From NCBI RefSeq assembly GCF_016612865.1, contig NZ_JAENZZ010000001.1, positions 310,001 through 374,000 on the forward strand: 64,000 nucleotides of DNA, written 5' to 3'. How positions within the stretch are numbered: position 1 is the stretch's first letter; every line of letters starts with the position of its first letter. Positions 1-64,000 of this stretch are shown here, one piece after another. The notes beneath the pieces were generated by a model. The model had not been told where the DNA came from. It searched no databases and was given only the letters and a program-made list of their open reading frames with translations. The DNA comes from Blastococcus sp. TML/M2B. GTDB taxonomy: Bacteria > Actinomycetota > Actinomycetes > Mycobacteriales > Geodermatophilaceae. The translations under genes and the position numbers were made by a program.

Positions 1-1
1 G

Positions 2-82
2 CACGCCCGCAGCGCCGTCGGCGTCGCCGAGCTGCCGCTGGGCTCCCCGGTCGAGGTCGAGCTGACGGTCGAGCTGCGATGA
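2..82 (+). CDS. RidA-family protein, C-terminal end only
   Basis: Only the last 26 codons lie in the window, ending at the TGA at 80-82. The residues (ARSAVGVAELPLGSPVEVEL) match the C-terminal strand region of RidA/YjgF-type enamine/imine deaminases, where an Arg-containing 'RSAVGVAELP' segment and a 'VEVE' strand close the fold. The stop overlaps the ATG of the NUDIX gene, so the two are translationally coupled. A RidA gene upstream of crp and nth is the usual actinobacterial order (Rv3678c in M. tuberculosis). Assignment rests on a short tail. Confidence 0.65.
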   Translation, partial: HARSAVGVAELPLGSPVEVELTVELR

Positions 83-870
83 GCGCCGACATCCGGCACG
101 CGGCCACCGTCCTCGTCGTCCGCGACGGCGATCCCGGCCTCGAGGTGTACCTGCTGCGGCGCACCAAGGGCATGCCGTTCGCCGGCGGGATGACCGCCTA
201 CCCAGGTGGCGGCGTCGACGAGCGCGACGCCGACACCGAGATCGGCTGGGCCGGCCCGACGCCCGCCGAGTGGGCGGCCGCTTTCGGCTGCGACGAGCGG
301 CTGGCCCGCGAGCTGGTCTGCGCCGCGGTGCGGGAGACCTTCGAGGAGGCCGGCGTCCTGCTGGCCGGGCCCGCCGAGGGTGCGGTCGTGCCGGACGTCT
401 CCGGCGACGACTGGGAGCAGCAGCGCCAGGCGCTGCTGCGCCGCGACCTGTCGCTCACCGAGCTGCTCGCCGGCCGCGGCCTGGTGCTGCGCTCGGACCT
501 GCTACGCCCCTTCGCGCACTGGATCACCCCGCCGATGGAGTCCCGCCGCTACGACACCAAGTTCTTCGTGGCGGCGCTGCCGGCCGGGCAGGAGGCGCGC
601 GACGTCTCCGGGGAGGCCGACGAGGCCGCCTGGCTCTCGCCGGCCGCCGCGCTGGCCGAGCACCACGCCGGGACCCGGCCGATGCTGCCGCCGACGTCGC
701 ACACGCTGTCCCAGCTGGGCCGGTTCGCCGACGTCTCCGCCGCGCTCGCCGGCTCCCCGCCGGACCCGATCGAGCCGATCCTGCCCGAGTTCGAGCAGAC
801 CGACGAGGGCCGCTTCGCAGTCCTGCCCAACGGGGAGAAGGTCCCCCTGGTGGCTATGACGAAGAAGTAG
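79..870 (+). CDS. NUDIX hydrolase
   Basis: A 263-residue NUDIX protein that should cleave a nucleoside diphosphate linked to another moiety; the substrate is unknown. The Nudix box is split: AYPGGGVDERD near residue 40 is followed by an insertion of about 35 residues before AAVRETFEEAGVLL near residue 90. This arrangement is seen in long NUDT19-like and actinobacterial NUDIX proteins. The N-terminal strand HAATVLVVRD is typical of the fold. The ATG overlaps the preceding stop by three bases, which supports this start. The gene ends before a strong hairpin facing the convergent crp gene. Confidence 0.85.
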   Translation: MSADIRHAATVLVVRDGDPGLEVYLLRRTKGMPFAGGMTAYPGGGVDERDADTEIGWAGPTPAEWAAAFGCDERLARELVCAAVRETFEEAGVLLAGPAEGAVVPDVSGDDWEQQRQALLRRDLSLTELLAGRGLVLRSDLLRPFAHWITPPMESRRYDTKFFVAALPAGQEARDVSGEADEAAWLSPAAALAEHHAGTRPMLPPTSHTLSQLGRFADVSAALAGSPPDPIEPILPEFEQTDEGRFAVLPNGEKVPLVAMTKK

Positions 871-882
871 GGCATCGAACGA

Positions 883-917
883 CAGAGGCCCGGAACCGTG
901 ACGGTTCCGGGCCTCTG
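883..917. terminator. bidirectional terminator hairpin
   Basis: A perfect 16-bp stem (883-898 with 902-917) with a three-base loop sits between the stops of the convergent NUDIX gene and crp. There is no long T run, as is common for terminators in GC-rich actinobacteria. It can serve both strands. Confidence 0.75.
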
Positions 918-933
918 GCGTTCAACGCTCAGG

Positions 934-1609
934 TCACCTCGCGCGGCGGCGCAGGCGCTCCTCGTCGAGGACGACGACCGACTTGCCCTGCAGCTGGATC
1001 CAGCCGCGGTGCACGAAGTCGGCCAGCGCCTTGTTGACCGTCTCGCGGGAGGCGCCGACGAGCTGGGCCAGCTCCTCCTGGGTGAGGTCGTGCTTGACGC
1101 GCAGGCCGTCGCTCTCGCGGTTGCCGAAGCGGTCGGCCATCTGCAGCAGCGCCTTGGCCACGCGGCCGGGGACGTCGGTGAAGATCAGGTCGGCGACGGA
1201 GTCGTTGGTGCGGCGCAGGCGGCGGGCCAGCACGCGGAGCAGCTGCTCGCCGATCTCCGGGTGCGCCTCGATCCACGGGCGCAGCACCGACTGCGGCATG
1301 CGGGCCAGGCGGACGTCGGTGACCGCGGTCGCCGTCGCCGTCCGCGGGCCGGGGTCGAAGACCGACAGCTCGCCGAACTGGTCGGAGGGGCCCATTACGG
1401 CCAGCACGTTCTCGCGGCCGTCGGGGGCGCGGCGGGAGAGCTTGATCTTGCCCGTCATCACGATGTAGAGGCTGTCGCCGGGGCTCGCCCTCGTTGAAGA
1501 CGACGCGGCCGCGGGGGAGCGTGACGATCTCGAGCCGGCTGAGGACGGGGTCCACCGCGTCTTCCGACAGCCCCTGGAAGAGCCCCGACTGGGCCAGCAC
1601 CTCGTCCAC
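934..1609 (-). CDS. crp: Crp/Fnr-family cAMP-binding regulator (frame broken near 1480)
   Basis: Cyclic-nucleotide-responsive transcription factor, ortholog by sequence and context of M. tuberculosis Crp (Rv3676). The N-terminal cyclic-nucleotide domain includes [36 protein letters not shown] and the pocket segment [13 protein letters not shown]. The C-terminal winged helix includes [24 protein letters not shown] at 1609 is chosen because it begins the conserved VDEVLA and has AAAGGA upstream. The frame breaks between GEP and GDSLY, where a run of four G (1480-1483) replaces the expected three. Both halves match the family fully, so a sequence error is more likely than a pseudogene. Confidence 0.9.
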
Positions 1610-1759
1610 TGCACGTCCTTTCCCACTGCTGCTCGACGGGCGCATTGCTCCCGTGTCCGCAGCGAGTCTAGGGGCCTGTGCCCCGGGTCACCCGTTCGGT
1701 GGCACCCGGTGTCCCCCCTGCGAGCGAGTGCGCCGGCTCACAGGCGCCCCGGCCGGGGG

Positions 1760-2000
1760 TCAGACCAGCGGGGGGTTCGTGGTGCTCGCGCCGCCTTTGC
1801 GGCGGCGTCGCCAGCGGAACAGCGCCCGGCGGATGCCCGAGGAGGCCAGCGTGTCGACCTCGTCGGCGGTGGCGGTGTCGAGGAACTCGCCGACCTCGCG
1901 CGGCGAGGCGGGACGGCGCAACGGCTCCTCGACGCGCTCCATGACGAGCAGGAAGGCGATCAGCAGGGGCGGGAAGAGGATGGACGCTCAGCGCGACCAC
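1760..2000 (-). CDS. small single-pass membrane protein (frame broken near 1982)
   Basis: About 79 residues once one extra base at 1982-1983 is discounted. The N-terminus is hydrophobic (VVALS, then [19 protein letters not shown]), giving one membrane segment. A soluble tail with [19 protein letters not shown] ends in a very basic [17 protein letters not shown] at 2000 is preceded by GGGAGGAGG at a spacing of six bases, one of the best ribosome binding sites in the window, which argues for a real gene. It lies between crp and nth, transcribed toward crp. Function unknown. Confidence 0.6.
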
Positions 2001-2102
2001 GGCGACCTCCTCCCGACCTCGTGCGACGCGTCGCCGGCCCGCGGGACGCGGGATCGGCCGTTCTCGATTCTGGCACGACCGCTCCCTGTCAGCCGGGCCG
2101 CC

Positions 2103-2118
2103 TACGCTCGGTCGCGTG
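2103..2118 (+). promoter_or_regulatory. leaderless promoter of nth
   Basis: TACGCT at 2103-2108 matches the actinobacterial -10 consensus TANNNT and ends seven bases before the GTG start at 2116. No ribosome binding site is visible, so the mRNA probably begins at or next to the start codon. Confidence 0.5.
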
Positions 2119-2918
2119 TCCGCCCCCGCTCCGTCGCCGGCCTACGCGCGCCCGGTCAAGCCCCGCCGGCCCACGAAGGCCGCCCGCACGGGGGCCTCCC
2201 CCTTCGATCCGGGCGAGACCCCGCTCGGTCGCACCCGCCGGGCCCGGCGCATGGCGCGCGAGCTGGCCGTCATCCACCCCGACGCGCACTGCGAGCTGGA
2301 CTTCACGAACGCCTTCGAGCTGCTCGTGGCCACCGTGCTGTCCGCGCAGACGACGGACAAGATGGTCAACAAGGTCACCCCGCGGCTGTTCGCCCGCTTC
2401 CCGGACGCGCACGCCCTCGCCGGTGCCGACCGCGCCGAGCTCGAGGAGATCCTCAAGCCCACCGGCTTCTTCCGCGCGAAGATTCGAACTCGGCCCTCGG
2501 GCTGGCGCAGGCGCTGGTGGAGCGGTTCGACGGCGAGGTGCCCGGCCGGATGGCCGACCTCGTCACGCTGCCCGGCGTCGGGCGCAAGACGGCCAACGTC
2601 GTCCTCGGCAACGCGTTCGGCATCCCCGGGCTCACCGTCGACACGCACTTCGGCCGGCTGGTGCGCCGCTTCGGCTGGACCGAGGAGGAAGACCCGGTCA
2701 AGGTCGAGGCGCAGATCGCCGAGCTGATCCCGAAGAAGGAGTGGACCGACTTCTCCCACCGCGTGATCTTCCACGGCCGGCGCGTGTGCCACGCCAAGAA
2801 GGCCGCGTGCGGGGCATGCGGGCTGGCGCAGTGGTGCCCCTCCTACGGCATCGGCCCGGTCGACCCCGAGGTCGCCGGGAAGCTGGTCAAGACCCCCGCG
2901 GCCTCGGACACCGAGTGA
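2116..2918 (+). CDS. nth: endonuclease III (frame broken near 2482)
   Basis: Base-excision repair DNA glycosylase/AP lyase that removes oxidised pyrimidines. The helix-hairpin-helix [18 protein letters not shown], with the catalytic Lys in GRKTA, is followed by the catalytic Asp in [10 protein letters not shown]. The C-terminal 4Fe-4S cluster ligands follow as C-x6-C-x2-C-x5-C ([17 protein letters not shown]). The N-terminal half, including [19 protein letters not shown], reads in a different frame: two extra bases at about 2482-2483 separate FFRAK from [14 protein letters not shown]. Total length matches the family after correction. GTG at 2116 is probably leaderless. First gene of the nth–tlpA–NUDIX–cupredoxin–marP operon. 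Confidence 0.92.
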
Positions 2919-3487
2919 TGCGCGTCCGGTTCCTGGGGCTCGCCGCGCTGCTCGCCCTCACCGCCTGCACCGGTGACGACGCCGACGACGCCGCCCCCTC
3001 GCGCACCCTCGCCGACGCCACCGCCCTGGAACCATGCCCCGAGCAGCCGGACCAGCCGGCCGCGGGCGCGGCGACCCTGCCCCCGCTGGTCTTCGACTGC
3101 CTGGGCGGGGGCTCGCTCGACCTCGGACGGGCACCGGGCGTCCCGACGCTGGTCAACCTGTGGGGCAGCTGGTGCGCGCCCTGCCGCACCGAGCTGCCGC
3201 TGATCCAGGAGTTCGCGACGGCGGCCGGCGACCGGGTCCGCGTGCTCGGCGTCATCAGCAAGGACGGTGCGCCGCAGGCCGACTCGCTCGCCGCTGATCT
3301 GGGGATCACGTTTCCGGGTGCCTTCGACGGGGACGGTGAGCTCATGGACGAGCTCGGCATCAACGCGCTGCCGTTCACCTATTTCCTCGACGCCGACGGC
3401 GCGCTGGTGCACACCGAGGTCGGTCAGGTGACCTCGGTCGAGGAGCTGCGCACCCTCGTCGCCGAGCACCTCGGGGTGCAGCTGTGA
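2918..3487 (+). CDS. TlpA-family thioredoxin-like lipoprotein
   Basis: A 189-residue exported thiol-disulfide protein. A short signal sequence ends in the lipobox LLALTAC, so it is probably anchored to the outer face of the membrane by lipidation of Cys. The thioredoxin fold carries the active site WGSWCAPCRTELP and the cis-Pro loop NALPFTYFLD. Two further cysteines (EPC and FDC) precede the fold and may form a structural disulfide. ATG at 2918 overlaps the nth stop (TGATG). It corresponds to Rv3673c in M. tuberculosis, between nth and the CoA-type NUDIX hydrolase. Confidence 0.88.
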   Translation: MRVRFLGLAALLALTACTGDDADDAAPSRTLADATALEPCPEQPDQPAAGAATLPPLVFDCLGGGSLDLGRAPGVPTLVNLWGSWCAPCRTELPLIQEFATAAGDRVRVLGVISKDGAPQADSLAADLGITFPGAFDGDGELMDELGINALPFTYFLDADGALVHTEVGQVTSVEELRTLVAEHLGVQL

Positions 3488-4251
3488 GCGCAGCGGACCA
3501 CGTCCGCACCGACGGGGTGCCCGAGTACCTGCGGCGGCTGCTGGACGCCGCCGACGACCTGCCCCTGGCCCGCCGGATGCCGGAGCCCTCGGCCACCGCC
3601 CGGCGCGCGGCCGTGCTGATCCTGTTCGGCGAGGGCCCGGCCGGCCCGGACCTGCTGTTCATCGAGAAGTCCGCGCACCTGCGCAGCCACGCCGGCCAGC
3701 CCGCCTTCCCCGGTGGCGGGGCCGAGGCCGGTGACGACTTCCCGATCGGCACCGCGCTGCGCGAGGCGCACGAGGAGGCCGGCATCCACCCCGAGAGCGT
3801 GCGCGTGCTGGCCACGCTGCAGGAGCTCTACCTGCCGCCGTCGAACCGGCTCGTGGTGCCGGTCGTCGGCTGGTGGGACGACCCGCGGGACGTCACCGTC
3901 GGCGATCCGCACGAGGTGGCCCGCGTGGCCCGGGTGCCGCTGGCCGAGCTGGTCGACCCGGCCAACCGCTACCGGCTGCGCCACCCGTCGGGCTACATCG
4001 GCCCGGCCTTCGCCGTCGCCGACATGGAGGTGTGGGGCTTCACCGCCGGGCTGGTCGACACGATCCTGGAGGCCGCCGGCCTGACCCGGCCGTGGGACCA
4101 GCGCGACGTCCGCACGATGGGCGCGGCCCGGCCGAAGCGGTACACGCTGCCCGGCTCCGGGGACGACGACCCGGCCGGCGACGCCGCCGCGCCGACGGTG
4201 GCCGATCCCGCGCCCGACGGCCCGCCGACGCGTACGGTCCCTCCCCGATGA
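3484..4251 (+). CDS. NUDIX hydrolase, CoA pyrophosphatase type
   Basis: A 255-residue NUDIX enzyme expected to hydrolyse coenzyme A or its derivatives to phosphopantetheine and 3',5'-ADP. The CoA-recognition signature LLFIEKSAHLRSHAGQPAFP comes immediately before the Nudix box GGGAEAGDD…TALREAHEEAGI, an order specific to the CoA pyrophosphatase subgroup (UPF0035). The GTG start overlaps the tlpA stop (GTGA). It matches Rv3672c by position. The last 35 or so residues are Pro/Ala-rich and probably disordered. Confidence 0.88.
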   Translation: MSAADHVRTDGVPEYLRRLLDAADDLPLARRMPEPSATARRAAVLILFGEGPAGPDLLFIEKSAHLRSHAGQPAFPGGGAEAGDDFPIGTALREAHEEAGIHPESVRVLATLQELYLPPSNRLVVPVVGWWDDPRDVTVGDPHEVARVARVPLAELVDPANRYRLRHPSGYIGPAFAVADMEVWGFTAGLVDTILEAAGLTRPWDQRDVRTMGAARPKRYTLPGSGDDDPAGDAAAPTVADPAPDGPPTRTVPPR

Positions 4252-4715
4252 GGGCGGGCGCGAGGCGGCGGACGGCGGCGCTGTGCGCCGGGGCGGTGCT
4301 CGCGGTCGGGGCGCTCACCGGCTGCGGGGGCGACGACGGCGGGGACGGCGGCGGGGGCGACGGGACGTCGGCCTCGACCGAGGTTCTCGGGGTGGTGACC
4401 ATCGCCGAGGACGGCGTCCAGGAGGTCACGATCCGGACCCAGGACGACTACGTCTTCACCCCGGACACCTTCACCGTCGCGCCGGGGAAGGTGCGGCTGA
4501 CGGTGGTCAACGCCGCCGACGAGATGACCCACAACCTGAAGTTCGACGAGGGCGAGGGGCCCGAACCGATCGGCGCCGGCATCGACTTCCTGGCCCCCGG
4601 CCAGGAGCTGACCATCGACTTCGAGGTCGCCGTGCCCGGCGACCACCCGTTCACCTGCACGTTCCACACCCAGCTCGGCCAGGTGGGCACCATGACGGTG
4701 AGCCAGGGGGGCTGA
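4248..4715 (+). CDS. cupredoxin-domain lipoprotein
   Basis: A 155-residue predicted lipoprotein: signal sequence, lipobox ALTGC, a Gly/Asp linker, then a cupredoxin beta barrel. Type I copper ligands can be placed as His in MTHNLKF, Cys and His in FTCTFHTQ and Met in GTMTV, so a blue-copper or cupric-storage role outside the membrane is likely. ATG overlaps the NUDIX stop (ATGA), and the gene ends two bases before the marP GTG. It therefore belongs to the operon, although the M. tuberculosis equivalent lacks it at this position. The electron-transfer partner is unknown; the TlpA-like lipoprotein upstream is a candidate for copper or thiol handling. Confidence 0.8.
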   Translation: MRAGARRRTAALCAGAVLAVGALTGCGGDDGGDGGGGDGTSASTEVLGVVTIAEDGVQEVTIRTQDDYVFTPDTFTVAPGKVRLTVVNAADEMTHNLKFDEGEGPEPIGAGIDFLAPGQELTIDFEVAVPGDHPFTCTFHTQLGQVGTMTVSQGG

Positions 4716-4717
4716 CC

Positions 4718-5900
4718 GTGTCGCTGGTGGACGTGGTGCTGATCGTGCTGGCGATGGCCTTCGCGCTGTCCGGGTTCCGGCAGGGGCTGCTCGTGTCGGC
4801 CACCTCGATCGCCGGTTTCCTGGGCGGCGCGGTGCTCGGCGCCCAGCTGTCCGGGCCGGTCGCCGAGCGGATCGACGGCTCCAGCGTCACCCGGGTGTTC
4901 GCCGCGCTCGTCGTCGTCCTCGCCGGGGCGCTGCTCGGGCAGATCCTGGCCGGGGCGATCGGCCGGGCGGTCCGGCGCACGGTGACCTGGGAGCCGGCGA
5001 AGATGCTGGACTCGGTCGCCGGTGCCGTCGTCTCCGCGGCCGCCGTCCTGCTGGTCGCCTGGATGGTCGCCTCGCCGCTGGCCAGCTCGCCGTTCCCGCA
5101 GGTGGCCGCGCAGGTGCGGCAGTCGGCGCTGGTGCAGGCCGTCGACAGCACCGTGCCCTCCGGCGTCCGGTCGGTCTACGACAGCCTCCGCGAGGCCATC
5201 GACCGGCGGGGGCTGCCCGACGTGCTCGACCCGCTCACCCCGACACGGGTCCGCGACGTGCCGGCGCCGGACCCCGCGCTCGAGGGCAGCCAGGTCGTCA
5301 CCTCCGTGCGCGGCTCGGTCGTCAAGATCACCGGGATCGCGCCGTCCTGCTCGCGGCAGATCGACGGCTCCGGCTTCGTCTACGCGCCGGAGCGGGTCAT
5401 GACCAACGCGCACGTGCTCGCCGGGGTCACCGAGCCCACCGTCGAGGCCGAGGGCGAGGAGTACGACGCGACGCCGGTGTACGTTGGACGAGGCGATCGA
5501 CGTCGCCGTCCTGCTCGTGCCGGGCCTGCCGCAGGTGCCGCTGACGCTCACCACGGCGCCGGCCGCGGCCGGGGACGACGCGATCATCATGGGCTACCCC
5601 GGGGGCGGGGACTTCTTCGTCGGTGCCGCGCGGATCCGCGACCAGGGCGACATCAGCGGGCCGGACTTCCGGGGCAGCCGCACCGTCGTCCGCGACGTGT
5701 ACGCGCTGTTCGGCACCGTGCGGGCCGGCAACTCCGGCGGCCCGCTGCTCGCGCCCGACGGCCAGGTGCTCGGCGTGGTCTTCGCCTCGGCGATCGACGA
5801 CCCGGACACCGGCTACGCGCTCACCGGCGCCGAGGTCGAGGACGCTGCACTGGCCGGCACGACCGCCCGCGCGACCGTCGGGACCGGCCCCTGCGAGTGA
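4718..5900 (+). CDS. marP: MarP-type membrane serine protease (frame broken near 5485)
   Basis: Acid-resistance periplasmic protease family. The N-terminal CvpA-like part (residues 1-115) has four hydrophobic segments, from VVLIVLAMAFALSGF to VVSAAAVLLVAWMVA. The C-terminal chymotrypsin-like domain has His in MTNAHVLAG, Asp in AIDVAVLLV and Ser in RAGNSGGPLLA, so the triad is complete. A cysteine near residue 210 (APSCSRQ) may pair as in MarP. One extra T at 5484-5485 splits the frame between VYV and DEAIDVAVL; removing it restores about 393 residues. GTG at 4718 follows the cupredoxin stop by two bases. Position matches Rv3671c. Confidence 0.88.
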
Positions 5901-5903
5901 GCC

Positions 5904-6832
5904 TCAGCGGGCCCAGTCGGCGATGGCCGCGCTGATCTCGTCGGGGGCCTCCTCGGGGAGGAAGTGCCCCCGACCGGGCAGCTCGCGCGCCACTCGTAGG
6001 CACCGGCGACGTAGCGGCCCGAGCCCGCCGCGGTGGCCGGCAGCACGCACCCGTCGAGCTCGCCGTGCAGCTGCAGCGTCGGCGCGGAGATCGGCGCGGC
6101 CATCCGCCGGGCGTACCGCAGGCCGTCGGGCCGCAGCTGCGAGCGGCCCGCCCAGCGGAAGTACTCCATCGAGCCGTAGGCGGCCTGCGGGATGCGGGCG
6201 GCGGAGCGGTACCGGTCGACGGCCTCGGCGAAGCCGGGCGCCTGCGTCCACGCCGGGCCCGACCAGTCGCGCAGCAGCTCGGCCACCGGGTCGTCGTCGG
6301 CACGGGTCAGCCGGCGCTCGGGCAGCCGCGGGAGCTGGGCGCCCAGGAAGTAGCGGAACGCCCGCCGTTGCGCGGCGTCGGCCATCCCGGCGCGCAGCCG
6401 GCGCGGATGCGCCATGGACAGGACGACGAGGCGGCGGACGCTGCGCGGGTGCAGCGCGGCCGTCGTCCAGGCGACCAGGGCACCCCAGTCGTGCCCGACC
6501 AGCACGGCGTCCCGCTCGCCCAGGGCGCGCACCAGCGCGGCGACGTCGGCCGCCGCGGTGGGCAGGTCGTAGCCGCGCGGCGGCTTGTCGCTCGCGCCGT
6601 AGCCGCGCAGGTCGGGCGCGACCACGCGGAAACCCGCCGCGGACAGGGCGGTGAGCTGGGCCCGCCAGGCCCACCAGAACTGCGGGAAGCCGTGCAGGAG
6701 CAGCACCAGCGGACCCTCGCCCGCCTCGGCGGTGTGCAGCGAGATGCCGTTGGCCGAGACGTCCCGGTGGGTCCACGGCCCCGGCAGCAGGACGCTGGTC
6801 GCGTCCGGCTGCCCGTCCGGCGGGACGGTCAC
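5904..6832 (-). CDS. alpha/beta hydrolase, EphE-like epoxide hydrolase family (frame broken near 5985)
   Basis: About 308 residues. The fold is clear: LVLLLHGFPQFWWAWRAQL supplies the HG oxyanion motif, LVGHDWGALVAW the nucleophile elbow with Asp as nucleophile, as in epoxide hydrolases and haloalkane dehalogenases, and GRGHFLPEEAP the catalytic His. The His-containing end reads in another frame: two extra bases within CGCGCGC at 5983-5990 separate AYEWR from ELPGRGHF. It converges with marP with a three-base gap, as ephE (Rv3670) does in M. tuberculosis. Substrate unknown. Confidence 0.85.
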
Positions 6833-6839
6833 CGCCGGC

Positions 6840-7340
6840 TCAGAGCTTGTAGGACTCGTTGCCGCGCAGCGCGACCTTGCCGCCGCTCACCTCGGGCACG
6901 GCCCGGTGCCGCTGGCCAGGAGCCTCGCGGTGCAGCACGTCCGGCAGGTCGGAGAGGGTCTCCAGCGTGCGCTCGGGCTTCTCGATCTTGGAGATCAGGC
7001 GCTTGCCCACCAGCGCGAGGAGCCCGGCCAGCAGCAGCAGGAAGACCCACACCAGCAGGTAGGACAGCCACCGGGGGAGGCCGATCGCGGTCAGCCCCTC
7101 GGCCAGCGCGATGAAGACGAAGAACATCGAGAAGCCCGCGACCACCGCGGCGGCGCCGAACAGGCCACCACCGATGCCGGCCTTCTTCGCGGACTTGCCG
7201 ACCTCGGCCTTGGCCAGCTCGATCTCGGCGCGGACCAGGGTGGACATGTCGGCCATCGCGCTCTGGACGAGGGCCCCGACCGAGGGCTCCTCGGCTCCGG
7301 CGGTCGTCCCGAGCGGGGTCGGCGACACACTGTGGGCCAC
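6840..7340 (-). CDS. phage holin-like family membrane protein (Actinobacterial holin-X type)
   Basis: A 166-residue protein with an amphipathic N-terminal helix (VQSAMADMSTLVRAEIELAKAEV) and two membrane segments (LFGAAAVVAGFSMFFVFIAL and WLSYLLVWVFLLLLAGLLAL). This is the Phage_holin_3_6/YqjD-like architecture found in chromosomal actinobacterial genes without phage context. The C-terminal tail is polar and basic. ATG at 7340 follows GGAGGAGCC. It lies between ephE-like and acs, as Rv3669 does. Despite the family name nothing here indicates a prophage. Its role, perhaps in envelope stress or membrane organisation, is unknown. Confidence 0.8.
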   Translation of the reverse strand: MAHSVSPTPLGTTAGAEEPSVGALVQSAMADMSTLVRAEIELAKAEVGKSAKKAGIGGGLFGAAAVVAGFSMFFVFIALAEGLTAIGLPRWLSYLLVWVFLLLLAGLLALVGKRLISKIEKPERTLETLSDLPDVLHREAPGQRHRAVPEVSGGKVALRGNESYKL

Positions 7341-7443
7341 GGGTGGCTCCTCCTTCGTCGGGTCGTGCGGATCAGCGTTCCTGACCAGGGGAATGGTGCC
7401 CCACGGCGGACCGGGGCGCGCCCTCGCGTCCCCCGACGGGTCA

Positions 7444-7483
7444 CCCCCCGAGGGCAGACATGGCCATTTCTGCCCTCGGGGGG
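7444..7483. terminator. long palindromic hairpin downstream of acs
   Basis: A perfect 15-bp stem (7444-7458 with 7469-7483). Its ten-base loop contains the palindrome ATGGCCAT, so all 40 bases form a near-perfect palindrome with one mismatch. It lies ten bases past the acs stop and is the probable acs terminator. Its length suggests membership of a dispersed palindromic repeat family. Confidence 0.65.
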
Positions 7484-7493
7484 AGCCGGCGGG

Positions 7494-9445
<1,952 letters not shown>

Positions 9446-9656
9446 GCCCTACCTCCGTGTCCGGCGCCGCCCGGATCGGCGGCGCAGCGTGGCTCAGGTC
9501 ACCGTATGGCCTCCCGTGCCCGCCCGTCTGCCCCGGGACGGCGGGCGGCGGGATCCGTGCGGCGGCCGGTCAGAGCGGCCGGGTGCGCACGCCGGAGCAG
9601 GACGCCCTCCTCGAGCGCCTGACCGGCGCCGCTGATCCGGCTGCCGACCCCGGGAG
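9446..9656. other. intergenic stretch upstream of acs
   Basis: No gene is supported here. It holds the acs promoter region, but no convincing -35/-10 pair can be picked by eye. The tandem palindrome array begins immediately after it. Confidence 0.4.
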
Positions 9657-9745
9657 GGGCTTTCGGTACCGAAAGTCCCGACGGGATGGGGACTTTCGGT
9701 ACCGAAAGTCCCGATGGGAGGGGGACTTTCGGTACAGAAAGTCCC
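9657..9745. repeat. three tandem 33-bp units, each centred on a 16-24 bp palindrome
   Basis: The core GACTTTCGGTACCGAAAGTC is a perfect palindrome. Copies are centred at 9667, 9700 and 9733, an exact 33-bp period. Copy 2 is perfect over 24 bp (9689-9712), copy 3 (9722-9745) has one mismatch at 9736, and copy 1 keeps the inner 16 bp plus its right arm. Linkers are G-rich and similar (CGACGGGATGGG and CGATGGGAGGGG). The array starts about 12 bases past the stop of the acyl-CoA dehydrogenase gene, so in RNA it would form three consecutive hairpins. Confidence 0.9.
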
Positions 9746-9757
9746 GGGAGGGGGTGG

Positions 9758-10921
9758 TCAGGAGGAGCGCGGCACGTCCTGGAACGGGACGTCGCGGTCC
9801 ACCTCGGGTTCGCGCGGCAGGCCGAGCAGCCGCTCGCCGATGATGTTCCGCTGGATCTGGTCGGTGCCGCCGCCGATCGAGGTGAAGTAGGCGTTCATCG
9901 AGGCGAAGTTGGCGTCGTCGCCGTCGGGGTGCTCCGGGCCCTCGAGCAGCGCCTGCGCCCCGACGATCGCTGACTGCACGCGGCCGGTCTCGTGCACGAT
10001 CCGCGACATCGCCAGCTTGCCCAGCGACGCCAGCGGGGAGGAGCCGCCCTGCTCGGCCTGGGCCAGCGCCCGCTGGTTGGTCCAGCGGTTGACCGAGCGC
10101 AGGGCGAACACGCGCGCGATGTCGCGGCGGAGCAGCACGTCGCCGGCCCGGCCGTGGCGCTTCGCCAGCTCGGGCAGGTCGGCCTCCGCGCGCCCGTTCG
10201 CGCGCGTCATCGCCCCCAGGTTGGTGGAGCCCAGCGCGACCCGCTCGAAGGCCAGCGCGGTGAGCAGCACCCGCCAGCCCTGCCCGGGCCCGCCCAGCAG
10301 GTTGGCGGCCGGCACCCGCGCGCCGGTCAGGAAGACCTCGTTGAAGTGCGCCTCGCCGGTGATCTGCCGCAGCGGCCGGACCTCGACACCGGGCTGGTCC
10401 ATCGGGAGGAAGAAGAAGCTCAGGCCGCGGTGCTTGGGCACGGCCGGGTCGGTGCGGGCCAGCAGCATCCCGTAGTCGGCGCCGGCGGCGTTCGACGTCC
10501 ACACCTTCTGGCCGTCGACGACGTACTCCTCGCCGTCGCGCACCGCGCTGGTGCGCACGCCGGCGAGGTCGGAGCCCGCGCCCGGCTCGCTGTAGAGCAG
10601 GCACATCCGCACCCGGTTCTCCAGCAGGGGGCGCAGCAGCCGGGCGCGCAGCTCGTCGGTGCCGAAGGTCAGCAGGGTGCCCGCCCACAGGTTGGTCCGG
10701 TCCTGCCCGCTGCCGGGGGCGCCGGCCCGGGCGAACTCCGCCTCGACGATCCGCGCCTGCGCCTCGTCCAGCTCCCGGCCGAACGCCGCGCGCGGCCAGC
10801 GCGGCACCGCGTACCCGGCGTCGACGACGGCGGCGGTCCACGCGGCCCGGTCGGCGGCGGGGTCCCAGTGCGCGGCCAGCCAGGCGCGGACCTCGTCGCG
10901 GAGCTGTGCGTCGCTGCTCAT
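9758..10921 (-). CDS. acyl-CoA dehydrogenase family protein
   Basis: A 387-residue flavoprotein that should oxidise an acyl-CoA thioester to the 2,3-enoyl-CoA, passing electrons to ETF. The FAD/substrate region LLYSEPGAGSDLAGVRTSAVRDG and the following VDGQKVWTSNA are canonical. The C-terminal signature is GGGTDQIQRNIIGERLLGLPRE. Enzymes with this N-terminus (LRDEVRAWLAAHW) are often used for branched-chain, steroid-side-chain or unusual acyl-CoAs; the substrate cannot be read here. It is monocistronic, ends at the palindrome array and points toward acs. Confidence 0.88.
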   Translation of the reverse strand: MSSDAQLRDEVRAWLAAHWDPAADRAAWTAAVVDAGYAVPRWPRAAFGRELDEAQARIVEAEFARAGAPGSGQDRTNLWAGTLLTFGTDELRARLLRPLLENRVRMCLLYSEPGAGSDLAGVRTSAVRDGEEYVVDGQKVWTSNAAGADYGMLLARTDPAVPKHRGLSFFFLPMDQPGVEVRPLRQITGEAHFNEVFLTGARVPAANLLGGPGQGWRVLLTALAFERVALGSTNLGAMTRANGRAEADLPELAKRHGRAGDVLLRRDIARVFALRSVNRWTNQRALAQAEQGGSSPLASLGKLAMSRIVHETGRVQSAIVGAQALLEGPEHPDGDDANFASMNAYFTSIGGGTDQIQRNIIGERLLGLPREPEVDRDVPFQDVPRSS

Positions 10922-10952
10922 CCCGCCGTCCTACCAGGTCCCGGCACCGGCG

Positions 10953-11273
10953 TCAGGGGCCGAGGACGACGGTGGACAGCGCCATCACGCCCACGAGCAG
11001 GATCAGCGCGGTCACGACCGCGAACAGCCGGGCGTCGGGCAGCACCTCGTCGCGCCGCAGCCGGTCCTCCGCGGTGCGGTGCCGCAGCGCCGCACGGGCG
11101 CCGATGACCGCCACGAGCGCCGTGGCGACCGCCGCGAGGGTGATCGCGGTGGCCGGGGAGCGGTCGAGCAGCAACCGGCCGATCAGCAGCGCGGCGCCGT
11201 ACCCGGAGAGCACGGTCCGCCGCCAGGCCAGGGTCGTCCGCTCGAGCTGCAGGCCGGGATCCCAGGGAGGCAT
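10953..11273 (-). CDS. DUF202 membrane protein (second of a pair)
   Basis: A 106-residue protein with the DUF202 signature LERTTLAWRRTVLSGYGAAL and three membrane segments. The family is widespread and of unknown function (YidH-like). ATG at 11273 overlaps the stop of the preceding DUF202 gene by one base (TGATG), and the pair is downstream of the alkyl-sulfatase-like gene, so the three form one operon. Pairs of divergent DUF202 proteins suggest heterodimers, which is an inference. Confidence 0.8.
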   Translation of the reverse strand: MPPWDPGLQLERTTLAWRRTVLSGYGAALLIGRLLLDRSPATAITLAAVATALVAVIGARAALRHRTAEDRLRRDEVLPDARLFAVVTALILLVGVMALSTVVLGP

Positions 11274-11632
11274 CAGAGGAGCAGGACGAGGACCAGGCCG
11301 AGGGCGATCACCGCGACGCCCCCGGCCAGGACGGTCCCGACCCCCAGGCCGGGCAGCGGCTCCTGCCGGCGCATGGCCCGTTCGTTGGCCATCCAGCGGA
11401 CGAAGGCGGTCCCGCTGGCGGCCATCCCGAGCACGATGAGGGCGACGGCGAGCGGCCGGTAGCCGTCCGCGTCGCCGTCGGCCTGCTCGGCGAGGACGTC
11501 GACGGCCACGCCGGCCACCACGAGCGCCAGCGCCGTCCGCAGCCAGGCGAGGAAGGTGCGCTCGTTGGCGAAGGTGAACCGCGGGTCGGGCTCGACGCCC
11601 TCCCGGTAGACGCGGCGGGGCCAGCGCGTCAC
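11273..11632 (-). CDS. DUF202 / YidH-family membrane protein (first of a pair)
   Basis: A 119-residue protein with the DUF202 signature FTFANERTFLAWLRTALALV, which distinguishes the YidH-like branch, and three predicted membrane segments. GTG at 11632 overlaps the stop of the MBL-fold gene. It precedes the second DUF202 gene with a one-base overlap. Function unknown. Confidence 0.8.
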   Translation of the reverse strand: MTRWPRRVYREGVEPDPRFTFANERTFLAWLRTALALVVAGVAVDVLAEQADGDADGYRPLAVALIVLGMAASGTAFVRWMANERAMRRQEPLPGLGVGTVLAGGVAVIALGLVLVLLL

Positions 11633-12933
11633 TGGTCCCGCGGGCCGGCGAGCAGCCGGGCCGAGGGCCCCGCCTGCTGCCCGGCCCCGCCGGTGACCTT
11701 ACGGGACTCGGCGGCGGCCCAGGTGAAGATGCCGCGCGCCATCAGCGACTCCTCGGCCTTCGCCCGCGCCTCGTACACCTCGGCGCGAGCGGCGTGCGCC
11801 GTCGCGTCGGCGGCGTCGGCCTGCACGGCGAGCTCGGCGAAGTGCGCGGCCAGGCGCAGCTCCCCGGCGTCGGCGTAGCGGCGGGCGACGTCGGCCAGTG
11901 CGGTGGAGCCGCCGGCGAGCTCGGCCACCGCGGCGGCGAGCTGGGCGTCGGGGGCCGGCTTGAGGTTGGCCGGGTTGCCGTCGTACCAGCCGGCGTAGCG
12001 CCGCCAGAGGTTGCGCACGATGAACTCGGGCTCGTCGTACCGGGCGCGCAGGTAGGGCCGGTCGGCCAGGTGCGCGGGGGCCCGGACGGCGTGCACCAGT
12101 TCGTCGAGCCGGGCACCGGCGTTCATCCCGTCCAGCGTCTGCTCGACCAGGCTCTCCAGCCACTCGGCGGTCTCGGTGAGCGCCTGGCGGATCCGGTCGG
12201 CACCGAAGACCGGGGCCCCGTGCGAGGGCAGCATGGTCTCCGCGCCCAGGGCCGCCATCCGGCGCATGGCGATCGCCCACTCGCGCGGGTAGCGCTGCAC
12301 CTTCTGCGGGTTGCCGCAGTTCGGCGTCACCCAGATGAACATGTCGCCGGGGCAGAGGATCTTCTGCTCGGGCAGCCAGGCGACGGTGGCGTCGTCGGTC
12401 TCGCCCTGGACGTGGAACAGCTCCATCGTCAGGCCGCCGCGGGTCAGCGTCATGGCGTCCCGGTAGGTGACGTCAGGACGGCGGTACTCGGTGGGCCAGG
12501 TCAGGTTGGGGGCCTGGAACTGGCGCTGGTTGATGACGGCGTTGTAGCCGTTGGTGAGGACGTAGCGGTCGAAGCGCGCGCCGATGAGCTCCTGGGCGAC
12601 GACGGTGGGCCGCGGGCCGGGCTCGGCGTCGAACGGCCCGACGCCGAAGACGTGGTCGATGTGCCCGTGGGAGAAGACGACGGTGCTGACCGGGTCGGGG
12701 CTCCAGGTGCGGATCGCGGTGTGCAGCGCGGCCGCGCCCATCGGGTTGCCGCTGTCGAACAGCAGCACCTCGCCGCCGGCCTTGAAGGTGATGACGTTGC
12801 CGAAGCCGGGGTGGAACCCGACGCCGTCGGCGACGTCGAGGACGCCGCTGCCGGCCGATCCGCTCTGGGCGATGTTGTCGTCCGCCGCCCCGTTCCAGAC
12901 GTCGTCGGCGTAGTCGATGAGGGAGCGCGTCAT
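11629..12933 (-). CDS. MBL-fold hydrolase, alkyl-sulfatase-like
   Basis: A 434-residue metallo-beta-lactamase-fold enzyme. The metal site is FSHGHIDHVFG (HxHxDH), with further ligands likely in FHVQGETDD, CPGDMF and LPSHGAPV. After residue 250 comes an alpha-helical region (WLESLVEQTLDGMNAGARLDE, then YDEPEFIVRNLWRRYAGWYDGNPANL) that matches the dimerisation domain of SdsA/BDS1-type alkyl sulfatases. Primary or secondary alkyl sulfate hydrolysis is the best guess. ATG at 12933 is preferred; a GTG three codons upstream is possible. Divergent from the PucR-type regulator at 13009, which may control it. Confidence 0.8.
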   Translation of the reverse strand: MTRSLIDYADDVWNGAADDNIAQSGSAGSGVLDVADGVGFHPGFGNVITFKAGGEVLLFDSGNPMGAAALHTAIRTWSPDPVSTVVFSHGHIDHVFGVGPFDAEPGPRPTVVAQELIGARFDRYVLTNGYNAVINQRQFQAPNLTWPTEYRRPDVTYRDAMTLTRGGLTMELFHVQGETDDATVAWLPEQKILCPGDMFIWVTPNCGNPQKVQRYPREWAIAMRRMAALGAETMLPSHGAPVFGADRIRQALTETAEWLESLVEQTLDGMNAGARLDELVHAVRAPAHLADRPYLRARYDEPEFIVRNLWRRYAGWYDGNPANLKPAPDAQLAAAVAELAGGSTALADVARRYADAGELRLAAHFAELAVQADAADATAHAARAEVYEARAKAEESLMARGIFTWAAAESRKVTGGAGQQAGPSARLLAGPRDQ

Positions 12934-12996
12934 GCCGTCCACCGTGGCGGCTGCGCGCGGGGCGGGCAAGGAGCGGGCGCGCCAGGTCGACGCCGC

Positions 12997-13016
12997 TATC
13001 GTTGTGAGATGTCACA
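12997..13016 (+). promoter_or_regulatory. leaderless promoter and inverted repeat over the start of the PucR-type gene
   Basis: TATCGT at 12997-13002 fits the -10 consensus and ends six bases before the ATG. TGTGA-N4-TCACA (13003-13016) is an inverted repeat that spans the start codon, a plausible operator for autoregulation or for control of the divergent MBL-fold gene. The arms equal the Crp half-sites but the spacing is four instead of six. Confidence 0.4.
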
Positions 13017-14142
13017 GCCCGACGTGCCGGAGCAGGCCGCCGCGCTGGCGGCGCGGCTCGTCCCGCGGGTGCCGGAGCTGGCCCGGCGGGTCGTCGAACG
13101 GATCCGCGCCGAGGTGCCGGGGTTCGACCGGCTGCCCGGCGAGATCCAGGACGTCGAGGTCGCCGGCACCGCGCGCGCGTCGATCCGGGCGTTCCTCCGG
13201 CACGCGCAGGGGCTGCCCGGCGCCGGCTCCGCGCTGTCCCGGGAACGGGCCGTGCAGCGGGCGGAGGAGGGCATCCCGCTCGCGGCGCTGGTGCAGACCT
13301 ACCACGTCGGTGCCGAGGTGGTCGTCGACGCGCTCGCGGCCGAGTCCCGGCCGGACGAGGCGGCCGCCGTGCTGCACCTGGTCCGCGAGCAGCTGCGCGC
13401 GGTGGGCTCGGCGGTCACCCGGGTGACCGAGGCGTACCTGGCCGGCGGGGCCGACCAGCACGTCGCCGTCCGCGAGCTGACCTGGGCCCTGCTGCGCGGC
13501 GAGCGGCCGGAGGACGTCGCCGCGCGCTACGGCCTGCCGCTGGAGAGCGGCTACCTCGTGCTCCGGGTGCGCGCGCCCGGGGACGGCGACCCGCGGGTCG
13601 CGCTGCGGTGGGTGCTGGCCCGCACCGCGGCCCGGGCGGAGGGCCGGGCGCTGAGCCTGCGCGACGACCTCGGCGGGCACGTGCTCCTGCCCCCGTCGTT
13701 CCCCCTCGCGGACCTGGTGCGGGCGGCGGCGCCGGGGGAGGGGGTCCCGGTCGTGGGGGTGGCGCCGGCCGCGACGCCGGCGGACGTCCCGGCGGCCGCC
13801 CGGCGGGCCGGTCGCATCGCGGCGGTGGCCGGGACGCCCGGCCTGCACCGGCTCGCCGACGTGCTGCTCGACTACCACCTGGCGCAGCCCGGCGACGGTG
13901 CCGCCGAGGTGGCCGCGGTGCTCGACCCGCTGGTCGCGCACCCCGACCTGCTGCCCACGCTGACCGCATGGCTCGGCGCCGACCTGGACCGCCGCGGCAC
14001 GGCGCGGGCCCTGGGCGTGCACGCGAACACCGTCGACAACCGGCTGGAGCGGATCGCCGAGCTCACCGGCGTGGATCCCCGGTCGGCGCGCGGCATCCAG
14101 CTGTTCGGCGCGGCGCTCGCGCTGCGCCGGGCGCCGGCCTGA
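13009..14142 (+). CDS. PucR-family transcriptional regulator
   Basis: A 377-residue regulator. The N-terminal 150 residues are helical (RsbT co-antagonist-like: IPLAALVQTYHVGAEVVVDAL). A middle GGDEF-like region follows, and the C-terminal PucR helix-turn-helix reads LDRRGTARALGVHANTVDNRLERIAELTG. Such proteins activate or repress neighbouring catabolic genes. It is divergent from the alkyl-sulfatase-like operon and upstream of a DODA-type dioxygenase, so either may be its target. The start is supported by a -10 element six bases upstream. Confidence 0.85.
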   Translation: MSQPDVPEQAAALAARLVPRVPELARRVVERIRAEVPGFDRLPGEIQDVEVAGTARASIRAFLRHAQGLPGAGSALSRERAVQRAEEGIPLAALVQTYHVGAEVVVDALAAESRPDEAAAVLHLVREQLRAVGSAVTRVTEAYLAGGADQHVAVRELTWALLRGERPEDVAARYGLPLESGYLVLRVRAPGDGDPRVALRWVLARTAARAEGRALSLRDDLGGHVLLPPSFPLADLVRAAAPGEGVPVVGVAPAATPADVPAAARRAGRIAAVAGTPGLHRLADVLLDYHLAQPGDGAAEVAAVLDPLVAHPDLLPTLTAWLGADLDRRGTARALGVHANTVDNRLERIAELTGVDPRSARGIQLFGAALALRRAPA

Positions 14143-14217
14143 CCGCGGCCGGAGGCCTCGCGGCCGGGTGCCGACCGGGTGCATGATCGCACCCGGCGTC
14201 GACCGGGGAGAAGTCGC

Positions 14218-15069
14218 ATGACGGTGCTGCCCGCCGCGTTCTTCGGGCACGGCAATCCGATGAACGCGCTGGAGAGGAACCGCTACACCGACGCCTGGCG
14301 GGCCTTCGGCCGCTCCGTGCCACGCCCGCGGGCGATCCTGGTCGTCTCCGCCCACTGGTACATCCAGGCCACTGCCGTGACCGCCATGCCGCGGCCGCGC
14401 ACGATCCACGACTTCTACGGCTTCCCGCGGGAGCTGTTCGACGTCCGGTACGAGCCGCCGGGGCTGCCCGATCTCCACGACGAGATCGCCGACGTCGTGC
14501 ACCCCACCTGGGTCGGCGCCGACGTCGACAGCTGGGGGATCGACCACGGCACCTGGTCGGTGCTGCTGCACGCCTTCCCGGACGCCGACATCCCGGTCGT
14601 CCAGCTGTCGATCAACGCGCTCAAGTCCTTCGACTACCACCTGCAGCTCGGGGCGGCGCTGGCGCCGCTGCGCCGCCGCGGCGTGCTGGTGATCGGCAGC
14701 GGCAACGTCGTGCACAACCTGGGCGGGGTCAGCCGGGCCATGCCCGACGCCGGGTTCGACTGGGCCCAGCGCTTCGACGAGCGGGCCAAGGAGCAGATGC
14801 TCACCGCGCCGACCGACGTCGCGCGGCTCGACGGGCACCGCGACTTCGACCTCGCCGTCCCGACGCCGGACCACTTCCTCCCGCTGCTCTACCTCGCCGG
14901 TTTGGCCGGCGCGACCGGCGACGCGGCGGAGGTGCTGGTCGACGGCTACGCCTACGGCTCGCTGTCGATGACCGCCTACACGGTCGGCATGGCGCCGCCG
15001 GAGACCACCGGCTCGGGCGTCGCCGCCGCGCTGCCGCAGGACCCGCCGACCGACGGCGCCAACATCTAG
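14218..15069 (+). CDS. ygiD: 4,5-DOPA-type extradiol dioxygenase (LigB family)
   Basis: A 283-residue class III ring-cleavage dioxygenase. The signature starts at AAFFGHGNPMNAL, with a metal-binding His and the family Asn-Pro-Met. VVSAHWYIQ supplies a second His, IDHGTWSVLLHAFP a third conserved segment, and IGSGNVVHNLG the catalytic/structural His-Asn near residue 165. Members cleave catechols such as DOPA in vitro; the natural substrate is usually unknown. ATG at 14218 follows GGGGAGAAG at good spacing. Confidence 0.88.
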   Translation: MTVLPAAFFGHGNPMNALERNRYTDAWRAFGRSVPRPRAILVVSAHWYIQATAVTAMPRPRTIHDFYGFPRELFDVRYEPPGLPDLHDEIADVVHPTWVGADVDSWGIDHGTWSVLLHAFPDADIPVVQLSINALKSFDYHLQLGAALAPLRRRGVLVIGSGNVVHNLGGVSRAMPDAGFDWAQRFDERAKEQMLTAPTDVARLDGHRDFDLAVPTPDHFLPLLYLAGLAGATGDAAEVLVDGYAYGSLSMTAYTVGMAPPETTGSGVAAALPQDPPTDGANI

Positions 15070-15090
15070 CCGCAGGTCAGCGGCCTGCGG
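15070..15090 (+). terminator. short hairpin after the dioxygenase gene
   Basis: A seven-bp stem (CCGCAGG with CCTGCGG) separated by seven bases lies directly after the stop at 15069. The rest of the gap to 15242 holds the promoter of the secreted-protein gene. No known riboswitch consensus was recognised in it. Confidence 0.45.
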
Positions 15091-15242
15091 CGAGAAGAGT
15101 GGGAACGGTCCGTCCCGTTCTGGTCGCGGATCGTGACGGCACACGCGCGTCACAGGTAAAAGTCCCGGCGCCGGCTGGCAGGTATCCAGGCGTCTCCGGA
15201 CAGTGAGGGCGCTCACCAACTTGTCGTTACCGGGGGTCACAC

Positions 15243-16178
15243 TTGTCTCTGCGCCGTTCCTCCTCTCCGTCCGGGCGACGTGCCCTCGTGGCCGCCGGCC
15301 TCGCCGCCGCCCTGGTCGCCGTCCCCGGGACCGCCGCCGCGGCCGATCCCGACCCGGTGGCGGAGGTGACGGGCTTCCTCGACCAGCTGGCCGGGGGAGC
15401 GCCGTCGGCGCAGAGCGTCCCCGGCCTGCCGGAGTTCGCGGTGCCCCCGGAGATCCGCGACGCCTTCCAGCAGCTGGCCGACGCCGCGATGCTGCCGGAG
15501 AACTGCGTGGACGGCGTCGCTGACGCCCTCGAGCTGATCCTGAACGGCCTGGTCGCGCTCCCGCTCGAGCTGGCCGACGTCCTGGCCGACCTGCTCGCCC
15601 TCCTGGGCGGCGGCGGGTTGCCCACGCCCGGCGACCTCACCGTGCTGGAGGACCTGCTCGACGAGCTGCTCGGCGGCCTGACCGGTGGGCTGGGTGGCGG
15701 TGTCCCCGCCCCCCTGGCGGCCGGTGGCACGACCGAGGAGGAGGGGACGGCGCCCGCGGCGACCACCACCACCGCGCCGGCGACGGCATCCGAGGAGGAA
15801 GCGCCCGAGGAGGGAGCGCCCGCCGAGGAGTCGCCCGAGCTGCCCACCCTGGTCGACGGCCTGCTGGCGCTCGGCGAGGCGCTGGCCGGCTGCCTCCCGG
15901 CCCTGCCCGCCCCGGGCGACACCGGCACCCCGCAGCCCGCTGCGCCGGTCGCGAGCCCGACCCAGCAGCCGCCGGCGGCGACCCCGGCCCCCGTGGCCGC
16001 GGCGCCCACCGCGCAGCCGGTGGCCTACCTCGGCTACGCGCCGACCGGCGCCGACGCGCCGCGGGCCGACGACACGTCGGTGCCGCTGACCGCCGTCGCC
16101 GGGGGGCTGGTCCTCCTGGCCGGGGCGGGCGCGGCCGGATACGGGATGCGGGGCCGTGCGGTTCGCTCGCGCGGCTGA
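15243..16178 (+). CDS. secreted protein with C-terminal membrane anchor, partner of the sortase
   Basis: A 311-residue exported protein of unknown family. The signal peptide ends near AAAADP (residue 34). Two helical Leu-rich segments, each carrying one Cys (ENCVDGVADALELIL and ALAGCLPALP), flank a Glu/Thr/Pro-rich linker (residues 155-200). The C-terminus is a classic sorting-type tail: a hydrophobic stretch (LTAVAGGLVLLAGAGAAGYGM) followed by RGRAVRSRG, but without LPXTG; APTGAD lies about 10 residues before the hydrophobic part. TTG is the first start after an in-frame TGA and has GGGGG upstream. It overlaps the sortase gene by 23 bases, so the two are made together. Confidence 0.75.
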   Translation: MSLRRSSSPSGRRALVAAGLAAALVAVPGTAAAADPDPVAEVTGFLDQLAGGAPSAQSVPGLPEFAVPPEIRDAFQQLADAAMLPENCVDGVADALELILNGLVALPLELADVLADLLALLGGGGLPTPGDLTVLEDLLDELLGGLTGGLGGGVPAPLAAGGTTEEEGTAPAATTTTAPATASEEEAPEEGAPAEESPELPTLVDGLLALGEALAGCLPALPAPGDTGTPQPAAPVASPTQQPPAATPAPVAAAPTAQPVAYLGYAPTGADAPRADDTSVPLTAVAGGLVLLAGAGAAGYGMRGRAVRSRG

Positions 16179-16797
16179 CCTGCGCGCCGCCGGCGCCTTC
16201 CTGGTGGTGCTGGCGGCCGGTCTCGGGATGCTGCTGCTCGTCGCCGGGCGGCCGGGTGCGGACGACGCTCCGCAGCCGGCCCCCGCGGCGGCGGCTCCCG
16301 GGGAGGTGCTGGCGACCGGGCCCATCCAGCCCGCGGCGCTGAGCATCCCGGCGATCGGCGTGGACAGCCCCGTGGAGTCGCGCGGGACGGTCCGCTACGA
16401 GAACCCGTTCACCGGGCAGCCGGTCGACGGGTACGGCGTCCCGGAGTCGATGCGGACGACCTCGTGGTGGTCCGACGGGCCGCTGCCGGGCTCCGGGCAG
16501 ATGGCGGTCATCCTCGGCCACCAGCAGGCCGGTGGCGGAGCGGTGTTCGACCGGCTGCACACGCTGGCCCCCGGCGACGAGGTCACCCTGCGGGACGGCG
16601 CCGGCGCGGTGCTGCGGCTGCAGGTCCTGGGCGAGCCGGTGACCGGGCTGGACAAGGCGACGTCCGCGCTGTCCGACACGCTCAACGCCCACCCGGCCGG
16701 CGCCGACGTCGCGCTGGTGACCTGCGGCGGCGAGTTCGTCGAGGACGCCGGCGCGAGCACGGACAACACGGTGGTCTTCGCGACCGTCGTCCGCTGA
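16156..16797 (+). CDS. class F sortase
   Basis: A 213-residue membrane-anchored transpeptidase. The N-terminal anchor is AAGAFLVVLAAGLGMLLLVA, followed by a Pro/Ala linker and the sortase barrel from LSIPAIGVDSPVE. The catalytic His is in VILGHQQAGG and the catalytic Cys in ALVTCGGEFVED. The Arg expected near the last strand is not evident: the segment reads GASTDNTVVFATVVR, with Thr where related proteins usually have Arg. GTG at 16156 lies inside the preceding gene, so translation is coupled. Its presumed substrate is that secreted protein. It converges with the cysG-like gene. Confidence 0.85.
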   Translation: MRFARAADLRAAGAFLVVLAAGLGMLLLVAGRPGADDAPQPAPAAAAPGEVLATGPIQPAALSIPAIGVDSPVESRGTVRYENPFTGQPVDGYGVPESMRTTSWWSDGPLPGSGQMAVILGHQQAGGGAVFDRLHTLAPGDEVTLRDGAGAVLRLQVLGEPVTGLDKATSALSDTLNAHPAGADVALVTCGGEFVEDAGASTDNTVVFATVVR

Positions 16798-16802
16798 GCG
16801 GG

Positions 16803-18042
16803 TCAGCCGCCGGCCGCGTCGTCCCCGGGGGCCAGTGAGACCACCGGCCCGACCACCCACACCGAGGGCGGCCGGATGTCGGCGGTCGCGAGGGTCCCGG
16901 GCAGCCCGCCCAGCGTGGTGCGCACCGTGCGCTGCGTGGGCGTCGAGCCGTCGCTGACGATCGCGACCGGGGTCGACGGGTCGCGGCCCGTGCTCGACCA
17001 GCGCGGCCGCGATCGCCGGCGCGGTGTCGACGCCCATGAGCACGACGACGGTGCCGCGCAGCCGGGCGATGGCCGGCCACTCGACCAGCGAGTTCGGGTG
17101 GCCCGGGGGCAGGTGGCCGGAGACGACCACGAACTCGTGGGTCAGCCCGCGGTGGGTGACCGGGATCCCGGCCAGCGCGGGCACGGAGATCGCGCTGGTG
17201 ACGCCGGGGACCACCTCGACCGGCACCCCGGCCGCCAGGCACGCCTCGACCTCCTCCATGCCGCGGCCGAAGACGAACGGGTCGCCGCCCTTGAGCCGCA
17301 CGACCCGCTTGCCGGCCAGCGCCCTGTCCACCAGCAGCTCGTTGATCTGCTCCTGCGCCATCGACCGGCCCCGCGGCAGCTTCGAGGCGTCGATGACCTC
17401 GACGTCCGGGGGCAGGGAGGCGAGCAGCGACAGCGGCGCCAGGTGGTCGGCGACGACGACGTCGGCCTGCGCCACCGCCTGCCGCCCGCGGACGGTGATC
17501 AGCGCCGGGTCGCCGGGGCCGCCGCCCACCAGCACGACCCCGCCCGCGCGGCCGGCGGCGACCGGGCGGGAGGTGCGGTCGGCGATCGTGCCGTCGGTCA
17601 GCCCGGTGAGGACGGCGTCCCGCACCGCGACGGCCCGCTGCGGGTCCCCGCCGCCGTGGACGCCGACGACGAGGTCGCCGTGCCGCCCGGTGGCCGGCGT
17701 CCAGACGCTGGAGGCGGTCCGGTCGTCGGCGCGGGCGCAGAAGATCCGCGCGCTCTCGGCCTCGGCGGCGACGGCCGCGTTCACCTCCGCGTCGTCGGTC
17801 GCGGCCACCGCGTACCAGGCGCCGGCGAGGTCGCCGGGTGCGTAGGGCCGGCGCACCCAGGTGAGCGAGCCGGGGGCGACGAGCGCCTCGATGGCCGGGG
17901 TGACCTCCGGGCTGACCACCGTCACCCGGGCCTGGGCCTCGAGCAGCCCGGCGACCCGCCGGTGCGCCACCTGCCCGCCGCCCACGACGACGACGGCCCG
18001 GTCCCGCAGGCGCAGGCCGACCGGGTAGACGGGGGAGACCAT
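16803..18042 (-). CDS. cysG: siroheme synthase-like fusion: precorrin-2 dehydrogenase and uroporphyrinogen-III C-methyltransferase (frame broken near 16987)
   Basis: About 412 residues. The N-terminal Rossmann domain ([20 protein letters not shown]) is the CysG-type precorrin-2 dehydrogenase/ferrochelatase part. The C-terminal SUMT domain has [17 protein letters not shown], the second motif [15 protein letters not shown] and [20 protein letters not shown]. It feeds siroheme and cobalamin synthesis. One extra base at 16985-16989 shifts the last 60 residues: [14 protein letters not shown] appears only in the next frame, ending at 16803. ATG at 18042 overlaps the cobT stop (TGATG), so the two are one operon. 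Confidence 0.88.
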
Positions 18043-19133
18043 CAGGCCTTCTCGGTGACGCCGGCGGAGTCGAAGGTGGCGACGTCCCGCAGCGCGCGGG
18101 CGGCGCTGGTCACCAGCGGGAGCGCCAGCAGCGCGCCGGTGCCCTCGCCGAGGCGCAGGTCCAGACCCAGCAGCGGCCGGAGGCCCAGCGCCTCCAGGGC
18201 GACCGCGTGGCCCGGCTCGACCGAGCTGTGCCCGGCCAGCGCGAACTCCACCGCGGTGGGGCACAGCGCCGCGGCCACCAGGGCCGCGGACCCCGCGATC
18301 GCGCCGTCGAGGAGCACCGGCACCCGCGTGGCGGCGGCACCGAGCACGAACCCGGCCAGGCCGGCGTGCTCCAGACCGCCGAGCTCGGCGAGGACGGCGA
18401 GCGCGGCCTCGGGCGTCGTCGGCCGCGAGGGGATGCGGGCCACCGCACGGCTCACGACCTCGACCTTGCGGGCCAGCGTCGGGTCGTCGATGCCGGTGCC
18501 GCGGCCGGTCGCCGCGGCCGGGGTGGCGCCGGTGAACGCGCAGATGAGCGCCGCCGAGGCGGTGGTGTTGGTGATCCCCATGTCGCCGGTGACCAGGCAG
18601 CCGCTGCGCGCGGCCAGCGTCGTCGCCACCTCGATGCCCGCCTCGACGGCCCGGCGCGCCTCGTCGACGGTCATCGCCGGGCCGAGGGCGAGGTCGGCGG
18701 TGCCGGGGCGGACCTTCCGGTCGAGCAGCGACGGCGCGGGCTCCAGCGGGACGGCGACGCCGACGTCGACCACGAGGACCTCCGCGCCGAGGCCCGCGGC
18801 GAAGGCGTTCACCACGGCGCCGCCGGCGACGAAGTTCGCCACCATCTGCGCGGTGACCTCCTGCGGCCAGGGCGTCACGCCCTGGGCGTGCACCCCGTGG
18901 TCGCCGGCGAAGACCGCGACGGCGGCGGGCTCGGGCAGCGGCGCCGGGCAGGTGCCCGCGATGCCGGCCAGCTGCGCGGCCACGTCCTCCAGGACGCCGA
19001 GCGAGCCCGGCGGCTTGGTCATGCGGTCGAGCCGCTCGCGGGCGGCCCGCTCGGCGGCCGCGTCCCGCGGGGTGACCGCGGCGATGGTGTCGCCCAGCAG
19101 CGTGCCGGCGAAGGGCGTCGGGTCGGTGTTCAG
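18042..19133 (-). CDS. cobT: nicotinate-nucleotide–dimethylbenzimidazole phosphoribosyltransferase, probable CTG start
   Basis: Makes alpha-ribazole phosphate for the lower ligand of cobalamin. Motifs: TKPPGSLGVLE, FAGDHGVHAQGVTPWP, the glycine/Asn segment GDMGITNTTASAAL, and the catalytic Glu in LRLGEGTGALLA. The first ATG (19022) would remove the usual N-terminal helix. The frame stays open upstream to a TGA and contains FAGTLLGDTIAAVTPRDAAAERARERLDR in the family position. The only start-like codon with a ribosome site is CTG at 19133, with GAGGAG five bases upstream; this gives 363 residues, the normal length. Followed by the cysG-like gene. No cobU is adjacent. Confidence 0.9.
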   Translation of the reverse strand: MNTDPTPFAGTLLGDTIAAVTPRDAAAERAARERLDRMTKPPGSLGVLEDVAAQLAGIAGTCPAPLPEPAAVAVFAGDHGVHAQGVTPWPQEVTAQMVANFVAGGAVVNAFAAGLGAEVLVVDVGVAVPLEPAPSLLDRKVRPGTADLALGPAMTVDEARRAVEAGIEVATTLAARSGCLVTGDMGITNTTASAALICAFTGATPAAATGRGTGIDDPTLARKVEVVSRAVARIPSRPTTPEAALAVLAELGGLEHAGLAGFVLGAAATRVPVLLDGAIAGSAALVAAALCPTAVEFALAGHSSVEPGHAVALEALGLRPLLGLDLRLGEGTGALLALPLVTSAARALRDVATFDSAGVTEKA

Positions 19134-19245
19134 CGGAACTCCTCGGCAGGGGCTTGTGGGTCAAGGATCGCAGCGCGGACGCCGCCCCCGGACCGCGGGG
19201 CGCGCCTACCCTTGCTGGTCGCGGAACGAGCGAGGGAGCGCTGAC

Positions 19246-19509
19246 CTGTCCGAGGACGCTGGAACCGGGGCCGAACCGGCCGACGACGACGCCGTGCTGC
19301 TGTACGTCGGCGGCCCGCTGGACGGCCGCGTGGAGATCCGCAAGGCCTGCCACGGCGATCCGCTGCCCACGGTCACGCACGTGCACCTGCACGGCGGCCC
19401 CAAGGTCGTGCACCGCTACGACCTGCAGACCCTCGCCGACGGCGCCGGCGTCTACACCGTGCGGCCGCGTACGCAGCGCCCCGTGCCGGACGACGCCGTC
19501 CCCGACTGA
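19246..19509 (+). CDS. small conserved hypothetical protein
   Basis: An acidic N-terminus (SEDAGTGAEPADDD) is followed by a compact beta-rich domain: VLLYVGGPLDGRVEIRKACHGDPLPTV, then HVHLHGGPKVVHRYDLQT. Three closely spaced His suggest a possible metal site. No family is recognised. The only start near the GAGGGA site is a CTG at 19246 (87 residues). A conventional GTG at 19294 would give 71 residues but has no ribosome site. Divergent from cobT and convergent with the MazF-like gene. Confidence 0.55.
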   Translation: MSEDAGTGAEPADDDAVLLYVGGPLDGRVEIRKACHGDPLPTVTHVHLHGGPKVVHRYDLQTLADGAGVYTVRPRTQRPVPDDAVPD

Positions 19510-19516
19510 GTCGGGC

Positions 19517-20056
19517 TCACCAGCCCTGGACGCGCCGGGCCTCGGCGACGACGCGGTCGAAGCGGGCGCGGTCCAGCGCGGCGCCCTCGCGCCGCACATC
19601 GCCGGGCGCCAGCTCCAGCAGCCGGTCCAGGCGCACCTCGCTGGGGCGGCGGCGGGCGTCCCACGAGCCGGTGCCGATGTCGGTCCAGATCCGGCCGTGG
19701 CGGGCCTCGTCGGCGGCGTCGCGGTCGTGGTCCTGGCTGCTGAGCATGAGGCCGAGCAGCATCGGGCCGCGCCGCCCGATGACCAGCACCGGCCGGTCCT
19801 TGCCGCGCCCGTCGTCCTCGTCGTAGGGGACCCACGCCCAGACGATCTCGCCCGGGTCCGCCGCGTCGTCGGCGTGCGGCCGGTACTCGACGTCCGGCAC
19901 CGCTGGCCTGGGCGGCGGCGCGGTCCGGCCTGCTCCGGCCGGGCGGGACGGGCCTGCTCCGGCCGGGCGGGACGGGCCTGCTCCGGCCGGGTGGGACGGG
20001 CGGAGGAGCCCCAGGATCGACCGGGCCGCTCTCCGGAGCCCGCGCTCTGCTGCCAT
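19517..20056 (-). CDS. PemK/MazF-family protein with repeat-containing N-terminal extension
   Basis: A 179-residue protein. The C-terminal 110 residues match the MazF/PemK endoribonuclease fold: GEIVWAWVPYDEDDGRGKDRPVLVIGRRG, then LMLSSQDHD, and IWTDIGTGSWD…SEVRLDRLLEL. The first 70 residues are an extension absent from normal MazF: a basic helix (LRRAARSILGLLR) and three copies of PSRPAGAG encoded by 24-bp tandem repeats. No antitoxin gene is adjacent, so it may be a chromosomal orphan or a PemK-like domain in another role. Confidence 0.75.
   Translation of the reverse strand: MAAERGLRRAARSILGLLRPSHPAGAGPSRPAGAGPSRPAGAGRTAPPPRPAVPDVEYRPHADDAADPGEIVWAWVPYDEDDGRGKDRPVLVIGRRGPMLLGLMLSSQDHDRDAADEARHGRIWTDIGTGSWDARRRPSEVRLDRLLELAPGDVRREGAALDRARFDRVVAEARRVQGW
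19929..20000. repeat. three tandem 24-bp repeats inside the MazF-like gene
   Basis: Three head-to-tail units beginning CCTGCTCCGGCCGGGCGGGA at 19929, 19953 and 19977. Units 1 and 2 are identical and unit 3 has one change (C to T). They encode the eight-residue repeat PSRPAGAG in frame. Copy number may vary between strains. Confidence 0.9.
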
Positions 20057-20231
20057 GCCCGGCACGCTACGGCCGCGGCTCCCGGGCGGCGCCCCCTGTG
20101 TCCCGTGTGACACATGGAAATCATCTGGTGACGGAGTGGTTAGGGAACACGATCGGTGGGAAACACTCGCCGCACGGGGTCGGCCGGAGCACGCGCGTTC
20201 GTGGCTCGCCCCCGGGAGATGAGGGGTTCCC

Positions 20232-20429
20232 ATGACGTCGGCAGAGCCGGTCCCCCCGGCCGGTCCCCGGACCGGTGAGGTGCAGGCGAGCGTCCTGGCC
20301 GCCCTCCAGCTGGTCGAGGACGCGCGCTACCGGGACAGCCGCCGCAGGCGCAAGCTGCAGCGGGCCCGCGTGCTCGCCGAGCGCGCCGTCGCCGACCGCC
20401 GGCTCGCCCGGGACCAGACCGAGGACTGA
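20232..20429 (+). CDS. small basic hypothetical protein
   Basis: A 65-residue protein. The Pro-rich N-terminus is followed by a helix VLAALQLVEDARYRDSRRRR and a strongly basic second half (KLQRARVLAERAVADRRLARD). No domain is recognised; it could bind nucleic acid or be a coiled coil. ATG at 20232 has GAGGGG upstream. Divergent from the MazF-like gene but not antitoxin-like in any motif I can see. Confidence 0.55.
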   Translation: MTSAEPVPPAGPRTGEVQASVLAALQLVEDARYRDSRRRRKLQRARVLAERAVADRRLARDQTED

Positions 20430-20432
20430 CCC

Positions 20433-20858
20433 TCAGGTCACGCAGAACTCGTTGCCCTGCGGATCGGCCAGCGTCGCCCATGCGATCGGCCCCTGCGCCC
20501 CCCGCCAGAGCTCGGTCGCCCCGAGCCCGACCAGCCGGGTGATCTCGGCCTCCCGCTGCTCCGGCCCGACGCGGACGTCGAGGTGCAGCCGGTTCTTGAC
20601 CGTCTTGGCCTCGGAGACCCGTTGGAACAGCACCCGCGGCCGGCCCGGGTCGGGCGAGGTGATGGCTGCGCCCACGGCCCACACCAGCGCACCGCGGTGC
20701 CGCATCGTGTCCGCCTCGGTCGCGGCCCCGGCCTGCACCATGCGGGTGATGAACGCCTCGTCCTGCGGTTCCACCTGCCAGCCCAGCGCCTCGGCCCACC
20801 AGTCGGCGAGCTCGTGCGGTGCGGTGGAGTCGACGACGACCTGCACATCGAATGCCAT
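20433..20858 (-). CDS. VOC-family (glyoxalase-like) protein
   Basis: A 141-residue single-module vicinal oxygen chelate protein of the Glyoxalase_6 type. The N-terminus MAFDVQVVVDSTAPHELADWWAEALGW, the central LFQRVSEAKTVKNRLHLDVRVG and the end WATLADPQGNEFCVT are the family hallmarks. His in HELADW and HLDV and the terminal Glu could bind metal. Substrate unknown; such proteins often act in resistance or detoxification. Confidence 0.82.
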   Translation of the reverse strand: MAFDVQVVVDSTAPHELADWWAEALGWQVEPQDEAFITRMVQAGAATEADTMRHRGALVWAVGAAITSPDPGRPRVLFQRVSEAKTVKNRLHLDVRVGPEQREAEITRLVGLGATELWRGAQGPIAWATLADPQGNEFCVT

Positions 20859-20895
20859 GCCGGGACGCTAGGGCAGCCCACCGACAGAACGGGCG

Positions 20896-21531
20896 CTACA
20901 GCTCCTGGCGCAGGTCGGCCCAGATGGTGGCGTCGTCGGGCAGGTCCGCCTCGAGCGCGCAGTGGTCCTTGATGACCCGGCCGAACGGGGTCAGCGTCGC
21001 CGGGGCCACCCGCTGCTCGGGGTCCCACAACCCCGAGCGCATGACCGACTTCGGGCACTGGAAGAAGGCCCGGCGGACCGTCATGACCAGCACCGACAGG
21101 GGCGCGCGGCCGAACTCGGTGAGGTCGACGTCGAGCTCCTCGGGGCGCAGCAGCGCCGTCGTCCCGTAGACGCGCAGCGTCTGGTCCACGCCGGGGACGA
21201 AGAACATCAGCGCCGCCCGCGGGTTGACCGCGAGGTTCTTCAGGCTGTCCACCCGGTTGTTCCCGGGGCGGTCGGGCAGCGCCAGCCGGTGCTCGTCGAG
21301 CACGTGCACGAACCCGCGGTCGCCACCGCGCGGGGAGATCTCCGGCCAGCCCTCGGGATCGGCGGTGGCGAGCGTGGCGAAGGGGGAGTGCGCGATGAAC
21401 TCGCGGCAGTGCGGGTCGAGGTGGTCGATCACCTTGTCCAGCACGAGCCCGCCCGGCGCGCGGTAGCCCTCGAGGACCTCGCGGTCGGCGGGCGCTGCGG
21501 GCGGGGGGACCGGGGCGGGAACGGGAGCCAC
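20896..21531 (-). CDS. pyridoxamine 5'-phosphate oxidase-family flavoprotein (MSMEG_1061-like)
   Basis: A 211-residue FMN-binding split-barrel protein. Key segments are HCREFIAHSPFATLATADPEGWPEISPRGG, DRPGNNRVDSLKNLAVNPRAALMFFVPG, and the end region VRRAFFQCPKSVMRSGLW that marks the MSMEG_1061-like subgroup. Its members are probably FMN or F420-type reductases of unknown substrate. ATG gives a 20-residue Pro/Ala-rich leader before the conserved region. Confidence 0.82.
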   Translation of the reverse strand: MAPVPAPVPPPAAPADREVLEGYRAPGGLVLDKVIDHLDPHCREFIAHSPFATLATADPEGWPEISPRGGDRGFVHVLDEHRLALPDRPGNNRVDSLKNLAVNPRAALMFFVPGVDQTLRVYGTTALLRPEELDVDLTEFGRAPLSVLVMTVRRAFFQCPKSVMRSGLWDPEQRVAPATLTPFGRVIKDHCALEADLPDDATIWADLRQEL

Positions 21532-21575
21532 GAGACGACGGTAACCGGCGGGTGCGTCACCCCCTGGCGGTCCGT

Positions 21576-22244
21576 TCAGGCGGCGGGTCCCGTCGGCGCG
21601 CCCCAGCCGTCCTTCTCCTGGCCGGAGAGGGCGGCGATCTGCTCCATGATCAGGTCGGTGACCTCGCGCCGGGCCTTCCCCTTGCCGGCCAGCCCCCGGT
21701 GCTCCGGGAAGGTGAGCGGCGCCCCGAAGGTGACCGACACCCGCCGCGGGCGCGGCCAGCGGGCGCCGATCGGCTGCACCCGGTCCGTGCCGTGCACGGC
21801 GATGGGGACGACGGGGCAGTCGGCGGTCAGGGCGAGCCAGGCGACCCCGGTCTTGCCGCGGGCCAGCCGGCCGTCGCGCGAGCGGGTGCCCTCCGGGTAG
21901 AGGCCGAACGCCTCACCCCGGTGCAGCAGGCCGAGTGCGGTGTCCAGCGCGGCCTGGGCGGCGCGGTGGGTCTCCCGCTCGACGGGGTGCGCGCCGAGCG
22001 CGGTGAACAGGACGCGGGTGAACCAGCCGGAGATCCCGGTGCCGGTGAAGTACTCGGCCTTGGCCAGCAGGGCGACCCGGCGGGGGGCCACGGTCGGGAT
22101 CACGATGCTGTCGATGAAGGACAGGTGGTTGCTGGCCAGGATGACCGGGCCGGTGCGCGGCACGTTCTCCCGGCCGGTCACGCGCGGCCGGAGCAGGACC
22201 CACAGCAGCGGGCGGATGACGAAGCGGGCGACGACGTAGAACAC
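21576..22244 (-). CDS. lysophospholipid acyltransferase (PlsC-like)
   Basis: A 222-residue membrane-associated 1-acyl-glycerol-3-phosphate acyltransferase-like enzyme. An N-terminal hydrophobic segment (FYVVARFVIRPLLWVLL) precedes the catalytic motif SNHLSFIDS (HX4D) and the phosphate-binding motif YPEGTRSRDGRL. PVVPIAVHGTD is the third conserved block. It is likely to act in phosphatidic acid synthesis or remodelling. Divergent from def. Confidence 0.88.
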   Translation of the reverse strand: MFYVVARFVIRPLLWVLLRPRVTGRENVPRTGPVILASNHLSFIDSIVIPTVAPRRVALLAKAEYFTGTGISGWFTRVLFTALGAHPVERETHRAAQAALDTALGLLHRGEAFGLYPEGTRSRDGRLARGKTGVAWLALTADCPVVPIAVHGTDRVQPIGARWPRPRRVSVTFGAPLTFPEHRGLAGKGKARREVTDLIMEQIAALSGQEKDGWGAPTGPAA

Positions 22245-22389
22245 CGGGTGCTCCCTCCTCGGCCCGCCCCCGGCCGGCGGCGGGGGACCGTCGGCTCGTA
22301 CGGCGTCCGCATCCTCCCCGACGGCCCCGGGCGCCCCGCGCAGGCTCCCCGCGGCCGGAGCGCGGGGGTGCTCCGGTCCGGGCGGTCAA

Positions 22390-22405
22390 TAGAGTCGGCG
22401 TCATG
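22390..22405 (+). promoter_or_regulatory. leaderless promoter of def
   Basis: TAGAGT at 22390-22395 fits TANNNT and ends seven bases before the ATG, the same spacing as at nth. No ribosome binding site is visible. Confidence 0.5.
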
Positions 22406-22960
22406 CGTCTGCCCGGCCGTTACGACGGCGTCGCCCGGCCCATCGTCACCTACGGCACCGACCCCGTGCTGCACCGCTCCTGCGCGCCGGTGACCGCCTT
22501 CGACCGGGACCTGCGGCACCTGGTGCTCGACATGTTCGCCTCGATGGAGGCCGCGGACGGCGTGGGCCTGGCCGCCAACCAGATCGGTGTGGACGCCCGC
22601 ATCTTCGTCATCGACTGCCCCGACGCCGTCGGTGACGACGTCGTCGGGTACGTGGTGAACCCGGTGCTGACGATCCTCGACCCGCAGGAGGGCGAGCCGG
22701 CCGAGGAGGTCACCGAGGAGGGCTGCCTGTCGGTGCCCGGCCCCTATGCCGAGCTGCCGCGCGCCTTCCGCGCCCGCGTCGACGGCGTCGACGTGCACGG
22801 CGACCCGGTGCGGATCGAGGCCACCGGCATGGCCGCCCGGTGCCTCCAGCACGAGGTCGACCACCTCGACGGCACGGTGTACGTGGACCGGCTGCCCGAG
22901 GCGGACCGGGAACGGCTGCTCGCCGAGGCCGCCGGCCCGAACGGGGACCTGCCCGCCTGA
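22403..22960 (+). CDS. def: peptide deformylase
   Basis: A 185-residue metalloenzyme that removes the formyl group from nascent proteins. All three motifs are intact: GVGLAANQIG (residues 53-62), EGCLSVPG with the metal Cys, and QHEVDHLDG with two metal His and the catalytic Glu. The long N-terminus (LPGRYDGVARPIVTYGTDPVLH) is typical of actinobacterial type I deformylases. It is followed by the EF-G-binding FBP gene, also a translation gene. Confidence 0.95.
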   Translation: MRLPGRYDGVARPIVTYGTDPVLHRSCAPVTAFDRDLRHLVLDMFASMEAADGVGLAANQIGVDARIFVIDCPDAVGDDVVGYVVNPVLTILDPQEGEPAEEVTEEGCLSVPGPYAELPRAFRARVDGVDVHGDPVRIEATGMAARCLQHEVDHLDGTVYVDRLPEADRERLLAEAAGPNGDLPA

Positions 22961-23045
22961 CGGGCCCTCCCGGGCCGGAAAACCGGGTGAGGGAACTGCC
23001 GTCGTCCCGCACGATGAGCGTTCCCACCAGCCGAGGAGATCGATC

Positions 23046-23549
23046 GTGCACGCCCTCACCGAGCAGCAGGTCCGCCGCTCGTTCGTCAACTGCTCCCAGG
23101 GCGAGGCCAGGGGCCTGGCCCTGCCGAAGGACTTCGCGGAGCTCGACTGGGGCGCCCTCGAGCTGCTCGGCTGGCGGGACCCGAAGGCGCCGCTGCGCGG
23201 CTACCTCGTCGTCGAGACCGGGGACGCCTCCGGGGTCCGGCCGGTCGGCATCGCGGTGCGCGCCGCGGAGTCCCGGATGTCGGCGCGGACCACGGCCATG
23301 TGCCTGCTCTGCCAGACGGCGCAGAGCGGGGACGCCGTCTCGCTGTTCACGGCGAAGCGGACCGGGGCGGCCGGGCGCAACGGCAACACGATCGGCACCT
23401 ACATCTGCGCCGACCTGGGCTGCGCGGACCGCGTCCGCACGGAGATCCCGCCGTGGTTGCAGGAGCGCGACCCGGCCGAGGTGGTCGCCGAGCGCGCCGC
23501 CGAGCTGCGCGACCGGGTGCGGGGCTTCGTCGACGCCGTCCGCCGCTGA
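23046..23549 (+). CDS. FBP-domain protein (EF-G-binding, treble-clef zinc finger)
   Basis: A 167-residue protein with the C-terminal treble-clef zinc finger of FusB/FBP-type proteins: CLLCQ supplies two Cys and ICADLGCADRVR two more, at the usual distance of about 36 residues. The N-terminal helix-rich part (TEQQVRRSFVNCSQGEARGLALP) is also conserved. FusB-like proteins bind elongation factor G and promote its release from the ribosome, giving fusidic acid tolerance. Actinobacterial homologs are mostly uncharacterised. GTG at 23046 follows GAGGAG. Confidence 0.82.
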   Translation: MHALTEQQVRRSFVNCSQGEARGLALPKDFAELDWGALELLGWRDPKAPLRGYLVVETGDASGVRPVGIAVRAAESRMSARTTAMCLLCQTAQSGDAVSLFTAKRTGAAGRNGNTIGTYICADLGCADRVRTEIPPWLQERDPAEVVAERAAELRDRVRGFVDAVRR

Positions 23550-23586
23550 GGTGTGGGGCGGGGGCCTCCCGGGGCACCCGCCCCGC

Positions 23587-24215
23587 ATGACCGACACCGC
23601 ACCCACCCCGCCGCTGCGCGCCCTCGCCCTGGTGTGCAGCCTCAAGCCCTCGCCCGCACCGTCCAGCAGCGAGCTCCTCGCCCGCCAGGTCCTCGACCAG
23701 CTGGCACAGCACGGCGTCACCGGCGACGTCGTCCGGGTCGTGGACCACGACGTGAAGCCCGGCGTCGAGATCGACATGGGCGAGGGCGACGCCTGGCCGG
23801 CCATCCGCGAGCAGCTGATGGCCGCCGACATCCTGATCGTCTCGACGCCCACCTGGGTCGGGCACATGAGCAGCGTCGCGCAGCGGGTGCTCGAGCGCCT
23901 GGACGGCGAGCTGTCCGAGACCGACGACTCGGGTCGCCCGCTGGTCGCCGGGAAGGTGGCGGTCACCGCCGTCGTCGGCAACGAGGGCACGGCGCGCACA
24001 AGATCACCGCGGACCTGTTCCAGGGCCTGAACGACATCGGCTTCACCATCCCGTCGCAGGGCGGCACCTACTGGAACGACGTGGCGATGGGCAGCCGCGA
24101 CTACCAGGACCTGGACGAGACGCCCGAGGCCGTCGCCTCCACGACCGCGACGCTGGCGGAGAACGCCGCGCACCTGGCCCGGGCGCTCACGGCGACGCCC
24201 TACCCGGGCAGCTGA
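23587..24215 (+). CDS. flavodoxin-family NAD(P)H-dependent oxidoreductase (frame broken near 23994)
   Basis: About 208 residues of the NADPH-dependent FMN reductase/flavodoxin fold. LALVCSLKPSPAPSSSELLARQVL is the phosphate-binding loop, and ILIVSTPTWVGHMSSVAQRVLERL the isoalloxazine region. The C-terminal third (HKITADLFQGLNDIGFTIPSQG, YWNDVAMGSRDYQDL) is in another frame, because two extra bases lie in a GCGCGC run at 23992-23997. Reconstructed, it reads VGNEGTAHKITA like its homologs (NEDGAHK). The 3' end overlaps the convergent MFS gene by 16 bases. Confidence 0.82.
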
Positions 24216-25465
24216 GCCGGAGCCCGCAGCTCCGCGTCCGTGGCGGCCGGGCCGAGCGACCCGGCCGCCCGGCGGGCGCGCACGAGGGCGGTCACGGCCA
24301 GCAGCGCCAGGACGACGACGGTCGCGCCGTACACCTCCGTCGTCCCCGTCAGCCCGGCGTGCCCGGACGCGATGCCCGCGGCGATCGCCGGGAGGCTGAA
24401 CGCCAGGTAGCCGACCACGAAGACGGCGGCCAGCAGCCCCGCGCGGTGCCCGGGAGCGACGCCGAGGGTGATGGTGGCGACGGCGCCGAGGAAGGCCGCG
24501 CCGAAGCCGAAGCCGGTGACGACGGCCGAGCCGAACAGCAGCGGCGCGGAGGTGAGGGCCAGCGACCCGAGGGTGCCGAGGACGCCGGCGGTGAAGACCA
24601 GCGCGCCGACGAGCATCGCGCGCTCGGGTGCCGCGGTGCGCAGCGCGAGCGACCCGAGGATGCCGGTGCCGTTGAGCGCCAGGATCAGCAGCGCACCCAC
24701 GAGGTGGTTGTCGATGGCGAAGACGTCGGCGACCAGCGACGGGCCGAGCGAGGCGTACAGCCCGCCGAGCGCCCAGCAGGCCACGAGCAGCGGCAGCGCG
24801 GCGACGAAGGGTCGCCGGTTCGCCGGTGGCACGTGCACCCGCGGGCGCAGGGACGCCACGGCCCCGGGCAGGCGGGGTGAGCTCTCGGGCAGCAGCAGGG
24901 CGCCGAGGGCGGCCAGCACGAAGACGACGGCCAGCACCGCGAAGACCCAGGTGTCCGGGCTGGCCACGGACTGCACGAGGAGCCCGGCGCCCACCGCGCC
25001 CACGGACAGCCCCAGGCCGGGCGAGGCGCTGTTGATGAAGGCGCCCATCGGGCGGTCGGCGCGCTGCAGGTCCAGCAGCGAGGCGCCCAGCGTGCTGGTG
25101 AGCGCGCCCGTGGCCAGGCCCTGCACCACGCGCGCGGCCAGCAACCAGCCGACGCCGTCGGCAGCCAGGAAGAGCACCATGGCGACCGCCTCGAGCAGGA
25201 ACGCCCCGATCAGCACCGGCCGGCGCCCGACGTGGTCGGACAGGCCACCCACGACCAGCAACGAGGCCAGCAGCGCGAACGCGTAGATGCCGAAGATCGT
25301 CGTCAGGACGCCGGGGCCGAAGCCGAACTCGTCCTGGTAGACGCGGTAGAGCGGCGAGGGCACGCCCGACGCGGCCAGCATGAGCACCAGGAGGACGGCG
25401 ACCGACCAGAAGGCGGGGGCGCGGGGCAGGCGTCGGGACGGGGGCACGACAGAGAGCAAGCGCAT
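24200..25465 (-). CDS. MFS transporter
   Basis: A 421-residue major facilitator with 12 predicted membrane segments. The motif-A loop LSDHVGRRPVLIGAFLLEA lies between segments 2 and 3, and an ARVVQGLATGALTSTLGASLLDL segment is typical of drug-efflux type DHA1 carriers. Substrate not inferable. Divergent from the GlgC-like gene; overlaps the flavodoxin-family gene at its 3' end. Confidence 0.85.
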   Translation of the reverse strand: MRLLSVVPPSRRLPRAPAFWSVAVLLVLMLAASGVPSPLYRVYQDEFGFGPGVLTTIFGIYAFALLASLLVVGGLSDHVGRRPVLIGAFLLEAVAMVLFLAADGVGWLLAARVVQGLATGALTSTLGASLLDLQRADRPMGAFINSASPGLGLSVGAVGAGLLVQSVASPDTWVFAVLAVVFVLAALGALLLPESSPRLPGAVASLRPRVHVPPANRRPFVAALPLLVACWALGGLYASLGPSLVADVFAIDNHLVGALLILALNGTGILGSLALRTAAPERAMLVGALVFTAGVLGTLGSLALTSAPLLFGSAVVTGFGFGAAFLGAVATITLGVAPGHRAGLLAAVFVVGYLAFSLPAIAAGIASGHAGLTGTTEVYGATVVVLALLAVTALVRARRAAGSLGPAATDAELRAPAQLPG

Positions 25466-25527
25466 CGCCCGGGTGCTGATTCCCCGGACGCGTGTCGGGA
25501 CGGCGCGCGGCGGGGTAGGGGCGGCTC

Positions 25528-26709
25528 ATGGCGCTTCCCCGCATCCTCGTCCTCGTCCTGGCCGGTGGAGCGGGTGGCCGGCTCGAGCTGCTCACCGACC
25601 GACGGGCCAAGCCCGCCGTCCCGTTCGCCGGGGTCTACCGGCTGGTCGACTTCCCGCTGAGCAACTGCCTGCACTCCGGGATCGCCGACGTCTGGGTGTC
25701 GATCCAGTTCCACCCGACCTCGATCTCGGAGCACCTGGCCAACGGCCGCCCGTGGGACCTCGACCGCACGACCGGCGGGCTGCTGACCCTGCCGCCGTTC
25801 CAGGGCACCGACCGCGGCGGGTGGCACACCGGCACCGCCGACTCGCTGTGGCGCCAGGCCGAGCTGATCAGAGCCTTCGCGCCCGACGCGCTGGTCGTGG
25901 TCAGCTCCGACGCGGTCTACAAGCTGGACTACCGCGAGGTCGCCGAGGCCCACCTCGGCTCGGGCGCCGAGGTGACGATGGTGACCACCGAGGTGGCTCC
26001 CGACGACGCCTCGCGCTACGGCATCGTCGAGGTGGGCGAGGGCGGCCGGGTGACCGGCTACGCCTACAAGCCCGACGAGCCGGCGACGACGACGGCCACC
26101 AACGAGGTGTTCGTCTTCTCGCCCGGCCCGACCCTGGACCGGCTCGAGGCGCTGGCCCGGGACGCGGGCGAGGACGGGCTGGACGACCTCGGCTCGCAGC
26201 TGCTGCCCGCGCAGACCGCCGACGGCCTGGCCCGGGCGGTGCCGCTGGACGGCTACTGGCGCGACGTCGGCACCGTCCCCGCCTACTGGGAGGCGCACCG
26301 GGACTTCATCCGCGAGGAGCCACCGCTGGACCTCGACGACCCGTCCTGGGCGATCCGCACCCGTGGCGGCCGGCACAGCGCAGCGCGCCTGCTGCGCGGC
26401 GCGGTGGTCGAGGAGAGCCTGATCTCCGGCGGCACCCGCGTCGCGGGCGAGGTGCGCGGATCGGTGCTGTCCCCGGGGGTCGTCGTGGAGCGCGGCGCCG
26501 TCGTCGTCGACTCGGTGCTGCTGCCCGGGGTCCGCGTGCGGGCCGGCGCGCGGGTCACCCGGGCGGTGCTGGACGACGGCGTCGAGATCGGCCCGTCGGC
26601 CGAGGTCGGGGGTGAGGGGGACATCGCGCTGGTCGGCCGGCGGGCGGCGGTGCCGGCCGGCACCCGGCTCGCCGCCGGCGCCCGCCACCCCGAGCCGGAC
26701 GAGGACTGA
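25528..26709 (+). CDS. glgC: glucose-1-phosphate adenylyltransferase family protein (GlgC-like)
   Basis: A 393-residue nucleotidyltransferase of the ADP-glucose pyrophosphorylase family, probably for glycogen synthesis. LAGGAGGRLELLTDRRAKPAVPFAG is the nucleotide/activator loop, YRLVDFPLSNCLHSGI the following strand-helix, and GTADSLWRQ the sugar-phosphate region. YKPDEP and GYWRDVGTVPAYWEAH also fit, and the C-terminus is a left-handed beta-helix of hexapeptides (VVVERGAVVVDSVLLPGVRVRAGA). It is slightly shorter than typical GlgC (about 405-430), and the loop has LELLT where most have LxPLT, so a paralog with altered regulation is possible. Confidence 0.8.
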   Translation: MALPRILVLVLAGGAGGRLELLTDRRAKPAVPFAGVYRLVDFPLSNCLHSGIADVWVSIQFHPTSISEHLANGRPWDLDRTTGGLLTLPPFQGTDRGGWHTGTADSLWRQAELIRAFAPDALVVVSSDAVYKLDYREVAEAHLGSGAEVTMVTTEVAPDDASRYGIVEVGEGGRVTGYAYKPDEPATTTATNEVFVFSPGPTLDRLEALARDAGEDGLDDLGSQLLPAQTADGLARAVPLDGYWRDVGTVPAYWEAHRDFIREEPPLDLDDPSWAIRTRGGRHSAARLLRGAVVEESLISGGTRVAGEVRGSVLSPGVVVERGAVVVDSVLLPGVRVRAGARVTRAVLDDGVEIGPSAEVGGEGDIALVGRRAAVPAGTRLAAGARHPEPDED

Positions 26710-26710
26710 G

Positions 26711-27427
26711 TCAGCCGAACTGCATCCACACCCGACGCCGGTCGCCCCGGGTGTGCACCTGCGCCATGGCCTCGACCCGGCGGCGCTGGTCGTCGGTGGC
26801 CCGGTGCTCGACCACGGCGATCTCGGCCTCGCGCATGGCGCGCTCGGCGGCGAACTCGGCCGGCGTCGAGGGGTAGGACTCCGGTCCGTCGGCGTCGTCG
26901 CTCCCCGGGCGCGGCCGGGCGTAGGGGCTGTCCGGCGGGAGGTTCCCGCTGACCCGGCCGTAGGCGCCCAGGAGCAGCAGGACCAGCCCGGTGATCTCGG
27001 CGAAGAAGACGTTCTCGATCTCGAAGGCGAGCAGGTTGGCCTCGGTGCGGAGCACCGCCAGGCTCGCCAGGCCGGAGACCAGGAAGAGGACGCCGACGAC
27101 CATCATCAGCGTCGAGGCCGTCCGCGGGCTGCGCATCGCGGCGAGGACCAGGACGGCGGCGGTGACGACGGAGACCGTCGACAGCAGGCCGTTGGACGAC
27201 AGGCCCAGGATCGGCTCGCCGTCGGTCGAGAAGAAGTCCAGGCCGCCGGCGAAGCCGAGCACGCCGAAGACCAGGATCACGGCGGCGACGACGAGTGCGC
27301 CGGTCCGCTGGACGGCGAAGACGCGGGGGTCGTAGCTGCGGCCGTGCGCGTCCGTGGCACGGGCCGTGGCGCGGGCCGGGTCGGGGCGGTCCGTCGTCCG
27401 GGGGGTGGGGCGGTGGCGAAGCTGCAT
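26711..27427 (-). CDS. DUF4383 membrane protein
   Basis: A 238-residue protein with four membrane segments (GALVVAAVILVFGVLGFAGG, LLSTVSVVTAAVLVLAAM, TLMMVVGVLFLVSGLASLAV and FFAEITGLVLLLLGAYGRV), typical of the DUF4383 family, plus a long charged C-terminal tail (EREAEIAVVEHRA-like). ATG at 27427 is chosen for the GAGGAG ribosome site ten bases upstream. Function unknown. Convergent with the GlgC-like gene with one base between stops. Confidence 0.75.
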   Translation of the reverse strand: MQLRHRPTPRTTDRPDPARATARATDAHGRSYDPRVFAVQRTGALVVAAVILVFGVLGFAGGLDFFSTDGEPILGLSSNGLLSTVSVVTAAVLVLAAMRSPRTASTLMMVVGVLFLVSGLASLAVLRTEANLLAFEIENVFFAEITGLVLLLLGAYGRVSGNLPPDSPYARPRPGSDDADGPESYPSTPAEFAAERAMREAEIAVVEHRATDDQRRRVEAMAQVHTRGDRRRVWMQFG

Positions 27428-27575
27428 GGCGAGCTCCTCGGGAGGGGGAGGGATGCCCCGGTCTTCAGCCGCTCCCCGCGCCCTGGATGCGGCTTCCCGG
27501 CGTGTCGCGCGGGGTGACTGCGAAGCACCAGGTCGGCCGGGGAAGCCGCGGCCCCCCGCGGGCGTTGGAGGTGCC

Positions 27576-27908
27576 GTGGACCAGCAGCCGTTCGAGATCG
27601 ACCTGCACTCGGAGTTCCTGCGCGCGGACCTGTTCCTGTCCATGGGTCGGCCCGACGAGGCGGCGCGCATCCTGCAGCCCGTCGTCGACGCCGCACCCGA
27701 GAACGAGGCGGCGCTCGAGGCGCTGGCGCGGGCCTACTTCGGCTCCGCCCAGCTGGCCAGGGCCGAGGCCGCGCTCACCCGGCTGGTCGCGCTCGCGCCG
27801 GCGCACGGCTGGGCCCGCCGGGCCCTGGCCCGCACGCTGGAGCGGCAGAGCCGGCACGCCGAGGCGGTGCCGCACCACCGGATGGCCGACGCCCTCGGCG
27901 CCGGCTGA
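27576..27908 (+). CDS. TPR-repeat protein
   Basis: A 110-residue protein with about three tetratricopeptide units: RADLFLSMGRPDEAARILQPVVDAAPENEAAL, EALARAYFGSAQLARAEAALTRLVALAPAHGW and RRALARTLERQSRHAEAVPHHRMADAL. The N-terminus DQQPFEIDLHSEFLRADL resembles thioredoxin-linked or actinobacterial TPR proteins. GTG at 27576 follows GGAG. A protein-interaction role is likely; partner unknown. Confidence 0.72.
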   Translation: MDQQPFEIDLHSEFLRADLFLSMGRPDEAARILQPVVDAAPENEAALEALARAYFGSAQLARAEAALTRLVALAPAHGWARRALARTLERQSRHAEAVPHHRMADALGAG

Positions 27909-28017
27909 CCCCCCGGCACGGATGGTTGGTCCGTGCTCCTCCACCGCCCGTCACGCCACGCCGGGGGCGCTGCGACGGGACGGATCGGGTCCCGCCGGGC
28001 GGGGCACCCACCTGCCC

Positions 28018-28245
28018 ATGAGCATCCTCGGACGACTGATGGGAACGGCTGAAGGCGCCGCGCGTGGAGCGGTCCGCGGCGGACGCACGACCGCACGACC
28101 CGCGCGGGGGACCGGCCGCGGGGCCGCCCGCGGAGCGGTCGGCGGGCGCGGCGCGCTCGGCGGCGGCATGCGGCGCGGCCGGGCCGCTCCGGCGGCTACC
28201 GGCGGGCTCGGCTCGCTCGTCGGCGGACTGCTGCGCCGGCGCTGA
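28018..28245 (+). CDS. small Arg/Gly/Ala-rich hypothetical protein
   Basis: A 75-residue reading frame starting MSILGRLMGTAEGAARGAV, followed by RG-rich low complexity (RGTGRGAARGAVGGRGALGGG) and ending GLGSLVGGLLRRR. The regular RG content suggests nucleic-acid or membrane binding if expressed. No clear ribosome site is seen. It is followed by a 14-bp tandem duplication. The weakest gene call in this list. Confidence 0.35.
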   Translation: MSILGRLMGTAEGAARGAVRGGRTTARPARGTGRGAARGAVGGRGALGGGMRRGRAAPAATGGLGSLVGGLLRRR

Positions 28246-28301
28246 GGTCCCGGCGCTGAGGTCCCGGCGCTGAGTTTTCGGCCGAACCCCAGAGGGCGGA
28301 G

Positions 28302-29063
28302 CTACCAGAGGGCGGCGGCGACCAGCAGGGTCGCCGCCGTCGCCACCTCGGCGGTGGCGCCCATGACGTCGCCGGTCGTGCCGCCGAGCCGGCGCACCGC
28401 CCGGCGGTGCAGCACCTCGGCGGCCGCGGCGCCGGCCACGAGCGAGCCGAGCAGCACGGCGGCCTGCCCCGGCCCGAACAGCGCGGCCGCGACCCCCGCG
28501 GCGAGCAGCACGGTGGCGGCGGCCGCGCCGGCGAACCAGGCGCGCGAGACGGTGCCGGCGACCGTGCGGCCGAGCGAGGACCCCTCCGCGACCGGGATGC
28601 CCGGTAGCCCGCTGCGCGCCATCACCAGCCGGGCGCCCACGACCGCGGCCCAGAGCACCAGCCAGCCGCCGTCGCGCGGGAGCAGCGCGGCGAGGCAGGC
28701 GATCTGCAGCAGCAGGGTCAGCACCAGCGTGACCACGCCGAACGGCCCGACGTCGCTCTGGTGCATCACCTGCAGCGCGCGCTCCCGGCCACGCAGCGGG
28801 CCCAGCCCGTCCGCGGTGTCGGCCAGCCCGTCCAGGTGCAGGCCCCGGGTGAGCAGCGCGAGCGCGGCGACCGCCAGCACCGCGCCGGTCAGCGGCGACA
28901 CGACGCGTGCACCGCCGTCCCCGGCCGCGGCCGCGACGCCACCCAGCAGCAGCCCCACCAGCGGGGCCCACGGCAGCACGCCGCGGGTGGAGCGCGCCCC
29001 GGACGCCGGGACGGGGAGGGCGGTGAGCAGCGCGACCGACTCCCAGGGGCCGGTCGTCCTCAT
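28302..29063 (-). CDS. cobS: adenosylcobinamide-GDP ribazoletransferase
   Basis: A 253-residue polytopic membrane enzyme that joins adenosylcobinamide-GDP with alpha-ribazole to complete cobalamin. The conserved LTRGLHLDGLADTADGLG, with its Asp cluster near residue 75, and the following MHQSDVGPFGVVTLVLTLLLQ are diagnostic. GTTGDVMGATAE near the end completes the family pattern. It acts directly after CobT, whose gene is 9 kb upstream. A histidine phosphatase gene just upstream on the same strand may supply the ribazole phosphatase step. Confidence 0.92.
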   Translation of the reverse strand: MRTTGPWESVALLTALPVPASGARSTRGVLPWAPLVGLLLGGVAAAAGDGGARVVSPLTGAVLAVAALALLTRGLHLDGLADTADGLGPLRGRERALQVMHQSDVGPFGVVTLVLTLLLQIACLAALLPRDGGWLVLWAAVVGARLVMARSGLPGIPVAEGSSLGRTVAGTVSRAWFAGAAAATVLLAAGVAAALFGPGQAAVLLGSLVAGAAAAEVLHRRAVRRLGGTTGDVMGATAEVATAATLLVAAALW

Positions 29064-29166
29064 CGGGACCGGCGCCCCGCCCCGGCCGCGGGCACGTGCC
29101 AGGTCGCGGATGCGGGCCGGCTCGCGGGTGTTGCGGGTGCCGCGGGTGCCGTGGGTGCTGCGGGCG

Positions 29167-29719
29167 TCACGGGCAGAACTCCACCCGGGTGACGCTGCCG
29201 TTGTGCGGCGTGACCGCGGGCATCGCGTCCGGCCCCAGGTCGGCGACGACCGCCTGGATCGCCCGGATCGTGTCCCCGTGGGTGACCAGCGCCATCACGT
29301 CCGCGGGCGGCTCGGCGCACAGGTCCTTGAGGTAGGCGGCGACCCGGCCGTGCAGCTCGGCCAGGCTCTCCCCGCCCTCGGCCGACCACTGCGCGTCGGA
29401 CCAGTCGACGACGTCCCACAGCTCCCGGGACGGGCGGCCCTCGAGCACGCCGTAACCCTGCTCGCGCAGCGACGGCGTCGTGACGAACCGGCAGGCCGGT
29501 CGCGCGGGAGCAGGCCTCCGCGGTCTGCACCGCCCGCAGCAGGTCGCTGCTGATGAGCGCGCCGGGGGAGAGGGTCGCCAGCTCGGCCGCGGCCTCCTCG
29601 GCCTGGCTGCGGCCCAGCGCGGTCAGGGGCACGTGCGGCGTCTGACCCTGCATGAGACCCGCGGCGTTCCACTCGCTCTGCCCGTGGCGGACGAGCAGGA
29701 GGGTCAGCGGGCGGGCCAT
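29167..29719 (-). CDS. histidine phosphatase family protein, possible CobC (frame broken near 29487)
   Basis: About 183 residues of the phosphoglycerate mutase-like fold. The catalytic His and Arg lie in LLLVRHGQSEWN, and the second His in MALVTHGDTIRAI. A proton-donor Glu is expected in the GYGVLEGRPSRELWD region. One extra A at 29486-29487 breaks the frame between GLPV and the segment before EQGYGVLEG; both sides match the family. It lies about 100 bases upstream of cobS on the same strand, so alpha-ribazole-5'-phosphate phosphatase (CobC) is a reasonable but unproven role. A general phosphatase is the alternative. Confidence 0.8.
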
Positions 29720-29864
29720 GGTGGGAGGGAGCGTAGCCAGGTGGGCGACGATCCGCGGACCGCGCCTCGTACCGTCGTCCTGGCGGCCCACCAGCGAGGC
29801 CGCGACGCACCGGCACAGCAGCAGCGCCGATCGGCCCCGCCGACGCGCGCAGCGAGGAGATCAC

Positions 29865-30653
29865 GTGAGCATCCCCGTCCGTCCCGGCGCCGGCCGTCCC
29901 GCGGCCCGGCCGGGTGCCCCGGACCCGCTGGCGCCGCTGCTGGAGCTGCCCGGCGTCCGCGTCGCTGCCGACGCCGCCCGCGCTGGCGTGGACCGGTTGC
30001 TCAGCCACAAGGTGCTGCGCCGCGAGTCGGCCGGGGTGAGCACCGAGTCCGCGCTGCGCGGCGCCCGCGCCTCGGCCGCGCTCGAGGGGGTCGACGTGCC
30101 CCTGGCCGAGCTGCGCGCCGGCGCCGTCGAGGACCCCGTCGTGCAGGGCGCGCTCCGGGTGTCCGCGGGCCTGGGCGGCATGCTCGAGACCTGGCCCAAG
30201 GCGCCCGGTCAGGTGCTCGCCCGCCTGCACGTGCTCGCCGCGAGCGACCGGGTGGACCCGGCCGAGCTGGGCCGGCCCGCAGCGCACGCGGGGCCGCGGC
30301 TGTCCGGGCTGTTCTCGCTGGTCACGGCGACGACGTCGGTCCCCGCGGTGCTCGTCGCCGCGCTGGTGCACGGCGAGATCGCGGCGCTGGCGCCGTTCGG
30401 GGTGGCCGACGGGCTGGTGGCCCGCGCGGCCGGCCGGCTCACCGGCGTCGCCCGCGGGCTGGACCCCAAGGCGGTCTCGGTGCCGGAGGTCGGCTTCGTC
30501 GAGCTGGGCGCGGACGCCTACGCCGAGGCGCTGGCCGGCTACGCCTCCGGCGATCCCGCGGGCGTGGCGCGCTGGCTGGTGCACTGCTGCCAGGCCACCG
30601 AGCACGGCGCCCTGGAGGGCCTGGCGATCTGCGAGAGCCTGCTCCGCGGCTGA
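29865..30653 (+). CDS. Fic-like helical protein with degenerate catalytic motif
   Basis: A 262-residue protein conserved in actinobacteria and often labelled 'oxidoreductase'. Its layout follows Fic proteins: an N-terminal ESALRGARASAALEG segment resembles the (S/T)xxxE(G/N)-type Fic N-terminal region, and HGEIAALAPFGVADGLVARA stands where Fic enzymes have HPFxxGNGRxxR. The His and PF survive but the Asn-Gly-Arg triad does not, so AMP transfer is doubtful. GTG at 29865 follows GAGGAG. A structural or regulatory role is likely. Confidence 0.65.
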   Translation: MSIPVRPGAGRPAARPGAPDPLAPLLELPGVRVAADAARAGVDRLLSHKVLRRESAGVSTESALRGARASAALEGVDVPLAELRAGAVEDPVVQGALRVSAGLGGMLETWPKAPGQVLARLHVLAASDRVDPAELGRPAAHAGPRLSGLFSLVTATTSVPAVLVAALVHGEIAALAPFGVADGLVARAAGRLTGVARGLDPKAVSVPEVGFVELGADAYAEALAGYASGDPAGVARWLVHCCQATEHGALEGLAICESLLRG

Positions 30654-30667
30654 CCGCGGCCCGGCGC

Positions 30668-30940
30668 TCAGCGCCGGGCGAGGACCAGGCCGGTGACCGC
30701 GACGGCGGTCGCCGCGACGGCGCAGCCGGCCGCGGCGGGCACCCACGCCCGGGTCGCGGCACCCCAGCCGAGGGCGGCGAGCAGCACGAGCCACGGCCCC
30801 GACAGCGACAGGAACAGGCCCAGCCGCGCGGCCGGCCCCCTGCGACGGCGGCGGGGCGCGGTGCGCACCGACTGCCCGAGCAGGGCCGCCGCCACGCACA
30901 CGGCCAGGGCCGCGAGCCAGGCCAGGACCGCGGTGAGCAC
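30668..30940 (-). CDS. small membrane protein, hypothetical
   Basis: A 90-residue protein with three hydrophobic segments (VLAWLAALAVCVAAALL, LGLFLSLSGPWLVLLAALGW and AAGCAVAATAVAVTGLVLA) and an Arg-rich cytoplasmic loop (RTAPRRRRRGP). The start is GTG at 30940. No family is recognised. Confidence 0.55.
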   Translation of the reverse strand: MLTAVLAWLAALAVCVAAALLGQSVRTAPRRRRRGPAARLGLFLSLSGPWLVLLAALGWGAATRAWVPAAAGCAVAATAVAVTGLVLARR

Positions 30941-30997
30941 GTCCGCAGGATGGCCGACGCGGGAACGTCCCGGCCGGTGCCCCGCCGGGAGAGGGGG

Positions 30998-31843
30998 TCA
31001 GGCCCCGAAGCGCCGCCGGCGACCGGGCACGGGTCCCGACGCCTCCGGCAGGACCGCGCGGCCCGACCGGTGCCGGGCGTACCAGGCCAGCCCGACGACC
31101 GCGGCGCCGACGCCCATCGCCGCCGCGCCGGTGACCACCGGGGTGGTCGGCACGGAGAACCGGGCGCGCATGCTCACCGGCCGCTCGAACCGGAGCACCG
31201 GCCAGCCGTGCTGCAGCGCCGCTTTGCGCAGCCCGCGGTCGGGGTTGACCGCCGTGGGGTGCCCGACCGCGCTGAGCATGGGCAGGTCGGTGACGGAGTC
31301 GCTGTAGGCGTAGCAGTCGGCGAGGTCGTAGCCGCCCTCGGCGGCCACCTCGCGCATCGCGGCCGCCTTGTTCTCGGCGTAGGCGTAGTACTCGATCTCG
31401 CCGGTGTAGCGGCCGTCCTCGACGACCATCCGGGTGGCGACCACGCGGTCGGCGCCCAGCATCTCGCCGATCGGCGCCACCATCTCCGCCCCGCTGCTGG
31501 AGACGATGACGATCTCCCGCCCGGCAGCCCGGTGCTCCTCGATGAGGTCGGCCGCCTCGGCGTAGACCAGCGGGTCGACGATCTCGTGCAGCGTCTCGCG
31601 GACGATCTCGTGCACGGTCGCGGCGTCCCAGCCGGTGACCATGGCGGTCATCTGCGCGCGCAGCCGCTCCATCTGCTGGGCGTCGGCTCCGGCGAGGGAG
31701 AACACCAGCTGGGCGTAGGCGGTCTTGAGAACCGTCCGCCGGTTGATCAGCCCGCCCTGGAAGAACGGGCGGCCGAAGGCCAGGGTGCTGGACTTGGCGA
31801 TGATCGTCTTGTCCAGATCGAAGAACGCCGCGGCGCGGGTCAC
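30998..31843 (-). CDS. HAD-IB family hydrolase (SerB-like)
   Basis: A 281-residue HAD phosphatase of the SerB/PSPase-like IB subfamily. Motif I is AAFFDLDKTI, motif II IVIVSSSGAEM, motif III the Lys in ENKAAAM and motif IV CYAYSDSVTDLPML. The C-terminus adds a membrane segment (VVTGAAAMGVGAAVVGLAWYA) and a basic tail. M. tuberculosis Rv3661 has the same position, divergent from ssd. Substrate unknown; phosphoserine or a phospholipid phosphate are options. Confidence 0.85.
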   Translation of the reverse strand: MTRAAAFFDLDKTIIAKSSTLAFGRPFFQGGLINRRTVLKTAYAQLVFSLAGADAQQMERLRAQMTAMVTGWDAATVHEIVRETLHEIVDPLVYAEAADLIEEHRAAGREIVIVSSSGAEMVAPIGEMLGADRVVATRMVVEDGRYTGEIEYYAYAENKAAAMREVAAEGGYDLADCYAYSDSVTDLPMLSAVGHPTAVNPDRGLRKAALQHGWPVLRFERPVSMRARFSVPTTPVVTGAAAMGVGAAVVGLAWYARHRSGRAVLPEASGPVPGRRRRFGA

Positions 31844-31970
31844 GAGGCATGACGGTAGTGGTGCCACACGGCGCGGACAGATCGCGCGCGCCGTCCACAC
31901 CCGAAGGAGTCATCCACAGTTCGGCCGCCGATCTGGCACAGTTCGCCCGCTCTCCGGTGGGCTCGGCGCC

Positions 31971-33056
31971 GTGCCTGCCGCTGCCTACCCACCCGATCCG
32001 TCCCCGCGGCCCCTGGTCGTCAGCCGGGACGACGACCTGCTCGACGACCTGCTGCGGGTGCTGGCCGCCGCCGGCACCGAGCCCGAGATCGCCGCCGGGG
32101 GCCCCGCGCTGCGGCGCGCACACCGAGAGGCCCCGCTGGTCCTGCTCGGCGCCGACGTGCTCGGCACGGCCGCCGTGCGCGGGCTGGGGCGGCGGCCGGG
32201 GGTCGTCGTGGTCGCCCGCGGTGAGCTGCCCGCCGCCGAGTGGGCCGCGGCGGTCGAGGTCGGCGCCGAGCGGGTCGCGACGCTGCCCGACGACGAGGGG
32301 TGGCTGCTGTCCCGCGCGGTCGCCGCGGTCCGGACGCCGGTCGACCGCGGCTGGCTCGTGGCCGTCGGCGGTGGCTGCGGGGGTGCGGGGGCGAGCACCG
32401 TCGCCGCGGCCCTGGCCGTGGCGGCCGCACCCGGCGTCCTCCTCGTGGACGCCGACGGCTGGGGCGCCGGGCTCGACCTGCTGCTCGGGGCCGAGCGGCT
32501 TGAGGGGCTGCGCTGGCCGGAGCTGACCGGCCTGCGGGGCCGGGTCTCCGGCGAGGCCCTGCGGGCCTGCCTGCCGGAGGTCGCCGGCGTGCACGTCCTC
32601 GCCGCGGCCCGGTCGGCCGGGCCCGCGCTGCCGGAGGAGGCGGTGCGGGCGGTCGTGGAGGCGGCCCGCGCCGAGGGCTCCCCGGTGGTCGTGGACCTGC
32701 CCCGCCCCGGGCCCGCTGGTGCCTGCGCGACGACGCACGCCGTGCTCGCCGAGGCCGACCTGGCACTGCTCGTCGTCCCGGCCCGGTTGCGCGCGGCCAC
32801 CGCGGCCCGGGTGCTGGTCACGGGCCCGGGCTCGCCCTGGTCGGCGGCCCAGCTCGTGGTCCGGCCCGTCGCCGGCGGCCTGGCCCCCGCCGAGGTGGCC
32901 GATGTGGTGGGGCGGCCGGTGCTGGCCGAGCTGCCGCACGACCGCAGCGCCGTGCCGCGCGGCGAGCGGGGTGAGCCGCCGGCCGTCGCCCCCCGCACGC
33001 CGCTGGGTGGCGTCACCCGGCGGGTGCTCGCCCGGGTGCGGGAGGCCGCGGCGTGA
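31971..33056 (+). CDS. ssd: septum site-determining protein Ssd / CpaE-TadZ-like ATPase
   Basis: A 361-residue MinD/ParA-superfamily protein at the head of the tad operon, equivalent to Rv3660c. The N-terminal receiver-like part (LVVSRDDDLLDDLLRVLAAAG) precedes the ATPase domain. Its deviant Walker A is GGGCGGAGASTVAAALA, without the usual Lys, so nucleotide hydrolysis may be impaired. VLLVDADGWGAGLDLLLG is the switch I-like Asp region. TadZ/CpaE proteins place the pilus machine at the cell pole; Ssd also affects septation. GTG at 31971 gives the first conserved residues. Its stop overlaps tadA. Confidence 0.82.
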   Translation: MPAAAYPPDPSPRPLVVSRDDDLLDDLLRVLAAAGTEPEIAAGGPALRRAHREAPLVLLGADVLGTAAVRGLGRRPGVVVVARGELPAAEWAAAVEVGAERVATLPDDEGWLLSRAVAAVRTPVDRGWLVAVGGGCGGAGASTVAAALAVAAAPGVLLVDADGWGAGLDLLLGAERLEGLRWPELTGLRGRVSGEALRACLPEVAGVHVLAAARSAGPALPEEAVRAVVEAARAEGSPVVVDLPRPGPAGACATTHAVLAEADLALLVVPARLRAATAARVLVTGPGSPWSAAQLVVRPVAGGLAPAEVADVVGRPVLAELPHDRSAVPRGERGEPPAVAPRTPLGGVTRRVLARVREAAA

Positions 33057-34192
33057 GCGCCGCGCTGCTGGACCGGGTCCGGGCGCGGCTGGCGCTGGGG
33101 CCCGGGCTGCCGACCCAGGCCGAGGTGGCGGCGGTCGTCCGCGCCGAGAGCGGTGGCCTGCTCGGGGACGACGACGTGCTGCGGGCGGTGCGCGACGCCG
33201 TCGACGAGCTGGCCGGGGCCGGTCCGCTCGAGCCCCTGCTGCGCCTGCCGGACGTCACCGACGTGCTGGTCGCGGCACCCGACCGGGTGTGGATCGACCG
33301 CGGATCGGGTCTGGAGCTCACCGAGGTGCGCTTCCCGGACGACGCGGCCGTCCGCCGGCTCGCGGTCCGGCTGGCCGCGGCCGCCGGGCGGCGCCTGGAC
33401 GACGCCGCGCCCTGGGTGGACGTCGGGCTGCCCGACGGCACCCGCCTGCACGCGGTGCTGGCACCGGTGGCCGGCAGCACCTGCCTGTCGCTGCGGGTGC
33501 TGCGCCGCTGCCACCGGAGCCTGGCCGACCTCGCGGCGCTCGGTGCGCTGCCCGGGGAGAGCCCGGCACTGCTGCGGGCGCTCGTGCGGTGGCGCCGGGC
33601 GTTCCTCGTGACCGGCGGGACCGGTTCGGGCAAGACGACGGTGCTCTCGGCCCTGCTCGGCGAGGTCGGTCCGGCCGAACGGGTGCTGACCTGCGAGGAC
33701 GCGCCGGAGCTCGCGCCGGACCACCCGCACGTCGTCCGGCTGCTGACCCGCCCCCCCAACGTGGAGGGCGTCGGGCAGGTGACGCTGCGCGACCTGGTGC
33801 GGCAGGCGCTGCGGATGCGCCCGGACCGGCTGGTGGTCGGGGAGGTGCGCGGCGCCGAGGTCGGCGATCTGCTGGCCGCGCTGAACACCGGCCACGACGG
33901 AGGCTGCGGCACCCTGCACGCCAACCGGCCGGCGGAGGTTCCGGCGCGGCTGGAGGCGCTCGGTGTGGCGGCGGGGTTGGACCGCGCGGCGGTGCACAGC
34001 CTCGCGGCCGCAGCGCTCCACGTCGTGGTCCACCTGGGGCGCACCCCGGAGGGCCGTCGGGTGGAGGAGCTGGGGGTGCTGTGGCGGGCCGGGGAGCGGG
34101 TGGTCGTGGAGCCCGGCTGGCGGGCCGACGGCGGCCCGTGCCCGGCGGCCGACCGGCTGCACGAGCTGCTGGACGGGACGGCCCGGAGATGA
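33053..34192 (+). CDS. tadA: TadA-family secretion ATPase
   Basis: A 379-residue type II/IV secretion ATPase that powers tad pilus assembly. Walker A is VTGGTGSGKTTVLSALL, the Walker B/Glu region RMRPDRLVVGEVRGAEVGDLL, and the His box ALNTGHDGGCGTLHAN. The N-terminal domain (LLRLPDVTDVLVAAPDRVWIDRG) is the usual TadA ring domain. GTG overlaps the ssd stop (GTGA). Corresponds to Rv3659c. Confidence 0.92.
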   Translation: MSAALLDRVRARLALGPGLPTQAEVAAVVRAESGGLLGDDDVLRAVRDAVDELAGAGPLEPLLRLPDVTDVLVAAPDRVWIDRGSGLELTEVRFPDDAAVRRLAVRLAAAAGRRLDDAAPWVDVGLPDGTRLHAVLAPVAGSTCLSLRVLRRCHRSLADLAALGALPGESPALLRALVRWRRAFLVTGGTGSGKTTVLSALLGEVGPAERVLTCEDAPELAPDHPHVVRLLTRPPNVEGVGQVTLRDLVRQALRMRPDRLVVGEVRGAEVGDLLAALNTGHDGGCGTLHANRPAEVPARLEALGVAAGLDRAAVHSLAAAALHVVVHLGRTPEGRRVEELGVLWRAGERVVVEPGWRADGGPCPAADRLHELLDGTARR

Positions 34193-34965
34193 GCGCACTG
34201 CTGCTGGTCGCGGCAGCGCTGCTGCTGTGGCCCGGGCGGGGAGCCGGCGTCCGGCTGTCCCGCACCGGTCCGGGCGCGCGCCCGCGCGTCGCCTGGATGC
34301 CCGACCTCCCCGTCCTGCTGGTGGCCGCTCTGGCGGCCGCGGTCGCCGCGCTGGTCAGCACACCCCTGGTCGCGGCGCTCGCCGGCGCCGCCGCAGCCGC
34401 AGGCGTCCGCGCGCACGCCGCGCGCCGGGGCGATGCCCTCGCCGGCGCCAGCCTGCGCGGACTGGCCGACGGGCTCGGCGCGCTGGCCGCGGACCTGCGC
34501 AGCGGCCGGTCGATGGAGGAGGCCACCGCGGCCGCCGAGCACGCGACGGGGGACGCGGGCACCGGCCGGCTCCTCGCCCGCGCGGTCCGGGCGCCGGACG
34601 TCGCGTTCCCCGAGGTGCCGGGGGAGATGGGTGCCGCGCTGGGCCGGATCGCCGCCGGTACCCGGCTCAGCGCGCGGACCGGGTGCTCCCTGGCAGCCGT
34701 GGCCACCGCGGTCGAGGACGACCTGCGGGCGCGGTCCCGGCACCGGGAGGAGCTGCGTGCCGCCACGGCGGGTCCGCGGGCGAGCGCCGCGGTCCTGGCC
34801 GGCCTGCCGGTGCTCGGCCTGCTCATGGGCAGCGGGGTCGGCGCCGACCCGTGGCGGGTGCTGACGACCACCGGGACGGGGCAGGTGCTGCTGGTCGTCG
34901 GGGTGGCGCTCGAGGCGGCGGGGCTGGCCTGGTCGCGCCGGCTGGTCCAGCGGGCGCTGCGGTGA
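34189..34965 (+). CDS. tadB: type II secretion system F-family protein, TadB
   Basis: A 258-residue inner-membrane platform protein. Membrane segments LLLVAAALLLWPG and LPVLLVAALAAAVAALV are at the N-terminus and AAVLAGLPVLGLLMG with VLLVVGVALEAAGLAW at the C-terminus. The cytoplasmic GspF domain between them includes LRSGRSMEEATAAAE and DDLRARSRHREELRAATAGPRASA. ATG overlaps the tadA stop. Shorter than Caulobacter TadB but normal for actinobacterial Rv3658c-like proteins. Confidence 0.85.
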   Translation: MSALLLVAAALLLWPGRGAGVRLSRTGPGARPRVAWMPDLPVLLVAALAAAVAALVSTPLVAALAGAAAAAGVRAHAARRGDALAGASLRGLADGLGALAADLRSGRSMEEATAAAEHATGDAGTGRLLARAVRAPDVAFPEVPGEMGAALGRIAAGTRLSARTGCSLAAVATAVEDDLRARSRHREELRAATAGPRASAAVLAGLPVLGLLMGSGVGADPWRVLTTTGTGQVLLVVGVALEAAGLAWSRRLVQRALR

Positions 34966-34978
34966 CCCGCCGTCGGCC

Positions 34979-35722
34979 GTGACGACGGACCGTCCCTGGG
35001 CGGTGCTGCTGGTGCTCGCCGCCGCGCTGGCCCTGTGGCCCGCGGCCGGCGGTGCGGGGGCGGCCCGCTGGTCGGCGATCCGGCCCGCCGCTGCGTCGCC
35101 CGGTGCCGGACCCCCGCCGCCGGACGCCGCGCGCGAGCGGCTCCGGCGCCGGCTGCTCGCCGCGGCCGCCGGCTCCGCGGTGGCGCTCCTGCTCGGCGGG
35201 ATCGTCGGGCTGGCCACCGGGGGCGTGCTCGCCGTCGTCGTCGACCGCCTGCTGCGCGGGCGGGAGGACGGATCTGCCCGGGACGGCGCGGCGCTGGTGC
35301 GCGACCTGCCCGCGGCCTGCGACCTGCTGGGCGTGTGCCTGGCCGCGGGGTTGCCCGTCGAGGGCGCGCTCGAGGCGGTGGGGACCGCCCTGGGTGGCCC
35401 GCTGGGCGGCGAGCTGCGCGCCGTGGCGGCCGTGGCCCGCCTGGGCGCCGACCCCCGCCGGGCGTGGGCCGACGCACCACCGGAGCTGGCGCCGCTGGCG
35501 CGGGTGCTCGTCCGGGCCGGGGAGTCCGGCGCCTCGGTGGCCGGTGCCCTGCGGACGCTGGCCGCGGAGACCCGGGCCGCTGCCCGGGCGGCGACGCAGG
35601 CCGCCGTCCAGCGGGCCGGCGTGTGGGTGCTCGCCCCGCTCGGTGCCTGCTTCCTTCCGGCCTTCGTCTGCCTGGGGGTCGCGCCGCTGGTGCTCGGCAT
35701 CGCCGGCGACGTCCTCGGGTGA
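34979..35722 (+). CDS. tadC: type II secretion system F-family protein, TadC
   Basis: A 247-residue second platform protein. It has an N-terminal segment AVLLVLAAALALWPAAGG, a middle pair of segments, and a GspF domain with DLLGVCLAAGLPVEGALEAVG and LARVLVRAGESGASVAGALRTLAAETRAAAR. The C-terminal segment is WVLAPLGACFLPAFVCLGVAPLVLG. GTG start 13 bases after tadB. Matches Rv3657c by position. Confidence 0.85.
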   Translation: MTTDRPWAVLLVLAAALALWPAAGGAGAARWSAIRPAAASPGAGPPPPDAARERLRRRLLAAAAGSAVALLLGGIVGLATGGVLAVVVDRLLRGREDGSARDGAALVRDLPAACDLLGVCLAAGLPVEGALEAVGTALGGPLGGELRAVAAVARLGADPRRAWADAPPELAPLARVLVRAGESGASVAGALRTLAAETRAAARAATQAAVQRAGVWVLAPLGACFLPAFVCLGVAPLVLGIAGDVLG

Positions 35723-35725
35723 GGG

Positions 35726-36154
35726 TCAGGGGTGCGGTGCAAGCACGAAGACGTCGGAGAACTCGGAGACGACCTCCAGCACCGCGGTGAGGTCACCGGT
35801 GGCGCGCGCCTCGGCCATCCGCTGGTGGAACTCGCCCGTGCGCAGCGCCGGCCGGGTCTCCCAGCTGACGACGGCGCGCACCGCGCCGGGGTTGCGCATC
35901 CGGTGCACGCTCCCGGCCGGGACGTCGACGGTGTCCCCGGCCCGCAGGGTGGTCGCCGCGCCGTCCACCTCGCACCACATCTCGCCCTCCAGCACGGTGA
36001 ATCGCTCGCTCTGCTGGGGGTGCAGGTGGGCCGGGGGCAGGTCGGAGCCGGGCCGGTAGGTGGCCAGCATCGCGTGCACCTGCCCGCCGCTGCCCTCGCC
36101 GGTGGTCGTGAACTCCAGCCGTACGTTGCCGTCGTCCAGCACGGTCGGTTCCAT
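35726..36154 (-). CDS. cupin-domain protein
   Basis: A 142-residue single cupin. Motif 1 is PPAHLHPQQSERFTVLEGEMWCEVDG, with two His and a Glu as metal ligands. Motif 2 is GDTVDVPAGSVHRMRNPG, with the last His. The C-terminal helix FHQRMAEARATGDLTAVLEVVSEF is common in mannose-6-phosphate isomerase-like or stress-related cupins. ATG at 36154 follows GAGGACG. It is inserted on the opposite strand within the tad operon and may be a later insertion. Substrate unknown. Confidence 0.8.
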   Translation of the reverse strand: MEPTVLDDGNVRLEFTTTGEGSGGQVHAMLATYRPGSDLPPAHLHPQQSERFTVLEGEMWCEVDGAATTLRAGDTVDVPAGSVHRMRNPGAVRAVVSWETRPALRTGEFHQRMAEARATGDLTAVLEVVSEFSDVFVLAPHP

Positions 36155-36364
36155 GGCGCGTCCTCGTGGTCGTCTCGGGGGAGTGCGGTCGCCGCGAAGG
36201 CTGCCCGCGGGCCCTTGGGCCGCACTGGTGCCGCGCTTGCGCCGCCGCGGATCCACAGCGGCACCGGCCCTCCACAGATGCGCCCGGGGCCTGGGCCGGA
36301 GCACCGGGACCGCCGAGGCTCGGTTCACGGCCCGAGCCGCGGGCCCCGACGCCAGGAGGCGACC

Positions 36365-36625
36365 GTGACCACCAGTTCCGCGACCGTGCCCGAGCCCGCG
36401 CCCGACGGGGGCCCGGCCCGTCCGCGCGGTCCCCGCGCAGCCCTCCGCCGCCGCCTCGCGCTGCTGGCCGCCGAGCCCGAGGCCGGCATGAGCACCGCGG
36501 AGTACGCGGTCGGGACGGTGGCGGCCTGCGCCTTCGCCGCGGTCCTGTTCCGGGTGGTCACCGGCGACTCGGTCGTCGACGGGCTGACCGACCTGGTCGA
36601 CCGCGCGCTGGCCACGCTCGCCTGA
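36365..36625 (+). CDS. Flp-type pilin, DUF4244 protein
   Basis: An 86-residue prepilin-like protein, the probable main subunit of the tad pilus (Rv3656c position). After a Pro-rich leader and a basic patch (RRRLALLAAEPEAG) comes the type IVb prepilin cleavage context G-MSTAEYAVGTV, with Glu at +5. A single hydrophobic helix AACAFAAVLFRVV follows. The leader is longer than in classic Flp. GTG at 36365 is followed immediately by TTSSATVPE. Confidence 0.8.
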   Translation: MTTSSATVPEPAPDGGPARPRGPRAALRRRLALLAAEPEAGMSTAEYAVGTVAACAFAAVLFRVVTGDSVVDGLTDLVDRALATLA

Positions 36626-36626
36626 C

Positions 36627-37016
36627 GTGGGCTCCCTCCCGGGCGGCAGTCGCCGGCGGGCAGGTCGCGAGGCGGGCATGGTGACCGCCGAGACCGCGGT
36701 CGTCCTGCCGGTGCTGCTGCTCGTGCTGGTGTGCGCGGTCGCGGCGGTGACGCTGGTGGGCGCCCAGCTCCGCTGCGTCGACGCCGCCCGGGAGGGCGCC
36801 CGCGCCGCCGCGCGGGGCGAGGCCGACGCCGTGGTGGCCGAGCTCGCCGGCCGGATCGCCCCGGACGGAGCGGTCACCGCCGTCCGCCTCGCCGGGGACC
36901 GCGTCAGGGTCGTGGTGAGCGTCGAGGTGGCGCCGCTGGGCCCGGTGCCGCTGCGCACGCGGGTCTCGGCGGAGGCGGTCGCGCAGCGCGAGCCGGGCGC
37001 GGGCGGGCCGCCGTGA
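36627..37016 (+). CDS. TadE-like pseudopilin
   Basis: A 129-residue protein with the TadE signature: a basic leader, then EAGMVTAETAVVLPVLLLVLVCAVAAVTLVGAQ. The prepilin peptidase site precedes MVTAE (Glu +5), and the pilin-like helix is followed by RCVDAAREGARAAARGE. The remainder is a small beta domain. GTG start one base after the pilin stop; its own stop overlaps the next gene. Corresponds to Rv3655c. Confidence 0.85.
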   Translation: MGSLPGGSRRRAGREAGMVTAETAVVLPVLLLVLVCAVAAVTLVGAQLRCVDAAREGARAAARGEADAVVAELAGRIAPDGAVTAVRLAGDRVRVVVSVEVAPLGPVPLRTRVSAEAVAQREPGAGGPP

Positions 37017-37390
37017 GGGGCGACGGCGAGCGCGGGTCGGCCACGGTCTGGGTGCTCGCGCTCGTCGGCGTGCTCGCGCTGGTGGGCCTGGCCGCGGTGC
37101 TGGTGGGGGCTGCCGCCGTCGCCCGGCACCGCGCCGGCAGCGCGGCGGACCTGGCCGCACTGGCCGCGGCCGCACGTGCGGTGCTCGCCGATCCGAGCGC
37201 CTGCGGGGCGGCCGGGGAGGTGGCGGCGGAGAACGCCGCGCGGTTGGACCGCTGCGCGGTCGATCCGGCCGGGACCGTCGAGGTGACCGTCAGCGTCCGG
37301 GTGGACCTGGGCCCGGTCGGGGAGCGCACGGCGACCGCGCGGGCCCGGGCCGGCCCGGTGGCGCCGGACCAGGGCCCGGCCGCCGGTGGC
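37013..37390 (+). CDS. TadG/Rv3654c-like pilus protein, no stop codon found
   Basis: The GTG overlaps the tadE stop. The product begins GDGERGSATVWVLALVGVLALVGLAAVLVGAAAVA, the Rv3654c-type TadE/G-like helix, followed by RHRAGSAADLAALAAAARAVLADPSACGAAGEVAAENAARLDRCAVDPAG and a short beta region ending ARARAGPV. The family ends about here, but no in-frame stop follows. The frame stays open for over 1,800 codons antisense to the helicase gene, which is not biologically credible. The 3' boundary given is where the helicase stop begins. Confidence 0.7.
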
Positions 37391-39835
37391 TCAGAAGACG
37401 AGGTCGGGCTCCGCCTCGACCGCGGGCTCCTCGACCACGGGCTTCTCGGCGGCGGGCTTCTCGGCGGCGGGCTGCTCGACGGCGATCTCCTCGGCGCCGG
37501 CCCGCTCCTCGACGAGGTCGGCGGCGACGGCGAGCTCGTCGAGCACCACGTCCAGCACGCGGACCGCGCCCGCCTTGTCCAGCGGGTCGTTGCCGTTGCC
37601 GCACTTGGGCGACTGGACGCACGACGGGCAGCCGCTCTCGCACTCGCAGCTGAACACGGTGGCCCGGGTCGCCCGCAGCCATTCGCGCAGCACCGCGAAG
37701 CCGCGTTCGGCGAAGCCCGCGCCGCCGGGATGGCCGTCGTAGACGAAGATCGCCGCCGTCCCGGTGTCGGGGTGCAGGGCCGTCGACAGGCCGCCGAGGT
37801 CCCACCGGTCGCAGGTCGCCAGCAGGGGCAGGATGCCGATCGCGGCGTGCTCGGCGGCGTGCAGCGACCCGGGGAGCGCCACCTCGTCGAGCTCCGCGCG
37901 TTCCACGGCGCGGTCGCTGAGGGTCAGCCAGACCGCGCGGGTGCGCAGCTGCCGCGGCGGGAGGTCCAGCGGGAACTCGGCGAGCACCTCGCCGGTCCCG
38001 AGCCGGCGGCGCTGGTAGGCCACCACCTGGTTGGTCACGTCGACGACGCCGGTGTGCGCGGTGACCGTGCCCAACCGGCGGCTGCGGTCGGTCGAGACGA
38101 TCGACAGGTCGGTGATGTCGCGCGCCACGGTCGTCCACTCGGGGCTCTCGGGGTGCACCGCGGCGCAGGCGTCGGCCACGTCGTACTCGTCGACGACGAA
38201 GGTCTCGCCCCGGTGCACGTAGAGCGCGCCCTCGTGCACCGTCGCGTGGGCGGCGCCGCCGTCGACGGTGCCCAGCAGCCGCCCGGTCGCGCCCTCGATG
38301 ATCGCCACCGGCTCGTCGCCGCTGCCCCGGATGTCGACGTCGGGGCGGCCGCGGCCGGCCCAGTACCAGCCGGCCGGCCGGCGGCGCAGCTGCCCGTCGG
38401 CGACCAGCTGCTCGAGCTGCGCCTCGGCCACCGGGCCGCCGAAGTCGGGCAGGTCGGCCGGGGTCAGCGGGAGCTCCGCGGCGGCGCAGCACAGCTGCGG
38501 GCCGAGCACGTAGGGGTTGGCCGGATCGGTGACGGTCGCCTCGATGGCGCGACCGAACACCGCCTGCGGGTGGTGGGCCAGGTAGTGGTCCAGCGGGTCG
38601 TCGCGGGCGACGAAGACGACGAGGGACTCCCGTTGCGCCCGCCCCGCCCGGCCGGCCTGCTGCCAGAGCGAGGCGAGGGTGCCGGGGTAGCCGGCGAGCA
38701 CCACCGCGTCCAGGCCGGCGATGTCGATGCCGAGCTCCAGGGCGTTGGTCGTCGCGACCCCCAGCAGGTCGCCGGAGGACAGCGCCCGCTCCAGCTCGCG
38801 CCGCTCCTCGGGCAGGTAGCCGCCGCGGTAGGAGTCGACGCGGCGCACGAGATCGCCGCGGCCGCGGTCCTGCAGCAGCCGGCGGGCCTGGTCGGCGACG
38901 GATTCCGCGCTGCGCCGGGAGCGCACGAACGCCAGCGTGCGGGCCCCCCGCTCCACCAGGTCGGCGAGCAGCCCCGCGGCGTCGGCGGCCGCGGACCGGC
39001 GCAGCGGGGCGCCGTGCTCGCCGGTGTGCTCGGTGAGCGGCGGCTCCCAGAGGGCGAACGTCGCCCCGGGCCGCGGCGAGCCGTCCTCGGTCACCGCGAC
39101 CACCGGCTCACCGACCAGCCGCGAGGCCGCCCCGGCGGGGTCGGCGACGGTCGCGGAGGCCAGCACGAAGACCGGCTCGGCGCCGTACCGCCGGCAGATC
39201 CGGCGCAGCCGTCGCAGCACGTGCCCGACGTGGGAGCCGAAGACGCCGCGGTAGGCGTGGCACTCGTCGATGACGACGTAGGCGACCCGGCGCAGCGTGC
39301 TCGACCACTTCTGGTGCGCCGGCAGGATCCCGCGGTGCAGCATGTCCGGGTTGGTGACGATCCAGCGGGCGTGCCGGCCGACCCAGTCGCGTTCCTCGCC
39401 GGGGGTGTCGCCGTCGTAGGCGGCGGGACGCACCGAGGGGTCGGCCAGCGTCGCCACCGCCGCCAGCTGATCGCGCGCGAGGGCCTTGGTCGGGGCGAGG
39501 TAGAGCACGCAGGCGCGGGGGTCCTCGGCCAGCCGGCTCAGCGCCGGGAGCTGGTAGGCCAGGGACTTGCCCGACGCCGTCCCCGTCGCGACGACGACGT
39601 GCCGGCCGGCGTGCGCCAGCTCGGCGGCCTCCACCTGGTGGGCGTAGGGCGCGGTCACCCCGCGGTCCTGCAGCCGCGCGCGCAGCGGCTCGCTCACCCA
39701 CTCGGGCCAGGGCCGCGTGCGGCGTTCGCGCACCGGCACCGAGTGCACGTGGGTCACCGGCTGCTCGTCCTCGGCCGTGGTGGCGAGCAGCGAGGCCAGC
39801 AGCTCGGCGCCCGGCGGCGGCTGGAGGGTGGTCAC
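37391..39835 (-). CDS. DEAD/DEAH-box helicase, MrfA/YprA type with DUF1998 zinc domain
   Basis: An 814-residue superfamily 2 helicase, related to Bacillus MrfA (mitomycin repair) and to Rv3649. Motif I is ATGTASGKSLAYQLP, Ia LAPTKALARDQ, II VVIDECHAYRG, III FVLASATVADP and VI WQQAGRAGRAQ. The C-terminal zinc module is CECESGCPSCVQSPKCG, with four Cys. A Glu/Pro/Ala-rich tail follows (EQPAAEKPAAEKPVVEEP). GTG at 39835 is chosen for GAGGAGG six bases upstream rather than an upstream ATG. It converges with the TadG-like gene. Confidence 0.88.
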   Translation of the reverse strand: MTTLQPPPGAELLASLLATTAEDEQPVTHVHSVPVRERRTRPWPEWVSEPLRARLQDRGVTAPYAHQVEAAELAHAGRHVVVATGTASGKSLAYQLPALSRLAEDPRACVLYLAPTKALARDQLAAVATLADPSVRPAAYDGDTPGEERDWVGRHARWIVTNPDMLHRGILPAHQKWSSTLRRVAYVVIDECHAYRGVFGSHVGHVLRRLRRICRRYGAEPVFVLASATVADPAGAASRLVGEPVVAVTEDGSPRPGATFALWEPPLTEHTGEHGAPLRRSAAADAAGLLADLVERGARTLAFVRSRRSAESVADQARRLLQDRGRGDLVRRVDSYRGGYLPEERRELERALSSGDLLGVATTNALELGIDIAGLDAVVLAGYPGTLASLWQQAGRAGRAQRESLVVFVARDDPLDHYLAHHPQAVFGRAIEATVTDPANPYVLGPQLCCAAAELPLTPADLPDFGGPVAEAQLEQLVADGQLRRRPAGWYWAGRGRPDVDIRGSGDEPVAIIEGATGRLLGTVDGGAAHATVHEGALYVHRGETFVVDEYDVADACAAVHPESPEWTTVARDITDLSIVSTDRSRRLGTVTAHTGVVDVTNQVVAYQRRRLGTGEVLAEFPLDLPPRQLRTRAVWLTLSDRAVERAELDEVALPGSLHAAEHAAIGILPLLATCDRWDLGGLSTALHPDTGTAAIFVYDGHPGGAGFAERGFAVLREWLRATRATVFSCECESGCPSCVQSPKCGNGNDPLDKAGAVRVLDVVLDELAVAADLVEERAGAEEIAVEQPAAEKPAAEKPVVEEPAVEAEPDLVF

Positions 39836-40130
39836 CGGGGCCTCCTCGCTTGGTGCCGGCCGGTCCTGCGTCCGGCTCGTCGTGGGTTCCGCGGCGGGGT
39901 GCACCCGCTCCGCTCCACCACTGTCACACCCCGCGGCAACCCCCGGTCGGCCTGGCGCCGAGGACGGGTCGCCGGCGGGGAAGGACGCAGCGTCCAAGGG
40001 GGATGCACATCGTGTGATCTCCCTTACACTTCCGCGCGTTGCGGTGCGCCACCGTCACACCGCTTCGGCACCTCCGCCGCACCGGGGAGCAACGGCGCCT
40101 CCCGGCGGCGGTCGACGCTGGGAGGTACGC
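39836..40130. promoter_or_regulatory. intergenic region with probable hppA promoter
   Basis: A divergent 295-base gap with no gene. TACACT at 40025-40030 fits the -10 consensus for hppA, leaving a leader of about 95 bases. GTCACACC occurs twice (39922 and 40072 regions), of unknown meaning. GGGAGG lies six bases before the hppA ATG. Confidence 0.4.
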
Positions 40131-42395
40131 ATGCCCGACGCTTCGCTGTCCGGCGGGGATACGGCGCTGGTCGCCGTCATCCTCGTCATCTCGCTGGCCG
40201 CCCTGGGCTTCGCCGCCTATCTGGTCAAGGCCGTCATGGCCGCGGACCAGGGCACGACGCGGATGCGCGACATCGCGCTGGCGGTCCAGGAAGGTGCCGC
40301 GGCCTTCCTGCGCCGGCAGTTCCGGACGCTGGGCGTCTTCGCCGTCATCGTCTTCCTGCTGCTGCTGGTCCTGCCCGTCGCCGACGGCGGGTGGGGGACC
40401 CGGGCCGGGCGCGCGGTGTTCTTCCTCGTCGGCGCGCTCTTCTCGGCGTCCGTCGGCTTCATCGGGATGACCCTGGCCACCCGGGCCAACGTCCGCGTCG
40501 CGGCCGCGGGCAACGCGGGCGGCTACCAACCGGCCTTCCGGATCGCGTACCGCACCGGTGGCGTGGTCGGCATGATCACCATCGGGCTGGGGCTCTTCGG
40601 CGCCGCCATGGCCCTGCTGCTCTTCGACGACACCGCACCGGTCGTCCTCGAGGGCTTCGGCTTCGGCGGCGCGCTGCTGGCCATGTTCATGCGTGTGGGC
40701 GGCGGCATCTTCACCAAGGCCGCCGACGTCGGTGCCGATCTCGTCGGCAAGGTCGAGGCCGGCATCCCCGAGGACGACCCGCGCAACGCCGCGACCATCG
40801 CGGACAACGTGGGCGACAACGTCGGCGACTGCGCGGGCATGGCCGCCGACCTCTTCGAGTCCTACGCGGTCACCCTCGTCGCCGCGCTGATCCTGGGCCA
40901 GGTCGCCTTCGGCCCGGTCGGCATGGTCTTCCCGCTGCTGGTCGCCGCCATCGGCGTCATCGCCTCGGTCGTCGGCGTGCTGGCCACCCGCCCCAACGCC
41001 GGGGACGCCAGCGGGATGGCACCGATCAACCGAGGTTTCTTCGTCGCCGCCGCGGTCTCCCTCGTGCTGGTCGCGGCCGCCGCCTTCACCTACCTGCCGA
41101 GCATCTCCGACGGCGTCGACATGGAGGTCAGCCCGCAGGTCCTCGGGTTCGTCGCCGTGCTCATCGGCGTCGTCCTGGCCGCCGCGATCCAGCAGCTCAC
41201 CGGCTACTTCACCGAGACCAGCCGCAAGCCGGTCAAGGACATCGGCCGCAGCTCGCTGACCGGCCCGGCCACCGTGATCCTCTCGGGCATCTCGCTGGGG
41301 CTGGAGTCGGCCGTCTACGCCGCGCTGCTCATCGGCGGCGCGGTCTACGGCGCCTTCCTCATCGGTGGTGGCGCGGCCCTCTACGCCGTCGCCCTCGCCG
41401 GCTGCGGCCTGCTCACCACCGCCGGCGTCATCGTCGCGATGGACACCTTCGGCCCGGTGAGCGACAACGCGCAGGGCATCGCGGAGATGTCCGGCGACAT
41501 CGACGAGGCCGGCGCCCGGGTCCTCACCGACCTCGACGCCGTCGGCAACACCACCAAGGCGATCACCAAGGGCATCGCGATCGCCACCGCCGTGCTGGCC
41601 GCGACCGCCCTCTTCGGCTCCTACAACGCGCAGATCAACGTCGCCCTCGAGGACGCCGGCGACACCCTCGGCGACGCGTTCAGCCTGGTGAACCCGAACA
41701 ACATCGTCGGCGCCGTCATCGGCGCGGCCGTGGTGTTCTTCTTCTCCGGCCTGGCGATCAGCGCGGTCTCGCGGGCCGCCGGGCGGGTGGTGTTCGAGGT
41801 CCGGGAGCAGTTCCGCACCAAGCCCGGGATCATGGACTTCAGCGAGAAGCCCGACTACGGCGCGGTCGTCGACATCTGCACGAAGGACTCGCTGCGCGAG
41901 CTGGCCACCCCCGGGCTGCTCGCCGTCCTCGCGCCGGTCGCGGTCGGCTTCGGGCTCGGCTTCGGCCCGCTCGCGGCCTACCTCGTGGGCGCCATCGCGG
42001 CGGGCACCCTGATGGCGGTCTTCCTCGCCAACTCCGGCGGGGCCTGGGACAACGCGAAGAAGATGGTGGAGGACGGCGCCTACGGCGGGAAGGGCAGCGA
42101 GGCGCACGCCGCCACGGTCATCGGCGACACCGTCGGCGACCCGTTCAAGGACACCGCCGGCCCGGCCATCAACCCGCTGATCAAGGTCATGAACCTGGTG
42201 GCCCTGATCATCGCCCCGGCGGTCGTCAGCCTCTCGGTGGGCGAGGACGCCAACGACGCCCTCCGGATCGTGATCGCCCTGGTCGCGACGGCGGTGGTCG
42301 TGGGGGCCGTCGTGGTGTCCAAGCGTCGGTCGGTCGTGGTCGGCGAGGTCACCGCCCAGCCCGACGCGGGCTCCCTGACGACCACCGCTCCCTGA
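40131..42395 (+). CDS. hppA: membrane-bound proton-pumping pyrophosphatase, K+-independent type
   Basis: A 754-residue polytopic enzyme that couples pyrophosphate hydrolysis to ion export. The catalytic signature is FTKAADVGADLVGKVEAGIPEDDPRNAATIADNVGDNVGDCAGMAADLFE, with further substrate ligands in SDNAQGIAEMSG and GDTVGDPFKDTAGPAINPLIKV. The diagnostic position reads GNTTKAITKG: Lys there marks the K+-independent, H+-pumping class, where K+-dependent enzymes have Ala. The terminal segment VVVGAVVVSKRR and a short tail end the protein. A strong terminator follows. The soluble pyrophosphatase ppa is also present at 59 kb. Confidence 0.95.
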   Translation: MPDASLSGGDTALVAVILVISLAALGFAAYLVKAVMAADQGTTRMRDIALAVQEGAAAFLRRQFRTLGVFAVIVFLLLLVLPVADGGWGTRAGRAVFFLVGALFSASVGFIGMTLATRANVRVAAAGNAGGYQPAFRIAYRTGGVVGMITIGLGLFGAAMALLLFDDTAPVVLEGFGFGGALLAMFMRVGGGIFTKAADVGADLVGKVEAGIPEDDPRNAATIADNVGDNVGDCAGMAADLFESYAVTLVAALILGQVAFGPVGMVFPLLVAAIGVIASVVGVLATRPNAGDASGMAPINRGFFVAAAVSLVLVAAAAFTYLPSISDGVDMEVSPQVLGFVAVLIGVVLAAAIQQLTGYFTETSRKPVKDIGRSSLTGPATVILSGISLGLESAVYAALLIGGAVYGAFLIGGGAALYAVALAGCGLLTTAGVIVAMDTFGPVSDNAQGIAEMSGDIDEAGARVLTDLDAVGNTTKAITKGIAIATAVLAATALFGSYNAQINVALEDAGDTLGDAFSLVNPNNIVGAVIGAAVVFFFSGLAISAVSRAAGRVVFEVREQFRTKPGIMDFSEKPDYGAVVDICTKDSLRELATPGLLAVLAPVAVGFGLGFGPLAAYLVGAIAAGTLMAVFLANSGGAWDNAKKMVEDGAYGGKGSEAHAATVIGDTVGDPFKDTAGPAINPLIKVMNLVALIIAPAVVSLSVGEDANDALRIVIALVATAVVVGAVVVSKRRSVVVGEVTAQPDAGSLTTTAP

Positions 42396-42403
42396 TCCGC
42401 GCA

Positions 42404-42450
42404 CACCGCGACCCTCCCGCCCGGAACGCCGGGTCGGGAGGGTCGCGGTG
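42404..42450 (+). terminator. terminator hairpin of hppA
   Basis: A perfect 16-bp stem (42404-42419 with 42435-42450) nine bases past the hppA stop, capped by a GC-rich 15-base loop that can itself fold (CCCGG…CCGGG). It is followed by a T-containing stretch (GTTCTGT). Confidence 0.85.
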
Positions 42451-42565
42451 CGTTCTGTGGACGCCCGCACGCGTTGTGGACGACGGCCGGCACGACGTCG
42501 GCGCGGGTGCCTAGCGTCGCCGCCTCCCGTCCACCCCGGACGCGGAGCGACGACCGGGAGGCCGC

Positions 42566-42862
42566 ATGGCACCGAGGATCTCCGTGCACCCCGGCGAGCT
42601 CGCTGCGCTCGCCGACGAGCTGTCCAGGCTGGCCCGCACCCTCGCCGAGGACGGCGACCGGTGCCGGGTCGCCGCCGGCACCCTGACCGGCGCGCTCGGC
42701 GGCCGGGAAGGAGCCGCCGCCGGCGCCGTGGCCGACCGCTGGGCGGTGCTGGCCGGGGCGCTCGCCGAGGGCACCGGGGTGGTCGCCGACGCGATCCGCT
42801 CGGCCGTCGAGGCCTACGCCGCCGTGGACCGGGAGCTCGCCGGGCGGATGGACCCGCCGTGA
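42566..42862 (+). CDS. EspC-like / WXG100-superfamily small helical protein
   Basis: A 98-residue all-helical protein of the type VII secretion target kind: an N-terminal PRISVHPGELAALADELSRLARTLAEDGDRCRVAA helix, a central Gly-Arg turn (GALGGREGAAAG) instead of WXG, and a second helix AVADRWAVLAGALAEGTGVVADAIRSAVEAYAAVDRELAGRM. A YxxxD/E-like motif (YAAVDRE) near the end fits a secretion signal. ATG follows GGGAGG. Its stop overlaps the start of the DUF1023 gene, so the two proteins are made together and may interact. Confidence 0.72.
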   Translation: MAPRISVHPGELAALADELSRLARTLAEDGDRCRVAAGTLTGALGGREGAAAGAVADRWAVLAGALAEGTGVVADAIRSAVEAYAAVDRELAGRMDPP

Positions 42863-44361
42863 CCGCACCGCTCCCCGCCGGACCGGGCGCCGCGGCGCGC
42901 CTGGCGGTCGTCGCGGGCTGGGACGTGCCCGGGGTGCGCGGCGGGCTGGCGGCGCTCGGCGAGCTGGACGACGGCTTCCCGGCCTGGCGGGCGCGGCTGG
43001 ACGTCGTCGCCCGCACCCTGGAGGAGGGGCGTGACTGGTCCGGCCCGGCGGCGACGCAGGCGCGGGAACTGCTCCTGCAGCTGTCCTCCGCCGCGGCGTC
43101 GCTCGACGCGGGCTTCTCCGGCTCGCGCGCGGACTGCGCCCGGCTCCTGCGGGCGGCGATCACCGCGACCGACCGCGCGACCACCGCCCTGGCCCTCGCC
43201 CGCGAGCTGCCCGTCCCCCTGGACGCCGCCCTCGACGACGCGGGCACCCTGTCGGCCGCCGTGGACCGGCTGGTCCTCGGGCCGGCTGCGGTGGCGCCCG
43301 CGGTGACCGCCGCGCAGGAGGCGCTGGCTGCGGCCGAGGCGGTGCAGGCGGCCGCGGGACGGGCGGCCGGCGAGCTGCCCGCGCTCGTCGCCCTGCCCGG
43401 TGGGTCGATCGGTCCGGTCGGCCCGCCGCCCGCGCTCCCCGCCGCGGGCTCGCCTGCCCTCGTCGCCCGCTGGTGGGCGGCGCTCCCGCTGGCCGACCAG
43501 CTGTCGCTGATCGCCAGCGAGCCCGGGCGGGTGGGCGCGATGGACGGCGTGCCCGCCTGGGCGCGGGACCGCGCCAACCGGATCGCGCTCGGCGAGGTGC
43601 TCGCCGATCCGGCGGCCGGCGACGGGGTCCGGGCGGCCGCGCGGGTGGTCGACGAGCTGCTGGCGGGGGAGGAGCGCGCCGGGCGGAGCGCCCAGCTCCA
43701 CCTCCTCGACCTGGCCGGCGACCGGGTCGCGGTGGCGTTCGGCGACGTCGACACCGCGGACGCGGTCGCCCTGGTCGTCCCCGGCATGGCCACCTCGCCG
43801 GCCGACGACCTCGCCGCCGTCTCCGGGGACGCGCGCGACCTGGCCCGCGCCGCGCGGGAGGCCGAACCGGGCGTCGCCGTGGCGACCGTGGCCTGGCTGG
43901 GCTACCGGGCGCCGCAGTTCCTCTCCGCGGCCGCCCGCGGGGCCGCGACGCGGGGCGGCGCGCTCCTCGACCGGGCGCTCGGCGGGCTGGCCGCGGCGCG
44001 GGCCGCGACCGGTGCCCCGCCGGCGCGGACGACGGTCGTCGCGCACAGCTACGGCACCGTCGTCGTCGACGAGGCCGCCGATCGGCCCGGTCGGCTGGCC
44101 GCCGATGCCCTCGTCCTGCTGGGCAGCCCCGGGATGGAGGAGACCGCCGCGGACCTGGAGGCCGCCGAGGTCTTCGACGCCGCGTCGCCGGCCGATCCGG
44201 TGTCGTGGGTGGGCTGGTTCGGCACCGAGACGTGGTCCCGGGCGTTCGGCTCCACGGGCCTCCCGGCGGACGCCGGAACGGGCCACTCGGGGTGGTTCGA
44301 CCCCGACCGGCCGACGCTCGCCGCCGTGGGGGAGGTGGTCGTGGGCACGCGCCCGGGCTGA
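42859..44361 (+). CDS. DUF1023 alpha/beta hydrolase
   Basis: A 500-residue protein. The N-terminal 180 residues are helical and WXG-like (DGFPAWRARLDVVARTLEEGRDWSGPAATQAR), a region that could pair with the upstream EspC-like partner. The C-terminal DUF1023 domain has VALVVPGMATSPADDLAA, the nucleophile elbow VVAHSYGTVVVDEAA and the terminal GHSGWFDPDRPTL with the catalytic His. Members are predicted lipases or esterases of the actinobacterial envelope. GTG overlaps the preceding stop. No ESX machinery genes are in the window. Confidence 0.82.
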   Translation: MTAPLPAGPGAAARLAVVAGWDVPGVRGGLAALGELDDGFPAWRARLDVVARTLEEGRDWSGPAATQARELLLQLSSAAASLDAGFSGSRADCARLLRAAITATDRATTALALARELPVPLDAALDDAGTLSAAVDRLVLGPAAVAPAVTAAQEALAAAEAVQAAAGRAAGELPALVALPGGSIGPVGPPPALPAAGSPALVARWWAALPLADQLSLIASEPGRVGAMDGVPAWARDRANRIALGEVLADPAAGDGVRAAARVVDELLAGEERAGRSAQLHLLDLAGDRVAVAFGDVDTADAVALVVPGMATSPADDLAAVSGDARDLARAAREAEPGVAVATVAWLGYRAPQFLSAAARGAATRGGALLDRALGGLAAARAATGAPPARTTVVAHSYGTVVVDEAADRPGRLAADALVLLGSPGMEETAADLEAAEVFDAASPADPVSWVGWFGTETWSRAFGSTGLPADAGTGHSGWFDPDRPTLAAVGEVVVGTRPG

Positions 44362-44476
44362 CCCCTCGGCGGGAGGCCCCTTCCGCCCGCGGGAACAGTC
44401 GCGCAGCATGCACGTTCGGCAAGGGGACGGCACGCCCACCCGGGCTCGTCCCGGGCGCGCCGTCGGCAGGGTGGCC

Positions 44477-44620
44477 TACCGTGGCCCGCCGAGGGGGCAT
44501 CCACGTCGCGGCACCGCGCCGTGCGAAGCCCCCGTCCGGATGCGGGCACCACCCGCAGAGCGCCGGCCCGCAGCACAGCACCACACAGCACCACCCCCAG
44601 GCACCACCGACAGGAGCACC
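44477..44620 (+). promoter_or_regulatory. probable topA promoter and leader
   Basis: TACCGT at 44477-44482 fits the -10 consensus, giving a leader of about 135 bases before the GTG at 44621. The leader has a run of AGCACCAC-like repeats (44567-44605) of unknown role. No gene is seen between 44362 and 44620. Confidence 0.35.
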
Positions 44621-47465
<2,845 letters not shown>

Positions 47466-47493
47466 GCCGGTCCCGGCCGCCCCGACCCCGTGG

Positions 47494-48297
47494 TCAGGAC
47501 GGCCGGGTGCCGACGGCGAAGATCCGGCGGAACGGCAGCACGGTCGTGCCGTCGGCGCGCTCCGGGTAGGCGTCGCGCAGCGCGGCGGCGTGCTCCGCGG
47601 TGAACGCGGCGGCGTCCGCCGCGCCGAGCCGGGCGAGCACCGGCCGCAGCACCGTGCTGCGCACCCAGCCGAGCACCGGGTCGGACCCGGTCAGCACGTG
47701 CAGGTAGGTGGTCTCCCAGACGTCGGCGGCCAGCCCGGCCGCGCCGAGGACGTCGAGGTACCCGGCCGGCTCGAGCACGGCCGACGGCGACGGTGCCGCA
47801 CCGGCGACCCGGGCGGCCCACCTCGGCGAACGGCACAGGTCGGCCAGCAGCGCGTGCGTCGGTGCCCGGGAGTTGCCCGGCACCTGCACCGCCAGCGCGC
47901 CGCCCGGCGCGAGGTGCCCCGCCCACCGCTCCAGCAGCCGGTCGTGGCCGGGGACCCAGTGCAGCACCGCGTTGCTCACCAGCACGTCGACGGGGCCGTC
48001 GGGCCGCCAGTCCCGCACATCACCGAGCCGGAACTCCAGCCCCGGCCGGGCGGGCGCGGTGGCCAGCATCGCGGGCGAGGAGTCGACGCCGGTCACCCGC
48101 GCGGCCGGCCAGCGGTCGGCCAGCAGTGCGGTCGCCGAGCCCTCGCCGCAGCCCAGGTCGACCACGACGGCCGGGGCGGCGACGTCCACGCGGGCGACCA
48201 GGTCGAGGAACGGTCGCGCCCGCTCGCGGGCGTTCCGCAGGTAGACGGCGGGATCCCAGTCGCCGTCCGACGGTTCCGGCTGCTCGTCCGCGCGCAC
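47494..48297 (-). CDS. tam: trans-aconitate 2-methyltransferase-like SAM methyltransferase
   Basis: A 267-residue class I methyltransferase. The N-terminus DWDPAVYLRNARERARPFLDLVARV is characteristic of Tam. The SAM motif is VVDLGCGEGSATALL, and the next strand VTGVDSSPAML. The family-specific VSNAVLHWVPGHDRLLERW and LAVQVPGNSRAPTHALL follow. Tam methylates trans-aconitate, relieving its inhibition of aconitase. Monocistronic and convergent with topA. Confidence 0.85.
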   Translation of the reverse strand: MRADEQPEPSDGDWDPAVYLRNARERARPFLDLVARVDVAAPAVVVDLGCGEGSATALLADRWPAARVTGVDSSPAMLATAPARPGLEFRLGDVRDWRPDGPVDVLVSNAVLHWVPGHDRLLERWAGHLAPGGALAVQVPGNSRAPTHALLADLCRSPRWAARVAGAAPSPSAVLEPAGYLDVLGAAGLAADVWETTYLHVLTGSDPVLGWVRSTVLRPVLARLGAADAAAFTAEHAAALRDAYPERADGTTVLPFRRIFAVGTRPS

Positions 48298-48409
48298 GCC
48301 GGGACGCTAGCCCCCCGGACGGCCGAAAGGGATCGGGATCGTCGGTGCCGGCCGGTAGCGTGAGCTCTCCGGGGCCAGCTCCGCCCCCTCCGCCACGAAC
48401 CCGGGAGCC

Positions 48410-50647
48410 GTGATCCAGCCCGACCCGACGCCACCGGTGCCGCCGCGCGATGAGCCGGCGACGCCGGACGAGCGGACCGCACCCCCGGCCGACGGCCTGC
48501 CGCCGGCGGCGACGCCGGTCGCGCCGGACGGCGGCGCCCGGCCGGGCGTCGGCCTGGTCGCCAAGCTGCGCGCGGTGCTGCGGGTGCGCGACTTCCGCAA
48601 GCTGTGGCTGTCGATGTCACTGTCCAGCTTCGGCGACTGGCTGGGCCTGCTGGCCATCACCGCGACCGCGACGGCGCTGGTGGACGGCTTCGCGGCGGCC
48701 AACTTCGCCCTCGGCGGCGTGCTGCTGTTCCGCCTGCTCCCCGCGATCGTGCTCGGCCCGCTGGCCGGCGCGTTCGCCGACCGCTTCGACCGCCGCAAGA
48801 CGATGGTCGTCACCGACATCCTCCGGTTCGGCCTGTTCGCGTCGATCCCGATCGTCGACGAGCTGGTCTGGCTGTTCGTCGCGCAGTTCCTCATCGAGGC
48901 GATCAGCCTGTTCTGGATCCCGGCGAAGGACGCCGCCGTCCCGAACATGCTGCGCAAGGACCAGCTGGAGCCGGCCAACCAGCTCTCCCTGGTGACCACC
49001 TACGGGCTGACGCCGGTGCTCGCCGCGGTCGTGTTCGCGGTGCTGAACTCGACCGACGGCTGGCTGCAGACCTGGCTGCCCGACGTCGACCAGGTCGACG
49101 TCGCGCTGTACCTGAACGCCCTCACCTTCCTCGTCGCCGCCGTCGTCATCTGGCGGCTGCCCTCGATCAGCGGCCGCCGGGCCGCCGACGCGGTCACCGA
49201 GCGGGAGAGCTTCCTCGGCTCGCTGAGGAACGGCTTCTCCTTCGCCGGGCACACGCCGTTGGTCCGGGGCCTGGTCGTCGGCATCACCGGCGCCTTCGCC
49301 GCCGCCGGCGTGATCATCGCGACCGGCCAGGCGTACTCGAACGCCCTCGGTGGTGGCGAGTCCGCCTACGGGCTGCTGTTCGGCGCCGTCTTCATCGGGC
49401 TGGGGCTCGGCATCGCGCTGGGGCCGAGCGTGGCCCACGACCTGGCCCGCGAGCGGCTCTTCGGCATCGCGATCGTCGGCGCCGGGATCATGGTCGTGAT
49501 CATGTCGTGGACGTCCACGCTGTGGGTCGCGCTGCTGCTGGTGGTCCTCATGGGCTTCTTCGCGGGCATCGCCTACCTGGCCGGCTTCACGCTGCTCGGC
49601 ACGGAGGTGCAGGACGAGGTGCGCGGCCGCACCTTCGCGATCGTCCAGTCCCTGGTCCGGGCCGCGCTGATCCTGTCGCTGGCGGTCGTGCCCTTCGGGG
49701 TGGGGCTGATCGGGCGGCACTCGGTCGACCTCGGCGTCGTCACCCTCCCGGTCACCGGCGAGCGGATCATGCTGCTGGCCGCCGGGCTGCTCGCCGTCGG
49801 CGTCGGGCTGCTGGCCTACCGGCAGATGGACGACGGCCGGCCGGTCCCGCTGCTCGCCGACGTCGTCACCGCCCTGCGCCGGGACACCACCGCCCGGCGC
49901 CGGCTGGCCGGGGGCGGGGTGTTCATCGCCTTCGAGGGCGGCGAGGGCGCCGGCAAGTCCACCCAGGTCAAGCGCTTGCAGGAGTGGCTGACCAACGAGG
50001 GGCTGGTGGCCCGCACCACCTTCGAGCCGGGCGCGACGCCGTCGGGCGCGGGCATCCGGGCGATCCTGCTGGACCGGTCGCACACCGCCATCGCCCCCCG
50101 CTCGGAGGCGCTGCTCTACGCCGCGGACCGCGCCCAGCACGTGCACGACGTGCTCCGGCCGGCCCTCGACGCCGGCGAGGTGGTCATCACCGACCGGTTC
50201 GTGGACAGCTCGCTGGCCTACCAGGGCGCCGGCCGCACGATCCCGCTGGACGACGTCCGGATGCTCTCCCGCTGGGCCACCGGCGGGCTGCGCCCCGACC
50301 TCACCGTGCTGCTGGACCTGCCGCCGGAGACCGGGCTGGCCCGCGCCCGCGGCCGGTCGGTGGCCGACCGCATGGAATCGGAGTCCCTGGAGTTCCACCA
50401 GCGGGTGCGGCAGACCTTCCGCGCCCTGGCCGAGAGCGACCCCGACCGCTACCTCGTGCTGGACGCCACCCGCGACCTCGACGAGCTCGCCGCCGCCATC
50501 CGCGTGCGCGTCGCCGAGCTGCTCTCCGGGCTGCCGCTGCAGACACTCCCGCAGACCGACCCGGAGCGCACCCAGGGGGCGGCCCCGACGCCGGTGCAGC
50601 GCCACCCGCACGCCCAGACCGGCCCGACCCCGCAGCTGCACCCATGA
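48410..50647 (+). CDS. tmk: fusion of MFS-type transporter and thymidylate kinase
   Basis: A 745-residue protein in one uninterrupted frame. Residues 1-60 are Pro-rich. Residues 60-480 form an MFS-like domain with about 11-12 membrane segments and the loop GAFADRFDRRKTMVVTDILR. Residues 500-715 are dTMP kinase: P-loop FIAFEGGEGAGKSTQVKRL, TDRFVDSSLAYQG for the base site and LLDLPPETGLARARGRS for the LID. It makes dTDP for DNA synthesis. The kinase part is complete. MFS-linked Tmk is known in some actinobacteria (for example Streptomyces). The stop overlaps the delta prime gene. Confidence 0.9.
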   Translation: MIQPDPTPPVPPRDEPATPDERTAPPADGLPPAATPVAPDGGARPGVGLVAKLRAVLRVRDFRKLWLSMSLSSFGDWLGLLAITATATALVDGFAAANFALGGVLLFRLLPAIVLGPLAGAFADRFDRRKTMVVTDILRFGLFASIPIVDELVWLFVAQFLIEAISLFWIPAKDAAVPNMLRKDQLEPANQLSLVTTYGLTPVLAAVVFAVLNSTDGWLQTWLPDVDQVDVALYLNALTFLVAAVVIWRLPSISGRRAADAVTERESFLGSLRNGFSFAGHTPLVRGLVVGITGAFAAAGVIIATGQAYSNALGGGESAYGLLFGAVFIGLGLGIALGPSVAHDLARERLFGIAIVGAGIMVVIMSWTSTLWVALLLVVLMGFFAGIAYLAGFTLLGTEVQDEVRGRTFAIVQSLVRAALILSLAVVPFGVGLIGRHSVDLGVVTLPVTGERIMLLAAGLLAVGVGLLAYRQMDDGRPVPLLADVVTALRRDTTARRRLAGGGVFIAFEGGEGAGKSTQVKRLQEWLTNEGLVARTTFEPGATPSGAGIRAILLDRSHTAIAPRSEALLYAADRAQHVHDVLRPALDAGEVVITDRFVDSSLAYQGAGRTIPLDDVRMLSRWATGGLRPDLTVLLDLPPETGLARARGRSVADRMESESLEFHQRVRQTFRALAESDPDRYLVLDATRDLDELAAAIRVRVAELLSGLPLQTLPQTDPERTQGAAPTPVQRHPHAQTGPTPQLHP

Positions 50648-51819
50648 GCGTGGTGGCGGGCCAGGGCGTCTGGGCGAAGGTGATCGGCCAGCCCGCGGTG
50701 GTGGCGGAGCTGCGGGCGGCGATCGACGACCCCACGGCGATGACGCACGCCTGGCTGTTCACCGGCCCGCCGGGATCCGGCCGGTCGGTGGCCGCGCGGG
50801 CCTTCGCCGCGGCGCTGCAGTGCCCCGACGGCGGCGACGGCACCTGCCACGCCTGCCGGACGGTGCTCGCCGGGACGCACGCCGACGTGACGGTGATCGT
50901 CCCGGACGGGCTGTCCATCGGGGTCAACGAGGCCCGCGAGCTGGTGCGGGTGGCCGGGCGGTCGCCGTCCCAGGGCCGGTGGCAGATGATCATCGTCGAG
51001 GACGCCGACCGGATGAGCGAGTCCGCGTCGAACGCGGTGCTCAAGATGATCGAGGAGCCGCCGCCGCGCACCGTGGTGATGCTGTGCGCGCCGAGCCTGC
51101 ACCCCGACGACGTCCCGGTGACCATCCGCTCGCGCTGCCGCGTCGTCGCGCTGCGGACCCCCACGGTCGCGGCCATCTCCGAGGTCCTGGTGGCCGACGG
51201 CGTCGACCCGGCGCTGGCCGCGTGGTCGGCCGCGGCCTCCGGCGGCCACGTGGGCCGGGCCCGCCGGCTGGCGCGGGACGAGGAGGCGCGGCTGGCCCGC
51301 AAGGCGGTGCTCGACGTCCCGCTGCGGCTGGTCTCCCTGGCCGCCTGCATGGACGCCGCCGACGACCTCGTCGGGGCCGCCAAGGAGGAGACCGAGGCGG
51401 CCACCGAGGTGCTCGACGGCGCCGAGACCGACGCGCTGAAGAACAGCCTGGGAGTGGGCGCGCGCGGGCCGGGCGTGGTCGCGGCCAGCAGGGGGAGCGC
51501 CGGCCAGCTCAAGGAGCTGGAGAAGCGGCAGAAGTCGCGGGCCACCCGCATCGGACGGGACTCCCTGGACCGGGCGCTGGTCGACCTCGCCGGGCTCTAC
51601 CGGGACGCGCTGGTGCTGGCGGCGGCACCGTCCGGGGAGCTGCCGCTCAACCACCCGGACCGCCGCGCGGACGCCGTGGAGCTGGCCCGGCTGATCGGCC
51701 CCGAGGGGGCGCTGCGCCGGATCGACGCCATCCTCGACTGCCGGACGGCGCTGGAGCAGAACGTCAAGCCGCAGATCGCGCTGGAGGCGCTCACCGTCGC
51801 CCTGCGGCTGCCCGCCTGA
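50644..51819 (+). CDS. holB: DNA polymerase III subunit delta prime
   Basis: A 391-residue clamp-loader subunit. The N-terminus WAKVIGQPAVVAELRAAI and the P-loop GPPGSGRSVAARAFAAAL, with Arg in place of the ATP-binding Lys, fit delta prime, which does not hydrolyse ATP. Cysteines in CPDGGDGTCHACRT form the zinc module. The family segment VEDADRMSESASNAVLKMIEEPPPRTVVML follows, with an SRC motif (TIRSRCRVV). ATG overlaps the tmk stop (ATGA), as in the common tmk-holB pairing. Rv3644c equivalent. Confidence 0.92.
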   Translation: MSVVAGQGVWAKVIGQPAVVAELRAAIDDPTAMTHAWLFTGPPGSGRSVAARAFAAALQCPDGGDGTCHACRTVLAGTHADVTVIVPDGLSIGVNEARELVRVAGRSPSQGRWQMIIVEDADRMSESASNAVLKMIEEPPPRTVVMLCAPSLHPDDVPVTIRSRCRVVALRTPTVAAISEVLVADGVDPALAAWSAAASGGHVGRARRLARDEEARLARKAVLDVPLRLVSLAACMDAADDLVGAAKEETEAATEVLDGAETDALKNSLGVGARGPGVVAASRGSAGQLKELEKRQKSRATRIGRDSLDRALVDLAGLYRDALVLAAAPSGELPLNHPDRRADAVELARLIGPEGALRRIDAILDCRTALEQNVKPQIALEALTVALRLPA

Positions 51820-51856
51820 CCCCCGGCCCCTGCGCCGGATCGCGGCGGCGGTGCCG

Positions 51857-51862
51857 TAGTCT
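51857..51862 (+). promoter_or_regulatory. -10 element of the tRNA-Thr gene
   Basis: TAGTCT fits TANNNT and lies 14 bases before the mature tRNA start, a reasonable distance for a short 5' leader. Confidence 0.45.
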
Positions 51863-51876
51863 GTGCGGGCACGTCC

Positions 51877-51949
51877 GCCGCCTTAGCTCAGTCGGTAGAG
51901 CATCTCACTCGTAATGAGAAGGTCGTCGGTTCGATTCCGACAGGCGGCT
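51877..51949 (+). tRNA. tRNA-Thr (anticodon CGT)
   Basis: A 73-base cloverleaf. The acceptor stem GCCGCCT pairs with AGGCGGC (one pair a wobble or mismatch aside) with discriminator T. The D arm is GCTCAGTCGGTAGAGC, the anticodon stem TCTCA/TGAGA with loop CTCGTAA (anticodon 51910-51912) and the T arm GTCGGTTCGATTCCGAC. CCA is not encoded. It reads ACG codons. A terminator follows at 51961. Confidence 0.95.
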
Positions 51950-51960
51950 CTGCCAGGGAT

Positions 51961-51992
51961 CAGCGGGTCCTCCCTCCGGGGAGGGCCCGCTG
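51961..51992 (+). terminator. terminator after tRNA-Thr
   Basis: A 14-bp stem (51961-51974 with 51979-51992), containing one G-T pair and a four-base loop, followed by TGTCTCGTTC. It lies 11 bases downstream of the tRNA. Confidence 0.8.
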
Positions 51993-52134
51993 TCTCGTTC
52001 CCGGGGTCCGCGACCCCATGCGCCCCGTCCGTGCAGGGTCGGTGGTTCCACTACAGATCCGGCGCCGCATTGCCGATGAACAGGACCGACGAGTGCGTCG
52101 GGCAGCGTGCGGATCGCGGGGGAGGAAGCCGGCA

Positions 52135-53640
52135 GTGGTGGCATCGACGCCCGGCAGCGACGGGCTAGCGCCCGCGCCCGCCGTGGCGGCCGGGCCCGGG
52201 CACGCGGCGTCACCCGAGGGCCGGCCGTGGGTGCTGGCGGCGTACGGCGTCGTGACGACCGTGGCCCTGGTCGTCTTCGGCGTCGACCCGACGCTGGGCG
52301 TCATCGCCGGAGCGCTCAACGTCGTCTTCGCGGTCTTCTTCATCCGGCACCTCTCCTTCGCCGTCGCCGCCGCGCGGTGGGCCGAGCGCGACCTCCTGGC
52401 CGCGGACATCGGCCTGGGGGACTACACCCCGGACGTCGCGGTCCTCGTCGGCTGCAAGAACGAGGAACTGGTCGTCGACGGCATGGTCAGCGCGCTGCTG
52501 GCCCTGGACTACCCGGCCCACCGGCTGACCCTGGTCGTGGTCGACGACGGATCGGACGACGACACCGGTCCGAAGCTGGACGCGTGGGCCGCCCGGGAGC
52601 CCCGGCTGCGCGTGCTGCACCGGCCCCCGGGCGCCGGCGGGGGGAAGTCCGGTGCCCTCAACGACGCCCTGGCACTCGTCGAGGCCGAGGTCGTGCTCGT
52701 CTTCGACGCCGACCACGAGCCGGAGCCTTCGGCGCTGCGCCGGCTGGTCCGGCACTTCCGCGACCCCACGGTCGGCGCGGTCATGGGCCGGTGCGTCATC
52801 CGCAACGGCAAGGACTCGTCCATGGCCGGGACCGTCTTCGTCGACTACCTCTCCGGCTACCTGGTCAACGAGTACGGCCGCCAGGCCCTGTTCGAGCTGC
52901 CCGCCTACGGTGGCGCCAACTGCGCCGTGCGGATGTCGACGCTGCGCGCACTGGGCGGCTGGAACCCGGAGACCGTCACCGAGGACACCGACCTCACGCT
53001 GCGGATCCTCATGGCCGGCCAGCGGGTGCGCTTCGACGTCACCGCGATCGACTTCGAGGAAGCGGTCGTCACCGCCCAGCGGTTCTGGAAGCAGCGGTAC
53101 CGGTGGGCGCGCGGCCACCAGAAGTGCCTGCGCGACTACTGGCGTCCGCTGATGCGCTCCCCGCACCTCTCGCTGCTCGAGAAGGTCGAGACGACGCTGT
53201 TCCTGCTCGTCTACCACGTGCCGGTGCTCAGCGGGCTGGGGCTGCTGCTCACGGTCCTGCGCGCCTTCGGCATCGGCGACCTGCCCGCCGTCGCGGTGCT
53301 GCCCCTGTCGATGCTGCTGTTCGTCGGCCCCCTGGCCGAGCTGTGCGTGGGCCTGCTCGTCGGCCGGGTCGAGCGCCGGTCGGCCTGGCGGCTGCTCGGC
53401 TTCCTGCCCTCGTTCGCGCTGGCGGTGGTCATCACCACCCGGGCCTACGTCGACGGGATGCTCGGCCGCCCGTACACGTGGGTGAAGACCTCCCGCTCCG
53501 GCGCGACGTCCACGGTCCGCCCGGCTGCGGTCGCGCGGGCGGAGAGCGCCGGCCCCGCTGCCGTGCCCGCGGGGGCGCCGACCCGCCCGCGGACCTTCGC
53601 CCTGAGCGGCCCGCGGCCCGCGGAGGTGGGGGAGCGATGA
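52135..53640 (+). CDS. processive glycosyltransferase family 2, membrane-bound
   Basis: About 501 residues. Two N-terminal membrane segments (WVLAAYGVVTTVALVVFGV and VIAGALNVVFAVFFI) precede the cytoplasmic GT2 domain with VVVDDGSDDDTG, the metal-binding FDADHEPEPSAL, the catalytic-base segment TEDTDLTLRIL and the processivity motif QRYRWARGH (QxxRW). Three C-terminal segments follow. This is the cellulose/hyaluronan/poly-GlcNAc synthase architecture, so it probably polymerises a sugar and moves it across the membrane. GTG at 52135 follows GGAGGA; an upstream ATG at 52018 lacks support. First gene of the exosortase locus. Confidence 0.85.
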   Translation: MVASTPGSDGLAPAPAVAAGPGHAASPEGRPWVLAAYGVVTTVALVVFGVDPTLGVIAGALNVVFAVFFIRHLSFAVAAARWAERDLLAADIGLGDYTPDVAVLVGCKNEELVVDGMVSALLALDYPAHRLTLVVVDDGSDDDTGPKLDAWAAREPRLRVLHRPPGAGGGKSGALNDALALVEAEVVLVFDADHEPEPSALRRLVRHFRDPTVGAVMGRCVIRNGKDSSMAGTVFVDYLSGYLVNEYGRQALFELPAYGGANCAVRMSTLRALGGWNPETVTEDTDLTLRILMAGQRVRFDVTAIDFEEAVVTAQRFWKQRYRWARGHQKCLRDYWRPLMRSPHLSLLEKVETTLFLLVYHVPVLSGLGLLLTVLRAFGIGDLPAVAVLPLSMLLFVGPLAELCVGLLVGRVERRSAWRLLGFLPSFALAVVITTRAYVDGMLGRPYTWVKTSRSGATSTVRPAAVARAESAGPAAVPAGAPTRPRTFALSGPRPAEVGER

Positions 53641-54852
53641 CGTCCGTCGCCGCCGACCCGGCGCCCGCGGTGTCCCGCAGGGCCGGCCTCGTCCGCCGGG
53701 GGAGCGCCCGCCGGCTGTTCCCCGTGGCGCTGGACCTGGTCCTCGCGGCGCTGATCTGCTTCGTCGGCTTTCGCTACCTGACCGATCCGCTGCGCGAACT
53801 CGAAGCGCTCGGCCTCGCCCAGGTGGTCTCCTGGATCGAGCCGGGGCGGGCCTCGGACATCCTGCCGGGGCACGTCCTGCTCTTCCCCGAGCGCGGCGGC
53901 ATGATCGACGCCGTCGTCACGGCCTCGTGCTCGTCGATCCTGTCGGTGCTCGGGCTGACCGCCCTCACCGCCGTCATCCTGCGCGGTCGCAAGCTCCACG
54001 CGGTCGCCGGGCTGCTGGTCGCCGTCGCCGCCCTCCTCGTGCTCAACCACGTGCGGCTGCTGCTGTCGGCCCTGGCCGGCATGTGGTGGAGCGACGCCGC
54101 GCTCGTGCTCTTCCACGACTGGGTCGGCACGCTGTGGAACCTGGCCGCCACCCTGGGCGGGTTCCTGCTCATGGTGTGGTTCGCCCTGCCGACCCTTGAG
54201 CGGGCGGAGCAGGACGTCGCGGGCCGGCACACCGCCCGCCGTCCCGACAGCTGGGCCCGACCCGGGCTCGGCTACCGGGCGCCGGAGGTCGAGGAGGCCC
54301 GGAAGCCGGGCCGACGGAGGACGTCGATCACCGGCCTGCTGCACCGCTACGTCTACCCGGCCCGGCTGTCCGCGTGGCTGGGCGCCCGACGGGAGGCCGG
54401 GCGGATCGACTACCGCATCGGTCACCTCCCGGTGTCGGCGCGCATCGCGCGCGTCCGGGCGCTGGTCTCCGACGGTCTCGGCCGCGCACCCGGCCTCGCT
54501 GGTCGCGGTCGCCTCCTACGACGAGGACCCGCTGGTCCTCGACGCCCTGGCGCAGGCGGTCGCGGCGCGCCAGTGGGAACCGGTCACGAACCACCGCGTG
54601 GCCGCCCTCCGGCTGTGGGCCCGCGGCTGGCTGCTGGCCCGCGGCCCCGGGAACGAGCCCGACGACCCGGTGCACGCCGTCGAGGAGCCGCACCTCCTCG
54701 ACGGGACCGTCCGCATCCCGGCCGTGACGGTCACCCGCATGGCGGTCCCGCCGCCGCCGCCCACCACCGGCCCGGACGGGCTCACCCGGCACCGCCGGCT
54801 CAGCTTCGCCCGCCCGCTCCCCCCGCAGACGCCACCAGGAGACGCCTCGTGA
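53637..54852 (+). CDS. exosortase/archaeosortase-family protease (frame broken near 54484)
   Basis: About 404 residues. The first 190 form a multi-pass membrane domain. The catalytic residues of the family can be placed as Cys98 in TASCSSILSV, Arg140 in LNHVRLLLSAL and His160 in LVLFHDWVG. A long cytoplasmic or extracytoplasmic C-terminal region (residues 190-404) is unusual. It includes LLHRYVYPARLSAWLG, then ASLVAVASYDEDPLVLDALAQAV, WEPVTNHRVAALRLWARGWLLA and a Pro-rich end. One extra base at 54483-54486 shifts this region; the correct frame ends at 54852, where the stop overlaps the next GTG. ATG overlaps the GT2 stop. Confidence 0.8.
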
Positions 54853-55898
54853 CCTCCACCCTCGACGCGCCGCCGCCCGCGCCCAGCGGCCCGGACGCGC
54901 ACGACGCCCCCGCCGTTCTCGTCACCGGAGCGGGCGGACCGGCCGGGATCGCGGTCATCCGCCGGCTCATGGCACGCGGGCAGCGGGTGGTCGCCGTCGA
55001 TGCCGATCCGTGGGCGACCGGCTGCGAGCTGGCGACGGTCGGTGCCATGGTCCCGCGCGCGGACCACCTGCACTTCGTCGACGCCCTGATCGGCGTCGCG
55101 ACGGCGCACGGCGTCGACGCGCTCATCGGCACGGTCGCCGAGGAGCTGCCCGCACTGGCCGCCGGTGCCGAGCGGCTGGCCCGGGCCGGCGTGGCGACCT
55201 GGTTCGCCGACCCGCTCAGCGTCGAGCTGTGCTGCGACAAGTCCGCCTTCGCCCGTGCCCTGCGGCTCGCCGGGGTCCCGCACCCGGCGACGACCGACAC
55301 CCCCGCGGGCCTCAACGAGGTCCCCGGCCCCTGGGTGGTCAAGCCGCGGGCGGGTCGTGGCAGCCGCGGCGTCCGCCTGCTCGACTCGCGCTCGGCCGTC
55401 GTCGAGGCCATGCGGGCCGATCCGTCGCTCATCGTGCAGACCCGGCTCTCCGGCCGGGAGTTCACCGCCGACGCCCTGGTGGACCGGAACGGCGAGCTGC
55501 TGACCGTCGTCCCCCGGTGGCGCACGGAGGTCAAGGCGGGCATCTCGGTCAAGGGCACCACCTTCGACTCCTCGACGGTGACCGACGCGGTGGCCGGCGC
55601 GCTGGAGGCCGTCGGCCTGACCGGGCCGGCCAACGTCCAGGGGTTCGTCGCCGACGACGGACGGGTGACGGTGCTCGAGATCAACCCGCGGTTCTCCGGC
55701 GGCCTGCCGCTGACCCTGGCGGCCGGCGCCGACGTCGTGAGCACCTACCTGTCCGGGATCCGGGAGCCGGGCCGGCAGCTGCAGCACCTCTGGTTCACCC
55801 CGGGGGTGAGCATGCGCCGCTACTTCGCCGAGGTGTTCACCGCCGAGGACGGCAGCCACCTGCCCGATCCCAGCGACGTCCGGGTCGGGCAGGCATGA
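54849..55898 (+). CDS. ATP-grasp domain protein (carboxylate–amine ligase-like)
   Basis: A 349-residue ligase. The N-terminal pre-ATP-grasp Rossmann-like part is VLVTGAGGPAGIAVIRRLMARGQRVVAVDADPWATG. The ATP-grasp core has CCDKSAFARALRLAGVPHPAT, the Lys-Pro strand WVVKPRAGRGSRGVRLL, a metal site in VLEINPRFSGGLPLTLAAGAD and a short C-terminal tail. Such proteins join a carboxylate to an amine through an acyl phosphate; PylC- and CarB-like proteins are the nearest pattern. In this locus it may attach an amino acid to a sugar or peptide. GTG overlaps the exosortase stop. Confidence 0.82.
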   Translation: MTSTLDAPPPAPSGPDAHDAPAVLVTGAGGPAGIAVIRRLMARGQRVVAVDADPWATGCELATVGAMVPRADHLHFVDALIGVATAHGVDALIGTVAEELPALAAGAERLARAGVATWFADPLSVELCCDKSAFARALRLAGVPHPATTDTPAGLNEVPGPWVVKPRAGRGSRGVRLLDSRSAVVEAMRADPSLIVQTRLSGREFTADALVDRNGELLTVVPRWRTEVKAGISVKGTTFDSSTVTDAVAGALEAVGLTGPANVQGFVADDGRVTVLEINPRFSGGLPLTLAAGADVVSTYLSGIREPGRQLQHLWFTPGVSMRRYFAEVFTAEDGSHLPDPSDVRVGQA

Positions 55899-57046
55899 GC
55901 CGCAGCCGCTCGGTCCTGGTGCCCTTCGGCACCCGCCCGGAGGTGGTGAAGCTAGCGCCGGTGGTCGCGGCGCTGACCGCCGCCGGCCACCGCGTCGACG
56001 TCGTCGACACCGGCCAGCACACCGACCCGGCCCTGGCCGGCGAGCTGCAGCAGTCGCTGGGGCTGACCCCCACCCACCGCTTCACGCTCCCGGACGACGA
56101 GCCGGCCGCCCGGCTCGGCGCGCTCCACGCCGACGCGGCCCGCGCGGTGGCGCGGTTCCGCCCGGACCTCGTCCTCGCGCTCGGCGACACCAACACGGTG
56201 CCGGCGTACGCGCTGGCCGCCCGGGGCGCCGGGATCCCCTTCGCCCACCTCGAGGCGGGGCTGCGCAGCCTCAACCCGCGCAGCGTGGAGGAGGTCAACC
56301 GCCGCGTCGCCGCCGCCGTCGCCGCCCTGCACCTGGCCCCGACCCGCCGCGCGGCGGCGTTCCTCGCGGCCGAGGGCGTGCCCGCGGACCGCGTCTTCGT
56401 CGTGGGCAACCCCGTCGTCGACACCCTCGTCGCGCGGGGCGTCCGCCCGGTGCCCGTGGCCGACCGCTCCGGCGTCCTGGTGACCGCGCACCGCCCGACC
56501 AACGTCGACGACCCGGTCCGGCTCGAACGCCTGGTCGCCGTCGTCCGCTCGCTGGCCGAGCGGGTCGGGCCGGTGACCTTCCCGCTGCACCCGCGCACCG
56601 CCGCCCGGCTGGCCGCCACCGGCCTGGACGTGCAGCTCGACCACCCGCTCGTCGCGCTGAGCGGGCCCCTCGGGTACGACGACCTCCTGACGGCCCTGGC
56701 CTCGGCCCGGCTGGCCGTCACCGACTCCGGCGGGATCCAGGAGGAGGCCGCCTACCTCGGCGTCCCGGTCGTCGTGCTGCGCGGTTCCACGCCGCGCTGG
56801 GAGGGTGTCGAGGCCGGGACGACCACGCTGGCCGGCCTCGCGGACGACACCTCTGCCGACGCCGTCCTCGCCGCCGCGGCCCGGCACGCGACGCCCGAGG
56901 CGCAGGCGCGGGCCGCCTCCCTGCCCTGCCCCTACGGCGACGGGACCACGGGTCGGCAGGTCGCCGCCATCCTCTCCGATCCGGGGACCGACGCCCTGCT
57001 GGCCATCGAGGAGCCGGACTTCACCGACGGCAGCCTCCCGTGGTGA
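55895..57046 (+). CDS. wecB: UDP-N-acetylglucosamine 2-epimerase (non-hydrolysing)
   Basis: A 383-residue GT-B-fold epimerase converting UDP-GlcNAc to UDP-ManNAc. Hallmarks: VPFGTRPEVVKLAPVV, LALGDTNTVPAYALAAR, PFAHLEAGLRSLNPRSVEEVNRR, VLVTAHRPTNVDD and VTDSGGIQEEAAYLGVPVVVLRGSTPR. The active site appears complete. ATG overlaps the ATP-grasp stop. Presence in this operon implies a ManNAc-containing surface polymer or linkage unit. Confidence 0.92.
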   Translation: MSRSRSVLVPFGTRPEVVKLAPVVAALTAAGHRVDVVDTGQHTDPALAGELQQSLGLTPTHRFTLPDDEPAARLGALHADAARAVARFRPDLVLALGDTNTVPAYALAARGAGIPFAHLEAGLRSLNPRSVEEVNRRVAAAVAALHLAPTRRAAAFLAAEGVPADRVFVVGNPVVDTLVARGVRPVPVADRSGVLVTAHRPTNVDDPVRLERLVAVVRSLAERVGPVTFPLHPRTAARLAATGLDVQLDHPLVALSGPLGYDDLLTALASARLAVTDSGGIQEEAAYLGVPVVVLRGSTPRWEGVEAGTTTLAGLADDTSADAVLAAAARHATPEAQARAASLPCPYGDGTTGRQVAAILSDPGTDALLAIEEPDFTDGSLPW

Positions 57047-57756
57047 CCCGGCGGCCGCTCGCCGTCGTCGTCGACCTCGACGACACGCTGTACCCGCAGG
57101 CCGAGTACCTGGCCGGTGCCGCGGTCGCCGTGGGCGCGGCCGCGACCGCGGCCGGCGTGGACGGCGCCCGGGTGCACGAGGCCCTGGTGCGCGAGCTCGC
57201 GGCCGGCTCCGACGCCGGCGGCACGATCGACCGCGCGCTGCTGGCCGCCGGGGTGCCCGCCGCGGAGCTGCCTCTGCTGGTGCCGGGGCTGGTCGCCGCG
57301 TTCACCGGGTTCCAGCCCGAGCGGCTGAGCCCGTACCCCGGCGTCGCGGCCGGGCTGCGGGCGCTGGCCGCGGTGGCCCCGCTGGGGTGCCTCACCGACG
57401 GCAACCCCGTCATCCAGGATGCCAAGCTGGCCGCGACCGGGCTGCTGCCGCTGCTGCCCGTCGTGCTGGTCACCGACACGCTCGGTGGCCGGGCGGCCCG
57501 GAAGCCCGCGCCGGTCGGGCTGCTGGCGCTCGCCGAGGCCCTGGGCGTGCCGGCCGACCGGGTGCTGGTCATCGGGGACCGGCCGGGCAAGGACGTCGCG
57601 GTGGCCGCTGCCGTGGGCGCGCGGGCGGTGCGGATCCGCCAGGGCGAGTACGCCTCCGCGCCGGACGAGCCGCGGGCGGAGGCCGTCGTCGACTCGTTCC
57701 CGGCCGCGGTGGACGTCGCGCTCGGGCTCCTCGACGGCGCCGTCGTCCCGGCCTGA
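57043..57756 (+). CDS. HAD-superfamily hydrolase (subfamily IA)
   Basis: A 237-residue phosphatase-like protein. Motif I is VVVDLDDTLYPQ, motif II PLGCLTDGNP (Thr), motif III Lys in ARKPAPVGLLALAEALG and motif IV VLVIGDRPGKDVAVAAAVG. A helical cap lies between I and II. GTG at 57043 overlaps the epimerase stop (GTGA); a GTG one codon earlier is also possible. It probably removes a phosphate from a sugar or nucleotide precursor used by the operon. Confidence 0.82.
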   Translation: MTRRPLAVVVDLDDTLYPQAEYLAGAAVAVGAAATAAGVDGARVHEALVRELAAGSDAGGTIDRALLAAGVPAAELPLLVPGLVAAFTGFQPERLSPYPGVAAGLRALAAVAPLGCLTDGNPVIQDAKLAATGLLPLLPVVLVTDTLGGRAARKPAPVGLLALAEALGVPADRVLVIGDRPGKDVAVAAAVGARAVRIRQGEYASAPDEPRAEAVVDSFPAAVDVALGLLDGAVVPA

Positions 57757-57865
57757 CGTCCCTCCTCCGGGTGAGGTGGTCCGCCGTCCGCTCCAGCCGG
57801 GGCCGGGAACGTCCGATGGCCACGGGGACGAGCGGGGACGCCGCTCCGGACAGGGAGACGACGCC

Positions 57866-58435
57866 GTGATCGGCACCCGAACCACATCCGCCCCCCGCTT
57901 CCGCGGGCGGCTCGCACGATTCGCCACGGCCGCGGTGGTCGCGGCGCTGTCACTGGTCGCGATCCCGGGCACCGCCTCGGCGGCCGGCAGCGTGGCCCCG
58001 ATCGTCGACTGCTACCGCGACAACGGGGACGGCAGCTACTGGGTCGTCGTGGGCTACAACAACACGACCGGCAGCCAGAAGACCTACCCGTACGGGACGG
58101 CGAACCAGGTGTACCCGACGCGCCTGCAGGGCCAGCAGCCCACCACGTTCGCCAAGGGGACCGTGCACGGCGCCTGGCAGGTGAAGCTGACCTTCAGCGA
58201 GATCTTCTACCAGAACGCGCGGTGGACCCTGAACGGCACGACGATCCAGTACTCGCAGTACGTGCAGTACGCGACGGTCTGCCCGCCGAGCACGGTCCTC
58301 CCGGCCGACGGGAACGGCCTGGGGACGACGATGGCGCTCGGTGGAGCGGGAGTGGTCGGCGCGTTCATGCTCTACCGCTCGCGCCGCCGGCTCGCGAACC
58401 TGCCGGACCCCGCGGGAACGACGACGGCGGTCTGA
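57866..58435 (+). CDS. secreted protein with C-terminal membrane tail, candidate exosortase substrate
   Basis: A 189-residue protein. The signal peptide ATAAVVAALSLVAIPGTASAA ends near residue 40. The mature domain begins PIVDCYRDNGDGSYWVVVGYNN, continues through GTANQVYPTRLQGQQPTTFAKG and ends WTLNGTTI, with a Cys pair (DCY and TVCPP). It resembles the 'NGDGTY…GYNN…GQPT.F.PG…W.L.G' module repeated in large bacterial surface proteins, here in one copy. Pro-Ala-Asp-Gly precedes a small-residue membrane helix (LGTTMALGGAGVVGAFMLY) and RSRRR. There is no LPXTG. GTG follows GGGAG. The adjacent exosortase gene makes it the obvious substrate candidate. Confidence 0.75.
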   Translation: MIGTRTTSAPRFRGRLARFATAAVVAALSLVAIPGTASAAGSVAPIVDCYRDNGDGSYWVVVGYNNTTGSQKTYPYGTANQVYPTRLQGQQPTTFAKGTVHGAWQVKLTFSEIFYQNARWTLNGTTIQYSQYVQYATVCPPSTVLPADGNGLGTTMALGGAGVVGAFMLYRSRRRLANLPDPAGTTTAV

Positions 58436-58461
58436 CGGCCGCCCCCACGAGCCACGCGCAG

Positions 58462-58501
58462 CGGCCCGGTACCCACCCCCTTGGGGGTGAGTACCGGGCC
58501 G
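58462..58501 (+). terminator. terminator hairpin after the secreted-protein gene
   Basis: An 11-bp outer stem (58462-58472 with 58491-58501), a C/A mismatch (58473/58490), and a seven-bp inner stem (58474-58480 with 58483-58489) with a two-base loop. It is followed by TCGTG. It closes the main operon before the deacetylase gene. Confidence 0.8.
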
Positions 58502-58586
58502 TCGTGCTGCAGGCGCCCGGTGCGGACGCCGATGGAGATGCGACGGCGAGGACGACCACGCCGACGGACCGGGAGGACACCTCACC

Positions 58587-59288
58587 ATGAACGGTGCGGG
58601 CGCGAGGAAGTCGGGACGCAACGTCCTGGCCATCGGGGCACACCCCGACGACATCGAGCTCGGCTGCGGAGGGGCGCTGCTGGCGCACGCCGCGGCGGGC
58701 GACTCGGTGACGATGCTGGTCGTGACCGGCGGCGAGAACGGCCCGGGTGACGCCGTCCGTCGCGAGGAGCAGGAGCGCGCCGCGCGCGTGCTCGGCGCCC
58801 GCCTGGTGTGGGGCGGGCTGCGCGACTGCGAGGTCGTCGCGGACTCCGCGACCGTCCGCGTGATCGAGCAGGTCCTCCAGGACACCCGGGCCGACCTGGT
58901 CTACGTGCACGCTCCGGAGGACAGCCACCAGGACCACCGGGCGGTCGCGGCCGCGACGCTGGGCGCCACGCGCCGGCTGTCGCGGGTGCTGCACTACCAG
59001 AGCCCGTCGACGCTGTCGTTCACCCCGACCGTCTACGTCGACGTGACCGCCTACCTGTCGGGCAAGGTCGCGGCCCTGTCCGCCCACGCCTCCCAGGTGG
59101 AGCTGTCCGCGATGGTCGAGCCCGACGCGGTCGTGGCGTCGGCCCGGCACTGGGGGGCCCAGGCCCGCATCGGGTACGCCGAGGCCTTCCAGCCCACCCG
59201 TCTCGTGCTCGACCTCGTCCCGGTCAGCGGGTTCGGCGTGGCCGCGATCCCGGCGGCGTGGCAGCTCGCGCCCTCCCTCTCCACCTGA
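58587..59288 (+). CDS. PIG-L family N-acetylglucosaminyl deacetylase (LmbE-like)
   Basis: A 233-residue zinc hydrolase. The metal-binding AIGAHPDDIELGCGGALLAH (His and Asp) pairs with the third ligand in DSHQDHRAVAAAT; Asp in HPDD is the catalytic base. Homologs remove acetyl groups from GlcNAc conjugates such as mycothiol or GPI precursors. Next to a GlcNAc epimerase and a processive GT2, deacetylation of an amino sugar in the same pathway is the best inference. ATG with GGAGG upstream. It is separated from the operon by a terminator, so expression may be independent. Confidence 0.85.
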   Translation: MNGAGARKSGRNVLAIGAHPDDIELGCGGALLAHAAAGDSVTMLVVTGGENGPGDAVRREEQERAARVLGARLVWGGLRDCEVVADSATVRVIEQVLQDTRADLVYVHAPEDSHQDHRAVAAATLGATRRLSRVLHYQSPSTLSFTPTVYVDVTAYLSGKVAALSAHASQVELSAMVEPDAVVASARHWGAQARIGYAEAFQPTRLVLDLVPVSGFGVAAIPAAWQLAPSLST

Positions 59289-59316
59289 CGCCGGCACCCC
59301 CGACGCCCGGAACGCT

Positions 59317-59351
59317 GACGGCGGCCCACCCGTGCAGGGTGAGCCGCCGTC
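59317..59351. terminator. bidirectional terminator between the deacetylase gene and ppa
   Basis: A 15-bp stem (59317-59331 with 59337-59351) with one mismatch and a five-base loop, placed between the stops of two convergent genes. Confidence 0.75.
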
Positions 59352-59387
59352 GGTGCGCTCGGGGACCCGGAGGGCCGTGGACAGGGG

Positions 59388-59882
59388 TCAGTGGTGCGGT
59401 GCCGCGTTCTTGGCGCGCTCGAGCGAGGCGATGATCTCGGCCTCGGCCTCTTCGCGGCCGACCCAGTTGGCGCCCTCGACCGACTTGCCCGGCTCGAGGT
59501 CCTTGTAGGTCTCGAAGAAGTGCTGGATCTCGAGGCGGTCGAACTCCGACACGTCGGAGATGTCCTTGAGGTGGGACATCCGCGGGTCGGTCGCCGGCAC
59601 GGTGAGGACCTTGTCGTCCCCGCCCGCCTCGTCGGTCATGCGGAACATGCCGATGGCCCGGCAGGTGATCAGGCACCCGGGGAACGTCGGCTCCTCGAGC
59701 AGCACCAGGGCGTCGAGCGGGTCGCCGTCCTGTCCCAGGGTGCTCTCGATGTAGCCGTAGTCCGCCGGGTAGCGGGTTGAGGTGAACAGCATCCGGTCCA
59801 ATCGGATGCGTCCGGTGGCATGGTCCAGCTCGTACTTGTTGCGCTGGCCCTTCGGGATTTCTACCGTCACGTCGAACTGCAC
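59388..59882 (-). CDS. ppa: inorganic pyrophosphatase, family I
   Basis: A 164-residue soluble pyrophosphatase. [26 protein letters not shown] provides the N-terminal Lys and Glu, and [32 protein letters not shown] the signature DGDPLD with metal-binding Asp residues. [16 protein letters not shown] and [15 protein letters not shown] complete the site. GTG at 59882 gives the usual start ([11 protein letters not shown]); a GTG six codons upstream is less likely. Divergent from dacB, as Rv3628 is from Rv3627c. Confidence 0.95.
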
Positions 59883-59939
59883 CCGCCTAGTCTTGCGCAC
59901 GGTGACCCCGCATGTTCTGCGGAGGTCACCTTTTGGGGG

Positions 59940-61359
59940 GTGGGCACCATCGCGTCGAGCGGTTCGACGATCGTCACAGCGCGGACCGGACGGTTCCGGC
60001 GCCGCATCGCGCTCGGCGTCATCGCGCTGGTCCTGGTGCTCGTCGGCGGCGGCATCGCGCTCACCGGCGGCTTCGGTGGCGACGACGACGCGACCGCCGG
60101 CACGGTGTCGGTCCCGGACGCCGACCTGCCCGAGCTCGGCGAGGTCACGCCGGTGCTCGCCTCGCTCGACTCCGCCGCCCCGGCGCCGGACCCGGACGTG
60201 CTCGCCGCGCGGATCGGGCCGCTGCTGCAGGACCCCGGCCTGGGGTCCGGCGTCTCCGCCGAGGTCGTCGACGTGGCCAGCGGTGACGTGCTCCTCGACC
60301 TGGACGCCGCCGACCCCGCCATCCCCGCCTCGACCGCGAAGCTGCTCACCGCCGTCGCCGCGCTCACCACCCTGGACCCGGCGCAGACGATCCCCACGAC
60401 CGTCGTCGCGGGCAGCACGCCCGGCGAGGTCGTCCTCGTCGGGGGCGGCGACCCGACGCTGTCGCGCACCTCGCCGTCGACAGACCTACCCCGGTGCCCC
60501 GACCGTCGCCGACCTCGCGTCGCAGGTGGTCGTGGCGCTGCCCGCGGGCACCCCGGTCAGCCGCGTCGTCGTCGACAGCTCGCTGTTCACCGGGCCGCTG
60601 ACGGCGCAGGGCTGGGGGCCCTCGGACGCCCCGTCGAGCTACGCCGCCCCCGTCACGGCGACCGCCGTCGACGGCGCCCGCGTGAGCCCCGGCTCGCTGG
60701 CCCGCAGCGGCCAGCCCGGCATCGACGCAGGTGTCGCGCTCGCCGACGCCCTGGGCGCCCCGGGCGCGACCGTCGTCCCCGGCGAAGCGCCGGCCGGCGC
60801 GCGGACGCTGGCCACCGTGCAGTCGGCGCCGATCGCCCGGCTGGTCGAGCAGACCCTGTCCATGTCGGACAACGTGCTGGCCGAGGCCCTGGCCCGCCAG
60901 GTGGCGCTGGCCCGCGACCTGCCCGCCTCGTTCGAGGGCGCGGCGGAGGCCGTCGTCGAGGCCCTGGGTGAGGCCGGGATCGACGTCGGCCGCGTCGCGC
61001 TGGCCGACGGCAGCGGCCTGTCGCGGCTGGATCAGGTGCCCGCCGACGTGCTCACCGACCTGGTCGCCGGCGCCGCGGACGGCTCGCTGCCCCACGCCTC
61101 CGCGGTGCTGTCCGGCCTCCCGGTCGCCGGGTACACCGGCACGCTGTTCGACCGGGGCGACGCGAACACCGCGCCCGGCGTCGTGCGGGCCAAGACCGGG
61201 ACGCTGCTCGGCGTGCACGCCCTGGCCGGGACGGCGGTCACCGCCGACGGCCGCCTGCTGGCCTTCGCCCTCGTCGCCGACGACTCGGGCAGCGAGGCCG
61301 GTGCCGAGGCGGCCCTGGACGCCGTCGCCGCCGCGCTCGCGGGCTGCGGCTGCAGCTGA
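59940..61359 (+). CDS. dacB: D-alanyl-D-alanine carboxypeptidase, S13 (DacB/PBP4) family (frame broken near 60480)
   Basis: About 472 residues. An N-terminal membrane segment ([22 protein letters not shown]) anchors a periplasmic penicillin-binding domain. SxxK is in [15 protein letters not shown], SxN in [15 protein letters not shown] and KTG in [16 protein letters not shown]. An insertion between SxxK and SxN, typical of the S13 family, carries [13 protein letters not shown]. One extra A at 60480 splits the frame; without it the junction reads [17 protein letters not shown]. Start GTG at 59940. First of dacB–metalloprotease–tilS–hpt, the order also found around Rv3627c–Rv3624c. Confidence 0.9.
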
Positions 61360-61403
61360 CGCGCGCACCCGGGGACGTCGTCCCCCGTGGGTACCGTGGG
61401 CCG

Positions 61404-62487
61404 ATGAGCAGCCCCTCCTCGATGGTCGACTGGAAGCTCGCCGGCCGCACCGCGCGCCGGCTCGCCGGACCGGGGCCGGCCCACGACCCGCGAGGACGCC
61501 GCCGCCGTCGTCCGCGAGCTGCACGAGGCCGCGGCCACCGCCGTCGCGCACGTGGAGCGGCTGACCGGGATGACCCCGGTCGCCGGCGGCCCCGTCCCCG
61601 AGGTCGCCGTCGTCGACCGGCCCGGCTGGGTCGACGCCAACGCGCGGGGGATGGCCGCGCTGCTCGACCCGCTCGTCGACGCGCTCGCCGAGCGCACCGG
61701 GAGCCGCCCCGGCGCCCTCGCCACCGCGATCGGCTCGCGGGCCACCGGCATCCAGGCCGGCGGCGTCCTGGCCTTCCTCAGCTCGCGGGTGCTCGGCCAG
61801 TACGAGGTCTTCGGCACCGGCGGGCGGCTCCTCCTCGTCGCCCCCAACATCGTCGCCACCGAGCAGAAGCTGGGCGTCGACCCGTCGGACTTCCGGCTCT
61901 GGGTGTGCCTGCACGAGGTCACCCACCAGCTGCAGTTCACCGCCGTCCCGTGGCTGCGGCCCTACCTCGAGAGCCAGATCGCCGAGTTCGTCGACGCCAC
62001 CGACCTCACCGCCGACGTGCTGCGCGACCGCCTGCAGGACGTGCTCCGCGGCATCACCGGGGCCCTCCGCGGCGACGACGACGAGTCCGAGGGGCTCATG
62101 GCGCTCATCCGCGACCCCCGGCAGCGCGAGGTGCTCGACCGGGTGACCGCGGTGATGAGCCTGGTCGAGGGGCACGCGGAGTACGTGATGGACGGCGTCG
62201 GCCCCGACGTCGTCCCGACCGTGCGCACGCTGCGCAAGCGGTTCGCCCAGCGCCGCAAGGGCCGCGGGCCGCTCGACCGCGTGCTGCGCCGGCTGCTCGG
62301 CCTGGAGCAGAAGATGAAGCAGTACGCCGACGGGCGGGTGTTCGTCGGCGGGGTGATCGACCGGGCCGGCATGGAGGGGTTCAACCAGGTCTGGGTGAAG
62401 GCGGAGAACCTCCCGCACCTCGACGAGCTCACCGCGCCCGAGCGCTGGGTCGAGCGGGTCCTCGGCCGGCCGGCCATCCCCGCCTGA
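61404..62487 (+). CDS. zinc-dependent metalloprotease, DUF2342/Zincin_2 family (frame broken near 61480)
   Basis: About 360 residues, Rv3626c-like. The zinc site is VCLHEVTHQLQFTAVPWL (HExxH), with a downstream Glu-His in SLVEGHAEYVMDGVGPD as probable third ligand. The N-terminus (VDWKLAGRTARRLAGPGP) is in one frame and TREDAAAVVRELHEAA onward in another, because of one extra base at about 61476-61482. The C-terminus GMEGFNQVWVKAENLPHLDEL is strongly conserved. Its substrate is unknown; the family is confined largely to actinobacteria and some archaea. Located between dacB and tilS. Confidence 0.88.
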
Positions 62488-62489
62488 GC

Positions 62490-63512
62490 GTGGTCGGGCC
62501 CCCCGCGGCGGTCGCGCAGGTCCGCAGCGCGGTCCGCTCCGGCCTCACCGGTGATCCGCGGCCCGTCCTGGTCGCCTGCAGCGGCGGCGCGGACTCCCTC
62601 GCGCTGGCCGCCGCGGTCGCGTTCGAGGCCCCGCGCGCCGGGGTGCGCGCCGGCGCGGTGACCGTCGACCACGGCCTGCAGCCCGGGTCCGCGGAGCGGG
62701 CGGCGACGACGGCGGGGCTGCTGCGGGACCTGGGGCTCGCGCCGGTCGTCGTCGTCCGGGTGGACGTCGGCGCCGACGGCGGGCCCGAGGGCGCGGCCCG
62801 GAGCGCCCGGTACGCCGCCCTCGCCCGCGCCGCCGGCGAGCACGGGGCGCGGATCGCCCTGGGGCACACGCTCGACGACCAGGCCGAGACGGTGCTGCTC
62901 GGCCTCGGCCGCGGCTCGGGCCCCCGCTCGGTGGCCGGCATGGTCGAGGAGCGCCAGGACGGGGGCGCCACCTGGTGGCGGCCGCTGCTCGGCGTCCGGC
63001 GGACGACGACGCGCGCCGCCTGCACCGCCGCGGGGCTGCCGGTGTGGGACGACCCGTGGAACACCGATCCGGCCTACACGCGGGCCAGGCTGCGCGCCGA
63101 GGTGCTGCCGCTGCTGGAGGAGGTGCTGGGCGGGGGAGTGGCGCCCGCCCTGGCGCGGACGGCGGGCCTGCTGCGCGCCGACCTGGACGCGCTCGACGAG
63201 CTCGCCGACGCCCACCTCGCGGCGCTGGCCTGCGCCGACGGCCTGCCGGTCGCGGGCGTGGCCGGGCTGGCGGGGGCGCTGCGCACGCGGGTGCTGCGCG
63301 GGTGGCTCCGCGCCGCAGGGGTGCCCGACCTGCGGGCGGTGCAGCTCGACGCGGTCGACGCACTCGTGGTCCGCTGGAGGGGGCAGGGCCGGGTCGACCT
63401 GCCGGGCGGCGCCGGCGTCGTCCGGGCGTCTGGCACCCTGAGGTTGGAGCCCGCGCGCGACGGCGGCGGCCCGCACCCGGCACCACACGACCGCGAGGAG
63501 CCTGACGCGTGA
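62490..63512 (+). CDS. tilS: tRNA(Ile)-lysidine synthetase
   Basis: A 340-residue N-type ATP pyrophosphatase that converts the C34 of tRNA-Ile(CAU) to lysidine. The PP-loop is [17 protein letters not shown], followed by [13 protein letters not shown] and [69 protein letters not shown] is the conserved C-side. The C-terminal domain is short, as in other actinobacteria. GTG start two bases after the metalloprotease stop; its own stop overlaps hpt. Confidence 0.93.
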
Positions 63513-64000
63513 GCGAGTCTGCGACCAGCACCACCGGGGCCCTCGGCCCCGACCACGGGTACGGACCGGACATCGACCACGTGCTCCTGAGCGAGGAGCA
63601 GATCCGCGCGAAGATCGCCGAGCTCGCCGCCACCATCGCCGCGGACTACGCGGGCAGGGAGGTGCTGCTCGTCGGCGTCCTCAAGGGCGCGGTGCTGTTC
63701 ATGAGCGACTTCGCCCGGGCCCTGCAGCTGCCCACGCAGATGGAGTTCATGGCGGTGTCGTCCTACGGCTCGGCCACCAGCTCGTCGGGCGTCGTGCGCA
63801 TCCTCAAGGACCTCGACCGGGACATCACCGACAAGCACGTCCTGGTGCTCGAGGACATCATCGACTCCGGCCTGACCCTCTCCTGGCTGCTCAAGAACCT
63901 CGGCGGCCGCGCCCCGGCCTCCCTCGAGGTCTGCGCCCTGCTGCGCAAGCCCGACGCGGTCAAGGTCGAGGTGCCGGTCAAGTACATCGGCTTCGACATC
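63509..64000 (+). CDS. hpt: hypoxanthine phosphoribosyltransferase, 3' end outside window
   Basis: 164 codons are present; the gene continues past the window. Purine salvage enzyme. [49 protein letters not shown] is the N-terminal part, [24 protein letters not shown] the flexible loop, and [18 protein letters not shown] the PRPP-binding motif. The first 20 residues are an unconserved leader. GTG overlaps the tilS stop (GTGA). In this order the next gene is usually ftsH, which would be expected just beyond the window. Confidence 0.94.

Follow-up and report, generated by a model that had tools for sequence, protein, structure and literature searches.

Racon begins its windows at base 1 of a contig, and PacBio Quiver/Arrow is a caller that works in 500-base chunks. 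The portions of the published descriptions cited here give the default Racon window as 500 (PMC6588044) and its windows as non-overlapping (PMC11232133), and describe metaMDBG polishing as using non-overlapping 500-nt windows with a partial-order consensus (PMC11392814). The nanoMDBG authors state that they fixed a fault in which 500-bp polished windows could be too short (PMC13087279, in part). CONSENT overlaps its windows because their extremities are hard, according to the section cited (PMC7804095). Among the listings of a literature search on Racon window-edge errors, conducted mostly without full texts, none directly described a +1/+2 frameshift comb.

The DNA analysed here is a window of 64,000 bases (C1:310001-374000) in a four-contig actinobacterial assembly with Blastococcus congeners as relatives; given this location, the phases of the window and of contig C1 agree. 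The genome resembles Racon, as far as those partial sources go, in window length (500 bases) and in non-overlap. However, G043, which we take to be a published genome polished with Racon and then Medaka (Flye+Racon+Medaka), has no comb, unlike the present one. To metaMDBG and nanoMDBG, as described in the same portions, it is alike in non-overlapping 500-nt windows, partial-order consensus and a window-end fault that the authors fixed, but the reported fault shortened windows whereas the present genome gains bases. CONSENT, on the cited section, shares the 500-base windows and the hard extremities, but its windows overlap by 50, so that by our own reckoning a spacing near 450 would be expected rather than the 500 observed here. 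Scattered long-read frameshifts, as in G043, also give many apparent pseudogenes, but without phase.

Frame breaks in the window

For the main comparison, the window was aligned to five congeners and clusters of lasting phase shift were counted. Among the 58 clusters obtained, 12 show a net shift on which all 4 or 5 covering congeners agree; it is +1 or +2 in the genome under study each time. These 12 lie at about 1482, 1982, 2482, 5483, 5988, 7986, 8491, 16988, 29485, 45482, 60479 and 61462-61478. Sites 23994 and 54484 were without cover in the five-congener set and were checked against further congeners, giving +2 (8 loci) and +1 (2 loci), respectively.

Breaks were also called by a frame-tracking model that uses no homology. 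Before filtering, the model gave 13 events in the window and 5 in three control loci. A flank filter, added after the first run, requires 90 bases of same-strand coding on each side of a break; under it the window call at 24295 dropped out, together with control events L025:9191, L033:9345 and L033:12301. The first control set consisted of the sequences that trained the model, and later control sets of other stretches and genomes; G032 was left out of the controls because its N runs confuse the model. The 14 sites are listed below in window coordinates, with the congeners that support each shift.

1479..1484, minus strand: crp-like regulator gene; +1 frame break; 4/4 covering congeners; model break 1481; cNMP_binding and HTH_Crp_2 in the downstream piece
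1981..1984, no strand assigned: +1 shift in a putative small membrane gene (identity from the first-pass annotation); 4/4 covering congeners; called non-coding by the model, which gives no break
2481..2485, plus strand: nth (endonuclease III); +2 frame break; 4/4 congeners; HhH-GPD profile 1-54 precedes the break and 62-108 follows it; matches TIGR01083 nth, below cut-off as a piece
5469..5485, plus strand: marP serine protease gene; +1 frame break; 4/4 congeners; Trypsin_2 profile 1-47 before and 50-144 after; matches NF033740 MarP, below cut-off as a piece
5969..5994, minus strand: alpha/beta hydrolase gene; +2 frame break; 4/4 congeners; model break 5994; Abhydrolase_1
7981..7988, minus strand: acs (acetyl-CoA synthetase), one break; +1; 4/4 congeners; AMP-binding and AMP-binding_C flank the break
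8472..8493, minus strand: acs, second frame break; +1; 4/4 congeners; AMP-binding profile 6-229 and 239-378 flank the break
16973..16993, minus strand: cysG-like siroheme synthase gene; +1 frame break; 5/5 congeners; NAD_binding_7, TP_methylase and CysG profiles
23991..23997, plus strand: FMN-reductase/flavodoxin-like gene; +2 frame break; 8/8 further congener loci; model break 23993; FMN_red
29482..29492, minus strand: histidine phosphatase gene; +1 frame break; 5/5 congeners; His_Phos_1 profile 1-68 and 72-181 flank the break
45481..45484, plus strand: topA; +1 frame break; 5/5 congeners; Topoisom_bac profile 2-79 and 93-410 flank the break
54473..54486, plus strand: exosortase-family gene; +1 frame break; 2/2 congeners aligning there; model break 54475; TIGR04178 above cut-off, XrtS below cut-off
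60478..60481, plus strand: dacB (PBP4-type carboxypeptidase); +1 frame break; 5/5 congeners; TIGR00666 PBP4 on both sides, upstream piece below cut-off
61462..61482, plus strand: zincin-like metallopeptidase gene, near its start; +1 shift; 5/5 congeners, with the precise position ambiguous; no model break; Zincin_2 downstream

The first-pass annotation had reported 14 frame breaks phased at 500-base intervals, each best explained as an insertion, and had named independent related genomes as a check. Judged by the congener alignments, the observation is confirmed and all 14 are supported as insertions: the shift is +1 or +2 at every site and the congeners are without the extra bases. Break phases range over about 462-493 modulo 500 (470-493 with one position per site), and the chance of 14 positions sharing some 24-base arc is about 1e-16. 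The frame model recovered 12 of the 14, all in frames that it calls coding. The two that it missed, 1982 (39 bases off a predicted gene) and 61465 (87 bases off one), both lie in DNA that the model calls non-coding, so it is only the congener alignment that marks them as frame breaks.

The remaining 46 clusters behave differently. One near 48402, at phase 402, has a net shift of -2 in 4/4 congeners; it is 5 bases past a gene end and breaks no frame, since the DNA there is called non-coding by the model. The other 45 are visible in some relatives or one only, or disagree in size. Seven of the 46 lie in predicted coding sequence at least 60 bases from a gene boundary (3034, 35037, 35095, 35143, 35290, 50588 and 51645), each in one relative only. 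A stricter per-column test gave 18 unanimous own-only bases, 4 at edges and 14 not (9 of these 14 forming one block, 2013-2021), and placed 0 of 9 unanimous missing bases at an edge; this test is the weaker one and of little use because aligners differ in gap placement.

Phase of the breaks along the contigs

The frame model was run on 1,208,186 bases, or 29% of the genome (1.21 Mb), and returned 154 breaks. With positions numbered from the first base of the contig concerned, 126 of them come no more than 45 bases from a multiple of 500. When whole-number periods from 100 to 2000 were compared, 500 was best on C1 and on C2. The resultant length R was 0.85 on C1, 0.77 on C2 and 0.78 on C3, each matched by 0 of 20000 random sets; on C4, with 12 breaks, R was 0.37, a value reached by 3820 of 20000 random sets, and 7 of the 12 breaks were within 25 bases; C4 taken singly is not significant. 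The tabulation modulo 500 that had been proposed for sequence beyond the window bore out the pattern on C1, C2 and C3, the phase starting close to zero on each of them: in the first 100 kb, 13 of 13 breaks on C2 were within 13 bases of zero phase, 11 of 13 on C1 within 9 and 10 of 11 on C3 within 16. From there the phase drifts smoothly, from +5 to -21 over 394 kb on C1 and from about -4 to -16 on C3, and the C2 trace drifts too. Such slow drift fits 500-base windows laid on a draft, because net length changes shift later positions. Contig starts are invisible to a cell, so this anchoring effectively excludes a biological cause.

Away from the 500-base phase, contig interiors carry about 1 break per 100 kb, the same rate as the controls. 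Of the 128 joints in the window, 14 (one in nine) have surplus bases that break a frame; for the joints of contig interiors as sampled, the figure is about one in 19. Scaled from the sampled 29%, the whole genome may hold roughly 430 false frameshifts.

Within the family, another 14 genomes of few contigs were sampled over 40-180 kb each, and none has a comb of this density, an observation that speaks against such combs being a recurring class. In the relative G043 we found 14 breaks in 100 kb, unphased (R 0.28, p about 0.34), 9 of them in the class equal to one missing or two extra bases.

Character of the errors

Own-only bases were observed at C1:15003 and C1:17004 by comparison with 9 and 8 congener loci, respectively. 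At C4 and C3 edges, the extra bases do not recur in near-identical second copies that lie in another register (C4 versus C2 and C3 versus C1 repeats), though cases are few; among about 10 difference events that separate the repeat copies near the contig starts, just 3 are an extra base at an edge. At phases 470-499, 75 of 1534 unanimous columns carry private substitutions, versus 1280 of 27293 overall, and we reject a general drop in base quality at edges on this ground; by bin, the rate is 0.067 at 470-479, the highest of 50 bins, though 0.029 at 480-489. The mean longest nearby homopolymer run is 2.9 at 45 phased C1 sites versus 3.1 at 5000 random places. There is no clear excess of substitutions or homopolymers at the joints.

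Origin of the breaks

The breaks are almost certainly assembly artefacts, placed at the joints of a consensus step that used consecutive 500-base windows from contig base 1. The consensus program would cut each draft contig into such windows, call each separately and then join the results; some joins would keep one or two surplus bases and so break the frame, the surplus presumably arising where windows end, in a consensus of the partial-order type or one like it. Inside windows the consensus is very accurate, since off-edge frame errors are at control level. The affected genes are probably intact in the strain. The best explanation for the responsible program is Racon or a Racon-like one, the program itself being not proven; a polisher of the Racon kind built into an assembler fits equally, and so does another caller working in 500-base chunks. 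Window-edge polishing error, for example by Racon, had been the initial proposal. The proposal is supported, its windowed 500-base consensus being upheld by phase, anchoring and drift; Racon itself is no more than a candidate, with G043 unphased and other tools fitting.

Two versions of the windowed explanation differ in the program. We give just short of an even chance to a Racon-like polisher inside an assembler (the metaMDBG/nanoMDBG family) or a 500-base chunked caller (PacBio Quiver/Arrow). High in-window accuracy suits HiFi, and metaMDBG, in the portions cited, uses non-overlapping 500-nt windows with a partial-order consensus (PMC11392814), its authors reporting repair of a window-trimming fault (PMC13087279); however, that fault left windows too short, and here bases are added. 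Racon itself, at default settings and as the last effective step on accurate reads (HiFi, R10 or short reads), is a tentative candidate that we hold somewhat below even. Its default window of 500 (PMC6588044) and non-overlapping windows (PMC11232133), as given in those excerpts, agree with the comb, as does frame accuracy inside windows at control level, but the identical scheme is reused by other tools (PMC11392814, in part). Moreover, because G043 is unphased, Racon use by itself does not predict a comb, though Medaka ran after Racon there.

Ordinary nanopore homopolymer errors could account for the many frame breaks in an assembly of four contigs, but they are very improbable here, where the breaks are phased, those in the window are all insertions and the phased sites show no homopolymer excess, and where G043, by our identification a published nanopore assembly, has unphased breaks. 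Real pseudogenes, phase variation or programmed frameshifting, to which the 12 of 14 breaks in model-called coding frames might point, are the least credible of all, as housekeeping genes such as topA are struck, covering congeners are unbroken and the positions count from contig starts, which are meaningless in the cell.

Implications for annotation

The value of the artefact is forensic, not biological. A test by frame breaks, phase from the contig start and drift can be applied without reads and could be used to screen further high-GC assemblies, where it would distinguish polishing combs from biology or from sequencing errors that are scattered. We suggest, with the balance leaning somewhat against, that fixed-window polishing has left a comb of false frameshifts, anchored at contig starts, in public assemblies and metagenome bins as a recurring class, and that phase and drift would reveal it with nothing but the sequence; if so, the pseudogene counts and lost-gene claims of such assemblies would be largely artefact. 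For the present organism, annotation would wrongly call about a dozen genes of the window dead. Should the rate in the sample apply throughout the genome, claims of gene loss or of pseudogenes would be mistaken for hundreds of its genes, among them topA, nth, acs, crp and marP in the window.

Frame breaks in the window

The breaks at 500-base spacing are confirmed and are explained as an artefact of the assembly. We aligned the window (C1:310001-374000, strand + of G000, the strain's own assembly of 4,114,186 bases in four contigs, C1 to C4) to five congeners and tallied clusters of lasting phase shift. As 310000 is divisible by 500, phase (i.e., position modulo 500 from the first contig base) is the same in window and contig coordinates. 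Twelve of the 58 clusters showed an equal net +1 or +2 in the strain's genome against all covering congeners (4 or 5), and 45 concerned only some or one of the relatives or had sizes that disagreed. The remaining cluster, around 48402 (window 48371-48409, phase about 402), where the strain is 2 bases short (-2) relative to 4/4 congeners in DNA called non-coding, was the sole consistent off-phase indel among the 58 and is probably natural.

The 14 frame breaks reported by the first-pass annotation are thus real in the sequence: 12 are backed by unanimous covering congeners, and the two sites without cover by the five congeners were confirmed against 8 and 2 other congener loci. At each site the shift is absent from the covering congeners and, as had been claimed, every break (14/14) is an insertion. 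Ten of the 12 consistent sites lie at least 84 bases inside genes predicted by the frame model described below; those at 1982 and 61465 were called non-coding by the model and therefore rest on congener alignment. For nth, marP, acs, topA and the histidine phosphatase gene, profile matches end on one side of a break and continue across it after a gap of 3 to 14 profile positions. The gene names originally assigned fit at 13 of the 14 sites, those other than the putative small membrane gene at 1982, several as pieces scoring under the family cut-off. In a search with a piece of TopA, 15 of 80 named records were from Geodermatophilaceae (9 Blastococcus), with a top identity of 96 percent to Blastococcus aggregatus.

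Two other features of the window were observed. Long matches to the exosortase region (window 53500-55500) were found in just 2 of 22 other congeners searched, a distribution that suggests an accessory segment. G+C reached 0.807 at window 32001-36000, compared with 0.74-0.78 in other 4-kb blocks.

Phase across the assembly

Frame was tracked with a hidden Markov model trained on 168,018 coding bases of congeners and run without homology. The model called 154 frame breaks in 1,208,186 bases (about 29 percent of the assembly), 126 of them at most 45 bases from a multiple of 500. With the modulo-500 tabulation extended past the window in this way, the phasing holds on C1, C2 and C3, where none of 20000 random-phase trials matched the observed concentration; on C4 alone the concentration was not significant in such trials.

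Frame-model breaks at most 45 bases from a multiple of 500
Window: 12/12
C1 outside window: 38/44
C2: 49/60
C3: 20/26
C4: 7/12

On C1 and C2, each taken alone, 500 was the best whole-number period in the range 100-2000 bases. Both strands were alike among the 126 phased events (+1 class, 54 minus and 53 plus; +2 class, 9 minus and 10 plus), the model being blind to +1 versus -2 and likewise to +2 versus -1. If the sampled density (126 in 1.208 Mb) held throughout, the whole genome would carry roughly 430 such breaks; the sampled stretches were not randomly drawn.

The phase is anchored at the contig starts. Within the first 100 kb, 13/13 breaks on C2 lay at most 13 bases from zero phase, 11/13 on C1 at most 9 and 10/11 on C3 at most 16; on C4, which is 35 kb long, 7/12 lay at most 21 bases away. 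Further along, phase drifts smoothly: C1 has reached about -21 by the 394-kb mark and C3 goes to about -16, and on C2 it rises to +38 at 600 kb and is near zero again at 1.8 Mb. Such drift is expected for windows set on a draft that afterwards underwent small net changes in length. Contig starts are accidents of assembly, and a biological cause therefore cannot know them.

Repeats shared between contigs

Near-identical repeats at contig ends, in differing register, are shared by C4 and C2 (6.7 kb) and by C3 and C1 (4.8 and 1.4 kb). Each of the following is a repeat of several kb near a contig end, common to another contig:

C2:1070-7723 (L143)
C4:9-6664 (L158)
C3:501-6864 (L155)
C1:767-6982 (L123)

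About 10 difference events separate the copies, in a tally without the pairs from the far end of either C1 or C2, where local phase is less certain. Three are extra bases at edges, i.e., multiples of 500 (two in C4, one of them with an adjoining substitution, and one in C3), and seven lie elsewhere. None of the three edge insertions occurs in the other copy, in which that sequence lies away from an edge. A further, less alike pair, C4 and the first 999 bases of C2 (98 percent), has a 7-base difference at C2:500, with bases missing from C2, and other differences elsewhere, some at most 20 bases from C4:8500.

Rates, controls and kind of error

Contig interiors (1,095,092 bases) held 113 phased and 12 off-phase events, or 10.3 and 1.1 per 100 kb, the former being about 1 joint in 19 (200 joints per 100 kb). 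As controls, the frame model gave 5 events at 19 loci (379,314 bases), 2 in 300 kb of G033, G017 and G016, and 4 in 360 kb of nine further family genomes; G032 was left out for its N runs. The pooled 11 events in about 1,039 kb are the same rate as that of the strain's own off-phase events. Away from phased sites and contig ends, the sequence is otherwise little in error. At contig ends plus C4, 16 of 29 events were off phase, an excess that we suspect comes from repeats and thin coverage.

Four of the five events in the 19-locus control set fell at most 50 bases from a multiple of 500. Three of these are model breaks in G017 (C1 441548, 447529 and 468525, in L025 and L026; phases 25-48), a genome whose first 100 kb gave zero model events. 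Coincidence or a weak comb could each account for them.

Private substitutions were not clearly raised at the edges (75/1534 columns at phases 470-499 versus 1280/27293 overall); by bin, 470-479 was the highest of 50 (0.067) and 480-489 was low (0.029). Homopolymers at 45 phased C1 sites were not longer than at random places. Because all 14 window breaks are insertions, substitutions are not clearly raised and homopolymers are as at random, the surplus bases appear to stem from joining rather than from base calling.

Candidate programs

Racon is described with a default window of 500 (PMC6588044) and with windows that do not overlap (PMC11232133). metaMDBG is presented as re-implementing a Racon-type scheme with non-overlapping 500-nt windows (PMC11392814), and its successor paper reports a repair for 500-bp windows, which could come out too short (PMC13087279). 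The CONSENT paper attributes its overlapping windows to the difficulty of window ends (PMC7804095); by our reckoning the 50-base overlap would give a spacing near 450, whereas here it is 500.

One Blastococcus genome is reported as built by Flye, Racon and Medaka with default settings (PMC9670885), and G043 appears to be this published strain, PFR04-17. In G043:C1:60001-160000 (L249-L250, L267-L269), model calls alone gave 14 breaks in 100 kb with no phase, 9 of them of the class of one missing or two extra bases. Racon then Medaka therefore need not leave a comb, and we infer that accurate reads and a late step in 500-base windows went into the strain's assembly. The window-edge artefact proposed by the first-pass annotation is accordingly supported by phase, contig-start anchoring and drift, and its attribution to Racon is not established, G043 being unphased. 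At the 14 sites the strain's own genes are probably intact, and the pseudogene count of G043 may likewise be inflated.
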